Assembly (NCBI RefSeq): GCF_003634315.1
Contig: NZ_RBXL01000001.1
Span: 5,746,501-5,810,500, forward strand
Source of the DNA: Thiocapsa rosea
GTDB lineage: Bacteria; Pseudomonadota; Gammaproteobacteria; Chromatiales; Chromatiaceae
Reading direction: 5' to 3'
Length of the DNA stretch: 64,000 nucleotides
Both the position numbers and the translations under genes were made by a program. Below the pieces are notes generated by a model, which ran no database searches, was not told the origin of the DNA, and saw only the letters and a list, made by a program, of their open reading frames with translations. This document shows, piece by piece, positions 1-64,000 of the stretch (position 1 is its first letter; each line of letters starts with the position of its first letter).

Positions 1-123
1 GGGGGCAGTCCCTTGGTAAGCCAGTCCATCGGTCAGTTCGTCGGCAAGTCCATGTGCCGGCGCGGTCGCGCCAATGATGAGGATCACAAGCGGAATCAGG
101 CGGCGGATTGCGGGTGTGGTCAT
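1..123 (-). CDS. Partial exported protein, N-terminus only
   Basis: A reading frame starts at an ATG at 123 and runs off the left edge after 41 codons. The first residues (MTTPAIRRLIPLVILIIGAT, then a small-residue stretch ending near AHG) look like a Sec signal peptide. A GGAG Shine-Dalgarno sequence sits a few bases upstream. The gene begins 41 bp after the stop of the interrupted oxidoreductase gene on the same strand, so the two were probably co-transcribed before the insertion sequence arrived. Too little is visible to assign a function. Confidence 0.55.
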   Translation of the reverse strand, partial: MTTPAIRRLIPLVILIIGATAPAHGLADELTDGLAYQGTAP

Positions 124-164
124 GCTCGATTCTCCGGTTTCGACGGTTGCGAATCAGTGGCGCA

Positions 165-949
165 CTAGGCTGGCGCGGGGAGATCGGCTGCCGGTTTTCT
201 GACCGGCGCCGGTCGGCGGGGCAGCAGTCGCCAGCGCAATGGGAGACGGGCCAGTTCGGCCTTCAGCGTGAGCAACGCATCCTGCAGGGCCTCCTCGATG
301 ACCGGGTGATAGAAGGGCATTTCGAGGGCGCGCTCGACGGTCATCCGGTTCTCGATGGCCCAGCAGATCAGGTGGGCGAGGTGTTCGCAGCGTGGACCTA
401 CAACGGCGGCGCCGAGGAGGCGGTGGCTGCGGCGATCGGCGTAGATGCGGAGCATGCCGCGGTTCTGGCCCATGATCATCGCGCGCCCGACGGGGCCAAA
501 GCGCTGCTCGGCGACCGCGAGGCGCTGCGGGTCGAGCGTGTCCCACTCGCGGCCGATGCTGGCGATGTTGGGCTCCGAGAATACGATGGCCAAGTGCGTG
601 CGCGTCGCATACCGGTGCTTGCGGCGGTGGGTGGCGTTCCAGCCGGCGATGCGGCCCTGCTCGGCGGCGCGGCGCAGGTTGGCGATGCCGCCGGCGGCGT
701 CGCCGGCAAGGTAGACCGGGGCGCCTTTGACCTTGAGGGTGGCGGAGTCATGGGCCGGCACGCCCCGGGCATCGAGCGGCGCGCCGAGCCGCTCGAGGTG
801 CAGCCCCGCGAGGTGCGGCTGGCGACCGATGGCCAGGAACAGCTTCTCGACCCGCACCGCGTGTTCGCCGGCGCGTACCAGGAAGCCGCCCTCGCAACGC
901 TCGACCTGCGGTTCCTGGCCGAGCACGAGCGGGAACTCACGGCGGAGGA
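165..949 (-). pseudogene. 3' part of interrupted dihydrolipoamide-dehydrogenase-like gene
   Basis: This is the C-terminal portion of a pyridine-nucleotide disulfide oxidoreductase: end of the NAD domain, the second FAD motif (VYLAGDAAGG) and the dimerisation domain with HPVIEEAL near the end, where the family carries its catalytic His-Glu pair. It is separated from its 5' part by an IS4-type element. Removing the element and one 9-bp target copy joins the two halves exactly in frame, giving a 482-residue protein, the normal length for the family. The 3' part lacks its own start and FAD-binding N-terminus, so it is probably not functional. Confidence 0.8.
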
Positions 950-2425
950 TCTCGATGGCAGCAATTCTAAATTTGCCGCCGTTGTCCGGGCGATCGACGC
1001 TTGGGTGGCGGCCTCGCGGGCTGCAGGGCCTCCAGCATGAAGTCGAAGAGGTGATCCCAGGAGGTAAAGGGCATGTACAAGGTGAGCGCGCGCAGATGTT
1101 CGAAGAAGGTGCGCCGCGAGGGTAGGTTCCGGCGGATTGCGCGATAGCGTTGGTCGAGCAGATCGAGCACGCTGTGGGTGAGGAAGGCCAGCAGCATCAG
1201 GCTTGCCAGCAGCGAGGACAGGTGCTGTTTGCCGTGGCTGTAGTTGTGCTCGAAGTTGTAGCCCTTGGTCTTGAGGGTATTGTTGTTCTCGTTCTCGATC
1301 TTCCAGCGGCTGCGCCCGTCGGCGACGAGTTCGACGACGTTCTCCCGGGTGACCGGCACGGAGCTGGCCCAGGCGTTGCGGTAGAGCACATTGCCCGCGG
1401 CATCGGTGGTCGTCAGCTCGCACCAACCGACCTTCAGGGCATCATCACCGTCGCGCAGCGGCAGATCATTGAGCCAGCGATAGGTCTCGGTGAGGCGCTG
1501 CTTGCCCGTCCAGCATGTGTTCACCAGGGTCGGCACCGCGCCGATGCGCTCGAAGTCCGCAACCCATTCATACAGCAGCGTGTGCGACGGTGGCAGGCAG
1601 ACGAACAAAAACGCACAGCCCAGCGCGAGCACCTGCTCGCAGAACGGCTGATGACAGTACAGATCGTCGCCCAGCATTGTGGTGCGCCACGGCGCGATAC
1701 GTGCACCCCACTGCAGCAGCCACCGCGTTGCAGCATTGAGCTCGCAGTCCTGCTTGGCCTGCCCGTCTTGCGGGCGCACGAATGCCGGTGGCAAGGCAAA
1801 GACCTGCGCTTGCCCCGGGGCGACGATCACCGGTGTGACGGCAACATGGTAATACTGAGTCTTGCCGTTACTCAGCGTGCGCGTAGAGCAGTGCTCGCAG
1901 TGGATCGACTCGGAACAGTGGTACTGAGTCCCGTCGAGCGCAATCAGCAGGCGTGCGTCGACGCCGCGGTGCGATGCCAAGGCGCCGTGCCGATGCAGCG
2001 CCTCGATGAGTTCGAAGAACACCGGCGCGAGATGATCCGCCGAGACCGGGTCGAGCAGATTGCCGATCTGCTGCGTGCTCGGGATCTGATGCACTCCGAA
2101 CAGCGAGCTGGCGTTGTTCTCCCCGTGCTCTTTCTGCATGCGCCGCTGGTAATCCAGAAACGACGGACTCTGCAGGAAAAACGCCGAGAAGGCACTCAGC
2201 GCAGCGTCGCCGATGGCATAAGACTGGTTGTTGCCGCCCTTACGGTGATCAGGCAAATCAAACAAGGCCTCGCGAATCCGCTTCACCAAGCCGGTGACCG
2301 AGAACACGTCCGGCGCAGGATCACTCTGGGCAACGGCAGGCTTGAGGACCAAAGGACTCTCCAGTAGCTTCTTAGGAGTCCCTCATAACATAATGGTCTT
2401 AAATTTAGAACTGCTGTCTCGATGG
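950..2425. mobile_element. IS4-type insertion sequence with 9-bp target duplication
   Basis: The element proper is 959-2416 (1,458 bp). Its ends are inverted repeats: the left end reads CAGCAATTCTAAATTT and the right end, on the other strand, reads CAGCAGTTCTAAATTT, one mismatch in 16. It is flanked by the direct repeat TCTCGATGG at 950-958 and 2417-2425. It carries one transposase gene whose stop codon lies inside the left terminal repeat. Intact ends, an intact transposase and a perfect target duplication suggest recent insertion. Confidence 0.9.
967..2352 (-). CDS. IS4-family DDE transposase
   Basis: A 461-residue protein catalysing cut-and-paste transposition of the surrounding element. 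The acidic triad is visible: first Asp in IALDGTQYH, second in MLGDDLYCHQ, and the Glu in the YREK-like stretch SRWKIENENNNTLK. There is a Cys-rich patch after the first Asp (HCEHC), possibly metal-binding. The ATG start lies 65 bp inside the right end. The frame is intact, so the element may be active. The exact IS subgroup cannot be fixed without a database. Confidence 0.85.
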   Translation of the reverse strand: MVLKPAVAQSDPAPDVFSVTGLVKRIREALFDLPDHRKGGNNQSYAIGDAALSAFSAFFLQSPSFLDYQRRMQKEHGENNASSLFGVHQIPSTQQIGNLLDPVSADHLAPVFFELIEALHRHGALASHRGVDARLLIALDGTQYHCSESIHCEHCSTRTLSNGKTQYYHVAVTPVIVAPGQAQVFALPPAFVRPQDGQAKQDCELNAATRWLLQWGARIAPWRTTMLGDDLYCHQPFCEQVLALGCAFLFVCLPPSHTLLYEWVADFERIGAVPTLVNTCWTGKQRLTETYRWLNDLPLRDGDDALKVGWCELTTTDAAGNVLYRNAWASSVPVTRENVVELVADGRSRWKIENENNNTLKTKGYNFEHNYSHGKQHLSSLLASLMLLAFLTHSVLDLLDQRYRAIRRNLPSRRTFFEHLRALTLYMPFTSWDHLFDFMLEALQPARPPPKRRSPGQRRQI

Positions 2426-3080
2426 CGGTCCGGTTGACCGCCGGATCTTTGATCCGCGAGACGCGCTCGCCGTGGTCGAAGCCGGTCACCTCGACGCCGA
2501 GGCGCCGCAGCGTCTGGCCGATCTCGATACCGATCGGGCCCAGGCCGATGACCGCGACCGATGCGGGCAGCCGCTCCTGTTCGAACAGGGTGTCGACGGT
2601 CAGGATGCCGTCGCCGAATTCCCGCGCGAGCGCGGGCGGGATGACCGAGCGCGCCCCGGTCGCAATGATGATCGCGCGGGCGTGAATCTCGCGATCGCCG
2701 ACGCGCAGCCGGCCCCGGTCGATGAACTCGGCATAGCCTTCGATCAGTTGCGTCGCGTCCATCTCGTCGGTGGTGTTGGCGAGCACCAGGTCGACGAAGG
2801 TGTCGCGCAGCGCGCGTACATGCTCCAGTGCCTTGTGCTGATCGAGCACGAGTTGATCGCCGCCGTCCACCCCGAAGCGCGAGAAGCGCTCGCGCCCTTG
2901 GTAGGTCTCGGCGAGCTGCAGTGCGATCTTCGATGGCATGCAACCGATGCGCGCGCAGGTGGTGCCCAGGGGTCCGCCGTTGATCAGCACCCAGTTGTCG
3001 GTGGTCTGGCGGATCTCCTTGATCGCGTTGAGGCCGGCATGGCCGGCGCCGATGACGGCGACGTCGATCGATGGCTGCAT
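2417..3080 (-). pseudogene. 5' part of interrupted dihydrolipoamide-dehydrogenase-like gene
   Basis: The N-terminal 221 residues hold the FAD-binding GAGHAG motif (residues 11-16), the redox-active disulfide as C42-A-R-I-G-C47 followed by MPSK, and the NAD-binding GLGPIGIEIG. This active-site form (GTTCARIGCMPSK) is that of dihydrolipoamide-dehydrogenase relatives rather than of mercuric or glutathione reductase. Translation now runs into the insertion sequence and stops at 2283 after a foreign tail. The ATG at 3080 has an AGGAG-like site just upstream (complement of GGCTCCTCT). Confidence 0.8.
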
Positions 3081-3316
3081 GGCGTGGCTCCTCTGGTCAA
3101 TGGCCGGGGTTCGGATCGTCTGCGATCGTCGCGTCCGCCTTGGCCCGCGCGGAAGAGGAGCGCCGGCACGCAGGCGTCGAACGCGGGCTCACCGGCGACG
3201 TTGACGATGAACTTGACCCAAAGGCTAGGTGAGCCGCCGCGGGAGCGCCATGGTCAATTACACGTATCGGTTTTGGCGTCGGGCCAACGATCACTCACGC
3301 TGACCCGGCGAGTAGA

Positions 3317-4567
3317 TCAGCCCCCGCTCTGCAGGCGTGCCGCAAGCTCGCCGCGGGAGCGCACGCCGAGCTTGCGGAAGATCGCCTGGACCTGGTTGGC
3401 GACGGTCCGTGCGGCCACGGCCCGCCGACCGGCGATGTCGGCGTTGGTCGAGCCGGCGAGGAGGGCGGCCAGGATGTCGCGCTCGGCGTTGGTCAACGGC
3501 TGCACACTCGCCTCCGGGAGCAGGGGATAGGAGCCGATCAGCAGACGGTTGTCGCGGATCGCGACCTCGGCCAAGCGCACGCGCGGCCCGTTGCGGGCGA
3601 AGAAGGCGGCAAGCTCGGTCCAGGAAGAGAGCCCGAGCTTGCGCTGAGCACGGGCACTGTGATCGGTCACGCTGGAGGGGGAGATGCCCAACGCATAGGC
3701 GATCTGGCCGCTCGACTGCCCCATGCCGACATACTCGGCGACCTGGCGCTCGCGCAGCGTCAGGCCACGGGGGTCCGGATAAAGTGGATCGTTGCGTACG
3801 GCGACGATGTAGCGCCGCCCGTCGCTGTCGAAGTGCTCGACGAGTGACCAGCGCCCGCTGATCAGTGCCTCCCACGCCGCGAGGGCCTCGTCGATGGACT
3901 GCCGCCGACCGGCGCAGCGGCTCCGCTCCATCTGCTTGACGGCATACCGCAGCCGGTCGCGCGCGGTCTGCTCGCGTCCCGGCCCGCGGGCGTCCTGCAG
4001 GCGGCCATCCGGTTCGAGCACGGCCTCGACCGCAGCCGACGCCAAATCCAGCGTGCAAGCCGCCAAGCGCAGCCGCAGGGCTGCACCAAGGTGGGCGCCG
4101 AGCTGTGCCCAGCGCCGGTAATCGTCCTTCCGCAGGGTGATGCGCCCGGTCGAGTAAGCGGCAAAGGCGACCGTATCGCCAGTGCCGGTATGTCCGGCGG
4201 CTAGTAGCAAGTCCGCCGCACGTCCCGCGGTTACCCGTTCGAGCTTGGGTCGTTCGCCGGGAAGGCGCGGGAACAACTCCGCCTGGGCGGTGCCGACGCA
4301 ACGACCGGAGCCGTAGAGGAAGTCGTACAGGCGGGGGTCATCGCCGCGGTGCGCAAGCCTGATCCAGCGACGGTACTCGGCCCCGACGCTGGCCGCGAAC
4401 GCGACGCGGCGAATGGTGTTCGGCGCATGTCGCCGCACCCAGGCAATGGGCGGCAGTCCTTGGTCGATCAACGGCGCGGCGCAGGCCAGCAGCTCGTCGA
4501 GCCACTCCTCGTCACTGCCGCCGAGGCGGTACCCGGTCTCGATCACCGAGATCCAGTCGCGCTTCAT
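3317..4567 (-). CDS. Transcriptional regulator with two tandem LuxR HTH domains
   Basis: A 416-residue protein starting at the ATG at 4567; an upstream in-frame extension to 4924 has poor codon logic and was not used. Residues 1-260 form an unrecognised, possibly GAF-like sensor region. Residues about 269-323 and 358-413 are each a complete LuxR/GerE-type helix-turn-helix (LTLRERQVAEYVGMG and LTNAERDILAALLAG), joined by a 35-residue linker. One such domain at the C-terminus is the rule, so the double set is uncommon. No receiver domain is present, so control is probably by ligand or protein contact. The start has no strong Shine-Dalgarno site. Target genes are unknown; the gene 46 bp upstream on the same strand may be co-transcribed. 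Confidence 0.75.
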   Translation of the reverse strand: MKRDWISVIETGYRLGGSDEEWLDELLACAAPLIDQGLPPIAWVRRHAPNTIRRVAFAASVGAEYRRWIRLAHRGDDPRLYDFLYGSGRCVGTAQAELFPRLPGERPKLERVTAGRAADLLLAAGHTGTGDTVAFAAYSTGRITLRKDDYRRWAQLGAHLGAALRLRLAACTLDLASAAVEAVLEPDGRLQDARGPGREQTARDRLRYAVKQMERSRCAGRRQSIDEALAAWEALISGRWSLVEHFDSDGRRYIVAVRNDPLYPDPRGLTLRERQVAEYVGMGQSSGQIAYALGISPSSVTDHSARAQRKLGLSSWTELAAFFARNGPRVRLAEVAIRDNRLLIGSYPLLPEASVQPLTNAERDILAALLAGSTNADIAGRRAVAARTVANQVQAIFRKLGVRSRGELAARLQSGG

Positions 4568-4613
4568 GTTGTCGTCGTCGCTGTTGTGCCCGACCGCCGG
4601 GGGGCTGCCGCAG

Positions 4614-5042
4614 TCAACCGCCGCTCCGCCCGTCACGCCAGGCGGCGAGGAGGGCGGCGAAGGCGATCGTGCGACCGGGTGGCTTTCCGTCGTCGCGGCG
4701 CGGTTTGGGCGCACCGGGGCGCGCGAGCCAATAGGCGGGGTGTTGCGGCGGGTGCAGCCGCGGGGCGCAGAGCTTGATCTGGCCGTTGTCAACAAGGCGT
4801 TGCAGGAGCTGATCCTGCGCGGCTGCCAGCGCATCCATCGTCGCCCGGGGGTCGCGCTTTCCGTTGACGGCGTCGCCGATACGGGTCCACCGGAGCGGGG
4901 CGATCCGCCACTTCGGTGAACCATCGGCGTGCAGGACGCGCGAGCCCGGACGCACCAGATCGGGCGTGAAGGCGCTGTACCGGAACACCTGCTGCGCGAT
5001 GTCGCCGCGGGCCGGCACCGGGCCGGCGTCCGTGAAGCTCAT
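4614..5042 (-). CDS. Hypothetical protein, 142 aa
   Basis: The frame from the ATG at 5042 encodes 142 residues containing HADGSPKWRIAPLRW and LCAPRLHPPQHPAYW, a basic, proline-rich composition and no membrane segment. I do not recognise the family. There is no clear ribosome binding site, and the sequence just upstream is an IS91-type transposase relic running into it in the same frame. The true 5' end may therefore have been lost and this may be a remnant. It ends 46 bp before the double-HTH regulator on the same strand. Confidence 0.4.
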   Translation of the reverse strand: MSFTDAGPVPARGDIAQQVFRYSAFTPDLVRPGSRVLHADGSPKWRIAPLRWTRIGDAVNGKRDPRATMDALAAAQDQLLQRLVDNGQIKLCAPRLHPPQHPAYWLARPGAPKPRRDDGKPPGRTIAFAALLAAWRDGRSGG

Positions 5043-5215
5043 GTTGGCGTGATCGACCAGGTGGGCCGCGGTTTCCGACATGGGCCGGGCATTGCACGAG
5101 GGGCAAACCGCCGCGTCCCTTGCAGGAGAAAACCACCAGGAAGTCGTGGCCGCACGCAGGGCAACGCGCCCGACAAAAACCGTAGGCCAGGTTGGAAACA
5201 ACACTTGTCCTTAGA
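5043..5215 (-). pseudogene. IS91-type transposase relic (zinc-finger N-terminus)
   Basis: Read leftward in two frames, this stretch gives CPACGHDFLVVFSCKGR and then, after a one-base frameshift, VCPSCNARPMSETAAHLVDH. Together these match the Cys-rich N-terminal domain of IS91-family Y2 transposases (CxxCGH, FSCKGRGxCPSCxxRxM, TAAHLVDH). The catalytic two-tyrosine domain is absent. It is a short decayed fragment marking an old insertion or one-ended transposition at this junction. Confidence 0.65.
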
Positions 5216-5227
5216 GGCCGCTCTATT

Positions 5228-5390
5228 TCACACCCCGAGCGCGGACAGCTCCTGCGCCAATGGCCCTAACCCGATCGCCTCGAATCCGCCGCCTTTCGGA
5301 TAGCGTTCATCACCGGAGTACACCAGAAAGGCGACAGCCGGGAACCGGCTGAGTCGATGCTTGAGAGGTGTTGCAAGTCGGCGGGGAATC
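5228..5390 (-). pseudogene. Possible C-terminal relic of a DUF4143-type AAA ATPase
   Basis: The last about 50 codons of a leftward frame read LKHRLSRFPAVAFLVYSGDERYP and end in GPLAQELSALGV. The Y(S/G)GDE pattern close to the stop resembles the C-terminus of AAA_14/DUF4143 proteins. Upstream codons are out of character and no start or ATPase motif is present. The assignment rests on a short motif only. Confidence 0.3.
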
Positions 5391-5466
5391 ATGCTTGCAA
5401 TTGTGGACTGGCGTGCCAGATTTGCAACCCTCCGGAAACCCTGTCGACCACACCGAGCGTTCGCCC

Positions 5467-7578
5467 ATGACCAAGCCTCCAGCTGACCTGAACCTAGCCG
5501 AACAGCGCGAATGGTGGATTGCCAACGGCCGCGGCGGCTATGCCGCGGGCACGGTCGCCGGCAGCCTGACCCGCGGCTACCACGGACTCCTGACCGCAGC
5601 GATCGACCCGCCGCTCGGGCGCCGCCTGCAGATCGCCAAGCTGGACGCAACCCTGATGGACGGGGATCGACACTGGCCGCTCTTCACCAACCGCTGGGCC
5701 GACGGTTGCGTCGAGCCGGCCGGGCATGTCCTGATCGATTCCTTCCGTCTCGACGGACGCATGCCGTTGTGGCACTGGGCCTGCGACGATCTCGTGGTCG
5801 AGCAGCGCATCTGGATGCCGCCCGGCGAGGACAGCGTCTGGTCGGTCTATCGCCTCCTGCGTTCTCGCCCGGGCGCCGTGCCGAGTCTGCGCATCGCTCT
5901 GCTGCTCGCCGATCACGACCATCACCACGTCGGACACACGGGCGACTTCGATCCGATCCTGACCCTCGACGGCGACGCGCGCTTGACGGCGCGATGCAGC
6001 GACGGACACGACATCGCGCTGACAGCCGTCGGCGGCAGCCTGCGGATCGACCGCGCATGGATCGAGCGCTTCGCCTTGCCGATCGAGCGCGAGCGCGGGC
6101 TGCCGGATCAACAAGACCTCTTGCGCGTCGGTTTCGCCGAGCTGTCCTTGAGCGCGACCGCGTGGTGCGGCATTCTGGCGACGGTCGGTCCCGACATCGA
6201 GAGCGACGTGGTGTCGGATCCCGAGCAGGCATTGGAGCGCTTCCGGCAGCAGGATCGCGCGCTCGTTCGGACCGCGCGGACCCATTACAAGCAGATCCCG
6301 GACATCCCCGCCTGGGTCGAGCAGCTCATCCTCGCCGCCGACAGCTTCCTGATCGAACGGCCGATCGGCGCCCTGCCCGCTCGGCAACCGCAGGCCAAAG
6401 GCATGTCCGTGATCGCCGGCTACCCCTGGTTCGGCGACTGGGGTCGCGACACCATGATCGCGCTACCCGGCCTGACCCTCGCGACCGGTCAACCCGAGAT
6501 CGCCAAGCGCATCCTGGAGACCTTCGCCGGATTCGTCGACCGCGGCATGCTGCCGAACCGCTTCCCCGGCGCCGGCGAAACCCCTGTCTACAACACGGTT
6601 GATGCCGCGCTCTGGTACATCGACGCCTGGCGCGCCTACATCGAGGCGTCCGATGACCTCACCGCGCTCGCCCGGGTGTTTCCGATCCTGGAGTCGATCG
6701 TCACGCACTACCGCGAGGGCACCCGCTACGGGATCGGCATGGACCCGAGCGACGGTCTGATCCACGCCGGCGAGCCCGGTGTACAGCTCACCTGGATGGA
6801 TGCGAAGGTCGGCGATTGGGTGGTGACCCCGCGGATCGGCAAGCCGGTGGAGATCAATGCACTCTGGTATCACGGACTGCGGGTGATGGCCGACTTCGCC
6901 GAGCGCCTGGGGCGGGATCCGCGGGGCTATCGCAGCGCAGCGGATCGGACTCGCGCCGGTTTTGCCCGATTTGTGCGCCCGGATGGCAGGGGTCTCTACG
7001 ATGTCCTCGACGTCCCGGAAGGCTCGGATGGCGAAGGCGCGCGCATTCGCCCGAATCAGATCTTCGCCGTCAGCCTGAGGCACTCGCCCCTCGACGCGCC
7101 CGCCCAAGCCTCGGTCGTCGAGGTCTGCGCGCATCATCTACTCTGTCCCTACGGCCTGCGCACCTTGGCGCAAGAAGACCCCGACTATCGGGGTCGTTAC
7201 GAAGGGGATGTCTGGAGTCGCGATGCCGCCTACCATCAGGGCACGGTCTGGGCCTGGCTGCTGGGGCACTATGCCCTCGCGGAATACCGGGTGACCGGCG
7301 ATGCGGCGGCAGCCCAAGCACGGCTCGCCCCGATCGCCGATCATCTTCGCGACGCCGGACTGGGTACCGTCAGCGAGATCTTCGACGGCGACCCGCCGCA
7401 CCATCCGCGCGGATGTCCGGCGCAAGCTTGGTCGGTCGCCTGTATTCTGGATGCCTGGACGCAGCTTGCAGTGTCCAGGTCGCCGACCGCGACCGCCCAG
7501 GAACGCCGACTTCAGTCGGCCCCCTCCGGAGCACGCCCGCACGGCCGACTGAAGTCCGCCTCCCCGGAGGCCGACTGA
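5467..7578 (+). CDS. Glycogen debranching enzyme (amylo-alpha-1,6-glucosidase family)
   Basis: A 703-residue protein. The N-terminal part (to about residue 280) is the beta-rich domain of the bacterial/archaeal debranching-enzyme N family, including [20 protein letters not shown]. The rest is the (alpha/alpha)6 catalytic domain with [13 protein letters not shown] (D324 and D328), [25 protein letters not shown] and EIFDGD (E637). Such enzymes release glucose from alpha-1,6 branch stubs of glycogen or limit dextrins in the cytoplasm. The ATG at 5467 matches the family N-terminus. The last about 30 residues (after WTQLAVS) are abnormal: they are encoded by inserted palindromic repeats. A second, fragmentary copy lies at 19643-19874. 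A GH63 pseudogene follows on the same strand. Confidence 0.88.
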
Positions 7579-7585
7579 AGTCGGC
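7505..7585. repeat. Cluster of three palindromes inside the 3' end of the debranching gene
   Basis: GCCGACTTCAGTCGGC at 7505-7520 is a perfect palindrome. Variants occur at 7543-7560 (one base changed) and 7569-7585 (perfect). All three lie within or across the stop of the debranching enzyme and create its odd Arg/Ser/Pro-rich tail. They resemble REP-type units and could act as an RNA hairpin or terminator. Confidence 0.75.
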
Positions 7586-7685
7586 GCACCCGGGTGTGGG
7601 GCCGAAGTCTTGCGTCCGGTTGGGGAATTCAAGAGGCAGGGACGAGAGGCACTCGCTGTCGGGATGACGATTCCCGGAAATCACC

Positions 7686-7773
7686 TTAAACCGCGCCGGC
7701 TCCGACAGTTGTCGGAGCCGGCGCGGTCAAACCAATCCAACAAACGACGCATATCGCACCGGGTGCGGTTTAA
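7686..7773. repeat. TTAAACCGCG palindromic element, type A copy 1
   Basis: An 88-bp unit beginning TTAAACCGCG and ending GTGCGGTTTAA. Its left half contains a 17-bp perfect hairpin (stem starting CCGCGCCGGCTCCGACA, 7691-7726). A second copy of the same length and about the same sequence is at 24981-25068, and an inverted one is at 55915-56002. The right end runs straight into AAGGAG, the ribosome binding site of the GH63 pseudogene. Confidence 0.85.
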
Positions 7774-7783
7774 GGAGACTCAC

Positions 7784-8888
7784 GTGAGCGAAGGGCCGAT
7801 CAACGCCGAGCGCGAACGCCTGGAAGAGGCACGCCGAGGAACCGCGGACTGGCGTCTCTGGGGCCCCTATCTCGCCGAGCGCGCTTGGGGAACGGTGCGC
7901 GAGGATTACAGCGCCGACGGCAACGCCTGGGACCACTTCACCCATGAGCAATCGCGCTCGCGCGTCTATCGGTGGAGCGAGGACGGGCTCGGCGGCATCT
8001 GCGATCGCGAGCAGCGACTCTGCTTCGCGCTCGCGCTCTGGAACGGGCGCGACCCCTTTCTGAAAGAGCGCGCCTTCGGGCTCACCGGACCGCAGGGCAA
8101 TCGCGGCGAGGACGTGAAGGAGTGCTGGTTCTATCGCGACGCCCTGCCCACGGCGAGCTATCTGCGCTATCTCTACAAATATCCGCAAGCGCCCTTCCCC
8201 TATCGCGAGCTGATCGAGGAGAACGCCCGGCGCACGCGCGAGGATCCGCCCTACCTGCTCACCGACACCGGCTGTTTCGACGAACAGCGCTATTGGGACA
8301 TCGACGTCTTCTACGCCAAGGCCGGGCCGCGCGAGATCCATATCCGGATCTATCTCAAGAACCGCGGTCCGGATACAGCCTCAAGCAGGCCGATGCGACC
8401 GGCTGGATGGCCATGTTCAGTCTCGACATGACTCTGATCGCACTCGAGCTCTGCGCCAAGGACCGCAACTACGAGGCGATGGCGATCCACTGGCAGCGCC
8501 GTCTGCCTCTGTCCGGACTGGGAAAACGATCGGGGCGAGTACCTGCTCGCCCTGGTCGATCACACCATGCTGCAGCGGATCCTGGAGCGTCTGCTCGACG
8601 AGGAGCAGTTCCTCTCGCGCTTCGGGATCCGCAGCGTCAGCCGCATCCACGCCACCCAGACCCATCTCGGCCGTATCCCCGGCATCGGCGATGCGCTGAT
8701 GGAGTACGTCCCCGGCGAGTCCAACTCGCCCCTCTTCGGCGGCAACTCCAACTGGCGCGGCCCCGTGTGGCTGCCGACCAACTACTCGCTCGTACAGGCG
8801 CTGGAGAAGTACCACCGCTTTCTAGGACCCGGCTTTCAGGTCCCGGTCGCCTGCCAAGACGGCCAACGGCTCAACCTCGCCGAGATCG
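7784..8888 (+). pseudogene. GH63-type glucosidase pseudogene, copy 1
   Basis: It starts at a GTG at 7784 behind AAGGAG and is nearly identical to the intact gene at 19971-22688. Two deletions ruin it. About 1,066 bp are missing between GGATAC and CAGCCTC near 8378; the two parent sites share a TAC-GCC-like microhomology and the loss shifts the frame. About 258 bp are missing near 8492. The 3' end is replaced after GAGATCGCC (about 8888) by sequence that belongs with a Uma2-type gene. Both catalytic-domain halves are damaged, so no enzyme activity is expected. Confidence 0.9.
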
Positions 8889-8917
8889 CCGGTCAACGCG
8901 CCCAGAGCGAAACCCTC

Positions 8918-9418
8918 ATGCACGGCAAAGCCTTGCCACCCCCGCGTCCGCATCGCGTCACCACTCAGGAGTTCTTCCGCATGGGCGAGGCCGGCGTGTT
9001 GGACCCGGACGCCAGGATCGAGCTGATCGAAGGAGAGTTGATCCACATGCCGCCGCACGCCAGTCGCACCAAGCGGCTCACGTTGCTCCTCATCGAAGCC
9101 ATCGGCAGACGCGCGATCGTCTCGACCCAAGATCCGATCCTCCTCGGTGACCTCAGCGCACCTCAGCCCGACATCGCGATCCTCGCGCCGCGGGACGACT
9201 TCTACAGCTCGGGACATCCGCAGGCCGAAGATGTACTTCTGGTCATCGAGGTCGCCGACAGCAGCGTCCGCTACGACCGCATGCGAAAACTGCTGCTGTA
9301 AGCCCGCTACGGCATTCCGGAGGTCTGGCTCATCGACATCCCTGCAAGCGCCATTTGGGGCCAACGATCCCCCCGAGAACGGCGCCTACCGAACGTCCTT
9401 CCAGCTCGGCCCGCCGTA
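8918..9418 (+). pseudogene. Uma2-family endonuclease pseudogene
   Basis: The frame from the ATG at 8918 matches the intact gene at 27845-28429 almost residue for residue. A TAC-to-TAA change ends it at 9301, just after YDRMRKLLL. The remaining codons continue (ARYGIPEVWLIDIP) but carry an indel near 9355 and lose homology near 9418. The PD-(D/E)XK core is present, but the C-terminal third is cut off, so it is probably inactive. It lies directly behind the truncated GH63 copy. Confidence 0.85.
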
Positions 9419-9444
9419 GACAACACCTTCGAGGCGAGGTCTCG

Positions 9445-9731
9445 CCATCGCCTATTTTTGGCAGACCGATCTGCTGGATAATGCCTGCAAATATGGCTGC
9501 GATGAACGCGTGCGCATGAACCGGACGAGCGCACCGGACCGCTTCGTCCTGAAGGTGACCGACCAGGGTCCGGGCATCCTCGCCGCCGACATCGATCGCG
9601 GCTTCGAGCGGTTCTGGCGTGGTCAGGGCAGCCGCCACATTCCAGGTTGGGGGCTGGGTCTTTGGGCCTGCCGCTACGCGGCCCTGTCCCTGGGCGGACG
9701 CATCGAGTACCTTGTCTTCGAACTGATCTGA
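9445..9731 (+). pseudogene. Histidine kinase fragment (ATPase domain only)
   Basis: Only the HATPase_c domain remains: N-box TDLLDNACKYG, G1 TDQGPGI and G2 GWGLGLWAC. There is no start codon, H-box or sensor region, and the left edge adjoins the Uma2 relic. It ends 10 bp before an intact response regulator gene, so it is the 3' stump of that regulator's partner kinase. The closest relative in the window is the broken kinase at 15520-17464. Confidence 0.8.
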
Positions 9732-9741
9732 GCGTTCCACG

Positions 9742-10473
9742 ATGACCAGCGAATTACCCTTGGACGCGCCGCGGATACTGCTGGTGGAAGATGATCCCGT
9801 CGGTGGTAGGCAACTGCTCCGATTTTTGTTGAGTTTCGGCTATGAGGTCGTGTTGGTGGCGGGCCAAGCGGCGGCGGTGGAGCAGATCGCCGCGCACGGT
9901 TTCCAGGGCGCCATCGTCGATCTCACCCTGTCCGACGGCGACGGGTTCGGCGTGCTCGAAGATTTACACCGGCACGCCCCGTCGATCCCGGTGATCTGCA
10001 TCTCTGGCCAAGGCGATCTCAGTGCCCGCGTGCAAGGTCTCAAGGCCGGCTTCGACCACTATCTCGGCAAACCCCTCGAGCCATTGGAGCTTGAGGCGCT
10101 CCTCAGCGCCGCGCTGCGCCGGCAGGCGCAGGAAAAGACGCCCGACCGGCGGAGATCGAGCAATGAACGTTGGACGATCTGCACCGCCGAGCGCTGCCTG
10201 CGCCTGGACGGCAAGCGGATCATCCCCATCACTGACACGGAGCAGCTATTCCTGCGGCAACTGCGCGCCGCGGCCCCGGCGACCCTGGATCGAGCCAGCA
10301 TCATTGCCGGCCTCGGCCAATCCGAGCGCTATTATTTGCGCGCCCGTCTTGACACCATGGTCTCCCGCCTACGTCACAAGATCGCCGATGTCACCGACGT
10401 ACCCCCACCCTTCATCAGCATCTATGGGATCGGTTATGCCTGGGTCGAGACGACTGCCGACGAGACGTCGTAG
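9742..10473 (+). CDS. OmpR-type response regulator (orphaned)
   Basis: 243 residues. The receiver domain (about 10-125) has acidic residues VEDDP, the phosphoacceptor D60 in IVDLTLSDGDG, and the conserved Lys in LGKPLEP. The C-terminal part (about 145-243) looks like a winged-helix DNA-binding domain, ending in ISIYGIGYAWVE like the OmpR/PhoB family. Its kinase gene upstream is only a stump, so the regulator may be unphosphorylated or cross-fed. A damaged paralogue is at 15106-15516. No target site is apparent. Confidence 0.8.
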   Translation: MTSELPLDAPRILLVEDDPVGGRQLLRFLLSFGYEVVLVAGQAAAVEQIAAHGFQGAIVDLTLSDGDGFGVLEDLHRHAPSIPVICISGQGDLSARVQGLKAGFDHYLGKPLEPLELEALLSAALRRQAQEKTPDRRRSSNERWTICTAERCLRLDGKRIIPITDTEQLFLRQLRAAAPATLDRASIIAGLGQSERYYLRARLDTMVSRLRHKIADVTDVPPPFISIYGIGYAWVETTADETS

Positions 10474-10884
10474 CCGCCTCAGCCTGGCATCCTGTCGCCC
10501 CTGCCGCCGTCCACCGCCAGCCGCCCGCATCCAACCCGTGTCCATCAACGCGACGTAAGAATTCGTCAGAAAGCGTCGATATTGGTTTATAGAGCGACAG
10601 CCATCCGCCGACTACCCTCTAAAGGAAGCGGGCATCCGCAGACGTGATCTTTACCCCCAATCGGGTATCGGAACCGCCTCGGCGCGAATGACGCAAAGAC
10701 CACCCCTGCCATCGGCTCGTCCTCTGGACGGGAAGCCTCTCAATGGATTGCGCCTTTGCCGTTCGACTGCTTACCCGGGGGTTGCCCATGCGGCCCCGGA
10801 CATGATCCAAGCGAGGATGCGAGCCGGCCCGCTGCCGCGTCAATCCGCTGTTTCCGGACGCTCAGACACGAGGGCAAAGACCCG
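10474..10884. other. Intergenic region before the secreted-protein trio
   Basis: 411 bp without a convincing gene. It must hold the promoter of the three-gene unit, but I could not identify unambiguous -35/-10 boxes. A GAGGG site lies just upstream of the ATG at 10885. Short rightward ATG frames here have no family resemblance. Confidence 0.4.
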
Positions 10885-11958
10885 ATGAAAACGCTAAGTC
10901 CATCAACCCTGCGGCGCGCGGGTGTCGCGCTCTTACTTGTCGCCGCCGGCCATGCCAGCGCTGTCCGCGCCGAGCACCGGGTCGTTGCCGACCCCCGTCC
11001 CGCCATCTATCCAGCGGTCTGCAAGGGCAGAGCCGTGACCACCGGACTGTGCCTGCTCGGCGCCATTGTTCCGCGCGCGACCGGCGACTTCCTGATCAGC
11101 ATCCCCATCATCGGCCCAGCCGCCGGGGACGATATCCAGGTCCCGCTGAACACCAATATCCCGCTCCCCCCCGGCGACTATGTGCTCTATCAGGCGAGCG
11201 GACTGGACGACGGTCACCGGCTTCATGTCGTGGTGACCGAAGGCGAGATTACACGCATCAAGACGGCAACCATGCAGTTCTTGGATCGGCGCGGCAGCAA
11301 CATCAAGCTCCAGCATTACGAATCACGCGACGGGGCGAATGGCGCCGGTTGCGAGGCCGAGATCGGCAATCGCGGGGTGCATGCGTTGCTGCCCGGCACC
11401 TATCAGGCGAGCCTGGTCTCGCGCCCGTACGAAGAGGCCCCGCGCTGCGTCAGCAATGGCGTGACCTTCAACGTCATGGCCGGCAAGGCGGTGATATTGC
11501 ATCAAACCAAACTGGTCGAGAACAGCCTTGTCCCCGGGAACAGATTCCACGATCGCTCCCGCGCGCTGGGCCTGACCAACGTCGACTCCTACCGCCACGG
11601 CGTCAGCGAGATCGGCTTCCTTCCGGTGTTCCAGTCCCATCGTGGCGTCCATTACCCGAGCTCGGCCAGGGTCAGCGCGCTGGTCCTGTCCGGGCCGCCA
11701 AATTTCGTCTTCGCGATCCCGATGAAGGTCTCGCGCGGCGCCAACTGCGGTCTGTCGCTGGAGGCCGGCGGCCTGCCGGCACAGGTCCTTCTCACCGATT
11801 GCGTCTTCGATTCGAGCGGCGACCTGACCAGCTTCAAGGTCAATGCGGGCAACTATTACGCCTTCGATAACACCCACGGTAAGTCGGCGGTCGCCGGGCA
11901 CAGCATCAACAGCCCAGTCGTCGTGCGCGGGGTCAAGTTCAACCTGAGGGGCCAGTGA
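10885..11958 (+). CDS. Exported hypothetical protein, first of a coupled trio
   Basis: 357 residues. The ATG at 10885 is followed by a textbook Sec signal peptide (Lys/Arg start, then GVALLLVAAGHASAVRA) with likely cleavage before EHRV. The mature part is beta-rich in appearance, with several Cys residues (AVCKG, GLCLLG, GAGCEAE, PRCVSNG, ANCGLS, LTDCVFD) that could form periplasmic disulfides. I recognise no family. It is translationally coupled to the next gene. Its location in a decay-rich block suggests acquired DNA. An upstream in-frame extension was rejected because it lacks a ribosome binding site. Confidence 0.7.
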   Translation: MKTLSPSTLRRAGVALLLVAAGHASAVRAEHRVVADPRPAIYPAVCKGRAVTTGLCLLGAIVPRATGDFLISIPIIGPAAGDDIQVPLNTNIPLPPGDYVLYQASGLDDGHRLHVVVTEGEITRIKTATMQFLDRRGSNIKLQHYESRDGANGAGCEAEIGNRGVHALLPGTYQASLVSRPYEEAPRCVSNGVTFNVMAGKAVILHQTKLVENSLVPGNRFHDRSRALGLTNVDSYRHGVSEIGFLPVFQSHRGVHYPSSARVSALVLSGPPNFVFAIPMKVSRGANCGLSLEAGGLPAQVLLTDCVFDSSGDLTSFKVNAGNYYAFDNTHGKSAVAGHSINSPVVVRGVKFNLRGQ

Positions 11959-11960
11959 TC

Positions 11961-13586
11961 ATGAACCAGCAGATCCTCACCGCTGTTCTTCTCGCGGGCG
12001 CGGCCCCGGCGGCCCTTGGTTACGACTACCAAGCCAGTACCGGCGCGCTCTCCTATTCATTCTTCAACCTGGGCCCGAACACCTACACGCTGACGCCCTA
12101 TACGAATAACCCGAACCCCAGCGCGCCAAACGGCAGTAATGCCCAGGCGCAGGGCTGGAACAATCATCAGGTATGTACACTCCAGCTATTCGGCTCCTGG
12201 GACTGGGTGTATGCGACGGGCACAAAGAATCCCTGCCATTCGAAGGGCCAGGATCCGGGCGTGCCCTTCCTGGACGAAATCGTCTTCTATTGGGATTATG
12301 ATGATCCGGCGCCAGCGCCGGCCGCCGCGATCAATCTGCCAATAGGCACGTCCAGCAATCAGTCGCAATACTCCGTGGCAACCTCGCCGCTGCTCAATCC
12401 ACCCGCCTACGGCGACAGTTGGACACTGGTGAACCCGACGACCAACAACACGATGGTCATGGCCAGTTTCGCCTCGGCTGGCAACATCCTGATTTCCGGC
12501 TTCGAGGCCGGCGGCAATCAGCCCTATGCCTCGGCCGCGGATGGCTATTACTACAATAGTGGGATCAATCCGCCGGGGCCGCCCGACGCGTCGGATGGGG
12601 CTTTGGCCACCCCGGCGGGCACGGTCAATCAGCCGGTCAATCCATTCGGCGCCAACTTCACCAACGCAGTGATGAACCTGAATGTCTCCTCGTCCGATCC
12701 AGGCTATCTGCCGACGGGCGGTCTCTGGCTGGGCGTGAACAATCCCAACAGCAGCAAACTCGCGACCGATAGCCTGAACCTGGCGATGTATCCGGTGAAC
12801 CTCGCCGCCTATGTCAAGAGCAACGAGGTGAACACGGGAATCGATCAATGGGCGACGCCGATCTACGGCGGGCACTTCACGCTCGCCATCGGCGACCCTT
12901 TCCTGATCAGCAGCTATGCCGCGAAGATCCTCTGGTTCATCGCCACCAACACCGGCTACGCCTTCTCATCAGCAAGCCTGTCGGAAAGCGACTTGCAGAC
13001 GCTGATGAATAAAGTGGCTTTGCCCGGGAACAATGGAGTCTTCAAATCAGACGCGAACAGCGCAGCCTATGCCAACTGGCTCCTAGCCTCGCCGGGGGTC
13101 GCCGAGTCTGTGATCGGCACCATGAATACAGCGGCCAGCAAGCCCATCACCCATGAGTCGATCTGGGGCAAGATCTTCAGCGGCCTGGTGACCACGGCGA
13201 CCGATGTGGCTGTCGCGAGCATTGGGTTATTGGCGGGACCAGAGGCGTCGATCGGCGTCGAGGCCGGGGTGAAGGCCGCCGAAGGCGTCGGCGAAGCCGC
13301 GGACGGGGCCGTAACCCATTATTCGAGCAGCGCCATCAGCGCGGACTTCACCACAACGGAGAGCATGCCGGCCCCGGTGGCGCAGGATGCACCCGCGGTC
13401 ATCAACGACACCTACTCCTCGTCCAACCTGCTCGGTATGCTGCTGACCAACAGCTTCGTACAAGCCGAGATCAACAACGCGCTCGGCCTCGGTAATACGA
13501 GCGGCGAGGCGCTCTGGACGAATTATTCCATCGCAATCCCCCCTCAACCACAGTCCCAGCGCCTTGCTCCGGGATCGGCGCCATGA
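11961..13586 (+). CDS. Exported Asn/Ser/Pro-rich hypothetical protein, second of the trio
   Basis: 541 residues from the ATG at 11961; a GTG two codons earlier overlaps the previous stop. A short signal peptide (MNQQILTAVLLAGAAPAALG) precedes YDYQAST. The mature part is rich in Asn, Ser, Tyr and Pro, with an acidic patch WDYDDPAPAPAA. A region around residues 400-450 (VAVASIGLLAGPEASIGVEA) is hydrophobic and alanine/glycine-rich and might be membrane-active. No family is recognised. The gene is four bases from its upstream partner and overlaps the downstream one, so the three products are likely made together. Confidence 0.65.
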   Translation: MNQQILTAVLLAGAAPAALGYDYQASTGALSYSFFNLGPNTYTLTPYTNNPNPSAPNGSNAQAQGWNNHQVCTLQLFGSWDWVYATGTKNPCHSKGQDPGVPFLDEIVFYWDYDDPAPAPAAAINLPIGTSSNQSQYSVATSPLLNPPAYGDSWTLVNPTTNNTMVMASFASAGNILISGFEAGGNQPYASAADGYYYNSGINPPGPPDASDGALATPAGTVNQPVNPFGANFTNAVMNLNVSSSDPGYLPTGGLWLGVNNPNSSKLATDSLNLAMYPVNLAAYVKSNEVNTGIDQWATPIYGGHFTLAIGDPFLISSYAAKILWFIATNTGYAFSSASLSESDLQTLMNKVALPGNNGVFKSDANSAAYANWLLASPGVAESVIGTMNTAASKPITHESIWGKIFSGLVTTATDVAVASIGLLAGPEASIGVEAGVKAAEGVGEAADGAVTHYSSSAISADFTTTESMPAPVAQDAPAVINDTYSSSNLLGMLLTNSFVQAEINNALGLGNTSGEALWTNYSIAIPPQPQSQRLAPGSAP

Positions 13587-14899
13587 ACAATCTCCTGTCC
13601 GGCGATTGCGGGGCCACCACCGGCGACGCGCCAACCTACAGCAATGCGCTGAGCCTTTACCAGGGTTCATTCAGTACCAGCCAAATCAGCCTCTGGAGCG
13701 CGATCCTGACCGGGGCCGACATCAGCGCGGTCAACGGCTATATGCAAGTCGGTAATCCAAGCACCGCGGCCTTCTCTCCACCGACGCAAGTGGTCAATAC
13801 GACTGGCGCGGCATCGGGCATCATCGCCATCATTCCGGTCTTTGCCTTGGACACCGGCATCATAAGCGTCGCGAGTTACACGATCGGCGCCGATCCGCAG
13901 CAATCAGGCAAGATCCCCGCCCCGGCTCAGGCACCCTATCTCAATCAAGTCAAGACCAACTGGTACTCGAACCCCGATATCCTCTATCAAGGTCCTCAGT
14001 ACGCGACGCAGGCCACGTCGCAGCCCGGTTACTACGACTATAATCCGACGAGCGGCGTGCTAACGGTCACGGGTGTCTTTATTACGACGACAACCCCAGC
14101 CTACACCAAGTGGCAGGCGCTCGCTTTTGAAAACGGGAACCAGACCATCGATCTCACGGACTGTACCGCTGGCTCCTATGTTCAATTGGCAGTCTCCGTG
14201 GTGGATCCAGCCGATTCGAACAGCCCCGTGACCGGCGCGCTGTCCTGCAATGCCATCTTTCCGGTGGCCGAAACTACGCCAATCACAAACATAAACAGCA
14301 CGCCGACAATCACCGTGATCGACACGGCCGATACGATGAGTAGCTCCGGCCCCTTTTCCTCACCGGCAGCCAGTCAGATCCTCCCTGTGACCTCCGAAGG
14401 CATCCTGACCGTGACCGGCTATCAGGGCAATGGCCACGACTATAGCTTCACGAACGGAGAAGCGCTCGCAGATCCAACCAACACCACCGGCATCAGCCTG
14501 GACCTGACGACCTGCTCGGAGGGCTCCGACGTCAACCTCTTCCTGTATCCGACGATCAGCGATTCGCCCGCGGAGGCGATCGGCTATCTGGCGTGTGCCG
14601 AGACTCCCACGGCGCCCCTGCCCTATAGCCTCTGCACGAACGACGTCCAGGCCACCGGCGGCGTGGTGGTGGCCTTGACCGGCGCCCCGGACAGCGACGG
14701 CAGTGGGGCGACCTTCGATGTCGGCTGTGTCTGCATCCCGCACTATCTCGGAGGCATCGCAACCGGCCCGAGGCCCGTGCCGCCGCCTCAAGGAACCGCG
14801 ACCTTCTGGCAGACCAGCAGCGGCACCGACGCGAACGGCAATCCCAATGGACTGATGGTCGGCGCCACCGCCACGAACCCGTACGGACTCTGCAACTGA
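13583..14899 (+). CDS. Hypothetical Thr/Ser-rich protein, third of the trio
   Basis: 438 residues. The start overlaps the previous stop as ATGA. There is no evident signal peptide, so the product may be cytoplasmic, leaderless, or a C-terminal piece split from its neighbour. The sequence has two related segments: one around residue 150 (SGVLTVTGVF, then IDLTDCTAGSYVQLA) and one around residue 270 (EGILTVTGYQ, then LDLTTCSEGSDVNLF). These suggest two copies of a beta-sandwich-like domain. The Cys-rich C-terminus contains VGCVCIPHY and ends NPYGLCN. I recognise no family. Confidence 0.6.
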   Translation: MNNLLSGDCGATTGDAPTYSNALSLYQGSFSTSQISLWSAILTGADISAVNGYMQVGNPSTAAFSPPTQVVNTTGAASGIIAIIPVFALDTGIISVASYTIGADPQQSGKIPAPAQAPYLNQVKTNWYSNPDILYQGPQYATQATSQPGYYDYNPTSGVLTVTGVFITTTTPAYTKWQALAFENGNQTIDLTDCTAGSYVQLAVSVVDPADSNSPVTGALSCNAIFPVAETTPITNINSTPTITVIDTADTMSSSGPFSSPAASQILPVTSEGILTVTGYQGNGHDYSFTNGEALADPTNTTGISLDLTTCSEGSDVNLFLYPTISDSPAEAIGYLACAETPTAPLPYSLCTNDVQATGGVVVALTGAPDSDGSGATFDVGCVCIPHYLGGIATGPRPVPPPQGTATFWQTSSGTDANGNPNGLMVGATATNPYGLCN

Positions 14900-15105
14900 T
14901 CCAGCCGTTCCAGGGGTAGCGGACGGATCCGCTGCCCGCGAGCACGGGCGCCCCGACAGGCGCCTGCCGCACACCCCCGGAATTCCCGCAACGCAGCCAG
15001 GCCTGCCCTGCCCCTGCGGCCCTCGTCAGCGGGGCACCATCGAGCAACTCGACCCCAGCATGTTCACCGGCTTCGACATTGCCTTGAGCGCCGTGAAAGC
15101 AGCCA

Positions 15106-15516
15106 TCAAAGAAACGGCTTACGAAGGAATCCAAGCTCGGCCTCGGTTAGGGGGATCGCCAGGCGATCATCCAGGACAAGCGTGCGCTCGCCCTCGTGAA
15201 TGCTCCGGCGCCCCCCGTCCGGGACCGGTCGATCATCGCCGAGGGACGCCCCGCGATGCACACCTCGGCACAGTTCGAACGCCAACAACGCCTCCAACTC
15301 CTCAGGTGCGAAGGGCTTGGTGAGATAGTGATCGAAACCCGAACGCAGCCCTTTGACGCGGGCATCCAGATCACAGCGGCCAGACGTGCAGATAATGGGC
15401 AGAAGCGGATCGTGCTCGCGCACGTGTGCGAGCAGTGCATAGCCGTCGCCGTCTGCGAGTGTAAGCAGGCCAAGGCCGCGAACGGAACATCGAACAACAG
15501 TGTGCGGGTGATCCAA
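15106..15516 (-). pseudogene. Response regulator pseudogene
   Basis: This holds the middle of a receiver domain (ADGDGYALLAHVREHDPLLP, then FDHYLTKPFAPEELEALL) and part of a DNA-binding domain up to LTEAELGFL. It is related to the intact regulator at 9742-10473. The N-terminal acidic pocket and the phosphoacceptor Asp are missing (the position reads GLGLLTL where the paralogue has IVDLTL), and the C-terminal winged helix is cut off. The kinase gene next to it is also broken, so the whole two-component pair is dead. Confidence 0.75.
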
Positions 15517-15519
15517 GGA

Positions 15520-17464
15520 TCATGGCTCAAGCGTCACCAACACCCGAAATCCGGCCCCATGCGAGACTTGGGGGACGTACTCGATGCTGCCGCCAAGCGA
15601 CTCCACGGCGCTGCGACACGCCCAGAGCCCCAAGCCCCACCCGGGGATGTGGCCGTGCTGCGGATCACGCCAGAACTGATCGAAGCTGCGCTCCACCTCC
15701 GAGGCGGCGATGCCCTGCCCCTGGTCCGCGACCTCCAGCTTCAGCCGCTCGCGCGTACTCGACAAAGTCAGGCGCACGCGGCCAACTCCGCCATACTTAA
15801 AGGCATTATCAAGAAGGTTGGTCAAGATCAGCACCAGACGCGGGCCGTCGACGAGATGGGTCTGCCCGCCCGGCGCTGCGCGCACCGCGAGGTCGAGTCC
15901 GGCGGGGTCGAGACGCCCGGCCAAGGCCCCTTGGACTTGGACCACCTTCTCGCGCAGGTCGTAGTGGTAATCCGCGGCGGTGCCGTCGGCGAAGGCGTCG
16001 CGCTGTCGCTGCATGGCCCGCACGATATCGGAAAGCTGATTCGACAGTCGGATTAGGTCCTTCGCCGCCGCTTCCGGGCTTAAGACACCCCGGCGCAGAT
16101 TCGTGGCGACGAAGCGCAACGAGGACGCCGGATTCCGGATCTTATGCGATACGACCCGCAAGAGCCCACTGAACTTCCGCGCCAAGGCGGCGAGGCGCAG
16201 CCGCGCCTGGCGCGCCCCTTCAAGGCGTCGCGCCTACTCCGGGACCTCGGCCAGCAGACGACCGCTGACCGCCAAAACCGCCATCAGCATCAAGGACTGC
16301 ATCAGGAGGTTGATCGGCCAGAAATGGGCCACCGCAAGGCTTGCCAGTTCCGGAAACCAGGTTCTCGCCACCACCAGAATGCCGGTCGCGCAGGTGGCGA
16401 GCAGATAGGCCAGCGCGATGCGGCTGAGCGCCGAGGTGCCCCGCCACTGGAAAGGTCCGTAGATCAACATGAAGGCGATAAAGGCGAGTTTAACGCTGTT
16501 GTTGAACCAGGCGACCGACGGGGGCAGATCGGTCAGTCCGATCGGCGCGAGCAGGAGTACCAGCCAGCCAATGGCGAACCAAAAACGCCGCAGTCTCCAG
16601 GGGGACGGCGGCGGCCAGACGATGAGGTAAAACGAAAAAATCAGCGCGGCACTGATCAGATAGCCCAAGACGCTGGAGACACGGCCGGTCACCCAGGCGG
16701 GGATGCTCGGCAGGAAATAGGCCAGTTGACCGATGGTCGCCAGCCCGGTCACCGCCGAACGGCACGCTGAGCATCACGAAGGCAAGAAAGCGCCGGTCGC
16801 GGGTCTCAACCCAAGCGAACAGCATCAGCAACGCAAACAGGCCCGCCAAGGCCGCCAGCATTCCACCGGTCAATAGGCTACGGGCCTGCTCCAGCTCGAA
16901 GCTCGCCGCATCGGTCAGTCCCGGCAGCAGGCTGAGCTGGCCGATGGTGGCGACCCGCAGCATCAACGCGTGGTCGACGAGCAGGTCGGGGTCGAGCCGA
17001 AACGCCAGGGTCGCACCGATCAGGTCGCGCTGCCCCAAGGGCAAGGTGTCGCCGGTGCGCGGGCGATGAGGGGCCAGACTGCCGTCGGGAGCGAGATAGG
17101 CCAGCTCCACCAGATCCAGATTGGCGACGTTGAGGGTCAGGATCGGCGCCGGCGGCAGCCGAGCGATGTCTGGCCCGAGCGGCAAGGCAACGAACCAGCG
17201 TGCACGCGGCTGATGGCCGAGATGAATATCGGTGCGGATCGGCGCCAGTTCCTGGCTCACGACCAGTGAAACAGCCTCCTCCCAGCGATGCACCTGCTCG
17301 GGCAGGACACTGAACCCGAGCGGCACCGACGATGCTGCCGATGCCGCCCCGGACCCGAGCAGCAGGATCCCGGCCAAGACTTTGGTCAAGATGTCAGAGT
17401 TCGCCTGTTGATGATTGCATCGAGCCTCTTCGTCGTCGCCGACAGCCTGAGGCGATTCGATCAA
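15520..17464 (-). pseudogene. 7TM-DISM-type sensor histidine kinase pseudogene
   Basis: Reading leftward from 17464: a signal-like segment (VLAGILLLGSGAASA), an extracellular 7TMR-DISM-like domain, a run of membrane helices, and then HisKA (VVSHKIRNPASSL) and HATPase_c (LLDNAFKYGG, DQGQGIA, GWGLGLWAC). Two lesions break it. A +1 frameshift lies at about 16753, where an extra G separates SVPFG from VTGLATIG. An in-frame TAG at 16234-16236 lies between the membrane part and the kinase core; the codons on both sides are in the same frame. The kinase core alone could start from a TTG at 16185 but would lack its sensor. Confidence 0.8.
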
Positions 17465-17761
17465 GTAGATCTAGGCTTACGCCAGCACGCTGCCCGTTCG
17501 TCGTCAACGTCATCCAGCGATGAGATGCAGCTCATCCATCAGGAACGCTATAAAGCGCTTCTGTCAAAGATACCCAAGCCAATGAATCCGAGTTCCGCGT
17601 TCTAACCGATCCGACGGATTTCGTCCAGGAATTGAGTAAACGGAGAGTAAGCCGGGTCCTTGCCATCGGTTAGGCTGACGTTTGTGTTCTCTGTTTGCCG
17701 CCTGGTTTCCCGGCGGTGCCACATGATCTCGGCCATACGACGGTTCGTTCCCGGCTCCTCG

Positions 17762-17796
17762 CAGAACCGGACTTGGAGTGTTACACCATCCGGCTC
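17762..17796 (-). ncRNA. Group II intron domain V hairpin
   Basis: On the minus strand the sequence begins GAGCCGGATG and closes with GTCCGGTTCTG, pairing GAGCCGGA-type and TCCGGTTC-type arms. This is the usual form of the catalytic domain V hairpin. It lies about 15 bp past the maturase TAG/TGA region, as expected for an ORF in domain IV. Confidence 0.65.
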
Positions 17797-19115
17797 CCAG
17801 CTTGAGTCTTCCACCAAGGGACGGGGTAGAGGTCGTGAATGATCCGCGCCGTCGGGAGCATGGGCTTGATGACCGCGTAGAAGCGCTTCCAGGTCAACGA
17901 ACGCCGTTGGCTGCGCCGGTTGAGCCATTTGAACAACAGGCCCGTCGCGGCGTAGAGGTAACCCGATACGCCCCGGCTATTGCCGCTCACACCGTAATAC
18001 TGGATGTGTCCGCGCAGATGCCGGATCAGGTATGCCACCATCGCCCGTCCGCCTTGCGCCCGCAGCCCGCGCAAGCGCTCGTTCAAGAGCGCGAGCTTCT
18101 TGCGCACCCGCTTGCCGTCGGTCTTGCGCCCGACGACGAAACGCCCCGTCCGGCTCTTCCCGACATAATGGGTGAAGCCGAGGAAGCTGAAGGTCCGCGG
18201 TTCGGACGTCTCCGCCCGCGTCCGACCCAGCTGGTCGCTGCCGAAACGCAGCAGTGCCGTTTTGCTCGGCTCGACCTCCAGATCGAACTGCGCCAGACGT
18301 GCGGTCATCTTGGTGAGAAAGGCCCGTGCATCGCCTTCGTGCTCGAAGCAGGCCACGTAGTCGTCGGCATAGCGAATCAGGTACGCCCGCCCCGTGCAGG
18401 TCCCCGCAAACCGTTTCTCGAACCAGAGGTCGAGCACATAATGCAGGTAGATATTGCTGAGCACGGGCGAGACCAGACCCCCTTGCGGGGCGCCTTCGTC
18501 GCTCGCCGTGAACGCGCCGTCTTCCATGATGCCGGCCTTCAGGAACCGCCGCACGATCCGCAACAGATTGGGATCGCCGATGCGGTGCTCCAGGAATTCC
18601 ATGAGGTGGGAGTGTGACAGATGGTCAAAGAAGCCTTTGATGTCCGCCTCCACCACCCACTGCGTGCGCCCGTTGGTGATGACCTCGGCCACCCGGCGCA
18701 GCGCATCGTGCGCGCTGCGGCCCGGCCGAAACCCGAACGAGCAGTCCCGAAACTCCGGCTCCCAAATAGCCTGAAGGATGCGGCCGAGGCGATCTTGGAC
18801 CAGGCGGTCCTCGAAGCTCGGCACCCCCAACGGCCGATAGCGGCCGTCCCCTTTCGGGATATAGGTGCGCCGCACCGGCAGCGGCCGGTACCCCAGACGG
18901 CGAATCCGTGCCGACAGATCCTCCAGACGCGCGTCCAGACCCACTGCATAGTCGTCCTTCCTGACCCCGTCGACTCCGGGCGCCTTGCGTCCGTCCTGGC
19001 GCTCGAAGCTTTCGCGCAACCCCTCCGGGTCAAACAGCATGCCCATCAGGGACGTGAACCGCGTGTGCGGCTCCGCGTGCGCCTTCAGTGTGAAACGCTC
19101 AAGCTTGCTGGTCAC
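17781..19115 (-). CDS. ltrA: Group II intron reverse transcriptase/maturase
   Basis: 444 residues from a GTG at 19115, which has GAGAGGA eight bases upstream; a longer frame to 19193 lacks a better start. The reverse transcriptase fingers and palm are clear: GRKAPGVDGV, RRTYIPKGDGRYRPLGVP, FRDCSFGFRPGRSAHDAL, VEADIKGFFDHL, GAPQGGLVSPVLSNIYLH and the catalytic YADDYVACF. The maturase X domain follows (residues about 330-440). No HNH endonuclease domain is seen at the end. It splices its host RNA and drives retrohoming. The frame is intact. Confidence 0.88.
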   Translation of the reverse strand: MTSKLERFTLKAHAEPHTRFTSLMGMLFDPEGLRESFERQDGRKAPGVDGVRKDDYAVGLDARLEDLSARIRRLGYRPLPVRRTYIPKGDGRYRPLGVPSFEDRLVQDRLGRILQAIWEPEFRDCSFGFRPGRSAHDALRRVAEVITNGRTQWVVEADIKGFFDHLSHSHLMEFLEHRIGDPNLLRIVRRFLKAGIMEDGAFTASDEGAPQGGLVSPVLSNIYLHYVLDLWFEKRFAGTCTGRAYLIRYADDYVACFEHEGDARAFLTKMTARLAQFDLEVEPSKTALLRFGSDQLGRTRAETSEPRTFSFLGFTHYVGKSRTGRFVVGRKTDGKRVRKKLALLNERLRGLRAQGGRAMVAYLIRHLRGHIQYYGVSGNSRGVSGYLYAATGLLFKWLNRRSQRRSLTWKRFYAVIKPMLPTARIIHDLYPVPWWKTQAGSRMV

Positions 19116-19642
19116 GGTCAGAGTCCTCTCGGTGTAGGGCCGTGTTTCACTCTTGCGTTGTCTCAAACCGCCACCCCTTCGCTCCACCCGCATTACCGGG
19201 TATCAACGCTACTCCAGGTGGCTCCGACTTCCGCGCATCGCTGCCCGCGTCCTCGCTTTTGACACTTGTTCGCGGGTGCCCGCCTCCGGCGGACCGATAC
19301 ACGGATCTCCCTGGTTACCGCGTACTCTCGATGTCAGGCTCGATGTGGTCTCGGACCCCGGGGAGTTCCCGTGCCACTCGCCACAGCGCGTCACGGTCTG
19401 TTGCCTGCCGGGGGGACAAACCCGTCGGCACTCACCCATGTTCTTTTCGGGGCTCAATACCTTCAAGGTCGGCTCCACCCGTTACCCTTACACCTCGCCT
19501 GCTTTCGTGCCTACGCATCGACGCGCCTGTTACCAGCCGCGCCGCAAGGCTCGATACCGGGCTCGTGGCTAGCGATTACCCGGACGGGGGTCCCACCCGC
19601 TAGAATACGCAGCCTTGCCAGGCCGCACTGTCCCCGGAACTG

Positions 19643-19874
19643 GATTGGATGGTGACGCCGAGGATCGGCAAGCCGGTGGAGATCAATGCGCTCTGGTATC
19701 ACGTGCTGCGGGTGATGGCCGACTTCGCCGAGCGACTAGGTCGCGATCCGCAGCGCTATCGCTGCGCTGCGGATCGGACGCGCCCCGGTTTTGCCCGATT
19801 CGTGCGCACGGATGGCATGGGTTTCCAAGATGTTATCGACGGCGCGGACGGCGAGGGCGCGCGCATGTTCTTCA
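19643..19874 (+). pseudogene. Debranching-enzyme relic, copy 2
   Basis: This 230-bp fragment matches residues about 454-530 of the intact debranching enzyme ([49 protein letters not shown]). It starts abruptly beside the group II intron and ends at the palindromic element. It shows that the debranching enzyme-GH63 pair was once present twice. Here the debranching gene was lost and GH63 kept, the reverse of copy 1. Confidence 0.88.
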
Positions 19875-19960
19875 CTAAACCGCGTCCCCGCCAAGGGTTG
19901 TGGATGCAGCAAACGTCGAACTCACTCGAAAATGAGCATCTCGCTCTGAACGCGGTTTAA
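19875..19960. repeat. TTAAACCGCG element, type B copy 1
   Basis: An 86-bp unit from CTAAACCGCG to CGCGGTTTAA with the internal signature AACGTCGAACTCACTCGAAAA. The sequence differs from type A. Related copies are at 45231-45300 (right end lost) and 56024-56110. The final TTAA overlaps AAGGAG, the ribosome binding site of the GH63 gene. Confidence 0.8.
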
Positions 19961-19970
19961 GGAGACTCAA

Positions 19971-22688
19971 GTGAGCGAAGGCCCGATCAACGCCGAGCGC
20001 GAACGCCTGGAAGAGGCGCACCTCGGCACCGTCGACTGGCGTCTCTGGGGCCCCTATCTCGCCGAGCGCGCTTGGGGAACGGTGCGCGAGGATTACAGCG
20101 CCGACGGCAACGCCTGGGACCACTTCACGCATGAGCAATCGCGCTCGCGCGTCTATCGGTGGAGCGAGGACGGGCTCGGCGGCATCTGCGATCGCGAGCA
20201 GCGACTCTGCTTCGCGCTCGCACTCTGGAACGAACGCGACCCCTTTCTGAAAGAGCGCGCCTTCGGGCTCACCGGACCGCAGGGCAATCGCGGCGAGGAC
20301 GTGAAGGAGTGCTGGTTCTACCGGGATGCGCTGCCCACGGCGAGCTATCTGCGCTATCTCTACAAATATCCGCAAGCGCCCTTCCCCTATCGCGAGCTGA
20401 TCGAGGAGAACGCCCGGCGCACGCGCGAGGATCCGCCCTACCTGCTCACCGACACCGGCTGCTTCGACGAGCAACGCTATTGGGACGTCGATGTGTTCTA
20501 CGCCAAGGCCGGCCCGCGCGAGATCCATATCCGCATCTATCTGAAGAACCGCGGCCCGGATACCGCCGAGATCCATCTCTTACCGACCCTCTGGTTCCGC
20601 AACACCTGGTCATGGGACGAGGGTGCGCAGACTCCAATGCTGCGGGCGGCAACCGCCCCGAACGGCGCCGCCTGGGCGATCGAGGCGGAGCACCCGACGC
20701 TCGGCACCTATCACCTCTACGGCACCCATCCCGCCGAGCTCCTCTTCACCGAGAACCTCTCCAACGCCGAGCTTCTCTGGGGTAGTCCCAACCCTTCACC
20801 CTACGTCAAGGATGCCTTTCACCGTCGCGTGGTTCAGGGCGACACGGCAGCGGTCAATCCGGCGCTCACCGGTACCAAGTGCGCGGCCTGGGGCCGTTGG
20901 ACGGTCGGCCCGCAGCAGCACGCCATGGTCGATCTCGTGCTCAGCGCCGAGCCGCTCGCCGATCCCTTCGCGCGCAGCGAGCGCACGCTCTCCATCCGCC
21001 AATCCGAGACCACCGTCTTCTACGACGATCTCCTGCCCGAGGCGAGCGCGACGGACCACCGCATCCTCCGCCAAGCCCTCGCCGGCATGGTCTGGACCCA
21101 GCAGTTTTATCACTACGACGTCGAACGCTGGCTCAGCGGCGATCAGCTCCCGCCGCCCCAATCACGCCGGCAGGGACGCAATCGGCATTGGCGCCATCTC
21201 AAGGCGCACGACATCATCTCGATGCCGGACGCCTGGGAATATCCCTGGTTCGCCGCCTGGGACCTGGCCTATCACTGCCCTGCCCTGGCCCTGTTGGATG
21301 TCGACTTCGCCAAGGATCAGATCGAGCTGATGCTCTCGGATCGCTATCTGCACCCGAACGGTCAGATCCCGGCGTACGAGTGGGGTTTCGACGACGCCAA
21401 TCCGCCGGTTCACGCGCAAGGCGCACTCAAGGTGTTCCGCGCCGAGCGGGTGCAGCGCGGCACGGGCGACCTGGATTTTCTCGAGCGCGTCTTCCACAAG
21501 CTTCTGCTCAACCTCGCCTGGTGGATCAACCGCAAGGATGCCGACGGACACAACCTCTTCGAAGGCGGATTCCTCGGACTCGACAACATCTCGGTCTATG
21601 ACCGCTCGCGCCCGCTCCCGCCCGGTTACAGCCTCAAACAGGCCGATGCGACCGGCTGGATGGCCATGTTCAGTCTCGACATGACGCTGATCGCACTCGA
21701 GCTCTGCGCCAAGGACCGCAACTACGAGGCGATGGCGATCCATTGCTACAAGCAGTTCCTCGCGATCGGCGAGGCGATCGCCGGCAACGCGGAGACCGGA
21801 ATGCCCTCGCTCTGGGACGAGGAAAAGGGCTTCTTCATGGACCTTTTGGTCACGCCGGACGGGGTCGGTCACCGCATCGAGGTCTATTCCTGGGTCGGCC
21901 TCATCCCACTCTTCGCCGCCGAGATCGTCGACCGGCGGCTCCTCGCCAATGCCCCGCGCTTCGCCGACCTGCTGGGAGAACACCAGGGTGGACTCTTCCG
22001 CGGCAGCGCCGTCTGTCTCTGTCCGGACTGGGAGAACGACCGCGGCGAGCACCTGCTCGCCTTGGTCGATCACACCATGCTGCCGCGGATCCTGGAACGT
22101 CTGCTCGACGAGGAACAGTTCCTCTCGCGCTTCGGGATCCGCAGCGTCAGCCGCATCCACGCAACCCAGACCCATCTCGGCCGTATCCCCGGCATCGGCG
22201 ATGCGCTGATGGAATACGTCCCCGGCGAGTCCAACTCGCCCCTGTTCGGCGGCAATTCCAACTGGCGCGGCCCCGTGTGGCTGCCGACCAACTACTCGCT
22301 CGTGCATGCGCTGGAGAAGTACCACCGCTTTCTCGGACCCGGTTTTCAGGTCCCGGTCGCCTGCAAAGACGGCCAACGGCTCAATCTCGCCGAGATCGCC
22401 ACCTTGATCGCCGAGCGCCTCGTCGATCTCTACCGACCCCCGAACGGTTCGCCGCCCCCGGCACTCGTGCGCGAGGGTCATCTGCATGAGGACGTCCACT
22501 GGCGCGACCTGCTGAGCTTCCACGAGTATTTCCACGGCGAGACCGGCGAGGGCCTCGGCGCCTCGCACCAAACCGGGTGGACCGGATTGCTCGCCAACCT
22601 GGTGATGCGCCGCTATAGGAAGGACATCACCCCTTGGAGCGGGCTGGACCGCGGGACCGAGGCCGCGCCGATCGACGAGCTTGCGTGA
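19971..22688 (+). CDS. GH63-family glucosidase
   Basis: 905 residues beginning at a GTG behind AAGGAG. The protein matches the large bacterial glucosidases of glycoside hydrolase family 63 (relatives of processing alpha-glucosidase I). The N-terminal region begins [18 protein letters not shown]; a beta-rich part follows; the (alpha/alpha)6 catalytic domain starts near residue 380. Likely catalytic acid D431 lies in WEYPWFAAWDLAYHC, and a conserved C-terminal acid/Trp region reads GNSNWRGPVWLPTNYSL. There is no signal peptide, so it acts in the cytoplasm, probably on alpha-glucosides or glucosylated compatible solutes; the substrate cannot be read from sequence. It partners by context with the debranching enzyme. 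Copy 1 at 7784 is dead, so this is the only working version here. Confidence 0.85.
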   Translation: MSEGPINAERERLEEAHLGTVDWRLWGPYLAERAWGTVREDYSADGNAWDHFTHEQSRSRVYRWSEDGLGGICDREQRLCFALALWNERDPFLKERAFGLTGPQGNRGEDVKECWFYRDALPTASYLRYLYKYPQAPFPYRELIEENARRTREDPPYLLTDTGCFDEQRYWDVDVFYAKAGPREIHIRIYLKNRGPDTAEIHLLPTLWFRNTWSWDEGAQTPMLRAATAPNGAAWAIEAEHPTLGTYHLYGTHPAELLFTENLSNAELLWGSPNPSPYVKDAFHRRVVQGDTAAVNPALTGTKCAAWGRWTVGPQQHAMVDLVLSAEPLADPFARSERTLSIRQSETTVFYDDLLPEASATDHRILRQALAGMVWTQQFYHYDVERWLSGDQLPPPQSRRQGRNRHWRHLKAHDIISMPDAWEYPWFAAWDLAYHCPALALLDVDFAKDQIELMLSDRYLHPNGQIPAYEWGFDDANPPVHAQGALKVFRAERVQRGTGDLDFLERVFHKLLLNLAWWINRKDADGHNLFEGGFLGLDNISVYDRSRPLPPGYSLKQADATGWMAMFSLDMTLIALELCAKDRNYEAMAIHCYKQFLAIGEAIAGNAETGMPSLWDEEKGFFMDLLVTPDGVGHRIEVYSWVGLIPLFAAEIVDRRLLANAPRFADLLGEHQGGLFRGSAVCLCPDWENDRGEHLLALVDHTMLPRILERLLDEEQFLSRFGIRSVSRIHATQTHLGRIPGIGDALMEYVPGESNSPLFGGNSNWRGPVWLPTNYSLVHALEKYHRFLGPGFQVPVACKDGQRLNLAEIATLIAERLVDLYRPPNGSPPPALVREGHLHEDVHWRDLLSFHEYFHGETGEGLGASHQTGWTGLLANLVMRRYRKDITPWSGLDRGTEAAPIDELA

Positions 22689-23020
22689 CGGCCAAGGCGA
22701 TTCCCTGACCATTCGATCCCCGTAGGGTGTGCTGACGATAGGAAGCACAACGTCTTCCGACGCTCGCTTGTGCTTCGTGCGGCTCGACATCACGATTTCC
22801 GGAATTCGCCTCAGGCCGCCGTCGTACTCCGAACAGCCCCGTCGCCGGGCATCGGTAGGCCGGCACAGCCGAAACGCCGACACCTGCCTGTTTCATGGCG
22901 ATACAGAAACACAACAGCCCGAAAGCAAGACGACGACCCGCCGAAACCCGCCCGATACCTCCGCCGCCTAGTCTTCTCGGTAAGCAAGTCGATCACGCCA
23001 GATCACCGAGGAGGCCCAAG
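22689..23020. other. Intergenic region
   Basis: 332 bp without a credible gene. The segment from about 22721 (GTAGGGTGTGCTGACGATAG) resembles dispersed bacterial repeat sequences with that opening, but I see no second copy in the window. GAGGAGG at 23008-23014 is the ribosome binding site of the next small gene. Confidence 0.35.
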
Positions 23021-23221
23021 ATGACCGTTCAACAGCTGCAAACCAAAGCCGGTCGCGAATGGTGGGGCTCGCAAGAGCTGCAACGGACCTACCCCACACC
23101 CGAGTTCTACTGGTGGGAGAAGTACCAGCGGATCTACTGCCCGGAATGTCGGGCCGATGCACGACTCCTCCACGACGCGCGCCCGATCCCCTTCGGCGGT
23201 TCGAGCCGATCCATCCACTGA
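23021..23221 (+). CDS. Small protein with CPEC motif, 66 aa
   Basis: An ATG at 23021 follows a strong GAGGAGG site. The 66-residue product is rich in aromatic residues (REWWGSQ, PEFYWWEKYQRIY) and contains one CPEC pair (YCPECRADARLL). A lone CxxC could bind a metal with a partner chain or act in redox. I do not recognise the family. It precedes a truncated transporter on the same strand. The strong ribosome binding site is the main reason to call it real. Confidence 0.5.
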   Translation: MTVQQLQTKAGREWWGSQELQRTYPTPEFYWWEKYQRIYCPECRADARLLHDARPIPFGGSSRSIH

Positions 23222-23320
23222 CGACACGCACCGCTGCCTCGGCGGTGACGACCTCGGTCGGCACCGCTGCGCCGCGCGTGTCCGCGTCATCGACCCCGCT
23301 CTGCCCCCGGAGACAGACTC

Positions 23321-23869
23321 ATGCACCCGACCTCGCCAACCCCGAAGACCATCGGCCTGACCGCCTTGGCGATGATCGCCTTCGCCGCGAACTCCCTGCT
23401 CTGCCGCATGGCCCTGGGCGAGGGCATGATCGACGCGGCGAGCTTCACCCTGATTGGGCTCGGCTCGGGCGCACTCGTCCTCCTGCCCTTGGCGGCCTTG
23501 GCGAGACGTGCGGCGACGCCCGCTCGGCCCGACTGGGTCGCGGCCGCCGCCATGTCCGTCTATATGATCTGCTTCTCCTTCGCCTATCTCGCGCTCGGCG
23601 CCGGGCCGGGCGCACTGATCCTGGCGGGCTCGATCCAGATGACGATGCTGATCGCCGGACTGCGCGCGGGGGAGCGGCTTCGGCCGGCGGGCTGGGTCGG
23701 ACTGGGGCTGGTCTTCCGGCAGCAGGACGCCACGCGGCTGCCGAGGCCGACGCCGGCCCGAGACGATCGCGCCCGCTTACCGCGTCCGCATCGGAGCATC
23801 GGTCGCCCTCTGCATGCACCCCCTCGCCCGGCGTCCACGCAGGCCCTGCGACCGGAGCCGGTTGGTTGA
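23321..23869 (+). pseudogene. EamA/DMT-type permease, truncated
   Basis: Residues 1-130 look like the first half of a drug/metabolite transporter: hydrophobic helices IGLTALAMIAFAANSLLCRMA, FTLIGLGSGALVLLPLAALA, and GWVGLGLV at the end. After about 23711 the frame becomes Arg/Pro-rich and non-membrane, so the second five-helix repeat is absent or out of frame. The first half has a normal ATG and a GGAGA site. Probably a deletion product without transport function. Confidence 0.7.
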
Positions 23870-23981
23870 CTGCTATACTCTTTTCACGCAAGCGGACTTG
23901 GAGTCCTTCACGCGCGCCGGGGCGTCCTGGCCGAAGGCGGACGACTGACCGCTGATCGCAGACAAGACGCGGGGCAACCCG

Positions 23982-24728
23982 ATGAACGACACATCGCTTG
24001 AATCCCCGGTCGTGCTGGTGGTCGACGACGACCCGGACGTGCGCGACCTCATCGAGGACTATCTGTCGGGACAGGGCTACCGCGTCCTGTGTGCCCCGGA
24101 CGCGGGCACTGCACGCGGCCTGCTCGAAACCCAATCACCCGAGGTCGTCCTGTTGGACGTGGGACTGCCCGGCGAGGACGGGCTCACCCTCGCCCGTTTT
24201 ATCCGGGAACGGCTGGACATCGGCATCATCATGGTCTCGGGCGCCGGAGAGACCCTGGACCGGATCGTAGGTCTCGAGGTCGGCGCCGACGACTATCTCG
24301 CCAAGCCCTTCGACCTGCGTGAGCTGAAGGCCAGACTGAAAGGGATCTGTCGCCGGTATCGGCGAACCGCACCCCGGTCCGCCGATGCGACGCTCCCCGC
24401 CGAGACCGAGACGCGACGCATCCTCTTGGGACGCTGCTGGCTCGATCTCGATACCCGACAGCTCTTCGATCCGGACGGTGCCGAGCTGCCGCTGACCTCG
24501 ATGGAGTTCGAGCTGCTCAAGCTGTTCGTCGAGCGCCCGAACCGACCGCTGACACGGGATCAGATCCTCTCCATCACCCAGAATCGCGACTGGTCCCCCT
24601 ACGATCGCAGCATCGACATCCGCATCGCCCGCCTGCGGCGCAAGATCGAGCCCGACCCCGAGCATCCGGCGCTCATCCGCACGGTTCGGGGGCACGGGTA
24701 TATGTTTGTCCCCGCAAGACCCGGCTGA
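23982..24728 (+). CDS. OmpR-family response regulator
   Basis: 248 residues. The receiver domain (8-125) has VDDDPDV, phosphoacceptor D59 in VLLDVGLPGEDG, and Lys in LAKPFDL. The C-terminal winged helix (150-245) contains LTSMEFELLKLFVERPNRPLTR-type sequence (residues about 170-192) and ends IRTVRGHGYMF, typical of OmpR/PhoB proteins. Downstream on the same strand, after a region with 11-bp-phased repeats, is a hybrid sensor kinase that is a candidate partner. Cytoplasmic, DNA-binding on phosphorylation. Confidence 0.88.
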   Translation: MNDTSLESPVVLVVDDDPDVRDLIEDYLSGQGYRVLCAPDAGTARGLLETQSPEVVLLDVGLPGEDGLTLARFIRERLDIGIIMVSGAGETLDRIVGLEVGADDYLAKPFDLRELKARLKGICRRYRRTAPRSADATLPAETETRRILLGRCWLDLDTRQLFDPDGAELPLTSMEFELLKLFVERPNRPLTRDQILSITQNRDWSPYDRSIDIRIARLRRKIEPDPEHPALIRTVRGHGYMFVPARPG

Positions 24729-24792
24729 GCCGGGGGTCGACAACGACCCGGTTTCGGCCAAGGGACGGTTCAAGTTTGTTTCGGTTTTGTAT

Positions 24793-24832
24793 CCTTTGTT
24801 ATCCCTTTGTCACCCCTTTGTCACCCCTTTGT
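24793..24832 (+). promoter_or_regulatory. Four CCTTTGT direct repeats, 11-bp period (candidate OmpR-type operator)
   Basis: CCTTTGT occurs at 24793, 24804, 24815 and 24826, each exactly 11 bp apart, that is 7-bp half-sites separated by 4 bp. This is the geometry of direct-repeat sites for OmpR/PhoB-family regulators, and it lies 65 bp behind such a regulator gene. Further TTTGT-like words occur just upstream (24775-24790). A possible extended -10 (TGCTAGACT, 24861-24869) lies downstream, though the spacing is longer than in a classical Pho promoter. Function is inferred. Confidence 0.5.
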
Positions 24833-24874
24833 GAAGCTGCCGCTTAGGCCGTTTGCCCGGTGCTAGACTCAGCG

Positions 24875-24960
24875 TTAAACCGCGTCCAGAGCGAAATGCG
24901 TCATTTTCACGCTGTGTTCAGCGTCGGGGGCTTCCTCGATCTTGGCGAGACGCGGTTTAA
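24875..24960. repeat. TTAAACCGCG element, type C
   Basis: An 86-bp unit from TTAAACCGCGTC to GACGCGGTTTAA: 12-bp perfect inverted ends around a distinct core (AGAGCGAAATGCGTCATTTT). A partial relative starts at 41690. It forms a pair with the type A copy starting 20 bp further on. Confidence 0.8.
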
Positions 24961-24980
24961 AATTTAATCTTTTTATGACT

Positions 24981-25068
24981 TTAAACCGCGCCGGCTCCGA
25001 CAGTCGTCGGAGCTGGCGCGGCCAAGCCATTCTAACGCATGACGCATACCGCACCGGGCGCGGTTTAA
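24981..25068. repeat. TTAAACCGCG element, type A copy 2
   Basis: 88 bp, same length as copy 1 at 7686-7773 and differing at only a few positions. The internal hairpin has one compensated change (GTCGTCGGAGCTGGCGCGG). It ends GCGGTTTAA 37 bp before the hybrid kinase start and so lies in its leader. Confidence 0.85.
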
Positions 25069-25105
25069 GAGATCCGATGCCATCCGGAGACGGAGTCGCT
25101 CAACC

Positions 25106-27637
25106 ATGCGGGCACACGACATCGATCAGAGCGCCGGCCACGCGCACGACGAGGGCGGCCGGCAAACCGCAGGCGCCGATTCGCTGCGGCTGTCCGGGCA
25201 AGCACCCGAGCCGCAACCGGCGTCGGAGGTCATGGACCGGCCCACCCGCGAACGGATCGAGCAGGCCCTGCGGCATGTCGCCCTCGGGGTCTGCGCAGCC
25301 AGCGGCGAGACCCTCTTCCAAACGATCGTCGACTCGCTGACCCAGACCCTCGGGGTCGACATGGCCTTCATCAGCGAGCTGCCGGCCGGTTGCGACACCC
25401 ATGTCGGCACCCGCGCCGTCAGCAATCGTGGCCAAGCCATGCCCAATCTGGAATACGGGCTGGCCGGTACACCCTGCCGACGGGTGCTGGACAAGGGCTT
25501 CCAGTTCATCGGAGATGATCTCTCGCGGCACTTCCCGGGCGACACCATGCTGAGCGACCTCGGAGCCGTCGCCTACGCGGGCTATCCCCTCCTGGACTCG
25601 GCCAAGCGTCCCATCGGTCTGGTCGCACTCCTGCATCGCGAGCCCTTGACCGACCCCGGGCTGATCGAGGCGGTCCTGCAGATCTACTCGGTCCGGGCCG
25701 CGGCCGAGCTCGATCGGCAACGCTCCGAGGCGAGCTATCGCGCCATCTTCGAGGCCGCCGAGGACGCCATCTTCGTTCACGACCTGGCAACCGGGGCGAT
25801 CTGCGACGCCAACCCCGCGGCCTGCCGGATCTACGGCTATGCACACGAGGAGATGGTCCGTCTCAATCCCGCGCAACTCTCTTCCGGCATCCCGCCCTAC
25901 GATCAGGCCGGTGCCGCCCGATGGATCGGGTTGGCGAGCGCCGGCGAGCCGCAGCGCTTCGAATGGCACCGTCGCAACCAGGACGGCAGCCTGCATTGGG
26001 ACGAGGTGACCCTCAAACGCACCACCCTCGGCGGCATCGACCGGCTGGTCGCCATCACCCGCGAGATCACCGAGCGCAAGCGCATCGAGGAGACCCTGAG
26101 AGCCACGGTCGAGGCCGCCCTGGACGCCGTCATCGGCATGGACGGCGCAGGCAACATCATCGCCTTCAATCCGGCCGCGGAGCAGACCTTCGGCTATCGC
26201 CGCGAGGAGGCGATCGGCCGACCGCTGGCCAACCTGATCGTCCCCGAGCGCTTCCGCGACGCCCACCGCGCAGGCATGGAGCGCTATCGCCAAGACGGCC
26301 AAGGCCCCATGCTGGGCCGACGCGTGGAGGTCATCGCCTGTCGCGCCGACGGCAGCGAGCTGCCCGTCGAGCTTGCCATCGACCGGGCGCAAGGACCGGA
26401 AGGCGACTTTTTTGTCGGCTATCTGCGCGACATCACCGCGCGCAAGCTCGCCGAGGAGGAGCACGCCCGACTCGAAGCGCAACTGCGCCAGGCCCAGAAG
26501 ATGGAGGCGATCGGCCATCTGGCCGGGGGCATCGCCCACGACTTCAACAACATCCTGACCGGCGCCATGGGCTATGTGACCCTGGCCCAAGAGCTGACGC
26601 GCGACCACGGGGATGTGAAGCTCGACCGGTATCTCGACCGCGCCCAGCGGGCGAGCCAGCGCGCCCGGGACCTTATCCAACAGCTCCTCACCTTCAGCCG
26701 CGGCCGGCGCGGCGACCCGCGTCCGCTCGACCTGGCGCCCTTGGTGCGCGAGACGCTGCGGCTTCTGGGCGCGACCCTCGCCGCCGAGGTCGAGATCGAA
26801 ACACGGCTGCCGCCCGGCCTGCCCCGGGTGAATCTGGACCCGGTCCAGGTCGAGCAGATCCTGGTCAATCTGTGCATTAATGCGCGCGACGCCATGTCGG
26901 GCAACGGTCGTCTGGAGATCGAACTCGCCCGCGAGCATCTCGGCGGCACCGTCTGCTCCTCCTGCCGGCAAAAGGTCCGGGGCGACTATCTGGTCCTGAG
27001 GGTGAAAGACACGGGATGCGGGATCGACCCCGTGCACCTGGATCGGCTGTTCGAGCCCTTCTTCACCACCAAACCGAGCGGTCAGGGCAGCGGCATGGGA
27101 CTCGCCGTGGTGCACGGCGTCGTGCATGAGTACGGCGGACATCTCTGCGTGGAGAGCGCCCTCGGCGAGGGGACCCTCTTCAGGGTTCTCTTTCCGCCCA
27201 TCGCGATCGAGGACACGACGGTGCCGAAGTCGCAATCGACCGAATCGGACCCGACACCCGCGCCGGCACGCCTGCGGGGTCGCGTTCTCCTCGTCGATGA
27301 CGACGACCTGGCCGGCGGGCTGATGCTCGACGTCTTGGAGGATCGGGGCCTCGATGTCGTCTTGGTGATGAACGGCGAGGAGGCCTTCGCCGCCCTGTCC
27401 ACTGCGACGGAACCCTTCGATCTGGTCATCACCGACCAGGCCATGCCGCGGATGACGGGGCTCGAGCTGATCCGACGGATCCGTCCGACCCACCCCGATC
27501 TGCCCATCATCCTCTATACCGGCAACGCCGATGCCCTGGATGCCGGGGAGGTCGAAGATGCCGGTGTCCGTGCCTTGGTTCGCAAGCCAGTGGACGTGGC
27601 TGCGCTGGGGGCGTTGCTGAGGGACCTGCTGACTTGA
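25106..27637 (+). CDS. Hybrid sensor histidine kinase (GAF-PAS-PAS-HisKA-HATPase-REC)
   Basis: 843 residues without membrane segments, so a cytoplasmic sensor. A GAF-like domain lies at about 55-200. The two PAS domains are at about 210-330 ([18 protein letters not shown]) and 335-455 ([20 protein letters not shown]), each ending in an ITERK/ITARK PAC signature. H478 is in [13 protein letters not shown]. The ATPase domain has [38 protein letters not shown]. The C-terminal receiver has D777 in ITDQAMP. A CSSC motif inside the ATPase region ([12 protein letters not shown]) is usual in this subfamily. The ATG at 25106 is uncertain; a later start is possible. Likely partner of the regulator at 23982. 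Confidence 0.88.
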
Positions 27638-27844
27638 ATCCGGAAGCGCGGTGGCGAGGTCGGGGCGCCTCCGTCGCGCGTAGCCACCCTCCGGGATCCC
27701 CGCAGACCTTGAGCCCAGCCCCTTTTGTTTCCCCCGGGGTTCGCTATTGCTCACACCAACCTGCGCGGACTGCCCTTGTCTCCCTCCCGCCGACCGGCTA
27801 ACCTCGAGCACATCGCCGGTCAACGAGCCCAGAGCGAAAACCTC

Positions 27845-28429
27845 ATGCACGCCAACGCATTGCCACCCCCGCGTCCGCATCCTGTCACCACGCAGGAGTT
27901 CTTCCGCATGGGCGAGGCCGGCGTGCTCGACCCGGAGGCGAGGATCGAGCTGATCGAAGGAGAAATGATCGACATGCCGCCGATCGCACCGCCTCACGCC
28001 AGTCGCACCACGCGACTGACCCTGCTGCTCATCGAGGCCATCGGACGGCGGGCCGTCGTCTCCACCCAAAACCCGATCCTCCTCGGTGATCTCAGCGCAC
28101 CTCAGCCCGACATCGCGATCCTCGAGCCGCGGGACGACTTCTACAGCTCGGATCATCCGCAGGCCGAAGATGTCCTTCTGGTCATCGAGGTCGCCGACAG
28201 CAGCGTCCGCTACGACCGCAACCGAAAACTGCCGCTGTACGCCCGCCACGGTATCCCCGAGGTCTGGCTCATCGACATCCCTGCGCGCGCCATCTGGGTC
28301 CACCGAGCCCCCGAGAACGGCGTCTACCGAACGTCTTTTCAGCTTGGCCCGCCGTATCGGATCAGCCCCGCGATGCTGGACGGCGTGGAACTGGAGCTTG
28401 GCGCACTGGTGAACGACGGTGGCACGTGA
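27845..28429 (+). CDS. Uma2-family (DUF820) putative restriction endonuclease
   Basis: 194 residues. The PD-(D/E)XK core reads IELIEGEMIDMPP, QPDIAILEPRDDFY and VLLVIEVADSS, followed by YDRNRKLPLYARHGIPEVWLID. This layout is that of the Uma2 family, widespread in Cyanobacteria and some Proteobacteria; the biological role is unsettled. The ATG at 27845 fits the family start (motif TTQEFFRM near residue 16). It is a near twin of the pseudogene at 8918, with which it also shares about 35 bp upstream of the ATG. Confidence 0.8.
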   Translation: MHANALPPPRPHPVTTQEFFRMGEAGVLDPEARIELIEGEMIDMPPIAPPHASRTTRLTLLLIEAIGRRAVVSTQNPILLGDLSAPQPDIAILEPRDDFYSSDHPQAEDVLLVIEVADSSVRYDRNRKLPLYARHGIPEVWLIDIPARAIWVHRAPENGVYRTSFQLGPPYRISPAMLDGVELELGALVNDGGT

Positions 28430-28546
28430 ATGAGAATCCGATGCCCGTCTTGTGCATTTCACCGGCTGAGCTGCAGGTACCTGACCGGCTTTTAATCCAA
28501 CCGGTTAAAGCACAACTCGACCCTGATCCGCTCCTGGAGATCGCCC

Positions 28547-29413
28547 GTGTCCATCCTCTCTCTGCCCCCGCAAAAGCAACTGACCACCATGCTTGGCCAT
28601 CCGGTCGCCGAGAACCCCATCGACCGCATGTTCGACGCCGTCTACGCCCACCACGGCCTTCATTGGCAGTTCTGGAAATGCGACCTCCCCACGGAAGACC
28701 TGTTGCCGGCGGCCATTGCCGGGGTCCGTGCGTTGGGATTCGCAGGGGCGTGCATCACGGTGCCTTACAAGGTGGCGTCCATCCCCTTCCTCGACGAGGT
28801 CGATGCGGATGTGCAAGCGATCGGCGCCGCCAATTACATGACCATTGATGCGGGCCGGCTGATCGGCCACAACAACGACGGCAAGGGCGTCGTCAAGGCC
28901 ATCGAAAAGGTCACGCCGATCGCAGGGAAGCGAGTGGCCATGCTCGGCGCCGGCGGTGCCGGGCGGGCCATGGCCGTCGAACTGGCCTGGGCTGGAGCGT
29001 CCCACCTGACCCTCATCACCCGGCGCCAGGCACAAGGCGAGGAGGTCGCCGCCACGGTCACCCGCGCCTCGGGCGTGCCCGCCGTCTGGCGACCCTGGGT
29101 CGGCGAAGCGCGGATCCCCGACGGCACCCAGATCCTCATGAACGCCACGCATCTGGGCTGTGCGCCCGAGCTGGAATCCATCCCGATCAATTGGGACCAG
29201 ATCACCCCGGCCACCACCCTTGTCGATGTGATCACCAATCCGCGCATCACCCCGTTCCTGCGGACGGCTAAGGACAAGGGCTGCCCCGTGGTTGACGGTG
29301 TCGACATGCTGGTTCAACTGGCGATGCAGATCTTTACCGCCTGGACGAACATCGCGGCCGATGAGGCAGTGTTTCAGCGGGCAGTCGCGCAGGCATTGGG
29401 CGAGATGTCCTGA
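28547..29413 (+). CDS. Shikimate dehydrogenase (AroE)-like oxidoreductase
   Basis: 288 residues starting at a GTG with GGAG eight bases upstream. Features of the shikimate/quinate dehydrogenase fold: substrate domain with ITVPYKVASIPFLDEVD (the Lys corresponding to the catalytic Lys of AroE), NNDGKGVV, dinucleotide-binding MLGAGGAGRAMAVELA, NATHLGC and DGVDMLVQLAMQIFTAWT. The usual SLSP substrate motif near the N-terminus is replaced (HPVAENPIDRMF), so the substrate is probably not plain shikimate. It stands alone, not in an aromatic amino-acid operon. Confidence 0.8.
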   Translation: MSILSLPPQKQLTTMLGHPVAENPIDRMFDAVYAHHGLHWQFWKCDLPTEDLLPAAIAGVRALGFAGACITVPYKVASIPFLDEVDADVQAIGAANYMTIDAGRLIGHNNDGKGVVKAIEKVTPIAGKRVAMLGAGGAGRAMAVELAWAGASHLTLITRRQAQGEEVAATVTRASGVPAVWRPWVGEARIPDGTQILMNATHLGCAPELESIPINWDQITPATTLVDVITNPRITPFLRTAKDKGCPVVDGVDMLVQLAMQIFTAWTNIAADEAVFQRAVAQALGEMS

Positions 29414-29585
29414 CGCCGGCATGGCCGTGATGAGATCCTATTGAAGGACATCAGGGCCTGCCTGCAAACAGGCACCCCTCGGGAACGAATCGTCTGTAGC
29501 CGCGCGTCGACCGGCGCGTTTCCAGCAAGGGCCGACCCTTTGCCCCGCCGCCTTTTCCCGGGCATCTCGGCCCGGTAACCTCGTA

Positions 29586-29696
29586 GCGGAAGCGCTCGGC
29601 GATCATCCGCCGCTCCACCTGCTGACGCACCGAGTCAATGTAGTTCACGCGCTTGATGCGCACGTCGTCGAGATCGATGCCGAGGTCCGGCATTGA
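29586..29696 (-). pseudogene. hflC fragment
   Basis: Leftward translation gives MPDLGIDLDDVRIKRVNYID, then SVRQQVERRMIAERF, which matches the middle of the intact HflC at 34164-35150, minus six codons. It has no start or C-terminus. The adjoining 20 bases CGGCAGTCGGCTCGGAAGGT (29703-29722) recur exactly at 36285-36304, upstream of hflK. The relic therefore looks like an internally deleted duplicate of the hflKC locus. Confidence 0.8.
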
Positions 29697-29783
29697 GGTG
29701 CCCGGCAGTCGGCTCGGAAGGTCGTGCGGTTGATTTTGGTCTGACGGTTTGTGTAAGGTCTCACAGACTCGACTTTGGCCAAT

Positions 29784-30315
29784 CTAGGCGGTCGCCGCGA
29801 GCTGCTCCAGCAGGCGATCGAGGCGCTTGGACGAAATTAGGACCATCTCCCCCTCGGGCGGTGAGTTGGCGTCATTCTCCTCGGCCCAGATCGTGCGCCG
29901 AACCAAGGCCAGGCAATCCGAGAAGGTCGCATGGGACTTGAGATACCGGCCGGTGGAGCGCGGCATCGCGATACATCCCCTTCGCCCGAATGCGCGCACC
30001 CTTGCGCCGCTCCAGCGTCTCGTCGACCGCCACCACGATCGGCACCTGCGCCGGCAACATCCCGAGCAACAGCCCCGGCAGAATCCGCGCCACCTGCCGC
30101 GACGACCAGCGCGCCCGATTCAGCACCCGATGGTCACGCTCGAAGCGCCGCTCCGCGTTCAGTCCCATCGCCCGCAGCGCCGCCGTCACCGTGCGCGGCC
30201 CTTGCGCGAGCAGCGTTCCCGCCAGCAGGACGTGCAGATGCGCCAGGGTCGGCGCGGTGAAGAGGCAGGCAAAGGGCTGTAGAACAGATACAATCGAGGC
30301 TGGCAGAGGGAGCAT
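29784..30315 (-). pseudogene. DDE transposase relic (IS701/IS4-like)
   Basis: The first 110 residues from 30315 (MLPLPASIVSVLQPFACLFT, LLAGTLLAQGPRTVTAAL, IVVAVDETLERRKGARIRAK) carry the transposase N-terminus with the first catalytic Asp in VAVDETLERR. The next about 200 residues are deleted, and a different frame supplies the C-terminus (FSDCLALVRRTIW to the stop at 29784). The catalytic second Asp and Glu are missing. Confidence 0.75.
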
Positions 30316-30604
30316 CCGCGGGCATGTCCGGGTTTTGGTCGACATCGGACGATACCGCCCGCGGCCCTCTGCCGCCACATCGATCGGGTCCGTCACTGTC
30401 GCTCTGGGGCACCTCGATGCCCTCTCGCCGAGGCTCGGAAATGGCCAAAGTCGAGACAGAGTCAACCTGGTTGATCTTTGGTGGTGAGCGCTATCCGTCG
30501 CTGCTGCTGCCACGGGCCGGTCGTCGCCGCCCGGGCGTTTCGTCATTACCAATCTGTATTGTCCCGGCAGCAGTCGCCAAACGAGGACCAAGACCTGGAT
30601 TTCT

Positions 30605-33600
30605 ATGATCATCATCGAACAACTGCTCACCGTCCTTGACCGCCCGACCCTGGATTGGATCGCCGATGGACTCGCCATCGCGCTGCTGGCTGGTTACCAC
30701 CTTTACCTGCGCTGGCTCGTCGCCGCGCATCCCGAACGCTCCTACCACGAGCGCGCGAACGCGCTGCACCATGCCTGGGTGGAGGTGACGCGGGAGCTGG
30801 GCGATCACGGCATCCTGGCGGTCAACACCCTGCGCAACTGGGTGCTCTCGGCGAGCCTGTTCGCCACCGTGACCTTCTTACTCGGCCTCCTGGTGGTCGG
30901 CTTCGCGCTGCAAGGCTCGGGACTCGAGCGCCTGTCTCAGGCGCTCAGCCTGGCGTCGACCGGGGAAGCCGCCGTGCAGGCCAAATTGCTCCTGCTCGCG
31001 GCGCTGTTGTTCACCGCCTTCGTGCGCTTCGCCCTGGCGGTGCGTGACTACAACCAGACCGCGCTGCAGATCAGTATTCCCGATGCGCATTTTCGCGGGC
31101 TGGCCATCGAGACCATTGCCGATACCCTGAATCGCGCCGGCAACCACTATCACCAGGGCACACGCACCCTGCTGTTGGGGCTGCCGGTGTTGCTCTGGCT
31201 GATCGGCGCCGAGTGGTTTCTGCTCGGCGCCATCCTCACGCTGGTGCTCCTGCGTGGCTTCGACCTGCGTGCCGATGCGCAGTCTTTGCGCGCGCCGCCG
31301 TCTGCCGCCGAGGGCACGGTTGTCGGCGACCCGCACGCGCTCGAGGCCAGCGATGTGCTGGCGGCCCTGCACAGTCAAGAACAGGGCCTCAGCGGTGACG
31401 AGGCGGCGCGGCGGCTGGAAGCCGTCGGTGAGAACCGGCTGCCGGAACCGCCGCGAGACGGCCCCATCAAGCGCTTCTTCAAGCATTTTCACGATGTGCT
31501 GATCTACATCCTGCTCGCGGCCGCGATGGCGACCGCGTTCATGGGGCATTGGATCGATACCTGGGTGATCCTGGGTGTGGTGCTGATCAATGCCATCGTC
31601 GGTTTCGTCCAGGAAGGGCGCGCCGAGGAGGCGCTGGCCGGGATTCGCAAGATGCTGTCGCCGAGCGCATTGGTGCGACGCGATGGCGCTTGGAGCGAGA
31701 TCGATGCCGCGCTTCTAGTGCCGGGCGACGTGGTGCGCCTGCGCGCCGGCGACCGCATCCCGGCCGATCTGCGCCTACTCGAGGCGGCCAATCTGCGCGT
31801 CGAGGAATCGGCGCTGACCGGCGAGTCGGTGCCGGCCTCCAAGCGCGTCGCGCCGGTGAGCGATGATGCCGGCATCGGCGATCGCTTCAGCATGGGCTAT
31901 TCCGGCACCCTGGTGGCTGCCGGCAGCGGCCTCGGCGTGGTCACCGCCACCGGCCCGCACACCGAAATCGGCCGCATCAACCGCATGATCGCCGAGGTCC
32001 AAACCCTGGTCACGCCGCTGATCCGCCAGATGGGCGCCTTTGGCCGGGTGCTCTCGGTCGTGATTCTCGGCCTTGCGGCGGGCATGACCCTGGCCGGCTG
32101 GCTGCTCCACCAATGGGGCTGGGGTGACCTGATGATGGCGGCGATCGGCTTCGCGGTGGCGGCGATCCCGGAAGGCTTGCCGGCCATCATGACGATCACC
32201 CTTGCGCTCGGCGTGCAACAGATGGCGCAGCGCAACGCGATCACCCGCAAGCTGCCGGCGGTGGAGACGCTCGGCTCGGTGACGGTGATCTGCTCGGACA
32301 AGACCGGCACCCTGACGCGCAACGAGATGACCGCGCGCCACCTGATCAGCACCCGCGGTCAGTACGATATCGCAGGGGTGGGTTACGCGCCGGACGGGCA
32401 TCTCTCGTTCGACGACACACACATCGAGCTGTCTGAGCATGCCGACCTGCAGGCCCTGATCGAAGCGTTTGCGGTCTGCAACGACGCCGATGTGGTCGAG
32501 GACGCGGGGCAATGGCGCCTGATCGGCGAGCCGACCGAAGGCGCCTTGCGTACCCTGGGGCTGAAGGCCGGCTTCGACACCGCCGGCTACCGGCGCCGGG
32601 CCGAGATCCCGTTCGACTCCGAGCATAAGTTCATGGCCACGCTCGAGCAGTTGCCAAAGCAGGGACCGGAGCAAGAGCAAGAACAGGAGCAGCGCACGCG
32701 CATCCTGATGAAGGGCGCGCCCGATCGCCTGCTCGATCGCTGCGCGCACCAGCGCGGCGTCGACGGCCAGCCCGAGCCGCTCGAGCGCGTCTTTTGGGAG
32801 GGCGAGGTCGAGCGCCTCAGCGCCAAGGGCCTGCGCGTGCTGGCCGCCGCCGCGCGCGCAAGCGACGCCGATAAGACCGATCTGCAGCTCGCCGACCTCG
32901 ACGACGAGCTGCTCTTCCTCGGCTTGGTCGGCATCATCGATCCGCCGCGGCCGGAGGCCATCGAGGCCATCGCCACCTGTCACTCGGCCGGCATCGAGGT
33001 CAAGATGATCACCGGCGATCATCTCGGGACCGCCACGTCCATCGGCCGCGAGATGGGCATCGGCGAGCACCGTGGCGCCATCTCCGGGGCGCAACTGGAG
33101 GCCGCGGACGACGCGGAACTGCGACGTCTGGTCGCCGAGCATGACATCTTCGCCCGCACCAGCCCCGAGCATAAGCTGCGTATCGTCAAGGCCCTGCAAG
33201 CCAATGGCGAGGTCGTGGCGATGACCGGCGACGGCGTCAACGACGCACCGGCGCTCAAGCGCGCCGATGTCGGCGTGGCCATGGGCATGAAAGGCACCGA
33301 GGCGACCAAGGAAGCCGCCGAGATCGTCCTCGCCGACGACAATTTCGCCTCGATCAGCCGTGCAGTCGAGGCCGGGCGCACCATCTACGACAATCTGCGC
33401 AAATCGATCCTGTTCATCCTGCCGACCAATGGCGCCCAAGGGTTGGTGATCCTCGCCGCGATCCTGTTCGGCTTCGAGCTGCCGCTTTCGCCCGTGCAGA
33501 TCCTGTGGGTGAATATGATCACCTCGGTGACGTTGGCGCTGGCGCTGGCTTTCGAGCCTGCCGAGCCCGGCGTCATGCGCCGCCCGCCGCGCCGCCCGGA

Positions 33601-34045
33601 TGCCGCCATCCTCGGCGCTTATGCGCTGTGGCGCATCCTGCTGGTGTCACTGATCATCGGCGTTGCCACCATCTTGATCTTTCTGTACGAGATGGACCGC
33701 GGGCAAGGGCTGGCGGTGGCCCAGACCATGGCGGTGAATACCCTGGTGGTGGGGCAGATCTTCTACCTGCTCAACAGCCGCTTCCTGCTCGAGTCCAGCC
33801 TGCGGTTGCGCTTCTGGCTGACCAATCCGGCGGTCTGGATCGCGATCTCAATCATGCTGCTGCTGCAGGCACTGTTCGTCTATGCCCCCTTCATGCACCT
33901 GTGGTTCCACACCGCCGCGCCGCAACCAAGGGATTGGCTACTCCCGCTGGGCATTGGCGTGGCCGTGCTGTTGATCGTGGAGCTGGACAAAGCCGTTGCG
34001 CGCGCCGTCTCGGCGCGCGCCCGGCGGCGCCGGAGTGCTGGCTGA
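30605..34045 (+). CDS. DUF599 domain fused to P-type cation-transporting ATPase
   Basis: 1,146 residues. Residues 1-220 form a DUF599-like membrane domain (WIADGLAIALLAGYHLYLRW, HGILAVNTLRNWVLSASLFA and further helices), normally a separate protein. From about 245 a complete P2-type ATPase follows: cation_ATPase_N domain, membrane helices, LRVEESALTGESVPASKR, the PEGLP helix typical of Ca2+-type pumps, the phosphorylation site D565 in CSDKTGTLT, KGAPDR, TGDGVNDAPALKRADVGVAMG and a C-terminal six-helix block. A low-complexity patch (QGPEQEQEQEQ) lies in the nucleotide-binding domain. It probably exports Ca2+ or another cation from the cytoplasm; the ion is not certain. It has no operon partner. 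Confidence 0.88.
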   Translation: MIIIEQLLTVLDRPTLDWIADGLAIALLAGYHLYLRWLVAAHPERSYHERANALHHAWVEVTRELGDHGILAVNTLRNWVLSASLFATVTFLLGLLVVGFALQGSGLERLSQALSLASTGEAAVQAKLLLLAALLFTAFVRFALAVRDYNQTALQISIPDAHFRGLAIETIADTLNRAGNHYHQGTRTLLLGLPVLLWLIGAEWFLLGAILTLVLLRGFDLRADAQSLRAPPSAAEGTVVGDPHALEASDVLAALHSQEQGLSGDEAARRLEAVGENRLPEPPRDGPIKRFFKHFHDVLIYILLAAAMATAFMGHWIDTWVILGVVLINAIVGFVQEGRAEEALAGIRKMLSPSALVRRDGAWSEIDAALLVPGDVVRLRAGDRIPADLRLLEAANLRVEESALTGESVPASKRVAPVSDDAGIGDRFSMGYSGTLVAAGSGLGVVTATGPHTEIGRINRMIAEVQTLVTPLIRQMGAFGRVLSVVILGLAAGMTLAGWLLHQWGWGDLMMAAIGFAVAAIPEGLPAIMTITLALGVQQMAQRNAITRKLPAVETLGSVTVICSDKTGTLTRNEMTARHLISTRGQYDIAGVGYAPDGHLSFDDTHIELSEHADLQALIEAFAVCNDADVVEDAGQWRLIGEPTEGALRTLGLKAGFDTAGYRRRAEIPFDSEHKFMATLEQLPKQGPEQEQEQEQRTRILMKGAPDRLLDRCAHQRGVDGQPEPLERVFWEGEVERLSAKGLRVLAAAARASDADKTDLQLADLDDELLFLGLVGIIDPPRPEAIEAIATCHSAGIEVKMITGDHLGTATSIGREMGIGEHRGAISGAQLEAADDAELRRLVAEHDIFARTSPEHKLRIVKALQANGEVVAMTGDGVNDAPALKRADVGVAMGMKGTEATKEAAEIVLADDNFASISRAVEAGRTIYDNLRKSILFILPTNGAQGLVILAAILFGFELPLSPVQILWVNMITSVTLALALAFEPAEPGVMRRPPRRPDAAILGAYALWRILLVSLIIGVATILIFLYEMDRGQGLAVAQTMAVNTLVVGQIFYLLNSRFLLESSLRLRFWLTNPAVWIAISIMLLLQALFVYAPFMHLWFHTAAPQPRDWLLPLGIGVAVLLIVELDKAVARAVSARARRRRSAG

Positions 34046-34163
34046 TGAGTAGCTGGTGTTTGCTCCGGACTCAGCGCCGGCGGCCGCTATGGGCCGCTAT
34101 GGGTGATCACCAATCTGTCGCGGATGCTGGCCGTGCAAGGTCTGCCGGGCACCGTTGTCCGGG

Positions 34164-35150
34164 TTATTCCTGTTGCATCACCCGGGGTTGCTCCAACCCC
34201 TGGGATTGTTCGAGCCCCTGAGATTGCTCCAAATAGCGGAAGAAGTCGGAGTCCGCGCGCAGCATCAGGGTGCTGTTGGCGCCGAGGGCATGGTAGCTCT
34301 CCAGCGTGCGGAAGAAGGAGTAGAACTCGGGGTCGGCACCGAACGCGACACCATAGATCCGCGTCGCCTCGGCATCCGCGTCGCCGCGGATCTCCTCGGC
34401 CTCGCGCGCGGCCTCGGAGCGGATCCGCCGCAGGTCCCGCTCCATATTGCCGAGGATCTCCTGACTGCGGCCACGGCCCTCGGAGCGGAAGCGCTCGGCG
34501 ATGGACTGGCGCTCGGCGATCATGCGCTGCTCGACCTGCTGGCGCACCGAGGCGATGTAGTTCACGCGCTTGATGCGCACGTCGTCGAGATCGATGCCGA
34601 GCTCCGGCATCGAGGCACGCGCGCGGTTCAGGATCTCCTGCTCCAGCAGTTCCCGGCCGAGCTTGGGCCGCATCTCGAGGTTCACATCGCTGCGGTCGGC
34701 CAGGGTCGGGTCCTCGAGTTCCTCGACATTGACCTCCCAGTCCTTGGAACGCACGATCTCCTCGAGTTCGGTGGATGAGACCATGTCGCGCACCACCGAG
34801 TCGATGATGTCGTCGAGGCGGGTGCGCGCCCCGGCCTCGTCGCGGACACTGGTCAGGAACAGCAGCGGATCGGCGATCCGCCAGCGCGCGGTGGTATCCA
34901 CCAGGATGAACTCCCGGCCTAGAGTCGGGATCTGCGTCACGTCCCCGTCCCAGACCAGCAAACGCTTGTCGAAGTAACGCACGTCCTGCCACGGCAGCTT
35001 GACCTTCAGGCCGGGCTCCGTGACCACGCCGCCGATGGGTTGGCCAAACTGCACGATGATGGCTTGGTCCGCCTCGTCCACGGCGTAGAGCATCGAGGCA
35101 CCGGCGGCGACCAGGACCAGGGCGACAATCGCGATCAGGACGACTTTCAT
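34164..35150 (-). CDS. hflC: HflC, modulator of FtsH protease
   Basis: 328 residues: one N-terminal membrane anchor (VVLIAIVALVLVAAGASMLY), an SPFH/prohibitin domain (about 20-230) with VKLPWQDVRYFDKRLLVWDG, and an acidic helical tail. HflC and HflK form a large periplasm-facing complex around the FtsH protease and control membrane-protein quality. The end carries a short repeat (EQSQGL twice, then EQPRV). The ATG overlaps the hflK stop as ATGA, so the pair is translationally coupled. The usual hflX/hfq neighbours are absent. Confidence 0.92.
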   Translation of the reverse strand: MKVVLIAIVALVLVAAGASMLYAVDEADQAIIVQFGQPIGGVVTEPGLKVKLPWQDVRYFDKRLLVWDGDVTQIPTLGREFILVDTTARWRIADPLLFLTSVRDEAGARTRLDDIIDSVVRDMVSSTELEEIVRSKDWEVNVEELEDPTLADRSDVNLEMRPKLGRELLEQEILNRARASMPELGIDLDDVRIKRVNYIASVRQQVEQRMIAERQSIAERFRSEGRGRSQEILGNMERDLRRIRSEAAREAEEIRGDADAEATRIYGVAFGADPEFYSFFRTLESYHALGANSTLMLRADSDFFRYLEQSQGLEQSQGLEQPRVMQQE

Positions 35151-36205
35151 TGGCCACCTCCGGTTGCCGGCTGGGTTGGGCGATTGAGCTCGAGCAACGG
35201 CAGCGGGCCGAGCTGACCGTCCTGCACCACCAGGACCTGGCCGATCCCCGGCAACACCTCGTTCAGGGTTTCGAGATACAGCCGCGAGCGGGTCACGGCC
35301 GGGGCCTGCTGATACTCGGCGAGCACCGCGGAGAAGCGCGCGCTCTCGCCCTCGGCGCGATTGACCCGCTCGGTTGCATAGCCCTGGGCCTCGGCAACGG
35401 TGCGCAGCGCCGCCCCCTCGGCATTCGGGATCTCCTGATTCACGCGCTTCTGCGCCTCGTTGATCATCCGCTCGCGCTCCTGACGGGCCTCGTTGACCTC
35501 GTTGAAGGCCGGCTGTACCGCCGGCGGCGGCACCACGTCCTGCATCTCGACGGTATTGATCCGGATCCCGGCATCATAGGCATCCATCAGCGCCTGGATC
35601 TCCTCCCCGGCCTTCTGCTGAATCTCGACGCGCCCGACCGTCAGCACCTCGGAACCGAGCATGTTGCCGACGATACGCCGCATCACCGACTCCGAGATGT
35701 CGCGCAGCGTGCGGGTCGGCTCGCGCATCTGATACAGGAATTTGATCGGATCACTGATGCGGTATTGGACCACCCATTCCACGTCAATCATGTTGAGATC
35801 ACCGGTCAGCATCAGCGATTCATCCTCGAACTGCTGGGGGCTGTAAGTAGTACGCCCGCCCTCCCCGGTGCCGGTGGTGCGGAAGCCGAACTCCTGTTTC
35901 AACACCCGCTCGGTGGCGACGAACTGCACCGTGTCGATGCCGAACGGGATCTTGAAGTGCAGGCCCGGATCGTTGATGCCGATCACGGCACCGAAGCGCT
36001 TCACCACCGCGCGCTCCTCGGGCTGAACCGTATACCAGGAGGACAGCACCCCCCAGAGCAACGCGAGCACGATGACGACGGCGGCGGCGATCTTCAGCGG
36101 CCCCTTCGATGACTTGCCGAACCGGCTGACAAAGGTGCCCATCAGGGCCTCGAGGTCGGGCGGAACGGACTGGCCGTTGCCGCGGGGACTGACGGACTGG
36201 ATCAT
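35147..36205 (-). CDS. hflK: HflK, modulator of FtsH protease
   Basis: 352 residues from the ATG at 36205, chosen because AGGAG lies ten bases upstream; an in-frame extension to 36235 has no site. Membrane anchor at about 38-58 (IAAAVVIVLALLWGVLSSWY), then the SPFH domain with VQPEERAVVKRFG, GLHFKIPFGIDTV and a long helical segment NEARQERERMINEAQKRV. Forms a hetero-oligomer with HflC. First gene of a two-gene unit. The N-terminal Gly-rich stretch of enterobacterial HflK is shorter here. Confidence 0.92.
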   Translation of the reverse strand: MIQSVSPRGNGQSVPPDLEALMGTFVSRFGKSSKGPLKIAAAVVIVLALLWGVLSSWYTVQPEERAVVKRFGAVIGINDPGLHFKIPFGIDTVQFVATERVLKQEFGFRTTGTGEGGRTTYSPQQFEDESLMLTGDLNMIDVEWVVQYRISDPIKFLYQMREPTRTLRDISESVMRRIVGNMLGSEVLTVGRVEIQQKAGEEIQALMDAYDAGIRINTVEMQDVVPPPAVQPAFNEVNEARQERERMINEAQKRVNQEIPNAEGAALRTVAEAQGYATERVNRAEGESARFSAVLAEYQQAPAVTRSRLYLETLNEVLPGIGQVLVVQDGQLGPLPLLELNRPTQPATGGGQ

Positions 36206-36467
36206 GGGGTGGTCTCCTGCTGGACGGCGGAACACGGATGATCGGCATCCACTCGGACCATCATATCAGCAGGATGTCTTCGCTCGGCAGTCGGCTCGGA
36301 AGGTGGCATCGATCGGCCGCTCGTCCGAGGGCTTCTCCAACCGGTCCCGGTTGAAGGAGCGCCGAGTCATCCCGAACTCGGTCGATCAAGTGATGATGTC
36401 GCACTCCAGCGGGCCGCAGACGCTGCACCTTGTCCATTTTTAATCCAGCAGGTGATCCCTCTTGTCG

Positions 36468-37196
36468 ATGAAACCCCTTGTGATCGAAAACGACGTCATC
36501 GCAGACCTCGCGTTGGACGTCACGCAGGCGGTGCTCGCCAAGAGCGAGGAAGCCCGGACGATCATGGAGGACCCATCCGGGCCGATAGACCTGGCGCGGG
36601 CCCTGGCGGACTTCTTCCCGGTCGCCGAGGCATTGGAAAGCGGAGGGGCGCACCTGGAGCAGGAACACCTGCAGGAGTTCTGCGCCTACGGGCTGGACTT
36701 GCTTGACCGTCTCGCCTTCCTGGTGCGGAAGGTCGAGATCATGGACAAGAGAGACACGGTTGCGCGGATGTTTGCATCGATGGGGGTTTGGGTGGCTCGT
36801 CGCGGCGCCACCATCGAGAACCTGGAAGGCACCGCCGACGGCTTCGGCATGATCGTGAACGCCACGAGCGCGACCGATGATCTCCGATCCTTGTGCGGCC
36901 TCATGGAGGAGGTCATCGAGGCGGCATCGACGAAGCTGCAACTCGACGAGGATCGTGGTGACGCCTGGCGTCCTTGGCGCGTCATCAATCTCAACGCCGG
37001 CATTGCCGCAACCCGATCGCTCGACCCGGAGCTCATGGAGCAAACGTTCGAAAAAATGAGCCGACGGCTGCCTTACGATATGCCGGGTTTCCTGGCCGAC
37101 GGAATGCGGCAAGCGACCTTCCAAAACGTACCGGAGGCGGTCAAGGACGTGATGCGCAAGTACCTGGAGAGGTGGCCGGCCAACGCGCTCCACTAA
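36468..37196 (+). CDS. Hypothetical protein, 242 aa
   Basis: A soluble, helix-rich, acidic protein (ENDVIADLALDVTQAVLAKS near the start, then LARALADFFPVAEALESGG). No motif or family is recognised. The ATG at 36468 is preferred over a TTG two codons earlier; the ribosome binding site is weak. The TAA stop codon is supplied by CTAAACCGCG, an end of the dispersed palindromic family, so the original C-terminus may have been altered by that element. Confidence 0.55.
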   Translation: MKPLVIENDVIADLALDVTQAVLAKSEEARTIMEDPSGPIDLARALADFFPVAEALESGGAHLEQEHLQEFCAYGLDLLDRLAFLVRKVEIMDKRDTVARMFASMGVWVARRGATIENLEGTADGFGMIVNATSATDDLRSLCGLMEEVIEAASTKLQLDEDRGDAWRPWRVINLNAGIAATRSLDPELMEQTFEKMSRRLPYDMPGFLADGMRQATFQNVPEAVKDVMRKYLERWPANALH

Positions 37197-37899
37197 ACCG
37201 CGTCCAAGTGGATTGACTCCGATCCGGGCCGCTCACCACTTTGACGGCTTACACCATTGCTCGGTACCGGTGCGTGCCTCCATTGCCGTCGTGACGAAGG
37301 CGGCCTGAATCGGGCTATCGCGCGACCAGCTCGACCCTCCGATTCATGGCTCGCCCGGATTCGGTGGCATTGGATGCGACGGGCGCAAGATCGGCAACGC
37401 CGGCCGGGACGAGTCGAACGCGATCAATGTCCGCTTGCGCGACGAGAGCGGCAACAACCGCCTCGGCGCGGGCTCGCGAGAGGCTCAGGTTGGATTCATA
37501 GCCGCCGACATTGTCGGTGTGACAGACGACATAGAGGTTCAACGCCGACTGCGACTCGTGTCCGCATGTGGCGCTGTTCCCCAATCCGCAGTCACCCGCA
37601 GCCCCTGCTGCGCCACCGGGGTCGCGTCCGGTCACAGCGAAGCGGGTGGCGATCGGGGATCCTTCCGGATGCCTTTCTCCGCATCGGGCTTCGGCATCCC
37701 TTCCGTCGTGAATATAGACCGAAACCCTCCGACAACAATCCAGATACACGCGGGAAGCCGGCAGGTTACAGCGGCGGTCCAGACTCATCTGCAACCGGAT
37801 CGGACATGGCGCCTCGTCATCCCGACCGGGAAACCCCCGATCACCGCCTCGCGACGCATCCGGCGGTGATCCAGTGCAGATCGATCGGAGGAGACCCGC
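37193..37899. other. Intergenic region with a lone repeat end and an OmpA relic
   Basis: About 700 bp. It begins with a single TTAAACCGCG-type end (ACTAAACCGCGTC, 37192-37204) without a matching right end nearby. It holds the OmpA-domain relic at 37315-37545 and otherwise shows no coding sequence. GGAGGAGAC just before 37900 is the ribosome binding site of the methyltransferase gene. Confidence 0.5.
37315..37545 (-). pseudogene. OmpA-like peptidoglycan-binding domain relic
   Basis: Leftward translation gives LYVVCHTDNVGGYESNLSLS, then RARAEAVVAALV and NRRVELVAR at the stop. This matches the second half of an OmpA_C-like domain (HTDNxGxxxxNxxLSxxRAxAV, NRRVE). The first half of the domain and any signal peptide are not in frame upstream. 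It is a remnant of an outer-membrane or periplasmic protein. Confidence 0.75.
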
Positions 37900-38670
37900 A
37901 TGTTCAAACGTGTCACTGTCTTTACCTACGGGGTCGTCAGCTACCTCGTGTTCTTTGCCAGCTTTCTCTATGCCATCGGCTTCATCGGAAACATCTTGGT
38001 GCCCAAGTCGATCGACTCGGAGCCGACCGTGCCCTTCTGGACCGCGGCGCTGATCAATAGCCTGCTGCTCGGGATCTTTGCGGTGCAGCACAGCGTCATG
38101 GCTCGCCCGGCCTTCAAGCGCTGGATCACCCGCTACATCCCGCGCGAGGCGGAGCGCAGCACCTACACCTTGACGGCCAGCCTGCTGCTGATCGCGCTGT
38201 TCGCTTGGTGGCAGCCCATGGGCGGGGTCATTTGGAACGTGACCGACCCGGCGGGTCAGGCCGTGCTCTATGGTCTCTATGGCTTCGGCTGGGTCACGGT
38301 GCTGGTGGCGACCTTCCTGATCAACCACTTCGACCTGTTCGGCCTGCGTCAGGTGTGGCTGCAGCTCATCGGCAAGCCCTACACGCCGCTGCGCTTCAAG
38401 ACCCCCGGACCCTATCGGTTGGTGCGTCACCCGCTCTATGTCGGCTGGCTCTTCGTTTTCTGGGCGACCCCGACCATGACCGCGGCACACCTGCTGTTCG
38501 CGCTGCTGACCACGGGCTACATCCTGATCGGCATTCGGCTGGAGGAGCGCGACCTGCTCAAGGCCCACCCCGAGTACGCCGGCTATCGCAAGCATGTGCC
38601 CATGTTGATCCCCCGCCTCGGCGGCAAAGGTCGCGGCGGCCGGATCGCCCCGGTCGGCGACGGCAACTGA
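37900..38670 (+). CDS. mddA: Methanethiol S-methyltransferase-like membrane protein (MddA)
   Basis: 256 residues with five or six membrane helices. Similarity to MddA (NnrU/isoprenylcysteine methyltransferase superfamily): VFFASFLYAIGFIGN, FAVQHSVMARPAFKRW, INHFDLFGLRQVWL, the SAM-site stretch GPYRLVRHPLYVGWL, and ATPTMTAAHLLFA with a conserved EERDL near the end. MddA converts methanethiol to dimethyl sulfide with S-adenosylmethionine. The ATG follows a strong GGAGGAGAC site. A soluble SAM methyltransferase gene begins 109 bp downstream, suggesting a methylation module. Substrate not proven; selenium or other thiols are possible. Confidence 0.78.
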   Translation: MFKRVTVFTYGVVSYLVFFASFLYAIGFIGNILVPKSIDSEPTVPFWTAALINSLLLGIFAVQHSVMARPAFKRWITRYIPREAERSTYTLTASLLLIALFAWWQPMGGVIWNVTDPAGQAVLYGLYGFGWVTVLVATFLINHFDLFGLRQVWLQLIGKPYTPLRFKTPGPYRLVRHPLYVGWLFVFWATPTMTAAHLLFALLTTGYILIGIRLEERDLLKAHPEYAGYRKHVPMLIPRLGGKGRGGRIAPVGDGN

Positions 38671-38779
38671 CATGACAGCGGTGCCCTGTTCGGCGGATCG
38701 GCGATCGCGCCGACCGGGGCAACCGAGACGACGGATCCACCCATCCACCCGATACGAAACAACCCGAGGAGAGATCACC

Positions 38780-39565
38780 ATGGCCGTTATGAGCCCCATC
38801 GATTTCGACGCCGAGTATCTGCGCCACAAGGTCCGCGAGACCTACGACCGGGTCGCGCGCGACCCCTACGACACCTACCACTTCCACCGCGGACCCGACT
38901 ACGCCCGAGACTACCTCGGCTATGACCCCGCTGAGCTGGCCGCCCTGCCCCCGATCAGCGTCGATCGCTTCGCCGGTGTCGGCAACCCCTTCGCCGCGGG
39001 CGACATCCATCCGGGCGAGACGATCCTCGACCATGCCTGCGGCGCCGGAACGGATCTGCTGATCGCGGCCCGACGCAGCGGCCCGGAGGGTCGGGCGATC
39101 GGGGTCGACATGACCCCCATGATGCGCGAATGCGCGCAGCTCGGCGCACAGCTCGCGGGGCTCGCCGATCGCGTCGAGATCCGCGGCGGACGCTACGAGG
39201 CCCTGCCCGTTCCGGACGCGAGTATCGACGTCGTCATCTCCAACGGCGTGGTCAACCTGGCCCCGGACAAGACCCGGGTGTTTCGCGAGATCCATCGCGT
39301 GCTCAAGCCGGGCGGACGCCTGTATCTCGCAGACGTGGTGGTCGCACGCGAGCTTACGCTCGACGCGCGCGCCAACCCGGACCTCTGGGCCGCGTGCATC
39401 GCGGGCGCCTTGGTCGAGGAGGAGCTTCCCGCGATCGCCAAGTCGGTCGGGCTGCGTCACGGGCGGCTGGTCGGCTGCTACGACTGCTTCCGCAACACCA
39501 GCGCGGCGGACAAGGTGGCCAAGGACCTCAAGGTCCACGGCGTGACCTTCTTTGCCGTCAAATAA
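38780..39565 (+). CDS. Class I SAM-dependent methyltransferase
   Basis: 261 residues from the ATG at 38780, which has GAGGAGAG upstream. SAM motif I is ILDHACGAGTDLLIAA, followed by GVDMTPMMRECA, the acidic GGRYEALPVPDASIDVVISN and HRVLKPGGRLYLADVV. The architecture resembles ArsM/UbiE-like methyltransferases, but the conserved Cys set of arsenite methyltransferases is not evident; one CYDC pair occurs near the C-terminus. Cytoplasmic. Co-oriented with the MddA-like gene, so possibly acting on the same class of sulfur, selenium or arsenic compound. Confidence 0.75.
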   Translation: MAVMSPIDFDAEYLRHKVRETYDRVARDPYDTYHFHRGPDYARDYLGYDPAELAALPPISVDRFAGVGNPFAAGDIHPGETILDHACGAGTDLLIAARRSGPEGRAIGVDMTPMMRECAQLGAQLAGLADRVEIRGGRYEALPVPDASIDVVISNGVVNLAPDKTRVFREIHRVLKPGGRLYLADVVVARELTLDARANPDLWAACIAGALVEEELPAIAKSVGLRHGRLVGCYDCFRNTSAADKVAKDLKVHGVTFFAVK

Positions 39566-39709
39566 ACCCCTTCAACCGATCGGAGAGACGAGATAAAACA
39601 AACACGCGACACGGCATTTCTGCAGGCCCCGACGGCAGAGAACAGTCGCGTCCCGGCCAACTTGAGGACGGTCCCGGAGAAGCTCCGGAATAAGCACATG
39701 CCTGCAAGC

Positions 39710-39741
39710 CCTGTCGGGGCGTCCGAAGTCGCCCCGACAGG
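39710..39741. terminator. Perfect 12-bp hairpin
   Basis: CCTGTCGGGGCG and its exact complement CGCCCCGACAGG are separated by an 8-base loop. It lies 145 bp behind the methyltransferase stop and has no T-run, so it is either a weak terminator or an RNA-stabilising hairpin. Confidence 0.5.
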
Positions 39742-39978
39742 CTGATCGCTCCCTTCCCAAACATGATGACCTTGGTGCGCGGGGATGCGGAACCTCAACG
39801 ACCTATCCGACAGCACCCGCCGACGCGCCCGCGGCCGCCGCGCTCAGGGCACCAAGAGTTCTGATTATCCGATGTGTTATCGGAGTTTTTTCCATCGCTT
39901 CTCTGCTCGCCGCGCGGTGAGCCCCGGCTATCATCGCGAGAATCCTACAAGCCTCCGAGACGCGACAAGGAGGCATCG

Positions 39979-40191
39979 TTGCGAGCCCGCGGGCATGAAC
40001 ACCACTGTCTCGGCCGGGACGTTCTGGACCACAAGCCACGCCACCTGATCGTGCGGCCCTGCATGCGCTCCGCAGGACTGGCAATCCGCCGCAGGTGGAC
40101 CCTGTGGGCCACCCTGGTCGACGACGAGGTCTTCGTTTCCGACCCGGCGCCGGGCGTGCGACCCGGCACCGGCCCCGGGACACCACCCTGA
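39979..40191 (+). CDS. Possible small basic protein, 70 aa
   Basis: A TTG start seven bases behind AAGGAGG gives a 70-residue frame (HHCLGRDVLDHKPRHLIVRP, then VDDEVFVSDPAPG). The strong ribosome binding site supports it; the rare start and lack of any recognised family speak against it. The rest of the 667-bp gap 39566-40232 holds only the hairpin noted above. Confidence 0.3.
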   Translation: MRARGHEHHCLGRDVLDHKPRHLIVRPCMRSAGLAIRRRWTLWATLVDDEVFVSDPAPGVRPGTGPGTPP

Positions 40192-40232
40192 GCGCAGCTC
40201 CATCCATCCCCTACCGAGACCCTGTCTGACCC

Positions 40233-41687
40233 ATGAGAGACGTACGCACATACAACCGATGGCTGGTGGTCGCCGGGGCCCTGATCGTCCAGGTGAGCCT
40301 CGGGGCCGTTTACATCTGGAGCGTGTTCCAGACCCCCCTGCTGGGCATCTTCCCCGGCTGGTCGGAGGCGCAGGTCACCCTGCCGGCCCAAATCGTGATC
40401 GCGACCTTCGCGCTGGCCGTCATCTTCGGCGGCCAGGTACAGGACCGGCTCGGCCCGCGGGGCGTCGGCACCATCGGCGGCGTGGTGTTGGGGACGGGGC
40501 TGATCCTCGCGGGGATGACGGGCAACTTCTCCGAGGAGGTGGCCCTGTACTGGCTGGTGGGCACCTACGCGGTGCTCGGCGGAATCGGCATCGGCATGGC
40601 CTATGTGTGCCCCATCGCAACCTGCGTGAAGTGGTTCCCGGACCGGCGTGGCCTGATCACCGGGCTGGCGGTCGCAGGCTTCGGGGCCGGCGCCTTTTTC
40701 TTCGCGCCGCTGGCGCGGGCGCTGATCACGGGCGGTTCCTACCAGCTCTTCGGGATCGGACTCTTTCCGCTCCCCCAGGCCGGGGTCTTCGGCACCTTTA
40801 CCGTCCTCGGTTGCATCTTTCTGGTGGCGGTGGTGCTCGGCGCGCAGCTGCTGCGCAATCCGCCGGCCGGATACTGTCCGCCCGGATGGACGCCGCCGGC
40901 GCCCGCAGCGGGCGCGGTCCATGCCGAGTTCTCGCCGCGGGAGATGCTGCGCACCCCGGTGTTCTGGGTCTTGTGGGTCACCTACCTTGCCGGCAGCACG
41001 GCCGGCCTCATGATCATCATGAAGGCCGCACCCATCTGGCAGAGCTTCAGCCTGGCGACGGTGGCCGAGATCCCGGTGCACCACGAGCACTTCGTCGCCG
41101 TCTCTTCGGCCGCGGCCATGGCGGTGGCGGTGCTGGCCATCTTCAACGCCGCCGGGCGCATCCTCTGGGGACGGGTGTCCGACACCTTCGGACGAGAGCG
41201 CACGCTGATGCTCATGTTCATCCTCTGCGGCCTGCTCCTGCTCGGACTCGACTCGATGCGGACGTACCCCCTCTATCTCCTCGGCGTGTCGATGATCGCC
41301 CTGTGTTTTGGCGGTTATCTCGCCCTCTATCCCGCGATGGCCGCCGACTACTTCGGAACCCGCAACATCGGCGTCAACTACGGCCTGTTGTTCACTGCTT
41401 ACGGCGCCGGCGGCCTACTCGGCCCCCACCTGGCCGCCTCGTTGATGCACGACGCGGGCGGCATCGAGTATCAGGTGCGCGACGCGACCGACACGCTGGC
41501 GACGCAGCTGTTCCAGCTCGGGGAGTACCACACGGCCTTCTTGGTCGGCGGCGTCATCTGTCTGGCCGCGGCTGCCCTGACGCTGGCCGTGCGGATGCCC
41601 CACGCCCCTCTCGCGGATCCAGCGCGTTGCGGCGGAATGCGGCCAACGATGATTCAGCATGTTGGCCAAGGATCCGAAACTGCATGA
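40233..41687 (+). CDS. OFA-family major facilitator (oxalate/formate antiporter type)
   Basis: 484 residues and about 12 membrane helices. Family signs: NRWLVVAGALIVQVSLGAVYIWSVF-type start (helix 1), GGQVQDRLGPR in the loop after helix 2, TCVKWFPDRRGLITGLAVAGF, GRILWGRVSDTFGRE in the central loop and ALYPAMAADYFGTRNIGVNYG. OFA carriers exchange small carboxylates such as oxalate and formate, or related anions; the true substrate here is not fixed. No oxalate-decarboxylation genes are nearby. The C-terminal tail after helix 12 is short and lacks known signals. Confidence 0.88.
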   Translation: MRDVRTYNRWLVVAGALIVQVSLGAVYIWSVFQTPLLGIFPGWSEAQVTLPAQIVIATFALAVIFGGQVQDRLGPRGVGTIGGVVLGTGLILAGMTGNFSEEVALYWLVGTYAVLGGIGIGMAYVCPIATCVKWFPDRRGLITGLAVAGFGAGAFFFAPLARALITGGSYQLFGIGLFPLPQAGVFGTFTVLGCIFLVAVVLGAQLLRNPPAGYCPPGWTPPAPAAGAVHAEFSPREMLRTPVFWVLWVTYLAGSTAGLMIIMKAAPIWQSFSLATVAEIPVHHEHFVAVSSAAAMAVAVLAIFNAAGRILWGRVSDTFGRERTLMLMFILCGLLLLGLDSMRTYPLYLLGVSMIALCFGGYLALYPAMAADYFGTRNIGVNYGLLFTAYGAGGLLGPHLAASLMHDAGGIEYQVRDATDTLATQLFQLGEYHTAFLVGGVICLAAAALTLAVRMPHAPLADPARCGGMRPTMIQHVGQGSETA

Positions 41688-41689
41688 CC

Positions 41690-41827
41690 CTAAACCGCGT
41701 CGAGCGCGAAAAGCGGCATTGACACTTTTGTTTCGGTGATCTCCGGGAAAGGATCTACCGACAGAGCCGCAACCAGGAAAAGGGGTCGAAGGCTCTACTC
41801 GTTGTCGTTGTCGTTGTCGTTGTCGTC
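41690..41827. repeat. Partial TTAAACCGCG element and GTTGTC hexamer run
   Basis: CTAAACCGCGTCGAGCGCGAAA at 41690-41711 resembles the left end of the type C element; no right end follows. Further on, GTTGTC is repeated four times in tandem at 41801-41824, a simple-sequence tract prone to slippage. The stretch lies between the OFA and SulP genes, which converge. Confidence 0.55.
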
Positions 41828-41958
41828 ATCGGATTCCGGACGAACCGATCCTTCCTTGCTCATCCGATCGCCCGGAAGCAACGTCGCGAAGCGGCGTGCC
41901 CCCGGGATAGACGACGTGCAGTCGTCCTCGAGCCGCGAAAGGTTTCGCACACCGACCC

Positions 41959-44061
41959 TCACTTGCCTTGCGGTTCGGAGGAGTCCTCGTAGCGCTCGAG
42001 CAACACCTTGAGCGCATGCTCCTTGTTCGGGAAGAAGTGATCACGTCCGAGCTCTTCGACGACTCCGGTTTTCTCGAGGACGGACATCACCTGATGCTTC
42101 AACCCGCTGAAATAGAGCCCGATGCCCGCGTCCCGAAGCTGTTTGGCAACTTCATTGACCTTTTCCTCACCTGATGCATCCATCTCGTTGATTCCGCTAC
42201 CGATGATCAAGATCACTCTGGTCTTCGGAAACTCGGCGATGGCCTCCAGCACGATGTCCTCGAAGTAAGCGACGGTCGAGAAGGTCAACGAGCCGTCGAA
42301 GCGCACCGGCACCACCGCCTCGCTGACCGGCGCGAGATTGTGTGCCTTGATGCCGCCAAGCGTTCCATCGGGTTTGCGGGCGACGATCTCTGCGCGCGGA
42401 CGCATGCTCTTGATCAGATAGAGCACCACCGTCAGGACGATGCCGAGGAGGATTCCGTTGGCGATTGCCGGGGCCATCATGAGGGTCGCCAGGAAGGTCA
42501 CGATGCCGACGATCGCGCCGCCGCGATCGACCTTCCAGGCATGGACCAGCGGCGCGACTCGGATCAGCCCGAAGACGGCCATCATCACGATGACCGCCAG
42601 CACGGACTGCGGCAGGCTGTAGAGGTAGGAGGTGAAGAAGAGCAGGAAGACCATCACCGCCAGCGCGCTGATGACGGCGAACAGGCCGGTCTTGGCGCCC
42701 GTCTTGGCCGCAACGGCGGATCGCGAGAAGGATCCGCTGACCGTGTAGGAGCTGAAAAAGCTACCGACGATGTTGGCCAGACCCTGTCCGACCAGCTCCT
42801 TGCCGGCGTTGATCCGCTCGCCTGTCGTGGTGGCGATGGCCTTGGAGATCGAGGTCGCTTCCATGAAGCCGATCAGCGCCATCACGATCGCCGCCGGGAG
42901 CAGCGCGAGGATCAGATCCCAGTGCACCTCGGGCACGGCAAACTGCGGCAGCCCCTTAGGGATGTCCCCGACCACGGCCCCGCCCGAGGAGAGCGTCACC
43001 GTCCCGTCGCGCGTCTCGACGAAATGCCAGATCCGGCCATCACGCGCCAGGCCCTCGGGGACTTGGCCTTTGGCGAAGAGGAGCATCGGCCCGTCCGGGA
43101 TCGGCGAACCTTCCAAGCGGATGGCGTGCAGATCGATGCGGCGCGCGTTGTTCTGTGAGCGCGATTGATCCAGCTCGTACTGGAAGAGACGCACCGATGC
43201 CGACAACTCAGCTGCGCGCTTGATGGCCTCCATCCCGCCCTCCTGCTCAAGCCGGGCGGCCTCGCGGCTGCGCTCCGCGATCAACGCGGTGAGGGCTTTG
43301 ATCCGCATCGCGGTCTGGCTGTAAGACTCGATCGTCTCCACCGTCGGCACGTCCTGGATCTGCTCGATCCCGACTGTCGACTTGTGCTCGAAGCCGATCA
43401 GAGCCGACCAAGCGGTCGTTGCGAGTACGGCGATCAAGACGCCGGGGAGCCGGGGAGAAAACCGTTTGAGCGCATCCATCAGCAGAAAGGCGGCAAGCGC
43501 GAACACCAGGGTCGGCCAATGGGTCTCGCCGATCTGCTGCACGACACGCCAAAGATCCGCGAGATAGAAGTCCGAGCGCGGAAAGGGCACGCCGATGATC
43601 TTGCTCAGCTGCGAGAGTCCGATGATCAGCGCCGCCGCATTCGTGAAGCCCACGACCACGGGGCTCGACAGCAGATTGACGATGGCTCCGAGCTTGAACA
43701 AACCGAGTGCAAGACGCAGCACACCGACCATCAAGGCCAGCATGATCGAAAGCTCGATGAAGCTCGCGCTTCCCGGTGAGGCGAAGGGAATGATCGCCGC
43801 CGCGGACATCAGCGAGAGCATCGCCACCGGGCCGGTGTGCAGTTGACTCGACGAGCCCCACATCGAGGCGATCATGACGGGGATAAAGGAGGCGTAAAGC
43901 CCGTAAACGACAGGCAAACCCGCCAACTGGGCGTAGGCCATGCCCTGCGGCAGCAACACCAAAGCGACCGTGATTCCGGCAATGATGTCGTGGCGCAGGC
44001 CCTCCCGAGTCATGGGGAACCAGCGCAAAAAGGGCAGGATAGGGTAAAGACGTTCCATCAT
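41959..44061 (-). CDS. SulP-family anion transporter with STAS domain
   Basis: 700 residues from the upstream ATG of a tandem ATG-ATG at 44061. SulP motifs: ITVALVLLPQGMAYAQLAGL, GLYASFIPVM, SSPVVVGFTNAAALIIGLSQ, and the C-terminal core with SGSFSRSAVAAKTGAKTG. A STAS domain fills the last about 130 residues (LILIIGSGINEMDASGEEKVNE). Carries sulfate, bicarbonate or similar anions across the inner membrane. Residues about 225-377 form an extra 130-150-residue soluble insertion with coiled-coil character (SREAARLEQEGGMEAIKRAA), unusual between these helices. No strong ribosome binding site. It lies downstream of a BON-domain gene. Confidence 0.88.
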   Translation of the reverse strand: MMERLYPILPFLRWFPMTREGLRHDIIAGITVALVLLPQGMAYAQLAGLPVVYGLYASFIPVMIASMWGSSSQLHTGPVAMLSLMSAAAIIPFASPGSASFIELSIMLALMVGVLRLALGLFKLGAIVNLLSSPVVVGFTNAAALIIGLSQLSKIIGVPFPRSDFYLADLWRVVQQIGETHWPTLVFALAAFLLMDALKRFSPRLPGVLIAVLATTAWSALIGFEHKSTVGIEQIQDVPTVETIESYSQTAMRIKALTALIAERSREAARLEQEGGMEAIKRAAELSASVRLFQYELDQSRSQNNARRIDLHAIRLEGSPIPDGPMLLFAKGQVPEGLARDGRIWHFVETRDGTVTLSSGGAVVGDIPKGLPQFAVPEVHWDLILALLPAAIVMALIGFMEATSISKAIATTTGERINAGKELVGQGLANIVGSFFSSYTVSGSFSRSAVAAKTGAKTGLFAVISALAVMVFLLFFTSYLYSLPQSVLAVIVMMAVFGLIRVAPLVHAWKVDRGGAIVGIVTFLATLMMAPAIANGILLGIVLTVVLYLIKSMRPRAEIVARKPDGTLGGIKAHNLAPVSEAVVPVRFDGSLTFSTVAYFEDIVLEAIAEFPKTRVILIIGSGINEMDASGEEKVNEVAKQLRDAGIGLYFSGLKHQVMSVLEKTGVVEELGRDHFFPNKEHALKVLLERYEDSSEPQGK

Positions 44062-44273
44062 GACAACGCGTCCGGCTGAAAGACGATCGAGCACACGGAC
44101 GATTGGCGTGCTCGCATGGTCAGCGATACTTTAGGTTAACGACCTGTTGGCGGTCGAACCAATCGATGATAGGCGTCCCTGACATCGCTGATTATCGATG
44201 AGTACCTCGCAAAGACGGCTCACGGATCAACTCGCGAGATCGCCAAGCGGGTCGCTCATGTCCCGAAAATCAC

Positions 44274-44335
44274 CTCGGCGCACTGACTCGGCGCACTGAC
44301 TCGGCGCACTGACTCGGTACGCTGACTCGGTACAC
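44274..44335. repeat. 13-bp tandem repeat
   Basis: Three exact copies of CTCGGCGCACTGA followed by one copy with two changes (CTCGGTACGCTGA) and a partial fifth. The array starts 21 bp beyond the stop of the BON-domain gene. Confidence 0.85.
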
Positions 44336-44355
44336 GGGCAGGCGTACCGCGCGGG

Positions 44356-45159
44356 TCACATGGGTCGTTCGAAACTCAGCAGCGATTCCACCTCGCGCAC
44401 ACCCAGGATGTCGCCCGCCAGCGCCTCGGCAACTTGGCGCTCGGCCAGCGACGTGACGGTCCCGCGGAGCAACACCACCCCGTCGTTCGCGATCACCTCG
44501 ATACTGCGCGCGTTGACGGTCGTGTCGTAACCCAGAACGGTGTTCACGCGATCGGCGATCCAGGTATCGGAGCGCTCGACATCTCCGGCGGCGGCCTGTC
44601 GCTCGCGCTCCTCGGTCAAGATATCCGGGTTGACGTTGATGTAGTTGAAGACCTCGACAATCCCTTCGGTGGTCCCGACCAGGGTCGCCACGCGATCGGA
44701 CGCGCCGGGCGAGCCGACGCGCCCCTGGAGACGGGCGATGCCCCCCTCGACCTCGACGGCAACCTCCAGCCCGCTCGTGCTGGTCTGCCATCCCAGGCGC
44801 TGCCGGATCTTGGTCGCCACATCCAGGTCTTTGACCTGAGACGTGAGCGGCCCCGGACTCGCCGCGAAGGCCGCATCCAGTTCGAGCGCGTTGTCGACCG
44901 GCACCCCGTTCGCAACCAGGTTTGCCAGATCCTCCGCCAGGGCACGCTCGATGACGCCCGGCACGGACCCCTCGATTCGCAGACGCCCGTCCTGCGATTG
45001 GACTTCGATCGCATAGCGACCGAGGTGTTGGTTCAGCGCGATGATGGTCTCGACCTTGGCGGCGATCGCCGCATCGGCATCGGCCCGCAGGGGCGACGCC
45101 GAGAGCAGGATCAACAACGCCGAGGTCATCAAAACCCGATAGGGTCGTGTCGATTTCAT
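44356..45159 (-). CDS. Periplasmic protein with three BON domains
   Basis: 267 residues. Signal peptide (VLMTSALLILLSASPLRA), then three BON-type units: around 30-90 (LRIEGSVPGVIERALAED), 115-175 (VAVEVEGGIARLQGRVGSPG) and 205-262 (IEVIANDGVVLLRGTVTSLA). BON domains bind phospholipid and support envelope integrity under stress, as in OsmY. The 5' side has palindromic elements. It precedes the SulP gene on the same strand (295 bp apart); co-expression is possible but not shown. Confidence 0.82.
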   Translation of the reverse strand: MKSTRPYRVLMTSALLILLSASPLRADADAAIAAKVETIIALNQHLGRYAIEVQSQDGRLRIEGSVPGVIERALAEDLANLVANGVPVDNALELDAAFAASPGPLTSQVKDLDVATKIRQRLGWQTSTSGLEVAVEVEGGIARLQGRVGSPGASDRVATLVGTTEGIVEVFNYINVNPDILTEERERQAAAGDVERSDTWIADRVNTVLGYDTTVNARSIEVIANDGVVLLRGTVTSLAERQVAEALAGDILGVREVESLLSFERPM

Positions 45160-45189
45160 TAGCTTTGATCTCGTTGTGGGTAAGGCGGG

Positions 45190-45300
45190 TCGGAGCCGGC
45201 GCGGTTCAATATATTCAATAATATATCATTTTAAACCGCGCCCTCGCTAAGGGCTGTGGACGCACCAGACGTCGAACTCACTCGAAAAGCAGCCTCTCGC
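45190..45300. repeat. Decayed pair of TTAAACCGCG elements
   Basis: The right arm of a type A hairpin (GTCGGAGCCGGCGCGGTTCA, 45190-45209) is followed by about 21 bp of AT-rich DNA and then a type B element from TTAAACCGCG at 45231, whose core (GTCGAACTCACTCGAAAA) is intact. The right end is missing before the cbiO gene at 45311. Confidence 0.7.
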
Positions 45301-45310
45301 TCGGGTCGGC

Positions 45311-45988
45311 CTATTCGGCATGCGGACAATGCACCTCCAGCGCACCGATGACACCGTCGCGGATCCGGTACTGATGGCTGGTGACCTTGCGTCTGAAGTG
45401 GGCGTCGTGGGAGACGACGATCAGGGCTTGGGGGAGCGCGTTGAGGATCGCGACCAGTCGGGCCCGAGTCGCCTCGTCCAGTGCATTGGTGGGTTCGTCG
45501 AGCAGAAGCACGTCCGGCTCCATCGCCAGCACCGTAGCGAGGCCGACCAAGCGCTTTTCACCGCCCGAGAGCTTGTGCGTGACGCGATCGCGCAGGTGGC
45601 CGAGCTGCAATCGGTCGAGCGTGCGGTCGACCACCTCGAGGACCTCCGTCTTCGATTTGCCGAGATTGAGCGGTCCGAAGGCAATGTCCTCGGCCACGGT
45701 CGGACAGAAGAGCTGGTCGTCCGGATCCTGAAAGACCAGGCCGGCGCGCTGTCGGACCTCGTGGAAATCCTGTTCGTTACGCCTTGGTGCGCCGAAGGCG
45801 ACGACCGTCCCGACCTGGGGCCGTAAGAGCCCGACCATGATATGCAGCAGGGTGCTCTTGCCGGATCCGTTTGGACCGGTCAGCGCGATGCGCTCGCCTG
45901 CATCCAGGCCGAGGCTCGCATCCCGCAGGACCGGCGCTTGCCCGGGGTACGCAAAACGCAACCCGCTCAGCTCAAACAAGGTTGGCAT
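45311..45988 (-). CDS. cbiO: Cobalt/nickel ECF transporter ATP-binding subunit
   Basis: 225 residues from the ATG at 45988. ABC ATPase motifs: Walker A GPNGSGKST, Q-loop VFQDPDDQLF, signature KLSGGEKRLVGLA, Walker B VLLLDEPTNALD, and the switch His in IVVSHDAHF. It powers cobalt or nickel uptake through CbiM/CbiQ in the inner membrane. The start overlaps the end of cbiQ by 17 bp. Single-ATPase ECF systems are usual for the CbiMNQO type. Last gene of the riboswitch-controlled operon. Confidence 0.92.
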   Translation of the reverse strand: MPTLFELSGLRFAYPGQAPVLRDASLGLDAGERIALTGPNGSGKSTLLHIMVGLLRPQVGTVVAFGAPRRNEQDFHEVRQRAGLVFQDPDDQLFCPTVAEDIAFGPLNLGKSKTEVLEVVDRTLDRLQLGHLRDRVTHKLSGGEKRLVGLATVLAMEPDVLLLDEPTNALDEATRARLVAILNALPQALIVVSHDAHFRRKVTSHQYRIRDGVIGALEVHCPHAE

Positions 45989-46763
45989 GCAAGAGATCCA
46001 GTGCGAGCAAGGCCGCGAACGCGAATGCAGCAGCTCCTGCGAAGACCGCGTCGCCGGGGCGATAGGCGAATTGGTCCAGGAGATGAAAACGGCCTTGAAA
46101 GCCGCGGCAGCGCATCGCGGCCAGGATACGCTCGGAGCGCTCCAGGCTGCGCACCAGCAGCATCCCGACCAGATAGCCGAGGCTTCGGTAGGTGTGTCGG
46201 TTGTTGCCCGGGCGAAAGCAGCGGGCGCGCATCGCCGTGCGCAGCCGCGCGTATTCCTCGCCGATGACGGTGATGTAACGCACGGTAAACAGCAGCAGTT
46301 GCACCAGTGTCGCCGGCATCCGCAGGCGGGCAAGGGCGTGACCGAGCGTGACCGCCTCGAGGCTGCCGACCAAGGCCAGAAGCGCGAGCACGATCGCATT
46401 GGCCTTGAGCACGATCGCGACCGCCTTGTGCAGACCCTCGGCGCTCGCACTGAAGGACCCCCACGCGAAGATCGGCGTCCCGGGCACCGTAAAGGGCAGC
46501 AACAACAGGATGAACAGCATAAAACCGTCCATCGCCGCCATCCGTTTAAGGGTCGGGCCGGCGGGCAGACGTGCCCAGAGCATCAAGAGGATGGCCAGAC
46601 AAAGCGCGAGTGCAAGCGTCTGTAGACCCGACAGGGAAACCACCACCAGTGCGAACAAGGTGGCGGCAACGATGCGAAGGCGCGGATCCAGGTCGCGCAG
46701 CCAGCCCCGGCGCGCCCCGCCGGCTGTCGTCGCACACTCGGCGGGCTCGAGCAGATGCCCCAT
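45972..46763 (-). CDS. cbiQ: ECF transporter transmembrane subunit CbiQ
   Basis: 263 residues with five or six helices (IVAATLFALVVVSLSGL, ILLMLWARLP and others). The coupling helices carry the typical ARG-like motifs: RTAMRARCF and LAAMRCRGFQGRF. It links the ATPase CbiO to the substrate-binding subunit CbiM. Overlaps cbiO and follows the CbiL-like gene by 8 bp, so it is clearly one operon. Confidence 0.9.
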   Translation of the reverse strand: MGHLLEPAECATTAGGARRGWLRDLDPRLRIVAATLFALVVVSLSGLQTLALALCLAILLMLWARLPAGPTLKRMAAMDGFMLFILLLLPFTVPGTPIFAWGSFSASAEGLHKAVAIVLKANAIVLALLALVGSLEAVTLGHALARLRMPATLVQLLLFTVRYITVIGEEYARLRTAMRARCFRPGNNRHTYRSLGYLVGMLLVRSLERSERILAAMRCRGFQGRFHLLDQFAYRPGDAVFAGAAAFAFAALLALDLLHANLV

Positions 46764-46771
46764 GGCCGGTC

Positions 46772-47419
46772 TCAGGCTCGCGTCGGCCGGCGGCCGTAAA
46801 CAAAAAACAGCAACCCGAATAGACCCGCGATATAACCCATTCCGCCGAGGATCTGTTGCAACCCGGTCTGTTCCTTGAGCTGAACGATCTCTCTTCGCAA
46901 GGGCTGGACCTCTTGCCTGACCGCCTCGGCGATCAGTGCGCGAAGCGCCTCGTTGGTCGGGCCGAGCGTTTCGGCGGATCCTTGAGGGGTGTCGGATGCA
47001 GACCCGCCTGCTAGTGGCGCGACCTCCTCGGGCGAGAGCCGGATCTCGGCCAGATGCCCGGCCCCGAGATCGGCGCGGACGGTCAGCGCGACCCCCTTGA
47101 TCGCCTCGCCCGCGAGCCCGCCTCCACGTTCATCTCCGGGCCGGCTCGGCGCGCTGAAGCGAAACAACCCGTCCTCGTCGGTTGCGGTCTCCCCGAGCTT
47201 GCGCAGCTCATGGTCGAAGACCTCGACCGGTGTGCCGGGCGGAGCCGGCTTCCCGTTGGAAAAGCCGATCTCACCGACGAGGTCGGTCCCTTCGACCCAC
47301 GCCGAGGCAACGACCTTATGCGCCTGAGCCGGTCCGCCGAGCAAGAGCCCGAACACGAGCCAGAACAGAGCAAGGATGGTCCAACCCCGACTGCAACGCC
47401 AACCCGGGCATTCAGGCAT
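46772..47419 (-). CDS. CbiL/NikL-like accessory subunit of cobalt/nickel transport
   Basis: 215 residues. N-terminal membrane/signal segment (TILALFWLVFGLLLGGPAQA) followed by AHKVVASAWVEG, a beta-rich periplasmic domain (EVFDHELRKLGETATDEDG), a helical linker with a predicted coiled coil, and one C-terminal helix (ILGGMGYIAGLFGLLFFVYG). This topology matches NikL/CbiL proteins that replace CbiN in some nickel/cobalt ECF systems. His residues after the signal may bind metal. The start at 47419 overlaps the end of cbiM by 8 bp. Confidence 0.78.
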   Translation of the reverse strand: MPECPGWRCSRGWTILALFWLVFGLLLGGPAQAHKVVASAWVEGTDLVGEIGFSNGKPAPPGTPVEVFDHELRKLGETATDEDGLFRFSAPSRPGDERGGGLAGEAIKGVALTVRADLGAGHLAEIRLSPEEVAPLAGGSASDTPQGSAETLGPTNEALRALIAEAVRQEVQPLRREIVQLKEQTGLQQILGGMGYIAGLFGLLFFVYGRRPTRA

Positions 47420-48044
47420 CGCCGCTCCGCACAACGGGCTCGTCGAAGACGCCGAACAGCTCCGGCTTCACCTGTCGGATGAGGGTCACGGCGGCGACGC
47501 AGAGCATCGCCTCGATCGCCATGATCGGAAGATGTGCGAAGAAGACCAGCTTGGCCGCCACCAGATAGTGTTGGCCGCTCAGGGTCAGGGCAAATGCCAC
47601 CAAGGCCGCGGTCATGGCGATCGCAAACCCGCCCGCGAGCCCGGCCCAAACAGCGGCGACCCCGATGCGCTCGGACCGGATCCCCGAGCGGCACAGATAG
47701 TGGACCGCAACCGCCGGCAGGGCGATCGCCAGCGTGTTGACCCCGAGCACCGTGATTCCGCCGAAGCCGAAAAAGACGGCTTGGAGCAGGAGACCGACGA
47801 AGAGGGCGGGAAAGGCCGCCCAACCGAGCACGATCCCGGCGAGCCCATTCATGATCAGATGGACGCTGGACGGGCCGATGGGCACATGGACCAAGGCCGC
47901 GACGAAGAAGGTCGCGCTCAGGACTCCCGCCGCCGGGATGCGCTCCATGTCCAGCTCCCGCAGACCTTTGGCGATTCCGGCCACGGCCAGAACCGCACCC
48001 CCGATGACAACGGGATGAGACAAGGCGCCGTCGACGATGTGCAT
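47412..48044 (-). CDS. cbiM: Cobalt/nickel ECF transporter substrate-binding subunit CbiM
   Basis: 210 residues beginning MHIVDGALSHPVV; the free N-terminal Met-His is the metal-binding hallmark of CbiM/NikM. Six to seven helices, with VHVPIGPSSVHLIMNGLAG containing the further conserved His. It determines substrate choice in the membrane. Cobalt is the likely cargo because a cobalamin riboswitch lies directly upstream. First gene of the four-gene operon. Confidence 0.93.
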   Translation of the reverse strand: MHIVDGALSHPVVIGGAVLAVAGIAKGLRELDMERIPAAGVLSATFFVAALVHVPIGPSSVHLIMNGLAGIVLGWAAFPALFVGLLLQAVFFGFGGITVLGVNTLAIALPAVAVHYLCRSGIRSERIGVAAVWAGLAGGFAIAMTAALVAFALTLSGQHYLVAAKLVFFAHLPIMAIEAMLCVAAVTLIRQVKPELFGVFDEPVVRSGDA

Positions 48045-48089
48045 ATAAACCTCTAAGGGATCGCCCGTCCCGTTGGTGAATGGGGGTTC

Positions 48090-48253
48090 GGCAGGTCTCC
48101 TGACTCGCGCGTCGTCGGCATCACCGGCCTTCCCGGGCCGTCATCCCTTGCGGATGACAGCGCCCAGTGGCGTCAGCGGTGGGCCTCGGCGCTTACAGTT
48201 GCGGGGACAGTCACGGAATCGGCCGCAGTCGGCGTGCCTCACCGTGTTCCCTT
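48090..48253 (-). promoter_or_regulatory. Cobalamin (B12) riboswitch
   Basis: Read on the minus strand, the conserved blocks come in the right order: an AAAGGGAACACGGTG opening, the strongly conserved TGTCCCCGCAACTGTAAGCG, GCCACTGGGCGC, GGGAAGGCCGGTGATG and the closing AGTCAGGAGACCTGCC at 48090-48105. The cbiM start lies about 45 bp downstream. Adenosylcobalamin binding should switch off cobalt uptake. The upstream edge abuts a palindromic element (48252-48318). Confidence 0.93.
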
Positions 48254-48318
48254 TAAACCGCGTTCGGAATGACCGGGCACAGGTGAGAACAACACCCGTC
48301 ATTCCTGATGCGGTTTAA
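48252..48318. repeat. TTAAACCGCG element, short type D
   Basis: 67 bp from TTTAAACCGCG to GCGGTTTAA with an inner hairpin made of GGAATGACCGGG and CCCGTCATTCC. It touches the 5' edge of the riboswitch, exactly where the cbiM promoter would be expected. Confidence 0.8.
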
Positions 48319-48343
48319 CCGCTCGTGACCCTGTCACGAGCGG
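48319..48343 (-). terminator. Hairpin behind V-ATPase subunit D
   Basis: CCGCTCGTGAC and its exact complement with a 3-base loop, 59 bp beyond the atpD stop. No T-run follows on the minus strand (the repeat element does), so it may be a terminator of the leftward V-ATPase operon or a stabilising hairpin. Confidence 0.6.
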
Positions 48344-48401
48344 AACCGAAGCGCGGAAGTCTAAACGAATGGCCTTGGCGCGATCAATGGCGACAGGCGG
48401 T

Positions 48402-49010
48402 TCAGACCCGAACCTGTCGCGCACGCACGACCTCTTCGCGCTCGAGCTCTTCGAGCGCGGACTCCACCGCACGCAGGGTGTCGTCGATCTCGGGGAGGAG
48501 GACGTCTTCGAGTGCGCGCGCGCGGCGGGCGGTGCGGGCGTAGTCGGCGCGCAGGCGTTGGAGATTGCCGACCATGGCGGCCAGACGGGCGATGCGCGGG
48601 ATCAGCACCTGGAAGGCTCGGCGACAGCGGTCGGCGTCCGGGCTGTCGGCGACGCTCGGCGGGGGTGATTGCGGCTGCCGATCGCTGTCGACCAGATCGT
48701 GCAGGGTCACGCCGAGGACGCGCCGCGGCGTGAGACGGCAATCGGTGTCGAGTGGCGGTGCCGGCGGGTGGATGGCGAGTCCTTCCAGGCCATGACGGGC
48801 GACAGCGCCTTGGAGTGCATCGGCGGCTTCGCGATAGTCGGCTCGAAAGGCGGCCAGCTCATGCTCGTAGCGGCCGAGCTCGGCGAGGATCTCGGCGGCG
48901 AGGATCAGCCGTTTCTCGTCGAGGAATCGATACCCTTCCCGCATCCCGGAGCGCTCTTCCTTGAGCTCGAGGAAGGCGCTGTGGGTCGGAACGATCGCGC
49001 GCTCGGTCAT
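48402..49010 (-). CDS. atpD: V-type ATPase subunit D, operon 1
   Basis: 202 residues from the ATG at 49010. N-terminus [20 protein letters not shown] and the central and C-terminal helices ([20 protein letters not shown]) fit the long antiparallel coiled coil of the central rotor stalk. It transmits rotation between the A3B3 head and the membrane ring. The start overlaps the subunit B stop as ATGA. Last gene of operon 1. Confidence 0.88.
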
Positions 49011-50422
49011 GAGACGGGTTCTCGGCGCGGGGATTGATCGAGCAAATGCTCGCGGATCTGACGGTCGTCGAGTCGGTGCAGCTCGCCCGCCGGTAAGCCG
49101 CGCAGGGCGGACCATCCGGCGGCCATGCTCTCCTCCAGGGTCCGCGCATCGACACCCTGATGGATCACCGTCTGCTCGAAGTCGTCGCCGAAGAGAAGCA
49201 GCTTGCGGTCGTCATCCGAGAGACCGTCCTCCCCGACCACACCGGCCAGCACCCGTGTCTGCCGGGCCTGGCTGTAACTGGCGTAGAGCTGCGCGGCGAG
49301 TGCCGGATGATCGGCATGGGTGCGTCCCGTGCCGATGCCGTCCTTCATCAGACGCGACAGACTCGGCAGCAAGCGGATCGGCGGATAGATGTCGCGCCGG
49401 TGCAGATCCCGATCGAGCACGATCTGACCCTCGGTGATGTAGCCCGTGAGATCCGGGATGGGGTGAGTGATGTCGTCGTTGGGCATGGTCAGGATGGGGA
49501 CCTGCGTGACCGAGCCCGGTTTTCCGCGGATGCGACCGGCGCGCTCGTAGAGGGTTGCCAGATCCGAGTACATGTAGCCCGGATAGCCCTTCCGGCTGGG
49601 GACCTCGCCGCGGCTCGCCGAGACCTCTCGCAGGGCCTCGCAGTAGTTGGTGAGATCGGTCAGGATCACCAAGACATGCATGCCTTCGACGAACGCCAAG
49701 TACTCCGCGGCGGTTAAGGCGAAGCGGGGGGCGAGCAGACGCTGCGCGCTCGAATCGCTGGCCAGGTTGAGAAAGAGCACGGTGCGGGCGAGCGCCCCGC
49801 TCTTCTCCATCTCCTCGCGAAAGAACTCGGCGCTGTCGTGCGGGATGCCGATGCCGGCGAAGACGATGGCGAACCCTTCAGCCTCTTGCGCATCTCCCGG
49901 CAGGCGCGCGTTGCAGGCAATGTCAACAGCGATGCGGTCATGGGGGAGCCCGCCGCCCGAGAAGAGCGGCAACTTTTGGCCGCGCACCAGGCTGTTCATG
50001 AGATCGATCGCCGTGAAACCGGTCTCGAGAAATTCGCTCGGCGCCACGCGTGCGGTGGGCTTGATCGGCAGACCCTCGACCCGGTAGGCGTGCTCGGCCG
50101 CGAGCGGCGGTCCGCCGTCGAGCGGTTTGCCGATGCCGTTGAAGACCCGCCCGAGCAGCCCCGGACCGACATGGAACCGCAACGGCTCGCCGAAGAAGCG
50201 TACCCGCGTGCCCTGCAGGGCAAGCCCGGCGGTGTCGTCGAGCATCTCGACCGTGATGGTGTCCTCGTCCAAGGCCGCGATGCGCCCGAGACGCACCGAG
50301 CCGTCCGTGCCCTCCACCTCGACCGCCTCGTTCAAACCCACGTCGAGGCTGCGGCTCAAGAACAACAGCGGACCCTCGGCACGGTTGGCGATCTCCTCTC
50401 CGATGAGTCTGGCGTATGTCAT
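49007..50422 (-). CDS. atpB: V-type ATPase subunit B, operon 1
   Basis: 471 residues from the ATG at 50422. A large upstream in-frame extension through the repeat arrays was rejected because it reads only heptamer repeats. Typical B-subunit sequence: [37 protein letters not shown] (no functional P-loop, as expected for the non-catalytic subunit), [38 protein letters not shown] and [20 protein letters not shown]. It alternates with subunit A in the head. The operon link to atpA is interrupted by 2.4 kb of repeats and an IS. Confidence 0.93.
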
Positions 50423-50578
50423 TGGCGTACCTGCTTGGGTGGGATGGGTGCGGGAGGTTCCTGCCTCCTGCTTCCTGCTTCCTGCTTCCTGCTTCCTGCT
50501 TCCTGCTTCCTGCCTTCTGCTTCCTGCCTCCTGCTTCCTGCTTCCTGCCTCCTGCCTCCTGCCTCCTGCTTCCTGCCA

Positions 50579-50748
50579 ACTCGCTCCCACGCTCCGCGTG
50601 GGAGTGTAGACCCGACGCTCTGCGTCGCGGGGCGGGGCGGTACCGGTCGCGGATCGGCGCCGTGACGGACCGCCGGCGGTGCGCATCGACCTGCGGCAGG
50701 GACGCGGAGCGTCCCGGCGACACTCCCACGCGGAGCGTGGGAGCGAGT
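50579..50748. repeat. 170-bp inverted-end element, copy 1
   Basis: Begins ACTCGCTCCCACGCTCCGCG and ends with the exact reverse complement over 28 bp. Each end is itself palindromic (CCCACGCTCCGCGTGGG). The core contains GACGCTCTGCGTCGCGG. It has no open reading frame of note, so it is MITE-like. Confidence 0.88.
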
Positions 50749-50874
50749 ACGGCTCCTGCTTCCTGCCTCCTGCCTCCTGCCTCCTGCCTCCTGCCTCCTG
50801 CCTCCTGCCTCCTGCTTCCTGCTTCCTGCTTCCTGCCTCCTGCTTCCTGCGTCCTGCCTCCTGCTTCCTGCCCA

Positions 50875-51044
50875 ACTCGCTCCCACGCTCCGCGTGGGAG
50901 TGTAGACCCGACGCTCTGCGTCGCGGGGCGGGGCGGTACCGGTCGCGGATCGGCGCCGTGACGGACCGCCGGCGGTGCGCATCGACCTGCGGCAGGGACG
51001 CGGAGCGTCCCGGCGACACTCCCACGCGGAGCGTGGGAGCGAGT
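50875..51044. repeat. 170-bp inverted-end element, copy 2
   Basis: Same length and apparently identical sequence to copy 1 at 50579-50748, also embedded in the heptamer arrays, 126 bp further on. Identity suggests a recent tandem duplication of array plus element rather than two insertions. Confidence 0.88.
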
Positions 51045-51169
51045 ACGGCTCCTGCCTCCTGCCTCCTGCTTCCTGCTTCCTGCTTCCTGCCTCCTGCCTC
51101 CTGCTTCCTGCTTCCTGCTTCCTGCTTCCTGCTTCCTGCCTCCTGCTTCCTGCTTCCTGCTATCAGCCT

Positions 51170-52765
51170 TAACCAACTGAAGTTTCCCGTCTTCCTCAGG
51201 CGACCAGCCGCATGACTGCAACGATGAGGGGATTTCGGGTGCCTTGGCCGGGATCGTCGCAGTCGACCCCGAAACCCACGTCGGCGAGATCATGTGCAAG
51301 CGCTCGGCGCACATCGGCGAAGGCATATTCGGTCCGACGCGCAGCGGCGTAGCGCCGTGCGGGGGCTTGCTCCAAGCTGGCCGCGTAGATCCAGGTAATG
51401 GTGGTGGCCACCATACAGAAGTGCAGATGGTTGGTGACCGCATCGGGATTGCGGGTCTGCGTCTGGGCACTGCCGATCTCCTGCTTGATTTCCCTGAATC
51501 CGGCTTCTATTTTCCAGCGCGCGCCATAGATTTCAATCATTTGTTCAACGGATAGGGTCAGGTCGGTGGTCACCAGTGCGATCCATTGGGTACGCCGGTA
51601 GACCCACACCACGCGCACCTGGCAGCGCAGGGACTTGAGCATCACCACCTGCTCGGCGGCCACCACGTCGCGAACCCGCCCGTAGAGGTTGAGGGAATAA
51701 GTCCGCGCGGTGGCCCGCAGTGCGGTCTGCATCGCCTTGACACTGCCCAGACGCTCCCCGTACTTGCGGGGTCGTCCGGCGCGTCCCGGCACGGCCACCG
51801 GCAGATCGTGGAGCACCGCGTTCACGCGCAGGCGCGAGAGCAGATGGGCACGGGAGCCGAGCGCCCGGCGCAACGGTTTGAGCAAGCCGTTGTTGCCGAA
51901 CCAGCTGTCGGTGACCACCAGGATCGGCGCCCGCGGAAAGACCCCGGCGAAGCTCTGGATCAGGCGCACGGCTTGGGTGAACTTGGTCTCGAAGGTGAGC
52001 ACCCGACCGCGGATGCGCACGCTGCGCAGCGCCAGGGTCGCCCTGCGCAGGTAAAAGGCGAAGGCCAACGGCAGGCAACACCAGCGCCCGTGAATGACCT
52101 TCAGCAGTCCGAGCGTGACGATGGTCTGCGCCCACGGAAACGAGCTCTGATTGGTCTTGGCGGCATGGTCGAAGCTGCGCTGGCAGGCAAACACCTTGGT
52201 GCCGGTCTTCGGATTGATCGAGTCGTCCAGCACCACCAGCAGGCGCCCGTCGGTGAGGGGGTCGGGGATCGCCCGCCAGAGCACCGCCCAGATCCGCGTC
52301 CACGGCAGCTTCACCGAGGCCATGAAGGTGTAGTACCTGGCCTCGCCGATCACCACGCCGAAGAGCGTGGCGATGGTGCGCAGCAGGTTGGAGGTACGCG
52401 AGGCGGTGATCGGCAACAGGATCGCCTGCAGCGTGAGAATGAACCAGCGGGCGCGTTCTCGGCCGTGGTCGGAGTTCGGAAAAAGGCCCTGGAATTGAAT
52501 GGCGAGTGCGGGTAGGATCGACATCGAATGCGGCTCGTATTTGGCGTCTAATCATTGGCTTAGGCACCTTTCATTATACGCTTGCGCGAGCCCGCATTCA
52601 TCTTCAACTGCTTGTTTATTCACCGAATCGTCCGCGTTTTTCACACGCGTTTGGTCATCGTGGCAGCTTGGATTTCGTCAATAAGCTTTCACTAATATGC
52701 GCGCATATTCGTGGTTGCTTATATTATGATATGGCTGTATGAAACTGAGAAACTTCAGTTAACCA
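51170..52765. mobile_element. Insertion sequence with 6-bp target duplication between atpA and atpB
   Basis: Element 51176-52759 (1,584 bp). Terminal inverted repeats begin ACTGAAGTTTC at both ends. The direct repeat TAACCA flanks it at 51170-51175 and 52760-52765. One transposase gene reads leftward, the same direction as the ATPase operon. The AT-rich 230 bp between the right end and the transposase start probably carries its promoter. It sits within the repeat-filled gap of the V-ATPase operon. Confidence 0.88.
51196..52524 (-). CDS. DDE transposase (IS4/IS701-like)
   Basis: 442 residues from the ATG at 52524. Catalytic triad: Asp in [14 protein letters not shown], Asp in [12 protein letters not shown], and Glu in [20 protein letters not shown]. 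Basic linker [13 protein letters not shown]. The frame is complete and ends 20 bp inside the left terminal repeat. It differs clearly from the transposase at 967-2352, so two unrelated elements have hit this window. Confidence 0.85.
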
Positions 52766-52773
52766 ATTCCCTT

Positions 52774-52842
52774 GCGGTTGGCGGTTGGCGGTTGGCGGTT
52801 GGCGGCTGGTGGCTGGCGGCAGGCGGCAGGCGGCTGGCGGCT
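52774..52842. repeat. Second heptanucleotide array (GGTTGGC/GGCTGGC)
   Basis: About ten units of a different 7-bp word, GGTTGGC drifting to GGCTGGC and GGCAGGC. It begins 8 bp beyond the IS target duplication and ends 5 bp past the atpA stop. Before the IS arrived it adjoined the TTCCTGC arrays. Confidence 0.9.
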
Positions 52843-52847
52843 CGAAC

Positions 52848-54611
52848 CTACCCCCCTCCCCCATCCCGCGCCTCGTTGATCAGCCTCCGAATCGTGCCCG
52901 TCAGTTCCTGATCGAGGGCGGAGAAGGTCTCCCAGTCGCCCTCTTCGATCTCCTCGCCCATGCGCAGGAGGCGACGGAAGATGGGTTGATCGCGGATCGC
53001 CTCGGGGGCGACGCCGGCGTCGAGCAGGCGTTCGGAGCCTTCGATGAAGCTGCCGATCAGGCGCATCATGACGGCTTGGCGCGACGGGCTGGCGTAGCGA
53101 TCGTTCATGGAATAGGCGGACTGGCGCAGGAAGCACTCGTTGACCAGCTGGGCGCAGATAAGCACGAGCCGCTGGCGCGCGGGCATGGCGTCGCGTCCGA
53201 TGATGCGGGCCATGCGCTCCAAACGGGCCTCGTCCTCCAAGAGCGTCAGGAAGCGTCGACGCAGCTCCTGCCAGCGCGTACATCCGGTGTTGTGCCACCA
53301 ACGCGCGAGGTTTCCGGCGACCAGACTGTAGGACTGCAGAGGGTGGATCGCCGGGTAGAAGCGCGCCTGCGCCCGTTTGGCGTCGAGGCCCCAAAGCGAG
53401 CCGACATAGCGTCTGGTGTGCGTGGTCACGGGCTCGGAGAAGTCGCCCGAGGGCGGACTGACCGCACCAAGCAGCGTAACCGATCCGGTCTCCCCGCCCA
53501 GCGTGCGCACCCGCGCGGCGCGCTCGTAGAAATCGGCCAAGCGACTGCTCAGATAGGCCGGGTAGCCGGCCTCGCCGGGCAGCTCGCCGAGCCGGCCGGA
53601 GACCTCGCGCAGGGCCTCGGCCCAGCGGCTGGTGGAGTCCGCCATCAGGGTGACGTTCATGCCCTGGTCACGGAAATACTCGGCCACCGTGATGCCGGTG
53701 TAGATGCTGGCCTCGCGTGCGGAAACGGGCATGTTCGAGGTGTTGGCGATGACGACGGTGCGTTCGAGCAAGGGACGTCCGCTGCGCGGATCTTCCAGCT
53801 CGGTGAACTCGGCGAGCAAGCCGGCCATCTCGTTGCCGCGCTCGCCGCAACCGACATAGACGATGACATCGGCGTTGCACCACTTGCCGACGGTCTCGAG
53901 CAAGACCGTCTTGCCTGTGCCGAAACCGCCCGGAATGGCTCCGGTGCCGCCGCGCGCGACCGGGAACAGACAGTCGATGACACGCTGCCCGGTCAACATG
54001 GGCTCGTCCGAAGGCAGTCGCGCCTGCACGGGTCGCGGCACCCGCACCGGCCACGCGTGGGTCATGGCGACCTGAAGGTGCCGACCATCGGCGGCGTCGA
54101 TCCAGCAGATCGGCTGGTCGTCCGCATACTCGCCGGCGTCCGCGATGGCGGTGACGCGCCCGCCCGGCAGATCCGCAGGCACCAGGCAGCGCTGCGCGAT
54201 GCCGGTCCCGTTCGCGACCTCGCCGATCGCAGCACCAGGCATCAGGGTCTTGCCGACGCACACGCTCGGGGTGAAGTGGAACCGCCGGGCGGCCTGTACC
54301 TGCATCCCCGGCGTGACGTAGGGATCGGCGATGTCCGCGATGGGACGCAGCAGTCCGTCGAAGATCCCGGCAAGAATCGCCGGCCCGAGACGGATCGACA
54401 GGAGCCGACCGGAGCCCGTGACCTCGATCCCGGGGCGCAGGCCGCTGGTGTCCTCGTAGAGCTGGACGGTGATCTCGTCGCGGGCGATCCGGATCACCTC
54501 GCCGAGCAGCGCCTGATCACCGACGGTGACCGACTCGCGCAGACGGAAAGCCCCGTCGGGGCGTGCCCGCAGGACAGGGCCGCTGATCCAGGTGGTTTGC
54601 GCCGTGCTCAT
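52848..54611 (-). CDS. atpA: V-type ATPase catalytic subunit A, operon 1
   Basis: 587 residues. N-terminal barrel with GEVIRIARDEITVQLYEDTS, the bulge domain typical of A subunits (about 115-195), Walker A GGFGTGKT (228-235), VGCGERGNE with the catalytic Glu (257-261), LMADSTSRWAEALREVSGRL and the C-terminal helical domain. It hydrolyses or makes ATP at the A/B interface. The stop is followed 5 bp later by a heptamer array and the IS, so transcription into atpB and atpD may be weakened. Confidence 0.94.
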   Translation of the reverse strand: MSTAQTTWISGPVLRARPDGAFRLRESVTVGDQALLGEVIRIARDEITVQLYEDTSGLRPGIEVTGSGRLLSIRLGPAILAGIFDGLLRPIADIADPYVTPGMQVQAARRFHFTPSVCVGKTLMPGAAIGEVANGTGIAQRCLVPADLPGGRVTAIADAGEYADDQPICWIDAADGRHLQVAMTHAWPVRVPRPVQARLPSDEPMLTGQRVIDCLFPVARGGTGAIPGGFGTGKTVLLETVGKWCNADVIVYVGCGERGNEMAGLLAEFTELEDPRSGRPLLERTVVIANTSNMPVSAREASIYTGITVAEYFRDQGMNVTLMADSTSRWAEALREVSGRLGELPGEAGYPAYLSSRLADFYERAARVRTLGGETGSVTLLGAVSPPSGDFSEPVTTHTRRYVGSLWGLDAKRAQARFYPAIHPLQSYSLVAGNLARWWHNTGCTRWQELRRRFLTLLEDEARLERMARIIGRDAMPARQRLVLICAQLVNECFLRQSAYSMNDRYASPSRQAVMMRLIGSFIEGSERLLDAGVAPEAIRDQPIFRRLLRMGEEIEEGDWETFSALDQELTGTIRRLINEARDGGGG

Positions 54612-55237
54612 GTCTCGCCCCCCGCATCTGTCGGATGCCGTGCCAACACCGCCAACAGGCGCGCTTCCAACCGTCGGCGGTCACGCAGCAGACCCTCGAG
54701 GCTCGCATCCAGAACCGCGCCCTGCGCTTCGATAACGAGGCCGGCAGACACGGCGCCATCGGCCCGAAAATGCGGCGCCTGACCCAGCGCCCGGGTCAGC
54801 TCGGCCTCGAACGCTCCCCATTCGGCCGCGGACCACTCGGGCGGGTGGCGCACCGTCCAAAGGCCGAGCGGGAGCCGTCGCCGCGCCTGAGCGATGGCAT
54901 CCCTGGCCCAGATATCGCGGGTTTCTTGATGCGCCCAGCGCCGGCTCAGCGCCTCGTGCAGACGCGGCCACGCCAGCTCCAGGAGTCGCGCATTGGCCCG
55001 ATCTCCGCTCGCGCGCAGACGGGTGTCGTGCTCGGCGCGTGCGGCGTGGAGACGGGATCGCGCATTCGCCCGTTCCGAGGCCACGCGCTCGTGAAGCTGC
55101 GCGCGTGCGCGTCGATAGGCAGTGGCGAGAAGGGTCTTCGCCTCGGCGCGCGCCGTCTCCAAAAGCGCACGACACTCCGCGTCCCGATACTCCTCGATCA
55201 GGTGCAGCAAACCACGTTCGCGCTCCTCGAGCTTCAT
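54608..55237 (-). CDS. atpE: V-type ATPase subunit E, operon 1
   Basis: 209 residues. Long charged N-terminal helix (ERERGLLHLIEEYRDAECRA) and a globular C-terminal part (LVIEAQGAVLDASLEGLLRD), the form of the peripheral-stalk E subunit, which pairs with the G/H-type helix protein. The stop overlaps the start of atpA by 4 bp and the start overlaps atpF by 4 bp. Sequence is divergent; the call rests on motif, length and position. Confidence 0.8.
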   Translation of the reverse strand: MKLEERERGLLHLIEEYRDAECRALLETARAEAKTLLATAYRRARAQLHERVASERANARSRLHAARAEHDTRLRASGDRANARLLELAWPRLHEALSRRWAHQETRDIWARDAIAQARRRLPLGLWTVRHPPEWSAAEWGAFEAELTRALGQAPHFRADGAVSAGLVIEAQGAVLDASLEGLLRDRRRLEARLLAVLARHPTDAGGET

Positions 55238-55530
55238 TCGGCCATCCCCAAATGGCGCCGCACCTCGGCAACGAGATCCGGCGCCGCAACACGGTTGCGC
55301 ACGTCCGGGATCACCAAGACCAGCGGCCAGGTCGCCGACTCCGCGTCTCTCAACAGATCGGGCGGCAACGCGGCCGCGACCTCGGCGGTCACGACGATGA
55401 CACGGGCCTCCTCGCGCAGCCGTTGAAAGAGCGCACGCACCTCCGACGGCTCAGGGCAATGGACCTCGACCCCCGCGAGCCGGAACCCGAGCCCGCTGAC
55501 CTCGTCGCCCAGAAAGACGCAGGCGGCCAT
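55234..55530 (-). CDS. atpF: V-type ATPase subunit F, operon 1
   Basis: 98 residues. Begins ACVFLGDEVSGLGFRLAGVE, the conserved start of the Rossmann-like F subunit (usually GDxxTVxGFRLAG), and has ARVIVVTAEVAAAL and LVLVIPD. Part of the central stalk, modulating rotation. Lies between atpK and atpE, overlapping the latter. Confidence 0.85.
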   Translation of the reverse strand: MAACVFLGDEVSGLGFRLAGVEVHCPEPSEVRALFQRLREEARVIVVTAEVAAALPPDLLRDAESATWPLVLVIPDVRNRVAAPDLVAEVRRHLGMAE

Positions 55531-55543
55531 GACGATGTGCCCC

Positions 55544-55900
55544 TCAACCGAGCCGATTGAGGATCAACACCGAGATGATGAGGCCGTAGATGGCGATGCC
55601 TTCGGCGAGCCCGACCAGGATGACCATCCGCCCGAACAGCTCGGGCTTCTCGGCCAAGGCACCGACGGCCGCGGCACCGATGGTCGCGACCGCGTAGGCC
55701 GCGGCGACCGAGCCCACCATGGTCGCAAGAGCGGCCGCCAGGTATCCCCAGCGCAGCACATCCGGGTGGATCGGCATCACCTCGGGCGCGACGACCTCGG
55801 AGGCGATCGCACCCGGCTGCCAGAGCAGCAGGCTGGAGATCCCGGCGAGCAGGGCGACGCCCAGCACCATCACACCGGCGAACAGGATTTGTCGATTCAT
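55544..55900 (-). CDS. atpK: V-type ATPase proteolipid c subunit, operon 1
   Basis: 118 residues. An N-terminal signal-like helix (ILFAGVMVLGVALLAGISSLLLW), then one c-type hairpin: AAAYAVATIGAAAVGALAEKPE and MVILVGLAEGIAIYGLIISVLIL with the ion-binding E100. There is a single hairpin per chain, unlike the doubled eukaryotic form. The helix lacks the Gln/Thr ligands of sodium-type rings, so proton use is likely. A good ribosome binding site (AAGGAG, complement of CTCCTTG) lies upstream, next to a palindromic element. Confidence 0.9.
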   Translation of the reverse strand: MNRQILFAGVMVLGVALLAGISSLLLWQPGAIASEVVAPEVMPIHPDVLRWGYLAAALATMVGSVAAAYAVATIGAAAVGALAEKPELFGRMVILVGLAEGIAIYGLIISVLILNRLG

Positions 55901-55914
55901 GACTTCACTCCTTG

Positions 55915-56110
55915 TTAAACCGCGCCCGGCGCGGTATGCGATGTTTTCGGGATGGGAACAGCCCCGGCAGACTGCACGACCGCTGGAGCCTGCGCGGTTT
56001 AAGTTATTAAAAAATTTATTATTTTAAACCACGCCCCCCGCGAAGGCTCATGATCGCACCCGATGTCGATCTCACTCGAACATGCGCGTCTCGCACTGGA
56101 CGCGGTTTAT
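55915..56110. repeat. Pair of TTAAACCGCG elements inside V-ATPase operon 1
   Basis: First unit 55915-56002 (88 bp) is a type A element in reverse orientation. After 21 bp of AT-only-rich DNA (GTTATTAAAAAATTTATTATT region, 56003-56023) comes a type B element, 56024-56110. The pair fills most of the gap between atpI and atpK. Confidence 0.85.
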
Positions 56111-56143
56111 AACGCGTTGAACCGCCGACGGACCCGGGTCCGC

Positions 56144-57976
56144 TCACGTCGCCCCCTGCACAGCCTCGCGCACAATGGGCGGCGGTACCGGAAGTGGCCT
56201 GAAGACCCTCCCGGTGCCTTGCAGAAAGCGGTTGAAAAACTCGAACAGCACGAGCCGCGTGGTCTGAATCGAGACCACCAGCCCTTCCAATAAGATGATC
56301 AGGACATTGCCCAGGATCATGATGAGGATCCCGGCCCAGAGCGGCACCGAATCCGCCATCGTGACCACGGCGACCGAGAGCGCCGAATGCGCCAACGCAA
56401 AGGCGCCGACACGCGCAAACGAGAGCGTATTGACCAGGATCTGGACCCCGGACTCCAAGAGATGGCCGATGGCGGCAAGCCCGCCGAGCAAGGCGCGATG
56501 GACCAGGAAGGCGCCGATCAGGTACCACGCCAACCCCAGCAGCGCTATCCAGCCGAGGCCGGGGCGCAGCACCGTCGCGATCAACCCCAGATAGAGCACC
56601 AGAAAGCCCAGATCCTGCATCAACCAGTGCCGCAGCTCGCCGCGCCAGAGTGCGCTCAGACCTGACAGGAGATGCCCCAGACTGAGCAGGGCGACGGCGA
56701 AGAGCAAGGGAACGCCGAGCAAGGTCAAGGGATCGTGCAGCGGATGCATCCAAAGCGCGGGGATGATGTCCTCGCGACCGAAGAGGCTGCCGAACAGGAT
56801 CCCGAAGACGATCGCCGAGGCGCCGCCGAGCACCATCAAGCGCGCCTCCGGCCAGCGTCGTTGCAGCCAGAGTCCGACGCCGACCAGCACCGCGCCCTGC
56901 CCCACGTCGCCGAACATGTAGCCGAACAACAGGGGCACCACGAGGATCAGCACCGGCGTCGGATCCGCCTCGTCCGAGCCCGGCACACCCAAAGAACGCG
57001 CGAAGAGCTCGAACGGACGCATCCAGGGCGGATTATCCAGGATCTGTGGCGGGCGCTTGCCGGGCGGCGGCTTGGTCAGGCGCAGCAAGGCGCGGGTGCG
57101 TGCCGCGTCGAGGGCGGCACGGAGCCGCTCGCCGCCCAGATCGTCGGTCCAACCCGTGACCCAGACCAGATGCTCGCCCGCGCGCTCCAGACACCCGACA
57201 TGCGCAGCAAACCAGGCCAGCCCGGCGACCTCCCCGAGCGTCTCGCCGAGATCGAATTCGTCGAAGAGGGTATCCAGCTCGGCCTTGAGGTAGACGACGC
57301 GCGTGGAGAGAAACGCGCGCCGCGCACCGATCCGTGCAAGCGAATCGCGCGCATCGCCCTTCAACCAGGGTGGCCGCTCGATAACCCGTCCCTTGACCGC
57401 CTGCACCAGTCGTTTGACCGCGTCGAGCCGATCGCGCGGACCCAGAATCATGGCGCAATCCTCGTCGCCCCACGGGATCGGACGCGGGATGACCCAGTCC
57501 GGCAACTGCGGCCGGGCATCCCTCGGCAAGACCGCGCAGAAGGTGCCTAGAACAGGTCCGCTGCGCGCCACCGCGCCGAAGTCGAGCGGACTGTCGATGA
57601 TCTTGCCGATCACCTGCGCCAACCATTTGAGCCGGGTCAGCTCTTCCTCGCAGGACTGAAGGATGTCGATCAGCGGATCCGCCTCGCGCCGCCATGCGCC
57701 GATCCGCGCGAGCGCGCGCTCCAAGACCACGTCGGGCGACTCGACCAACAGCTTGCGCCGCAGCCGTGCGCGCTCCCAGTAGCGTTCGTAGCGCACCTTC
57801 AGCGCATCGTAGGTCTGGAGTCCTTCGGAGAGATGCTCGAGCAGGGAATCCCCGCAGACCTGATCCCGGATCTCGATCTCGACCGCGCCGGTACGCGCGA
57901 GTTCGGTCACCGTGCGCACGCTTTCGCGCCGTGGGCACAGCACCTCGAACCAGCGTGTGGAGGCAGGACGCAACAT
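56144..57976 (-). CDS. atpI: V-type ATPase membrane subunit I (a-type), operon 1
   Basis: 610 residues. Cytoplasmic N-terminal arm (1-330) with coiled-coil helices, then seven or eight membrane helices from about residue 335 (VLILVVPLLFGYMFGDVGQGAVL, a family signature). The C-terminal half holds QILVNTLSFARVGAFALAHSAL, with the Arg (in FARVG) expected to face the c-ring Glu. It forms the ion half-channels. The start overlaps the preceding gene's stop by one base; a repeat pair separates it from atpK. Confidence 0.9.
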   Translation of the reverse strand: MLRPASTRWFEVLCPRRESVRTVTELARTGAVEIEIRDQVCGDSLLEHLSEGLQTYDALKVRYERYWERARLRRKLLVESPDVVLERALARIGAWRREADPLIDILQSCEEELTRLKWLAQVIGKIIDSPLDFGAVARSGPVLGTFCAVLPRDARPQLPDWVIPRPIPWGDEDCAMILGPRDRLDAVKRLVQAVKGRVIERPPWLKGDARDSLARIGARRAFLSTRVVYLKAELDTLFDEFDLGETLGEVAGLAWFAAHVGCLERAGEHLVWVTGWTDDLGGERLRAALDAARTRALLRLTKPPPGKRPPQILDNPPWMRPFELFARSLGVPGSDEADPTPVLILVVPLLFGYMFGDVGQGAVLVGVGLWLQRRWPEARLMVLGGASAIVFGILFGSLFGREDIIPALWMHPLHDPLTLLGVPLLFAVALLSLGHLLSGLSALWRGELRHWLMQDLGFLVLYLGLIATVLRPGLGWIALLGLAWYLIGAFLVHRALLGGLAAIGHLLESGVQILVNTLSFARVGAFALAHSALSVAVVTMADSVPLWAGILIMILGNVLIILLEGLVVSIQTTRLVLFEFFNRFLQGTGRVFRPLPVPPPIVREAVQGAT

Positions 57977-58755
57977 CAGGAATCCAAACGCTCCGTGTCG
58001 AAGACCGCCCGACTGAGCAAGGCAGCGCGCAACCGTTCGAGATCCAGGAAGACGATCGCGAGGTACGCGAAAAGTGCGACGGGCTGAACCGGATGTTGGT
58101 GGAGAGATGCGCGCAGATCATCGCGCAGGGCTTCACGCAGCTCCCACGCGGAGGCACAGGGCGCGTCGCGGAAGCGCTCCAGATGGGCTTGGATCAGCCG
58201 GGAGAATCCGTCCAGATCGCGCCGACAGCGGCCTCGACATGACGGCCAGCGCTCGCGCCACGCCGTTTGCCAGCGCGCGCCGAGAGCGAGCGACGCAACC
58301 CTCGCGTCGGTCTCGGCCGATAGCGCGGCAAGCCCGCTCGTCTCCCATGCCTGCGGATCCAGCGCGCCGTCCTCGCCGATCAGGCCGCGCAGCCGAACGT
58401 CCAGGGCCGACCAATCCGGTAAGGTCTCGCCGCGCGCCAGATGCTCGAGCTGCGGCAGCCAGGGCAGCCAGGCCACCCACTCGATCGCCGCCCGCCAGCG
58501 CGCTGGCGACCAGTCGGCGACGGTCATAGCCGTCTCCAGCGCCAGGGCGCGACAGCCACGATCAATCTCATGGGCCTGACTCAAGCCGGAGAAGGGCCTG
58601 ACCCAATCGATCAGCCCGGTCACGCGCGCCTCCTCCAGATAGGCCGCCAGGGTGCGCGCGCCGGACAAGCGCTGCCAATCCGCCGCGATGGGCAGCCGTG
58701 ACAGACGCGCTTGGAGACGCGCTTGGGCATAGGCGAGACGGGGACCGGCGTTCAT
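57976..58755 (-). CDS. atpC: Probable V-type ATPase subunit C, operon 1
   Basis: 259 residues, soluble and helix-rich (RLAYAQARLQARLSRLP, RTLAAYLEEARVTGLIDWVR). Assignment to subunit C (the central-axis adaptor, called d in eukaryotes) rests on position between the H-type gene and atpI, matching operon 2, and on the LSGARTLAAYLEEAR-like start. It is shorter and more divergent than the 356-residue version of operon 2. Confidence 0.6.
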   Translation of the reverse strand: MNAGPRLAYAQARLQARLSRLPIAADWQRLSGARTLAAYLEEARVTGLIDWVRPFSGLSQAHEIDRGCRALALETAMTVADWSPARWRAAIEWVAWLPWLPQLEHLARGETLPDWSALDVRLRGLIGEDGALDPQAWETSGLAALSAETDARVASLALGARWQTAWRERWPSCRGRCRRDLDGFSRLIQAHLERFRDAPCASAWELREALRDDLRASLHQHPVQPVALFAYLAIVFLDLERLRAALLSRAVFDTERLDS

Positions 58756-59138
58756 GGCGGACCGCCTTCGCCGCGCCCGATCGCGGGATCGGCATCGGCG
58801 ACGGCACCGATCATTTCATCGGCGAGAGCGGTGACGGCGGCGTTCAGTCGAGCATCGGCGGAAGCGTCGAGGCCGTCACCGACCGGCTCCGCGGACCGAT
58901 CGATGAGCTCGGAGAGTGCGTGCTGCAGACTCGTATCGGCGATCCGTTGTATCGCGAGGAGACGGCGATCGGTACGCTCGACGAGGCGACGCGCATGGTC
59001 TTCGGCATCGGCCAGGAGCCGATCGGCTTCGATACGACAGGCCGCCACCGACTCGCGCGCGGATGACTCCGCGGCCAGCGCTCGATTGAACGCAACATCG
59101 ATCCGTTCCAGGTCAGCATCGGAGGACTGCTTGATCAC
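58752..59138 (-). CDS. atpH: V-type ATPase stalk helix protein (G/H-type), operon 1
   Basis: 128 residues from a GTG at 59138; the frame extends to 59246 but the longer start gives an Arg-rich tail. The product is nearly all charged helix (AFNRALAAESSARESVAACR, then EDHARRLVERTDRR), fitting the peripheral-stalk partner of subunit E. The stop overlaps the next start as ATGA. First gene of the leftward operon. Confidence 0.6.
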   Translation of the reverse strand: MIKQSSDADLERIDVAFNRALAAESSARESVAACRIEADRLLADAEDHARRLVERTDRRLLAIQRIADTSLQHALSELIDRSAEPVGDGLDASADARLNAAVTALADEMIGAVADADPAIGRGEGGPP

Positions 59139-59263
59139 GCCGCGTCTCGCTCCATCGCGCCTCGACCGAGTGCCCCGGAGAGGCATCGGACCAAAGGCAT
59201 CGCGCCTCGACCGCGCCTCTGCGTCCCTCGTGCCCATGCATTCCACTTGGGAAGCGGTTTCGT

Positions 59264-59283
59264 TAGAATACGCTGATATTCTA
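59264..59283. promoter_or_regulatory. Perfect dyad between the two V-ATPase operons
   Basis: TAGAATACGCTGATATTCTA: 7-bp arms TAGAATA and TATTCTA around a 6-bp centre. It lies in the 340-bp divergent promoter region, 126 bp from the leftward start and about 200 bp from the rightward one. It resembles an operator for a dimeric regulator controlling one or both operons; no regulator gene is adjacent. Confidence 0.45.
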
Positions 59284-59479
59284 GTTCAGGCGTCGCAGGA
59301 CGCGGGGCGGCGGTGCGTGTTGGATTTGATCCGCGTCAGCTTCGTGACGGATTGCCCGGCCTGCGTGTGCATGGCGGGGACGATCTCGGTATAACGCCCG
59401 GCAGTGTCGCGCGCTTTTTTCCCGGTCTTCGGGTAATGTAACGCGCCGTACCTCATGTTGTTCCAGCAGGTAGATCACG

Positions 59480-59797
59480 ATGGACGACACCCTCCAACGC
59501 CTCCTCGAAGCCGAGATGCGTGCCGAGAAGATCGCTCAGCAGGCCGAGGCCGAGCAGGAGCGCACCATCCAAGAAGCGATGGCGGATGCCAAATCCGAGA
59601 ATGATCGCTTCACCGCGCGGATCCCGGATCTGCATCGGGGCTTCATCGCAAAGGCCGAGGAGCGCGCCGAGCAAAACGTCGCCGAGCTGCGTCGTCGCTA
59701 CGACGAGCGACACGTTCAACTGCGCGATCAGGCCGAGCGCCGCGAAGGCGAAGCCTTGGATGCCGCCTTTCGGGTTCTGATCGACCCCGATCGCTGA
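59480..59797 (+). CDS. atpH: V-type ATPase stalk helix protein (G/H-type), operon 2
   Basis: 105 residues, almost entirely helical and charged (LEAEMRAEKIAQQAEAEQER, EERAEQNVAELRRRYDERH), typical of the peripheral-stalk G/H subunit. The ATG at 59480 has an AGG-containing site (CAGGTAGATCACG) upstream. First gene of the rightward operon, parallel in order to operon 1. Confidence 0.78.
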   Translation: MDDTLQRLLEAEMRAEKIAQQAEAEQERTIQEAMADAKSENDRFTARIPDLHRGFIAKAEERAEQNVAELRRRYDERHVQLRDQAERREGEALDAAFRVLIDPDR

Positions 59798-59857
59798 ACG
59801 CCGCATGCATCCCTCGCCGGCGCGACGCCCGATCAGCAGCTCACTCGCGGTTCCATC

Positions 59858-60928
59858 ATGACCATCCTTGCCGACCACGCCTACCTCAACACGCGCGTCA
59901 CCGTCATGGCGATGCAGTTGTTGGAGCCGAGCGGGATCGCGGCACTCTCGCACCTGCCCTTGCCGGCTCTGGCGGAGCGTTTCGGCTTGACCGCCATCCT
60001 CGACGATCAGCAGTCCACGCGCGCGCGCAGTCGGGCTGTGGAGCAAAGCCTGATTCAGGTTCTGCTCGCCGAGCTGCTCATCCTGGTGCGACCCATGAAC
60101 ACCGCCGAGCGCGCCCTGGTGCTCGACTGGGGACGCAAATATGCGCTCTTCAACCTCAAGACGCTGATCCGCGGCAAGCTCTACGACCTCGATCAGAAAG
60201 AGATCCAGGACAATCTCTATGTGCTGCCCGAGCACATGCGCTTGTCCGAGGAGGTCAGCACCGAGCTGTTTCGCGCCGAGAACGTCCTGGAGCTGCTGCG
60301 TCAGCTCGAGGCCGGTGCCCACCGCACCCTGGCCCGTCAAGCGCGCGAGGTCTATGAGCAGCAGCGCGAGCCGTTCGCGTTGGAGGCGGCGATCGATCAA
60401 CGCTATTACGTCGGGCTGTTGCGTCAGGTCATGGCGTTCAGCGACGCGAACCTGAACCCGCTGAAACGCCTGATGGGCGCCGAGCTGGATCGCATCAATC
60501 TGATGTGGCTCCTGCGCTTCCGGTTTTCCTACCAGCTTTCGGCGTCCGAGACCTTCTACTATCTCGTCCCTTCGATGCGTCTGCTCACGCGCGATCGGCT
60601 GCTGCATCTGGTGAATGTCGAGACCTTCGAGGGCGTCGTCGCCACCTTGCCGGCGCCGCTGGACCGACTGCTCGCCGGCAGCACGAACATCGTGGACGTT
60701 CAGAAGCGCATCGGCGCCTACGCGGCAGGCGAGGCGCATTGGGTTCTGCACCACACCCAATCGGGCGTCGCGCGTGCATTGGCTTATCTCATGCTGCGCG
60801 AACGCGACCTGCTGTTGTTGTTCGCGCTGGCCCAAGGCCAGATCCTGAAGCTCCCGTCCGCCGCCATCGAGATTGCGGTCGAGCTGTCCGAGCCCGGGTG
60901 CCCCTGGGCCGGGAGTCGGGCAGCCTGA
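59858..60928 (+). CDS. atpC: V-type ATPase subunit C (AC39/d type), operon 2
   Basis: 356 residues, the usual length of this funnel-shaped helical subunit joining the stalk to the c-ring. Motifs include YLNTRVTVMAMQLLEPSGI at the start, a variant of the family's YxNARVRAM pattern, LFNLKTLIRGKLYDL, and DRINLMWLLRFRFSYQLSAS (family pattern DxxNLxxLLRxK). The gene follows atpH by 60 bp. Confidence 0.85.
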   Translation: MTILADHAYLNTRVTVMAMQLLEPSGIAALSHLPLPALAERFGLTAILDDQQSTRARSRAVEQSLIQVLLAELLILVRPMNTAERALVLDWGRKYALFNLKTLIRGKLYDLDQKEIQDNLYVLPEHMRLSEEVSTELFRAENVLELLRQLEAGAHRTLARQAREVYEQQREPFALEAAIDQRYYVGLLRQVMAFSDANLNPLKRLMGAELDRINLMWLLRFRFSYQLSASETFYYLVPSMRLLTRDRLLHLVNVETFEGVVATLPAPLDRLLAGSTNIVDVQKRIGAYAAGEAHWVLHHTQSGVARALAYLMLRERDLLLLFALAQGQILKLPSAAIEIAVELSEPGCPWAGSRAA

Positions 60929-60969
60929 TGCGTACCCCGGCACACCAACCGATGCAGAGGGGCTGACGC

Positions 60970-63306
60970 ATGTTGCGCTCGACACCGATGAAGCATGTCC
61001 GGCTTTTGGTCCTCACCGAAGACCTTCCGCAGGCATCGCTCTCCTTGGCGGACGTGGAGAGCTTTCACCCGGACACACGCCCGCCGACCGAGGCGCGGCT
61101 CGCCGGTCTGCCGGGGCGCGAGTATCGCGATGTCTTCACCCAAGCCATGGCCCGTCTGGAGAAGATCGGCAAGTTGATCCCGGTGCCGGAGACACCCGAG
61201 ATCGAGCAGGTCCGCATGGACGATCTCGCCGAGCTTCGCACCTTGAACGCCTGGCTGAGCAAGGTCTTCGCCCAAACCGCAGCCGGTCTGGAGACGCTCG
61301 GCAAATGGGTCAAGACGCCGAAGACACCCGAGATCGAGCAAGTGCGCGCGGTCGATCTCGCCGAGCCTCAGACCTTGAAAGCCTGGTTGGGTCAGGTCTT
61401 CACCCAGGTCTTCACCCAAGGCGCGGTCCGTCTGGAGAAGATCGGCAAATGGGTCAAGTCGCCGAAGACACTCAAGACCGAGCAAGGCCGGGTGGTCGAT
61501 TTCCCCGAGATTCAGACCTTGAAAGCCTGGTTGGGTCGGGTCTTTATCCAAGCCGCGGTCCGTCTGGAGGAGATCGGCAGATCGATCCCGGTGCCTGAGG
61601 CACCCGCGATCGAGCAAGTCCGGGTGATCGATTTCGCCGAGCTGCAGACCTTGAACGCCTGGTTGGGCGAGCTCTGGAACGAGACCTCCAGCTACGAGGA
61701 AGATCTGCGCCGTCTCGACGACGAGGAGCGCTTGGTCAAGGAGCAGCAAGCCGCCTTGACGAACTTCGCCCATCTCAACATCGATCTGGGCATGCTGCGC
61801 AGCAAGACGCGCTTCCTCGACTTTTACGTCGGTCTGGTTCCGCGCGAGAACCTGCGCCAATTGGAAGGCGCCGTCGGCCTGGCCGGGTACATCCTGCACG
61901 TCTATATGCAGCAAGGCGAGAGCGCCCATGTCGTGATCGTCGGTCCCGCGGGGACAAAGGAAAGTCAGCTCTCCGCCGTGCTCGACGCCGCGGGCTTTCA
62001 GAACCTGCCGATCCCGCAGGAGCTCGACCGCGCCCCGGCCGAGTTGCAGCGCGACCTCGAAGCTCAGCGCGCGTCGATCGACGCTCAACGTAAGACCCTG
62101 CTCGAGACCCTCGCGCACTGGTCCGCCCCCCTCGCAGGACCGCTGCTGAAAGCTCAGCGAACCCTGATGATGGCCGAACCGCTGGTGTCGCTCGATCCGT
62201 CAATCCGCAGTGCCGGGTACCTGACCTATCTCGCAGGCTGGGTTCCGGCACGCTCGGTCGAGCAGCTCGACGCACGCCTGCGCGAATCGCTCAATCATCC
62301 CTTCGAGATGAGCGTGCGCAACCCCACGCCGGAAGAACGCGCGCTGGTCCCGACGGTGCCGGCAAAGAGCTGGTTCCTCTCGCCCTTCGCCATGCTGGTG
62401 AAGCAATACGGTGTGCCCGAGTACGGCGAGGTCGACCCCACACCGCTTTTTGCGGTGACCTTCGTCCTGATGTTCGGGAGCATGTTCGGCGACATCGGCC
62501 AAGGCGCCGTGATCGCCCTCGCCGCCTGGTTCCTGCGCAGAAAGCTCGGGCGCTTCTGGCCGTTCGGAGTGATGGCCGGCCTGTCCTCGATGTTCTTCGG
62601 CGTGCTCTTCGGCAGCATTTTCGGCGAGGAGCACCTGATCCCCGCGCTCTGGATGAGTCCGCTGAGCGACCCGCTCCTGATGCTGCGCATCGCACTCGGC
62701 TGGGGCGTGCTCTTCCTGACACTGGCCTGTCTGCTGGCGATCTACAACCGGCTGGTCATCCACAACTGGTCCGGGGCCGTCTTCGGACACCACGGCATCA
62801 TCAATCTGATCTTCTATCTGGCGCTGATCAGCGGTGGCGTGAACGTCGCCACAGCCGGCGAGGGTGTCCCCGGGGTTCGGGTCGACGCGGTCGATGCTTT
62901 CGGTACCCTCCCGATGGTCTTGGCCATCGGCGCGCTTCTCGCCCTCGCCGCGCACAGTTGGCGGCATCAGCAAGGAGCAGCCGGGGAGAAGATCCTGGTC
63001 GTCTTCATCGAGACCCTGGAAACCGTGATCGGCTATGTCTCCAACACCTTGTCGTTCTTGCGTGTCGCCGCCTTCAGCCTGAACCATGTCGCACTCTCGA
63101 TCGCCATCATGACGCTCGCGGGCATGATGGGTATGTTCGGCCACATCGTGACCCTGATCCTCGGCAACATCTTCGTCATCGTCCTGGAGGGCGGTATCGT
63201 GATGATTCAGGTGATGCGTCTACAGTATTACGAGGGTTTCTCGCGTTATTTCTCGGGGAACGGTCATGAGTTCGCGCCGTTGAAGTTCCGGCGTGGAGCG
63301 GCCTGA
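60970..63306 (+). CDS. atpI: V-type ATPase membrane subunit I, operon 2, with repeated arm
   Basis: 778 residues, about 170 longer than its operon 1 paralogue. Residues 1-50 fit the family start (MKHVRLLVLTEDLPQASLSL). Residues 55-234 are four 44-residue repeats with a 4-residue stutter. The usual coiled-coil arm follows (RRLDDEERLVKEQQAALTNF), then from about 480 the membrane part with VLMFGSMFGDIGQGAVIALA and ETVIGYVSNTLSFLRVAAFS, whose Arg faces the c-ring Glu. ATG at 60970 has GAGGGG upstream; a second ATG at 60988 is possible. It probably forms the ion channel with the c-ring of 63514. Confidence 0.9.
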   Translation: MLRSTPMKHVRLLVLTEDLPQASLSLADVESFHPDTRPPTEARLAGLPGREYRDVFTQAMARLEKIGKLIPVPETPEIEQVRMDDLAELRTLNAWLSKVFAQTAAGLETLGKWVKTPKTPEIEQVRAVDLAEPQTLKAWLGQVFTQVFTQGAVRLEKIGKWVKSPKTLKTEQGRVVDFPEIQTLKAWLGRVFIQAAVRLEEIGRSIPVPEAPAIEQVRVIDFAELQTLNAWLGELWNETSSYEEDLRRLDDEERLVKEQQAALTNFAHLNIDLGMLRSKTRFLDFYVGLVPRENLRQLEGAVGLAGYILHVYMQQGESAHVVIVGPAGTKESQLSAVLDAAGFQNLPIPQELDRAPAELQRDLEAQRASIDAQRKTLLETLAHWSAPLAGPLLKAQRTLMMAEPLVSLDPSIRSAGYLTYLAGWVPARSVEQLDARLRESLNHPFEMSVRNPTPEERALVPTVPAKSWFLSPFAMLVKQYGVPEYGEVDPTPLFAVTFVLMFGSMFGDIGQGAVIALAAWFLRRKLGRFWPFGVMAGLSSMFFGVLFGSIFGEEHLIPALWMSPLSDPLLMLRIALGWGVLFLTLACLLAIYNRLVIHNWSGAVFGHHGIINLIFYLALISGGVNVATAGEGVPGVRVDAVDAFGTLPMVLAIGALLALAAHSWRHQQGAAGEKILVVFIETLETVIGYVSNTLSFLRVAAFSLNHVALSIAIMTLAGMMGMFGHIVTLILGNIFVIVLEGGIVMIQVMRLQYYEGFSRYFSGNGHEFAPLKFRRGAA
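61132..61671 (+). repeat. Four 132-bp coding repeats in atpI of operon 2
   Basis: Repeat units at residues 55-98, 99-142, 147-190 and 191-234, consensus opening VFTQAAVRLEKIGKWV and closing AELQTLNAWLG. A 12-bp duplication (VFTQ twice) lies between units 2 and 3. Copies differ by many substitutions, so the expansion is not brand new. Confidence 0.9.
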
Positions 63307-63513
63307 GCCATGCGTTCAACGGGAGTGAGGCATGGGACTTATCGACGCGGACATCGACTTGATCAACCCGGCGAGCCCGAATAGACCGACGGCAGTCGTC
63401 AAATCGACTGTTCCGAACAACGGACCGAACGTCTGAATGCATCGACTCAGCGCCGACCGCGCGCTGCCGAAAAACCGTATCGTCACAACCGAAACACAAC
63501 ACTGGAGCATGCA

Positions 63514-63963
63514 ATGTACTGGCTCGTCGCCCTGATGACCTTCGCCATCCTCGGACTCATCCTGCTCGGACTCATGCTAGAGCTTCGCCCGCAGCTCGCG
63601 ACCGGGGCCCGGTCCTGGTACAAGCCGGCGATGGGTACCCAGCTGGTCGTCTTCGTCGGGGCTCAGCTCGGTTTGCTGGTGCTCGGCATCAACGACGCCT
63701 TCGCCAACGTGGATGTCGTCGCCGTCGAGTCCGTCAACGAGATGTCGCTCGGCATGGGTCTGGCAATCATCGGCGCCGGTATCCCGACCGCCATTTCCAC
63801 CATCGGGGCCGGCATTGCGGTCGGTCCGATCGGCGCCGCCTCACTTGCCGCCATCACCGAGAAGCCGGAGAACCTCGGCCGAACCCTTATTTATCTCGGG
63901 CTTGCCGAGGGCATCGCCATCTACGGCCTGGTCATCTCGATCCTGCTGATCAACAAGCTGTAA
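63514..63963 (+). CDS. atpK: V-type ATPase proteolipid c subunit, operon 2
   Basis: 149 residues and four helices. Two N-terminal helices (MYWLVALMTFAILGLILLGL and QLVVFVGAQLGLLVLGI) precede the c-type hairpin: AIIGAGIPTAISTIGAGIAV and TLIYLGLAEGIAIYGLVISI with the ion-binding E132. Longer than the 118-residue paralogue in operon 1. The gap of 207 bp from atpI holds no gene. Further subunits (F, E, A, B, D) are expected beyond the right edge. Confidence 0.88.
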   Translation: MYWLVALMTFAILGLILLGLMLELRPQLATGARSWYKPAMGTQLVVFVGAQLGLLVLGINDAFANVDVVAVESVNEMSLGMGLAIIGAGIPTAISTIGAGIAVGPIGAASLAAITEKPENLGRTLIYLGLAEGIAIYGLVISILLINKL

Positions 63964-64000
63964 TCGGCGCGCAGCTCGGGGGCCATTGTGGTGGAGACGG

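Follow-up and report, generated by a model that had tools for sequence, protein, structure and literature searches.

The DNA analysed here is a stretch of 64,000 nucleotides from Thiocapsa rosea (the window), along which units of a dispersed palindromic repeat family, with ends that read YTAAACCGCG, are placed as follows:

7686..7773, plus strand: type A unit standing alone, 88 bp, immediately upstream of a gene-like ORF
19875..19960, plus strand: type C unit standing alone, 86 bp, upstream of another copy of the ORF that follows 7686..7773
24875..24960, minus strand: type D unit, left half of the two-unit element 24875-25068
24961..24980, no strand: AT-rich linker between the inner ends of element 24875-25068
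24981..25068, plus strand: type A unit, right half of element 24875-25068
37193..37202, plus strand: lone end with one mismatch
41690..41715, plus strand: isolated outer end, C/D type, from a truncated unit
45190..45300, no strand: decayed two-unit element
45190-45209: remnant of the A inner end in element 45190-45300
45210-45230: AT-rich linker of element 45190-45300
45231-45300: C-type unit without outer end in element 45190-45300
48253..48318, no strand: 66 bp unit with family ends and a different core
55915..56002, minus strand: type B unit, 88 bp, left half of the two-unit element 55915-56110
56003..56023, no strand: AT-rich linker of element 55915-56110
56024..56110, plus strand: type C unit, right half of element 55915-56110

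The family had been noticed in a preliminary description of this DNA, whose coordinates hold, two of them being off by up to one base. The units had been counted there as separate copies; 24875-25068 and 55915-56110 are instead one two-unit element each, and 45190-45300 is a decayed one. Three copies had been assigned to type A with 88 bp, but the unit at 55915-56002, although 88 bp long, is of type B (in reverse), unlike those at 7686 and 24981. The unit placed at 48252 does carry family ends, but it starts at 48253, measures 66 bp and represents a separate type; it overlaps a cobalamin riboswitch match (48073-48292, minus strand), and genome G001 has 168 bp with the same ends at the corresponding place. 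Element 55915-56110 is common to G002, G003, G008 and G004, its right half being decayed in the latter.

The full element is a pair of 193-196 bp, in which an A or B unit of 86-88 bp, an AT-rich linker of about 21 bp and an oppositely facing C or D unit succeed each other, a layout found in 25 of 26 sampled pairs. Single units, mostly of 86-88 bp, also occur beside the pairs, and both forms are too short for a transposase, as expected of a MITE. Each unit had been regarded as the element, but the pair of about 195 bp is more likely the mobile form. The element is known in kind, a MITE, and unusual in plan, its terminal 9-mer being repeated at the inner ends. Among interior matches, those covering 75% of the interior were kept (111 of 126).

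The ends are far above control frequency: TTAAACCGCG is present in 956 exact copies (477 + 479) in the 6.1 Mb genome and its reversed control in 6 (1 + 5), contrary to the prospect, raised beforehand, that they might be no more frequent than expected. Within the window, allowing one mismatch, 18 matches to TTAAACCGCG stand against 2.04 expected, a number reached in none of 100 shuffles. Hundreds of ends are found in eight Thiocapsa genomes and two genomes of other genera (G000-G005, G008, G009, G028 and G042, G000 being the genome of the window). The exact two-unit junction occurs 161 times in G000, 27 to 153 times in each of the other nine and never in three congeners, which are practically without repeats; G007 and G010 are among the genomes lacking them, and the reversed junction is absent from all 13 genomes searched. 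Densities from the 20 sampled stretches are biased, because the stretches were chosen around listed matches. Plasmids and phages gave no match to the pair consensus. Class-wide, the junction pattern was detected in 1 of 369 genomes, that of the window itself, and the transposase treated below in none at E 1e-30; as the sample includes only four family members, these counts show rarity outside the family rather than absence. Among the open papers listed for the subject, no description of the repeat family was found.

Copies are many and dispersed, and their presence differs between relatives. At eight element sites other Thiocapsa genomes have empty states of 3-6 bp, so the copies are not fixed at the same sites in all relatives; the comparisons of shared sites, empty states and rates cover four syntenic blocks and one further locus. 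Six of the eight empty states contain TA (TTAG, TTAA, TTAC), and TA borders the insert on both sides. The other two are devoid of TA in any mapped relative (TTCA/TTCC in three relatives at L044 7627, CTGA/CCGA in six at L044 18400), which counts against an IS630-type insertion. The empty sites place the insertions in order.

The outer ends of the elements match the ends of IS630-family (Tc1/mariner) IS from other Chromatiaceae. The D outer end agrees with the right end of the G173 IS in 40 of 49 bases (score 53, z 19; maximum 20 in 400 shuffles), and every one of the four outer ends scores above all 400 shuffles against one or more of eight IS ends, those of A and B fitting less well (best z about 10). 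Inner ends match weakly (z 0.6 to 7.6), which, like the poorer fit of A and B, counts against the IS630 reading. In seven family genomes that encode relatives of the L058 transposase, the two IS ends were read, flanked by TA, as AACCsCGyCCAGAGCGrGATGCGTAATTTT; the query of this reading was partly made from the repeat, and in six loci the ends were found independently of the repeats. L058 itself was revealed by a search for TA-bounded inverted repeats made without the repeat sequence, and its transposase is assigned to IS630 through matches to NF033545 (155 bits, cut-off 100) and PF13358. A likely parental IS group is thereby located in sister genera.

A parental IS in the same genome is usual, though not obligatory, for an IS630-derived MITE. 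None of the ten repeat-bearing genomes yielded a transposase with matching ends, so that the known enzyme is a relative found elsewhere; this, too, counts against the IS630 reading. Among the matches listed for these genomes no transposase is at least 60% identical, the best being one of 40% over 118 residues with two stops (G001); G003 and G008 gave no match. In agreement with the earlier statement that the window holds no matching transposase, none of the seven DDE_3 and nine Y1_Tnp matches of the genome, the two families searched, falls there. Other IS630 elements of the genus were considered as a source and rejected: of 30 fetched DDE_3 loci only L059 has an end within one mismatch, and that end belongs to a truncated repeat next to an IS whose ends are different. 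A scan of the DNA fetched to that point for a long copy with a gene between its outer ends gave many end pairs less than 4 kb apart; those among them that were inspected, nearly all recognisable by their complete units, are distinct elements with other DNA in between, except for an IS1595 insertion.

TA-containing empty sites and IS630-like outer ends together point to an IS630-type MITE family and not to REPINs. We are confident that the repeats are such a family, of about 195 bp, likely moved by an IS630-family transposase no longer found in its carriers; the view that they are non-autonomous and mobilised through their termini, already put forward, is thereby supported. In the model, an IS630-family DDE transposase would have bound the outer ends (TA-AACCGCGYCCRGWGCGRYATGCG...), excised the element and inserted it at a TA, leaving TA on both sides. 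This mobilisation in trans is a prediction from sequence. The enzyme not being found in repeat-bearing genomes, the repeats are probably what is left of a mobile family that was active in the past and whose transposase would have become extinct: the picture resembles a MITE burst that outlived its enzyme. Single units may arise, at least in part, by loss of one unit and the linker between direct TAAACCGCG copies. At two shared sites one genome has one unit where the others have the pair: at W2 11915 (55915-56110) G005 keeps the 55915-56002 half alone, and at L032 14954 the change separates G004 from G009.

REPINs had also been named as a model, and the two facing hairpin units, the hundreds of extragenic copies and the presence of Y1_Tnp matches in all 11 genus genomes would suit a REP family spread by a RAYT (Y1 HUH transposase) recognising hairpins. 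The hairpins of REPINs carry a GTAG/GGAG foot, which is missing from the YTAAACCGCG ends. Taking a complete unit as one with each end within two mismatches, eight of the nine Y1_Tnp loci of the own genome have none in the 6-7 kb fetched, though a few lone ends are present, and 30 fetched Y1_Tnp loci of the genus have none within about 1.2 kb, with scattered lone ends. At the ninth own locus the nearest unit lies 1.3 kb off, downstream of a gene that we take to resemble prfB; this lead proved to be an orthologous unit at that gene, and the Y1 gene itself also occurs in G007 and G010, where the repeats are lacking. Considering in addition the TA of the empty sites and the IS630-like ends, a RAYT origin is very improbable. 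Strong folding of the units might rather suggest that they never moved and are a structured RNA or a functional repeat of another kind, but no Rfam family reaches threshold over the A-D units of the window, the ends are IS-like and the insertion polymorphism contradicts a lack of mobility; we give this explanation hardly any credit.

The outer ends change more slowly after insertion than the body, which is unexpected for dead MITEs and counts against the preferred reading. Over six shared sites, 5 of 84 columns vary in the outer ends and 1 of 24 in the TA, whereas the body varies in 152 of 733 and the flanks in 170 of 1200; two rows that lacked a single alignment spanning both flanks were left out. 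These rates would fit IS630 MITE-derived elements now kept by the host for a predicted cellular role of their terminal palindromes (stop codon supply, RNA 3' structure or protein binding), as would the dominant frame being stopped by the element's own TAA at 35 of 53 boundaries versus 125 of 318 control YTAR sites, in the 20-stretch sample plus the window. The arms of unit A moreover co-vary, with 19 double-changed cells (maximum 13 in 1000 shuffles). However, the six sites have related rows, and finding them through intact ends in one genome biases the column count, although the difference persists without that row. Co-variation can predate insertion, and 44 stem cells of unit A are still unpaired. 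Elements are not clearly enriched between convergent genes (14 of 57 placed elements versus 52 of 257 regions, with a crude ad hoc gene caller that called 81% of the sample coding and assigned 17 of 78 elements to neither a gene nor an intergenic space), and three congeners do practically without the repeats. We consider maintenance by the host unlikely.

Correia elements are abundant, TA-ended, hairpin-forming MITEs. The MITEs of Ca. Thiomargarita nelsonii answer the same description, with no parent IS found (PMC4853749), whereas for the similarly described Thiocapsa repeats a likely parental group was identified in sister genera. RUP of Streptococcus pneumoniae is a repeat of 107 bp with ends similar to those of an IS630-family IS (IS630-Spn1), and was proposed to move in trans (PMC3049150); it shares with the Thiocapsa repeats shortness and IS630-family-like ends, but its IS is common in the same species, while no matching IS was found in repeat-bearing Thiocapsa genomes, and the Thiocapsa element has two units that are joined by an AT-rich linker and repeat the terminal 9-mer at their inner ends. 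ISY100 targets TA and duplicates it on insertion, and mini-elements that retain 30 bp at either end are as mobile as the complete IS (PMC2170065); insertion at TA is common to IS630-Tc1-mariner elements and the Thiocapsa repeats, the latter being without a transposase. REPINs and BIMEs also comprise at least two palindromic units in alternating orientation with linkers, and REPs are targeted by other IS (PMC3116915, PMC2817692, PMC1525189), but the present repeats have no RAYT linkage, are bordered by TA and have IS630-like ends.

Different unit types occupy the same site at 4 of about 10 shared sites (L032 14954, L032 19485, L043 5118 and L134 14853), the units agreeing at L032 13363, L032 15659, L121 9935, L124 4860 and its orthologues, W2 11915 and L044 3625; rows were merged by hand for this count, and unmapped or 'other' rows and W2 4253 (66 against 168 bp) were left out. 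A tentative and rather improbable reading is that the palindromes are more than relics, their outer ends persisting as body and linker diverge, and that the unit at a given site is exchangeable between species, as though the sites were fixed sockets whose units are swapped by ectopic conversion or repeated insertion. If so, a MITE family that is no longer active would now provide a common set of interchangeable hairpin modules at the ends of genes. The genus offers a natural experiment on palindromic repeats, with decay, loss of halves, change of occupant and attraction of another IS, and the repeats bear on annotation and on the comparison of strains in purple sulfur bacteria. The attracted IS is an IS1595 element, five of whose eight copies lie in the linker of pairs; as a mobiliser it was rejected, since it brings ends of its own together with a 7-8 bp duplication and is simply lodged in the linker. 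Within the window, the unit type also differs between the two gene copies.

An exact count over the 6.11 Mb genome gave 477 copies of the end sequence TTAAACCGCG on one strand and 479 on the other; its reversed control gave 1 and 5. A sample of 464 kb, formed by the window and 20 stretches picked around listed matches, contains 105 units, of which 93 measure 86-88 bp. Among the 98 units of 83-89 bp, 92 could be typed by their cores (27 as A, 26 as B, 14 as C and 25 as D) and six could not. Twenty-six pairs of units lie 18-28 bp apart in this sample, and in 25 of them an A or B unit faces a C or D unit, the AT-rich linker in between being of the form TTAAGATATTAAAAAATATATCATTTTAA; the remaining pair joins C with D.

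The exact junction pattern was found 161 times in the source genome (G000) and 153, 69, 89, 43, 86, 42 and 32 times in seven congeners, while congeners G006, G007 and G010 have none, and 0-4 exact ends; the reversed control gave 0 in all 13 genomes. When 63 genomes from outside the genus were counted, G042 (587 exact ends, 101 junctions) and G028 (117 and 27) were the only conspicuous ones, the others having at most 27 exact ends, about the level of their own reversed controls. The C/D outer end appears, among the matches listed, in Thiobaca trueperi, Thiocystis minor and Chromatiaceae MAGs. JAGYOB010000111.1 (L171, L211), a contig labelled Candidatus Nanopelagicales, also has a Chromatiaceae-type end and is probably mis-binned.

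A TA-bounded inverted-repeat search around DDE_3 genes led to an IS630-family element of 1275 bp in G007, bounded by AACCGAGCCTAGCCCGAGATACGT and AACCCCGCCCAGAGCGGGATACGT; NF033545 and PF13358 both assign its 293-residue frame to IS630. Its transposase has matches at E 0.001 in 59 of 194 family genomes, many of them distant IS630, and those with about 60% identity or more are in other genera, for instance G173 (89%), G086, G142, G193 and G184. Both IS ends are readable in seven genomes (G007, G173, G086, G142 with three copies, G184, G109 and G188) and single ends elsewhere; both ends of G184 and seven of the eight read in G014 start exactly with TAAACCGCG. The D outer end agrees with the right end of the G173 element in 40 of 49 bases, with a score of 53 where the maximum of 400 shuffles is 20; for the C, B and A outer ends too, at least one of eight IS ends gives a score above all 400 shuffles. 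Inner ends score lower (z 0.6 to 7.6), some still above their own shuffles, as expected because the first nine bases are shared. Across the ten genomes that carry the repeats, the closest relative of the G007 transposase is a stretch of G001 with 40% identity over 118 residues and two stops; G003 and G008 have no match. It is unlikely that an assembly gap explains this absence in G001, G004 and G000, since the first two are single contigs and the third has two. A distant IS630 transposase remnant of G001 (38%; L301:1754-2298) starts 7 bp from a pair end.

Four syntenic blocks served to compare orthologous sites. Empty states of 3-6 bp exist in relatives for eight elements (four of them pairs, four single units), and in the filled state TA stands on both sides of the element.

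Empty states (block or fetched stretch, position)
L032 13363: TTAG in G002, G006 and G010; TCAG in G007
L032 15659: TTAG in three genomes, TTAA in one; 9 bp in G001; AGAT in G010
L043 5118: TTAG in three genomes; CTAGT and GTA in two others
L137 1770: TTAC; TCAC in G006
L044 11066: TAC or TTAC
L044 17194: TTAA
L044 7627: TTCA/TTCC, without TA
L044 18400: CTGA/CCGA, without TA

Short states of G008 at L032 14954 and L134 14853 are not clean. Movement of the elements went on during the Thiocapsa radiation, since the pair at L137 1770 is present in G005 and missing in the other seven genomes mapped there, whereas six genomes have in common a unit lying downstream of a prfB-like gene. No very young copies were found among the matches listed for queried pairs, the best identities being 96% across species and 94% within the source genome.

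Unit types differ at four of about ten sites filled in two or more species.

Sites with differing occupants
L032 14954: B-|C+, C-|B+, A and B
L032 19485: in G003, a D-like left part fused to the right end of the resident, which is a variant filed under A or B by the typing script
L043 5118: A vs B-|C+
L134 14853: C vs D

The ORF copies following window positions 7773 and 19960 are 94% alike over 300 bp, and at the same point one has an A unit (7773) and the other a C unit (19960). Such changes could arise by repeated insertion at a preferred TA, which is the alternative to conversion between copies; the G003 mosaic at L032 19485 points to the latter. Pairs may be reduced to single units. At W2 11915 (window 55915-56110) B-|C+ is present in G000, G002, G003 and G008, with a decayed C in G004, and B alone is in place in G005. 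At L032 14954 the B unit of G004 has GTCAAAACTGCC, unlike the B consensus, in common with the C-|B+ pair of G009, and its start is the outer boundary of that pair. A deletion between direct copies of TAAACCGCG that removes one unit along with the linker would leave a single unit and would account for both G005 at W2 11915 and G004 at L032 14954.

Duplicated gene pieces of the window (7749-9349, 19936-22301 and 27789-28288) are 87-97% alike; in two of the three the similarity starts inside a unit end, the units being of different type.

At six shared sites the variable columns were 5/84 in outer ends (TA, 1/24), 14/100 in inner ends, 152/733 in the body, 39/104 in the linker and 170/1200 in the flanks. 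Without the discovery row, pairwise difference was 4.2% (14/336) in outer ends, 6.4% in inner ends, 12.3% in the body, 25.2% in the linker and 7.3% in the flanks. Copies found by interior-only search diverge from the consensus by 0-4.5% in the ends vs 9-14% inside, the interior value being partly subfamily variation. The slow change of outer ends, observed at few sites, counts against a purely dead family.

RUP of pneumococcus with IS630-Spn1 is a known case of an IS630-linked MITE (PMC3049150), and for ISY100 the insertion of IS630 elements at TA has been demonstrated (PMC2170065). What sets the Thiocapsa elements apart from these systems is a plan of two units in which the terminal 9-mer recurs internally, a parent IS that is absent from repeat-bearing genomes, outer ends that change slowly, and occupants that differ between species. 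Among the papers listed for the end sequence and for Thiocapsa repeats, none showed an earlier description.

Of 78 elements, 4 are within called ORFs; the coding share of the sample is 81%. Fifty-seven could be assigned to positions between genes: 34 in tandem, 14 in convergent and 9 in divergent regions, which number 161, 52 and 44, respectively. The dominant frame entering the element is stopped by the element's TAA in 35 of 53 cases, control YTAR sites giving 125 of 318; insertion at stop codons would be tolerated because TAG or TAA turns into TAA.

The linker itself is occupied in some pairs. Of eight full copies examined of an IS1595-family element (NF033547, 180 bits) with 7-8 bp duplications, five (L043:515-1600, L330, L331, L333, L334) lie within the AT-rich linker between paired units; the search started from a pair-resident copy, which may favour copies of that kind. 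The other three (L332, L335, L336) are outside linkers, L335 and L336 with the same flanks in two species, and a ninth copy (L337) has one end missing.

At L043:9209-10751 two same-orientation pairs surround about 1.15 kb with ORFs presumably HipA/HipB-like, by resemblance; the G001 matches flanking this interval are just 151 bp apart. In the window, a cobalamin riboswitch match (48073-48292, minus strand) and the 66 bp unit (48253-48318) share 40 bp, and G001 has 168 bp between the same ends at that place. A Group II intron D1-D4-6 match (Rfam; 19346-19593, minus strand) precedes the unit at 19875 by about 280 bp. Arrays of 14 bp repeats at 50423-51221 are inside duplicated segments of ~296 bp with CTCCCACGCTCCGCGTGGGAG palindromes, and similar pieces occur elsewhere in the genome.
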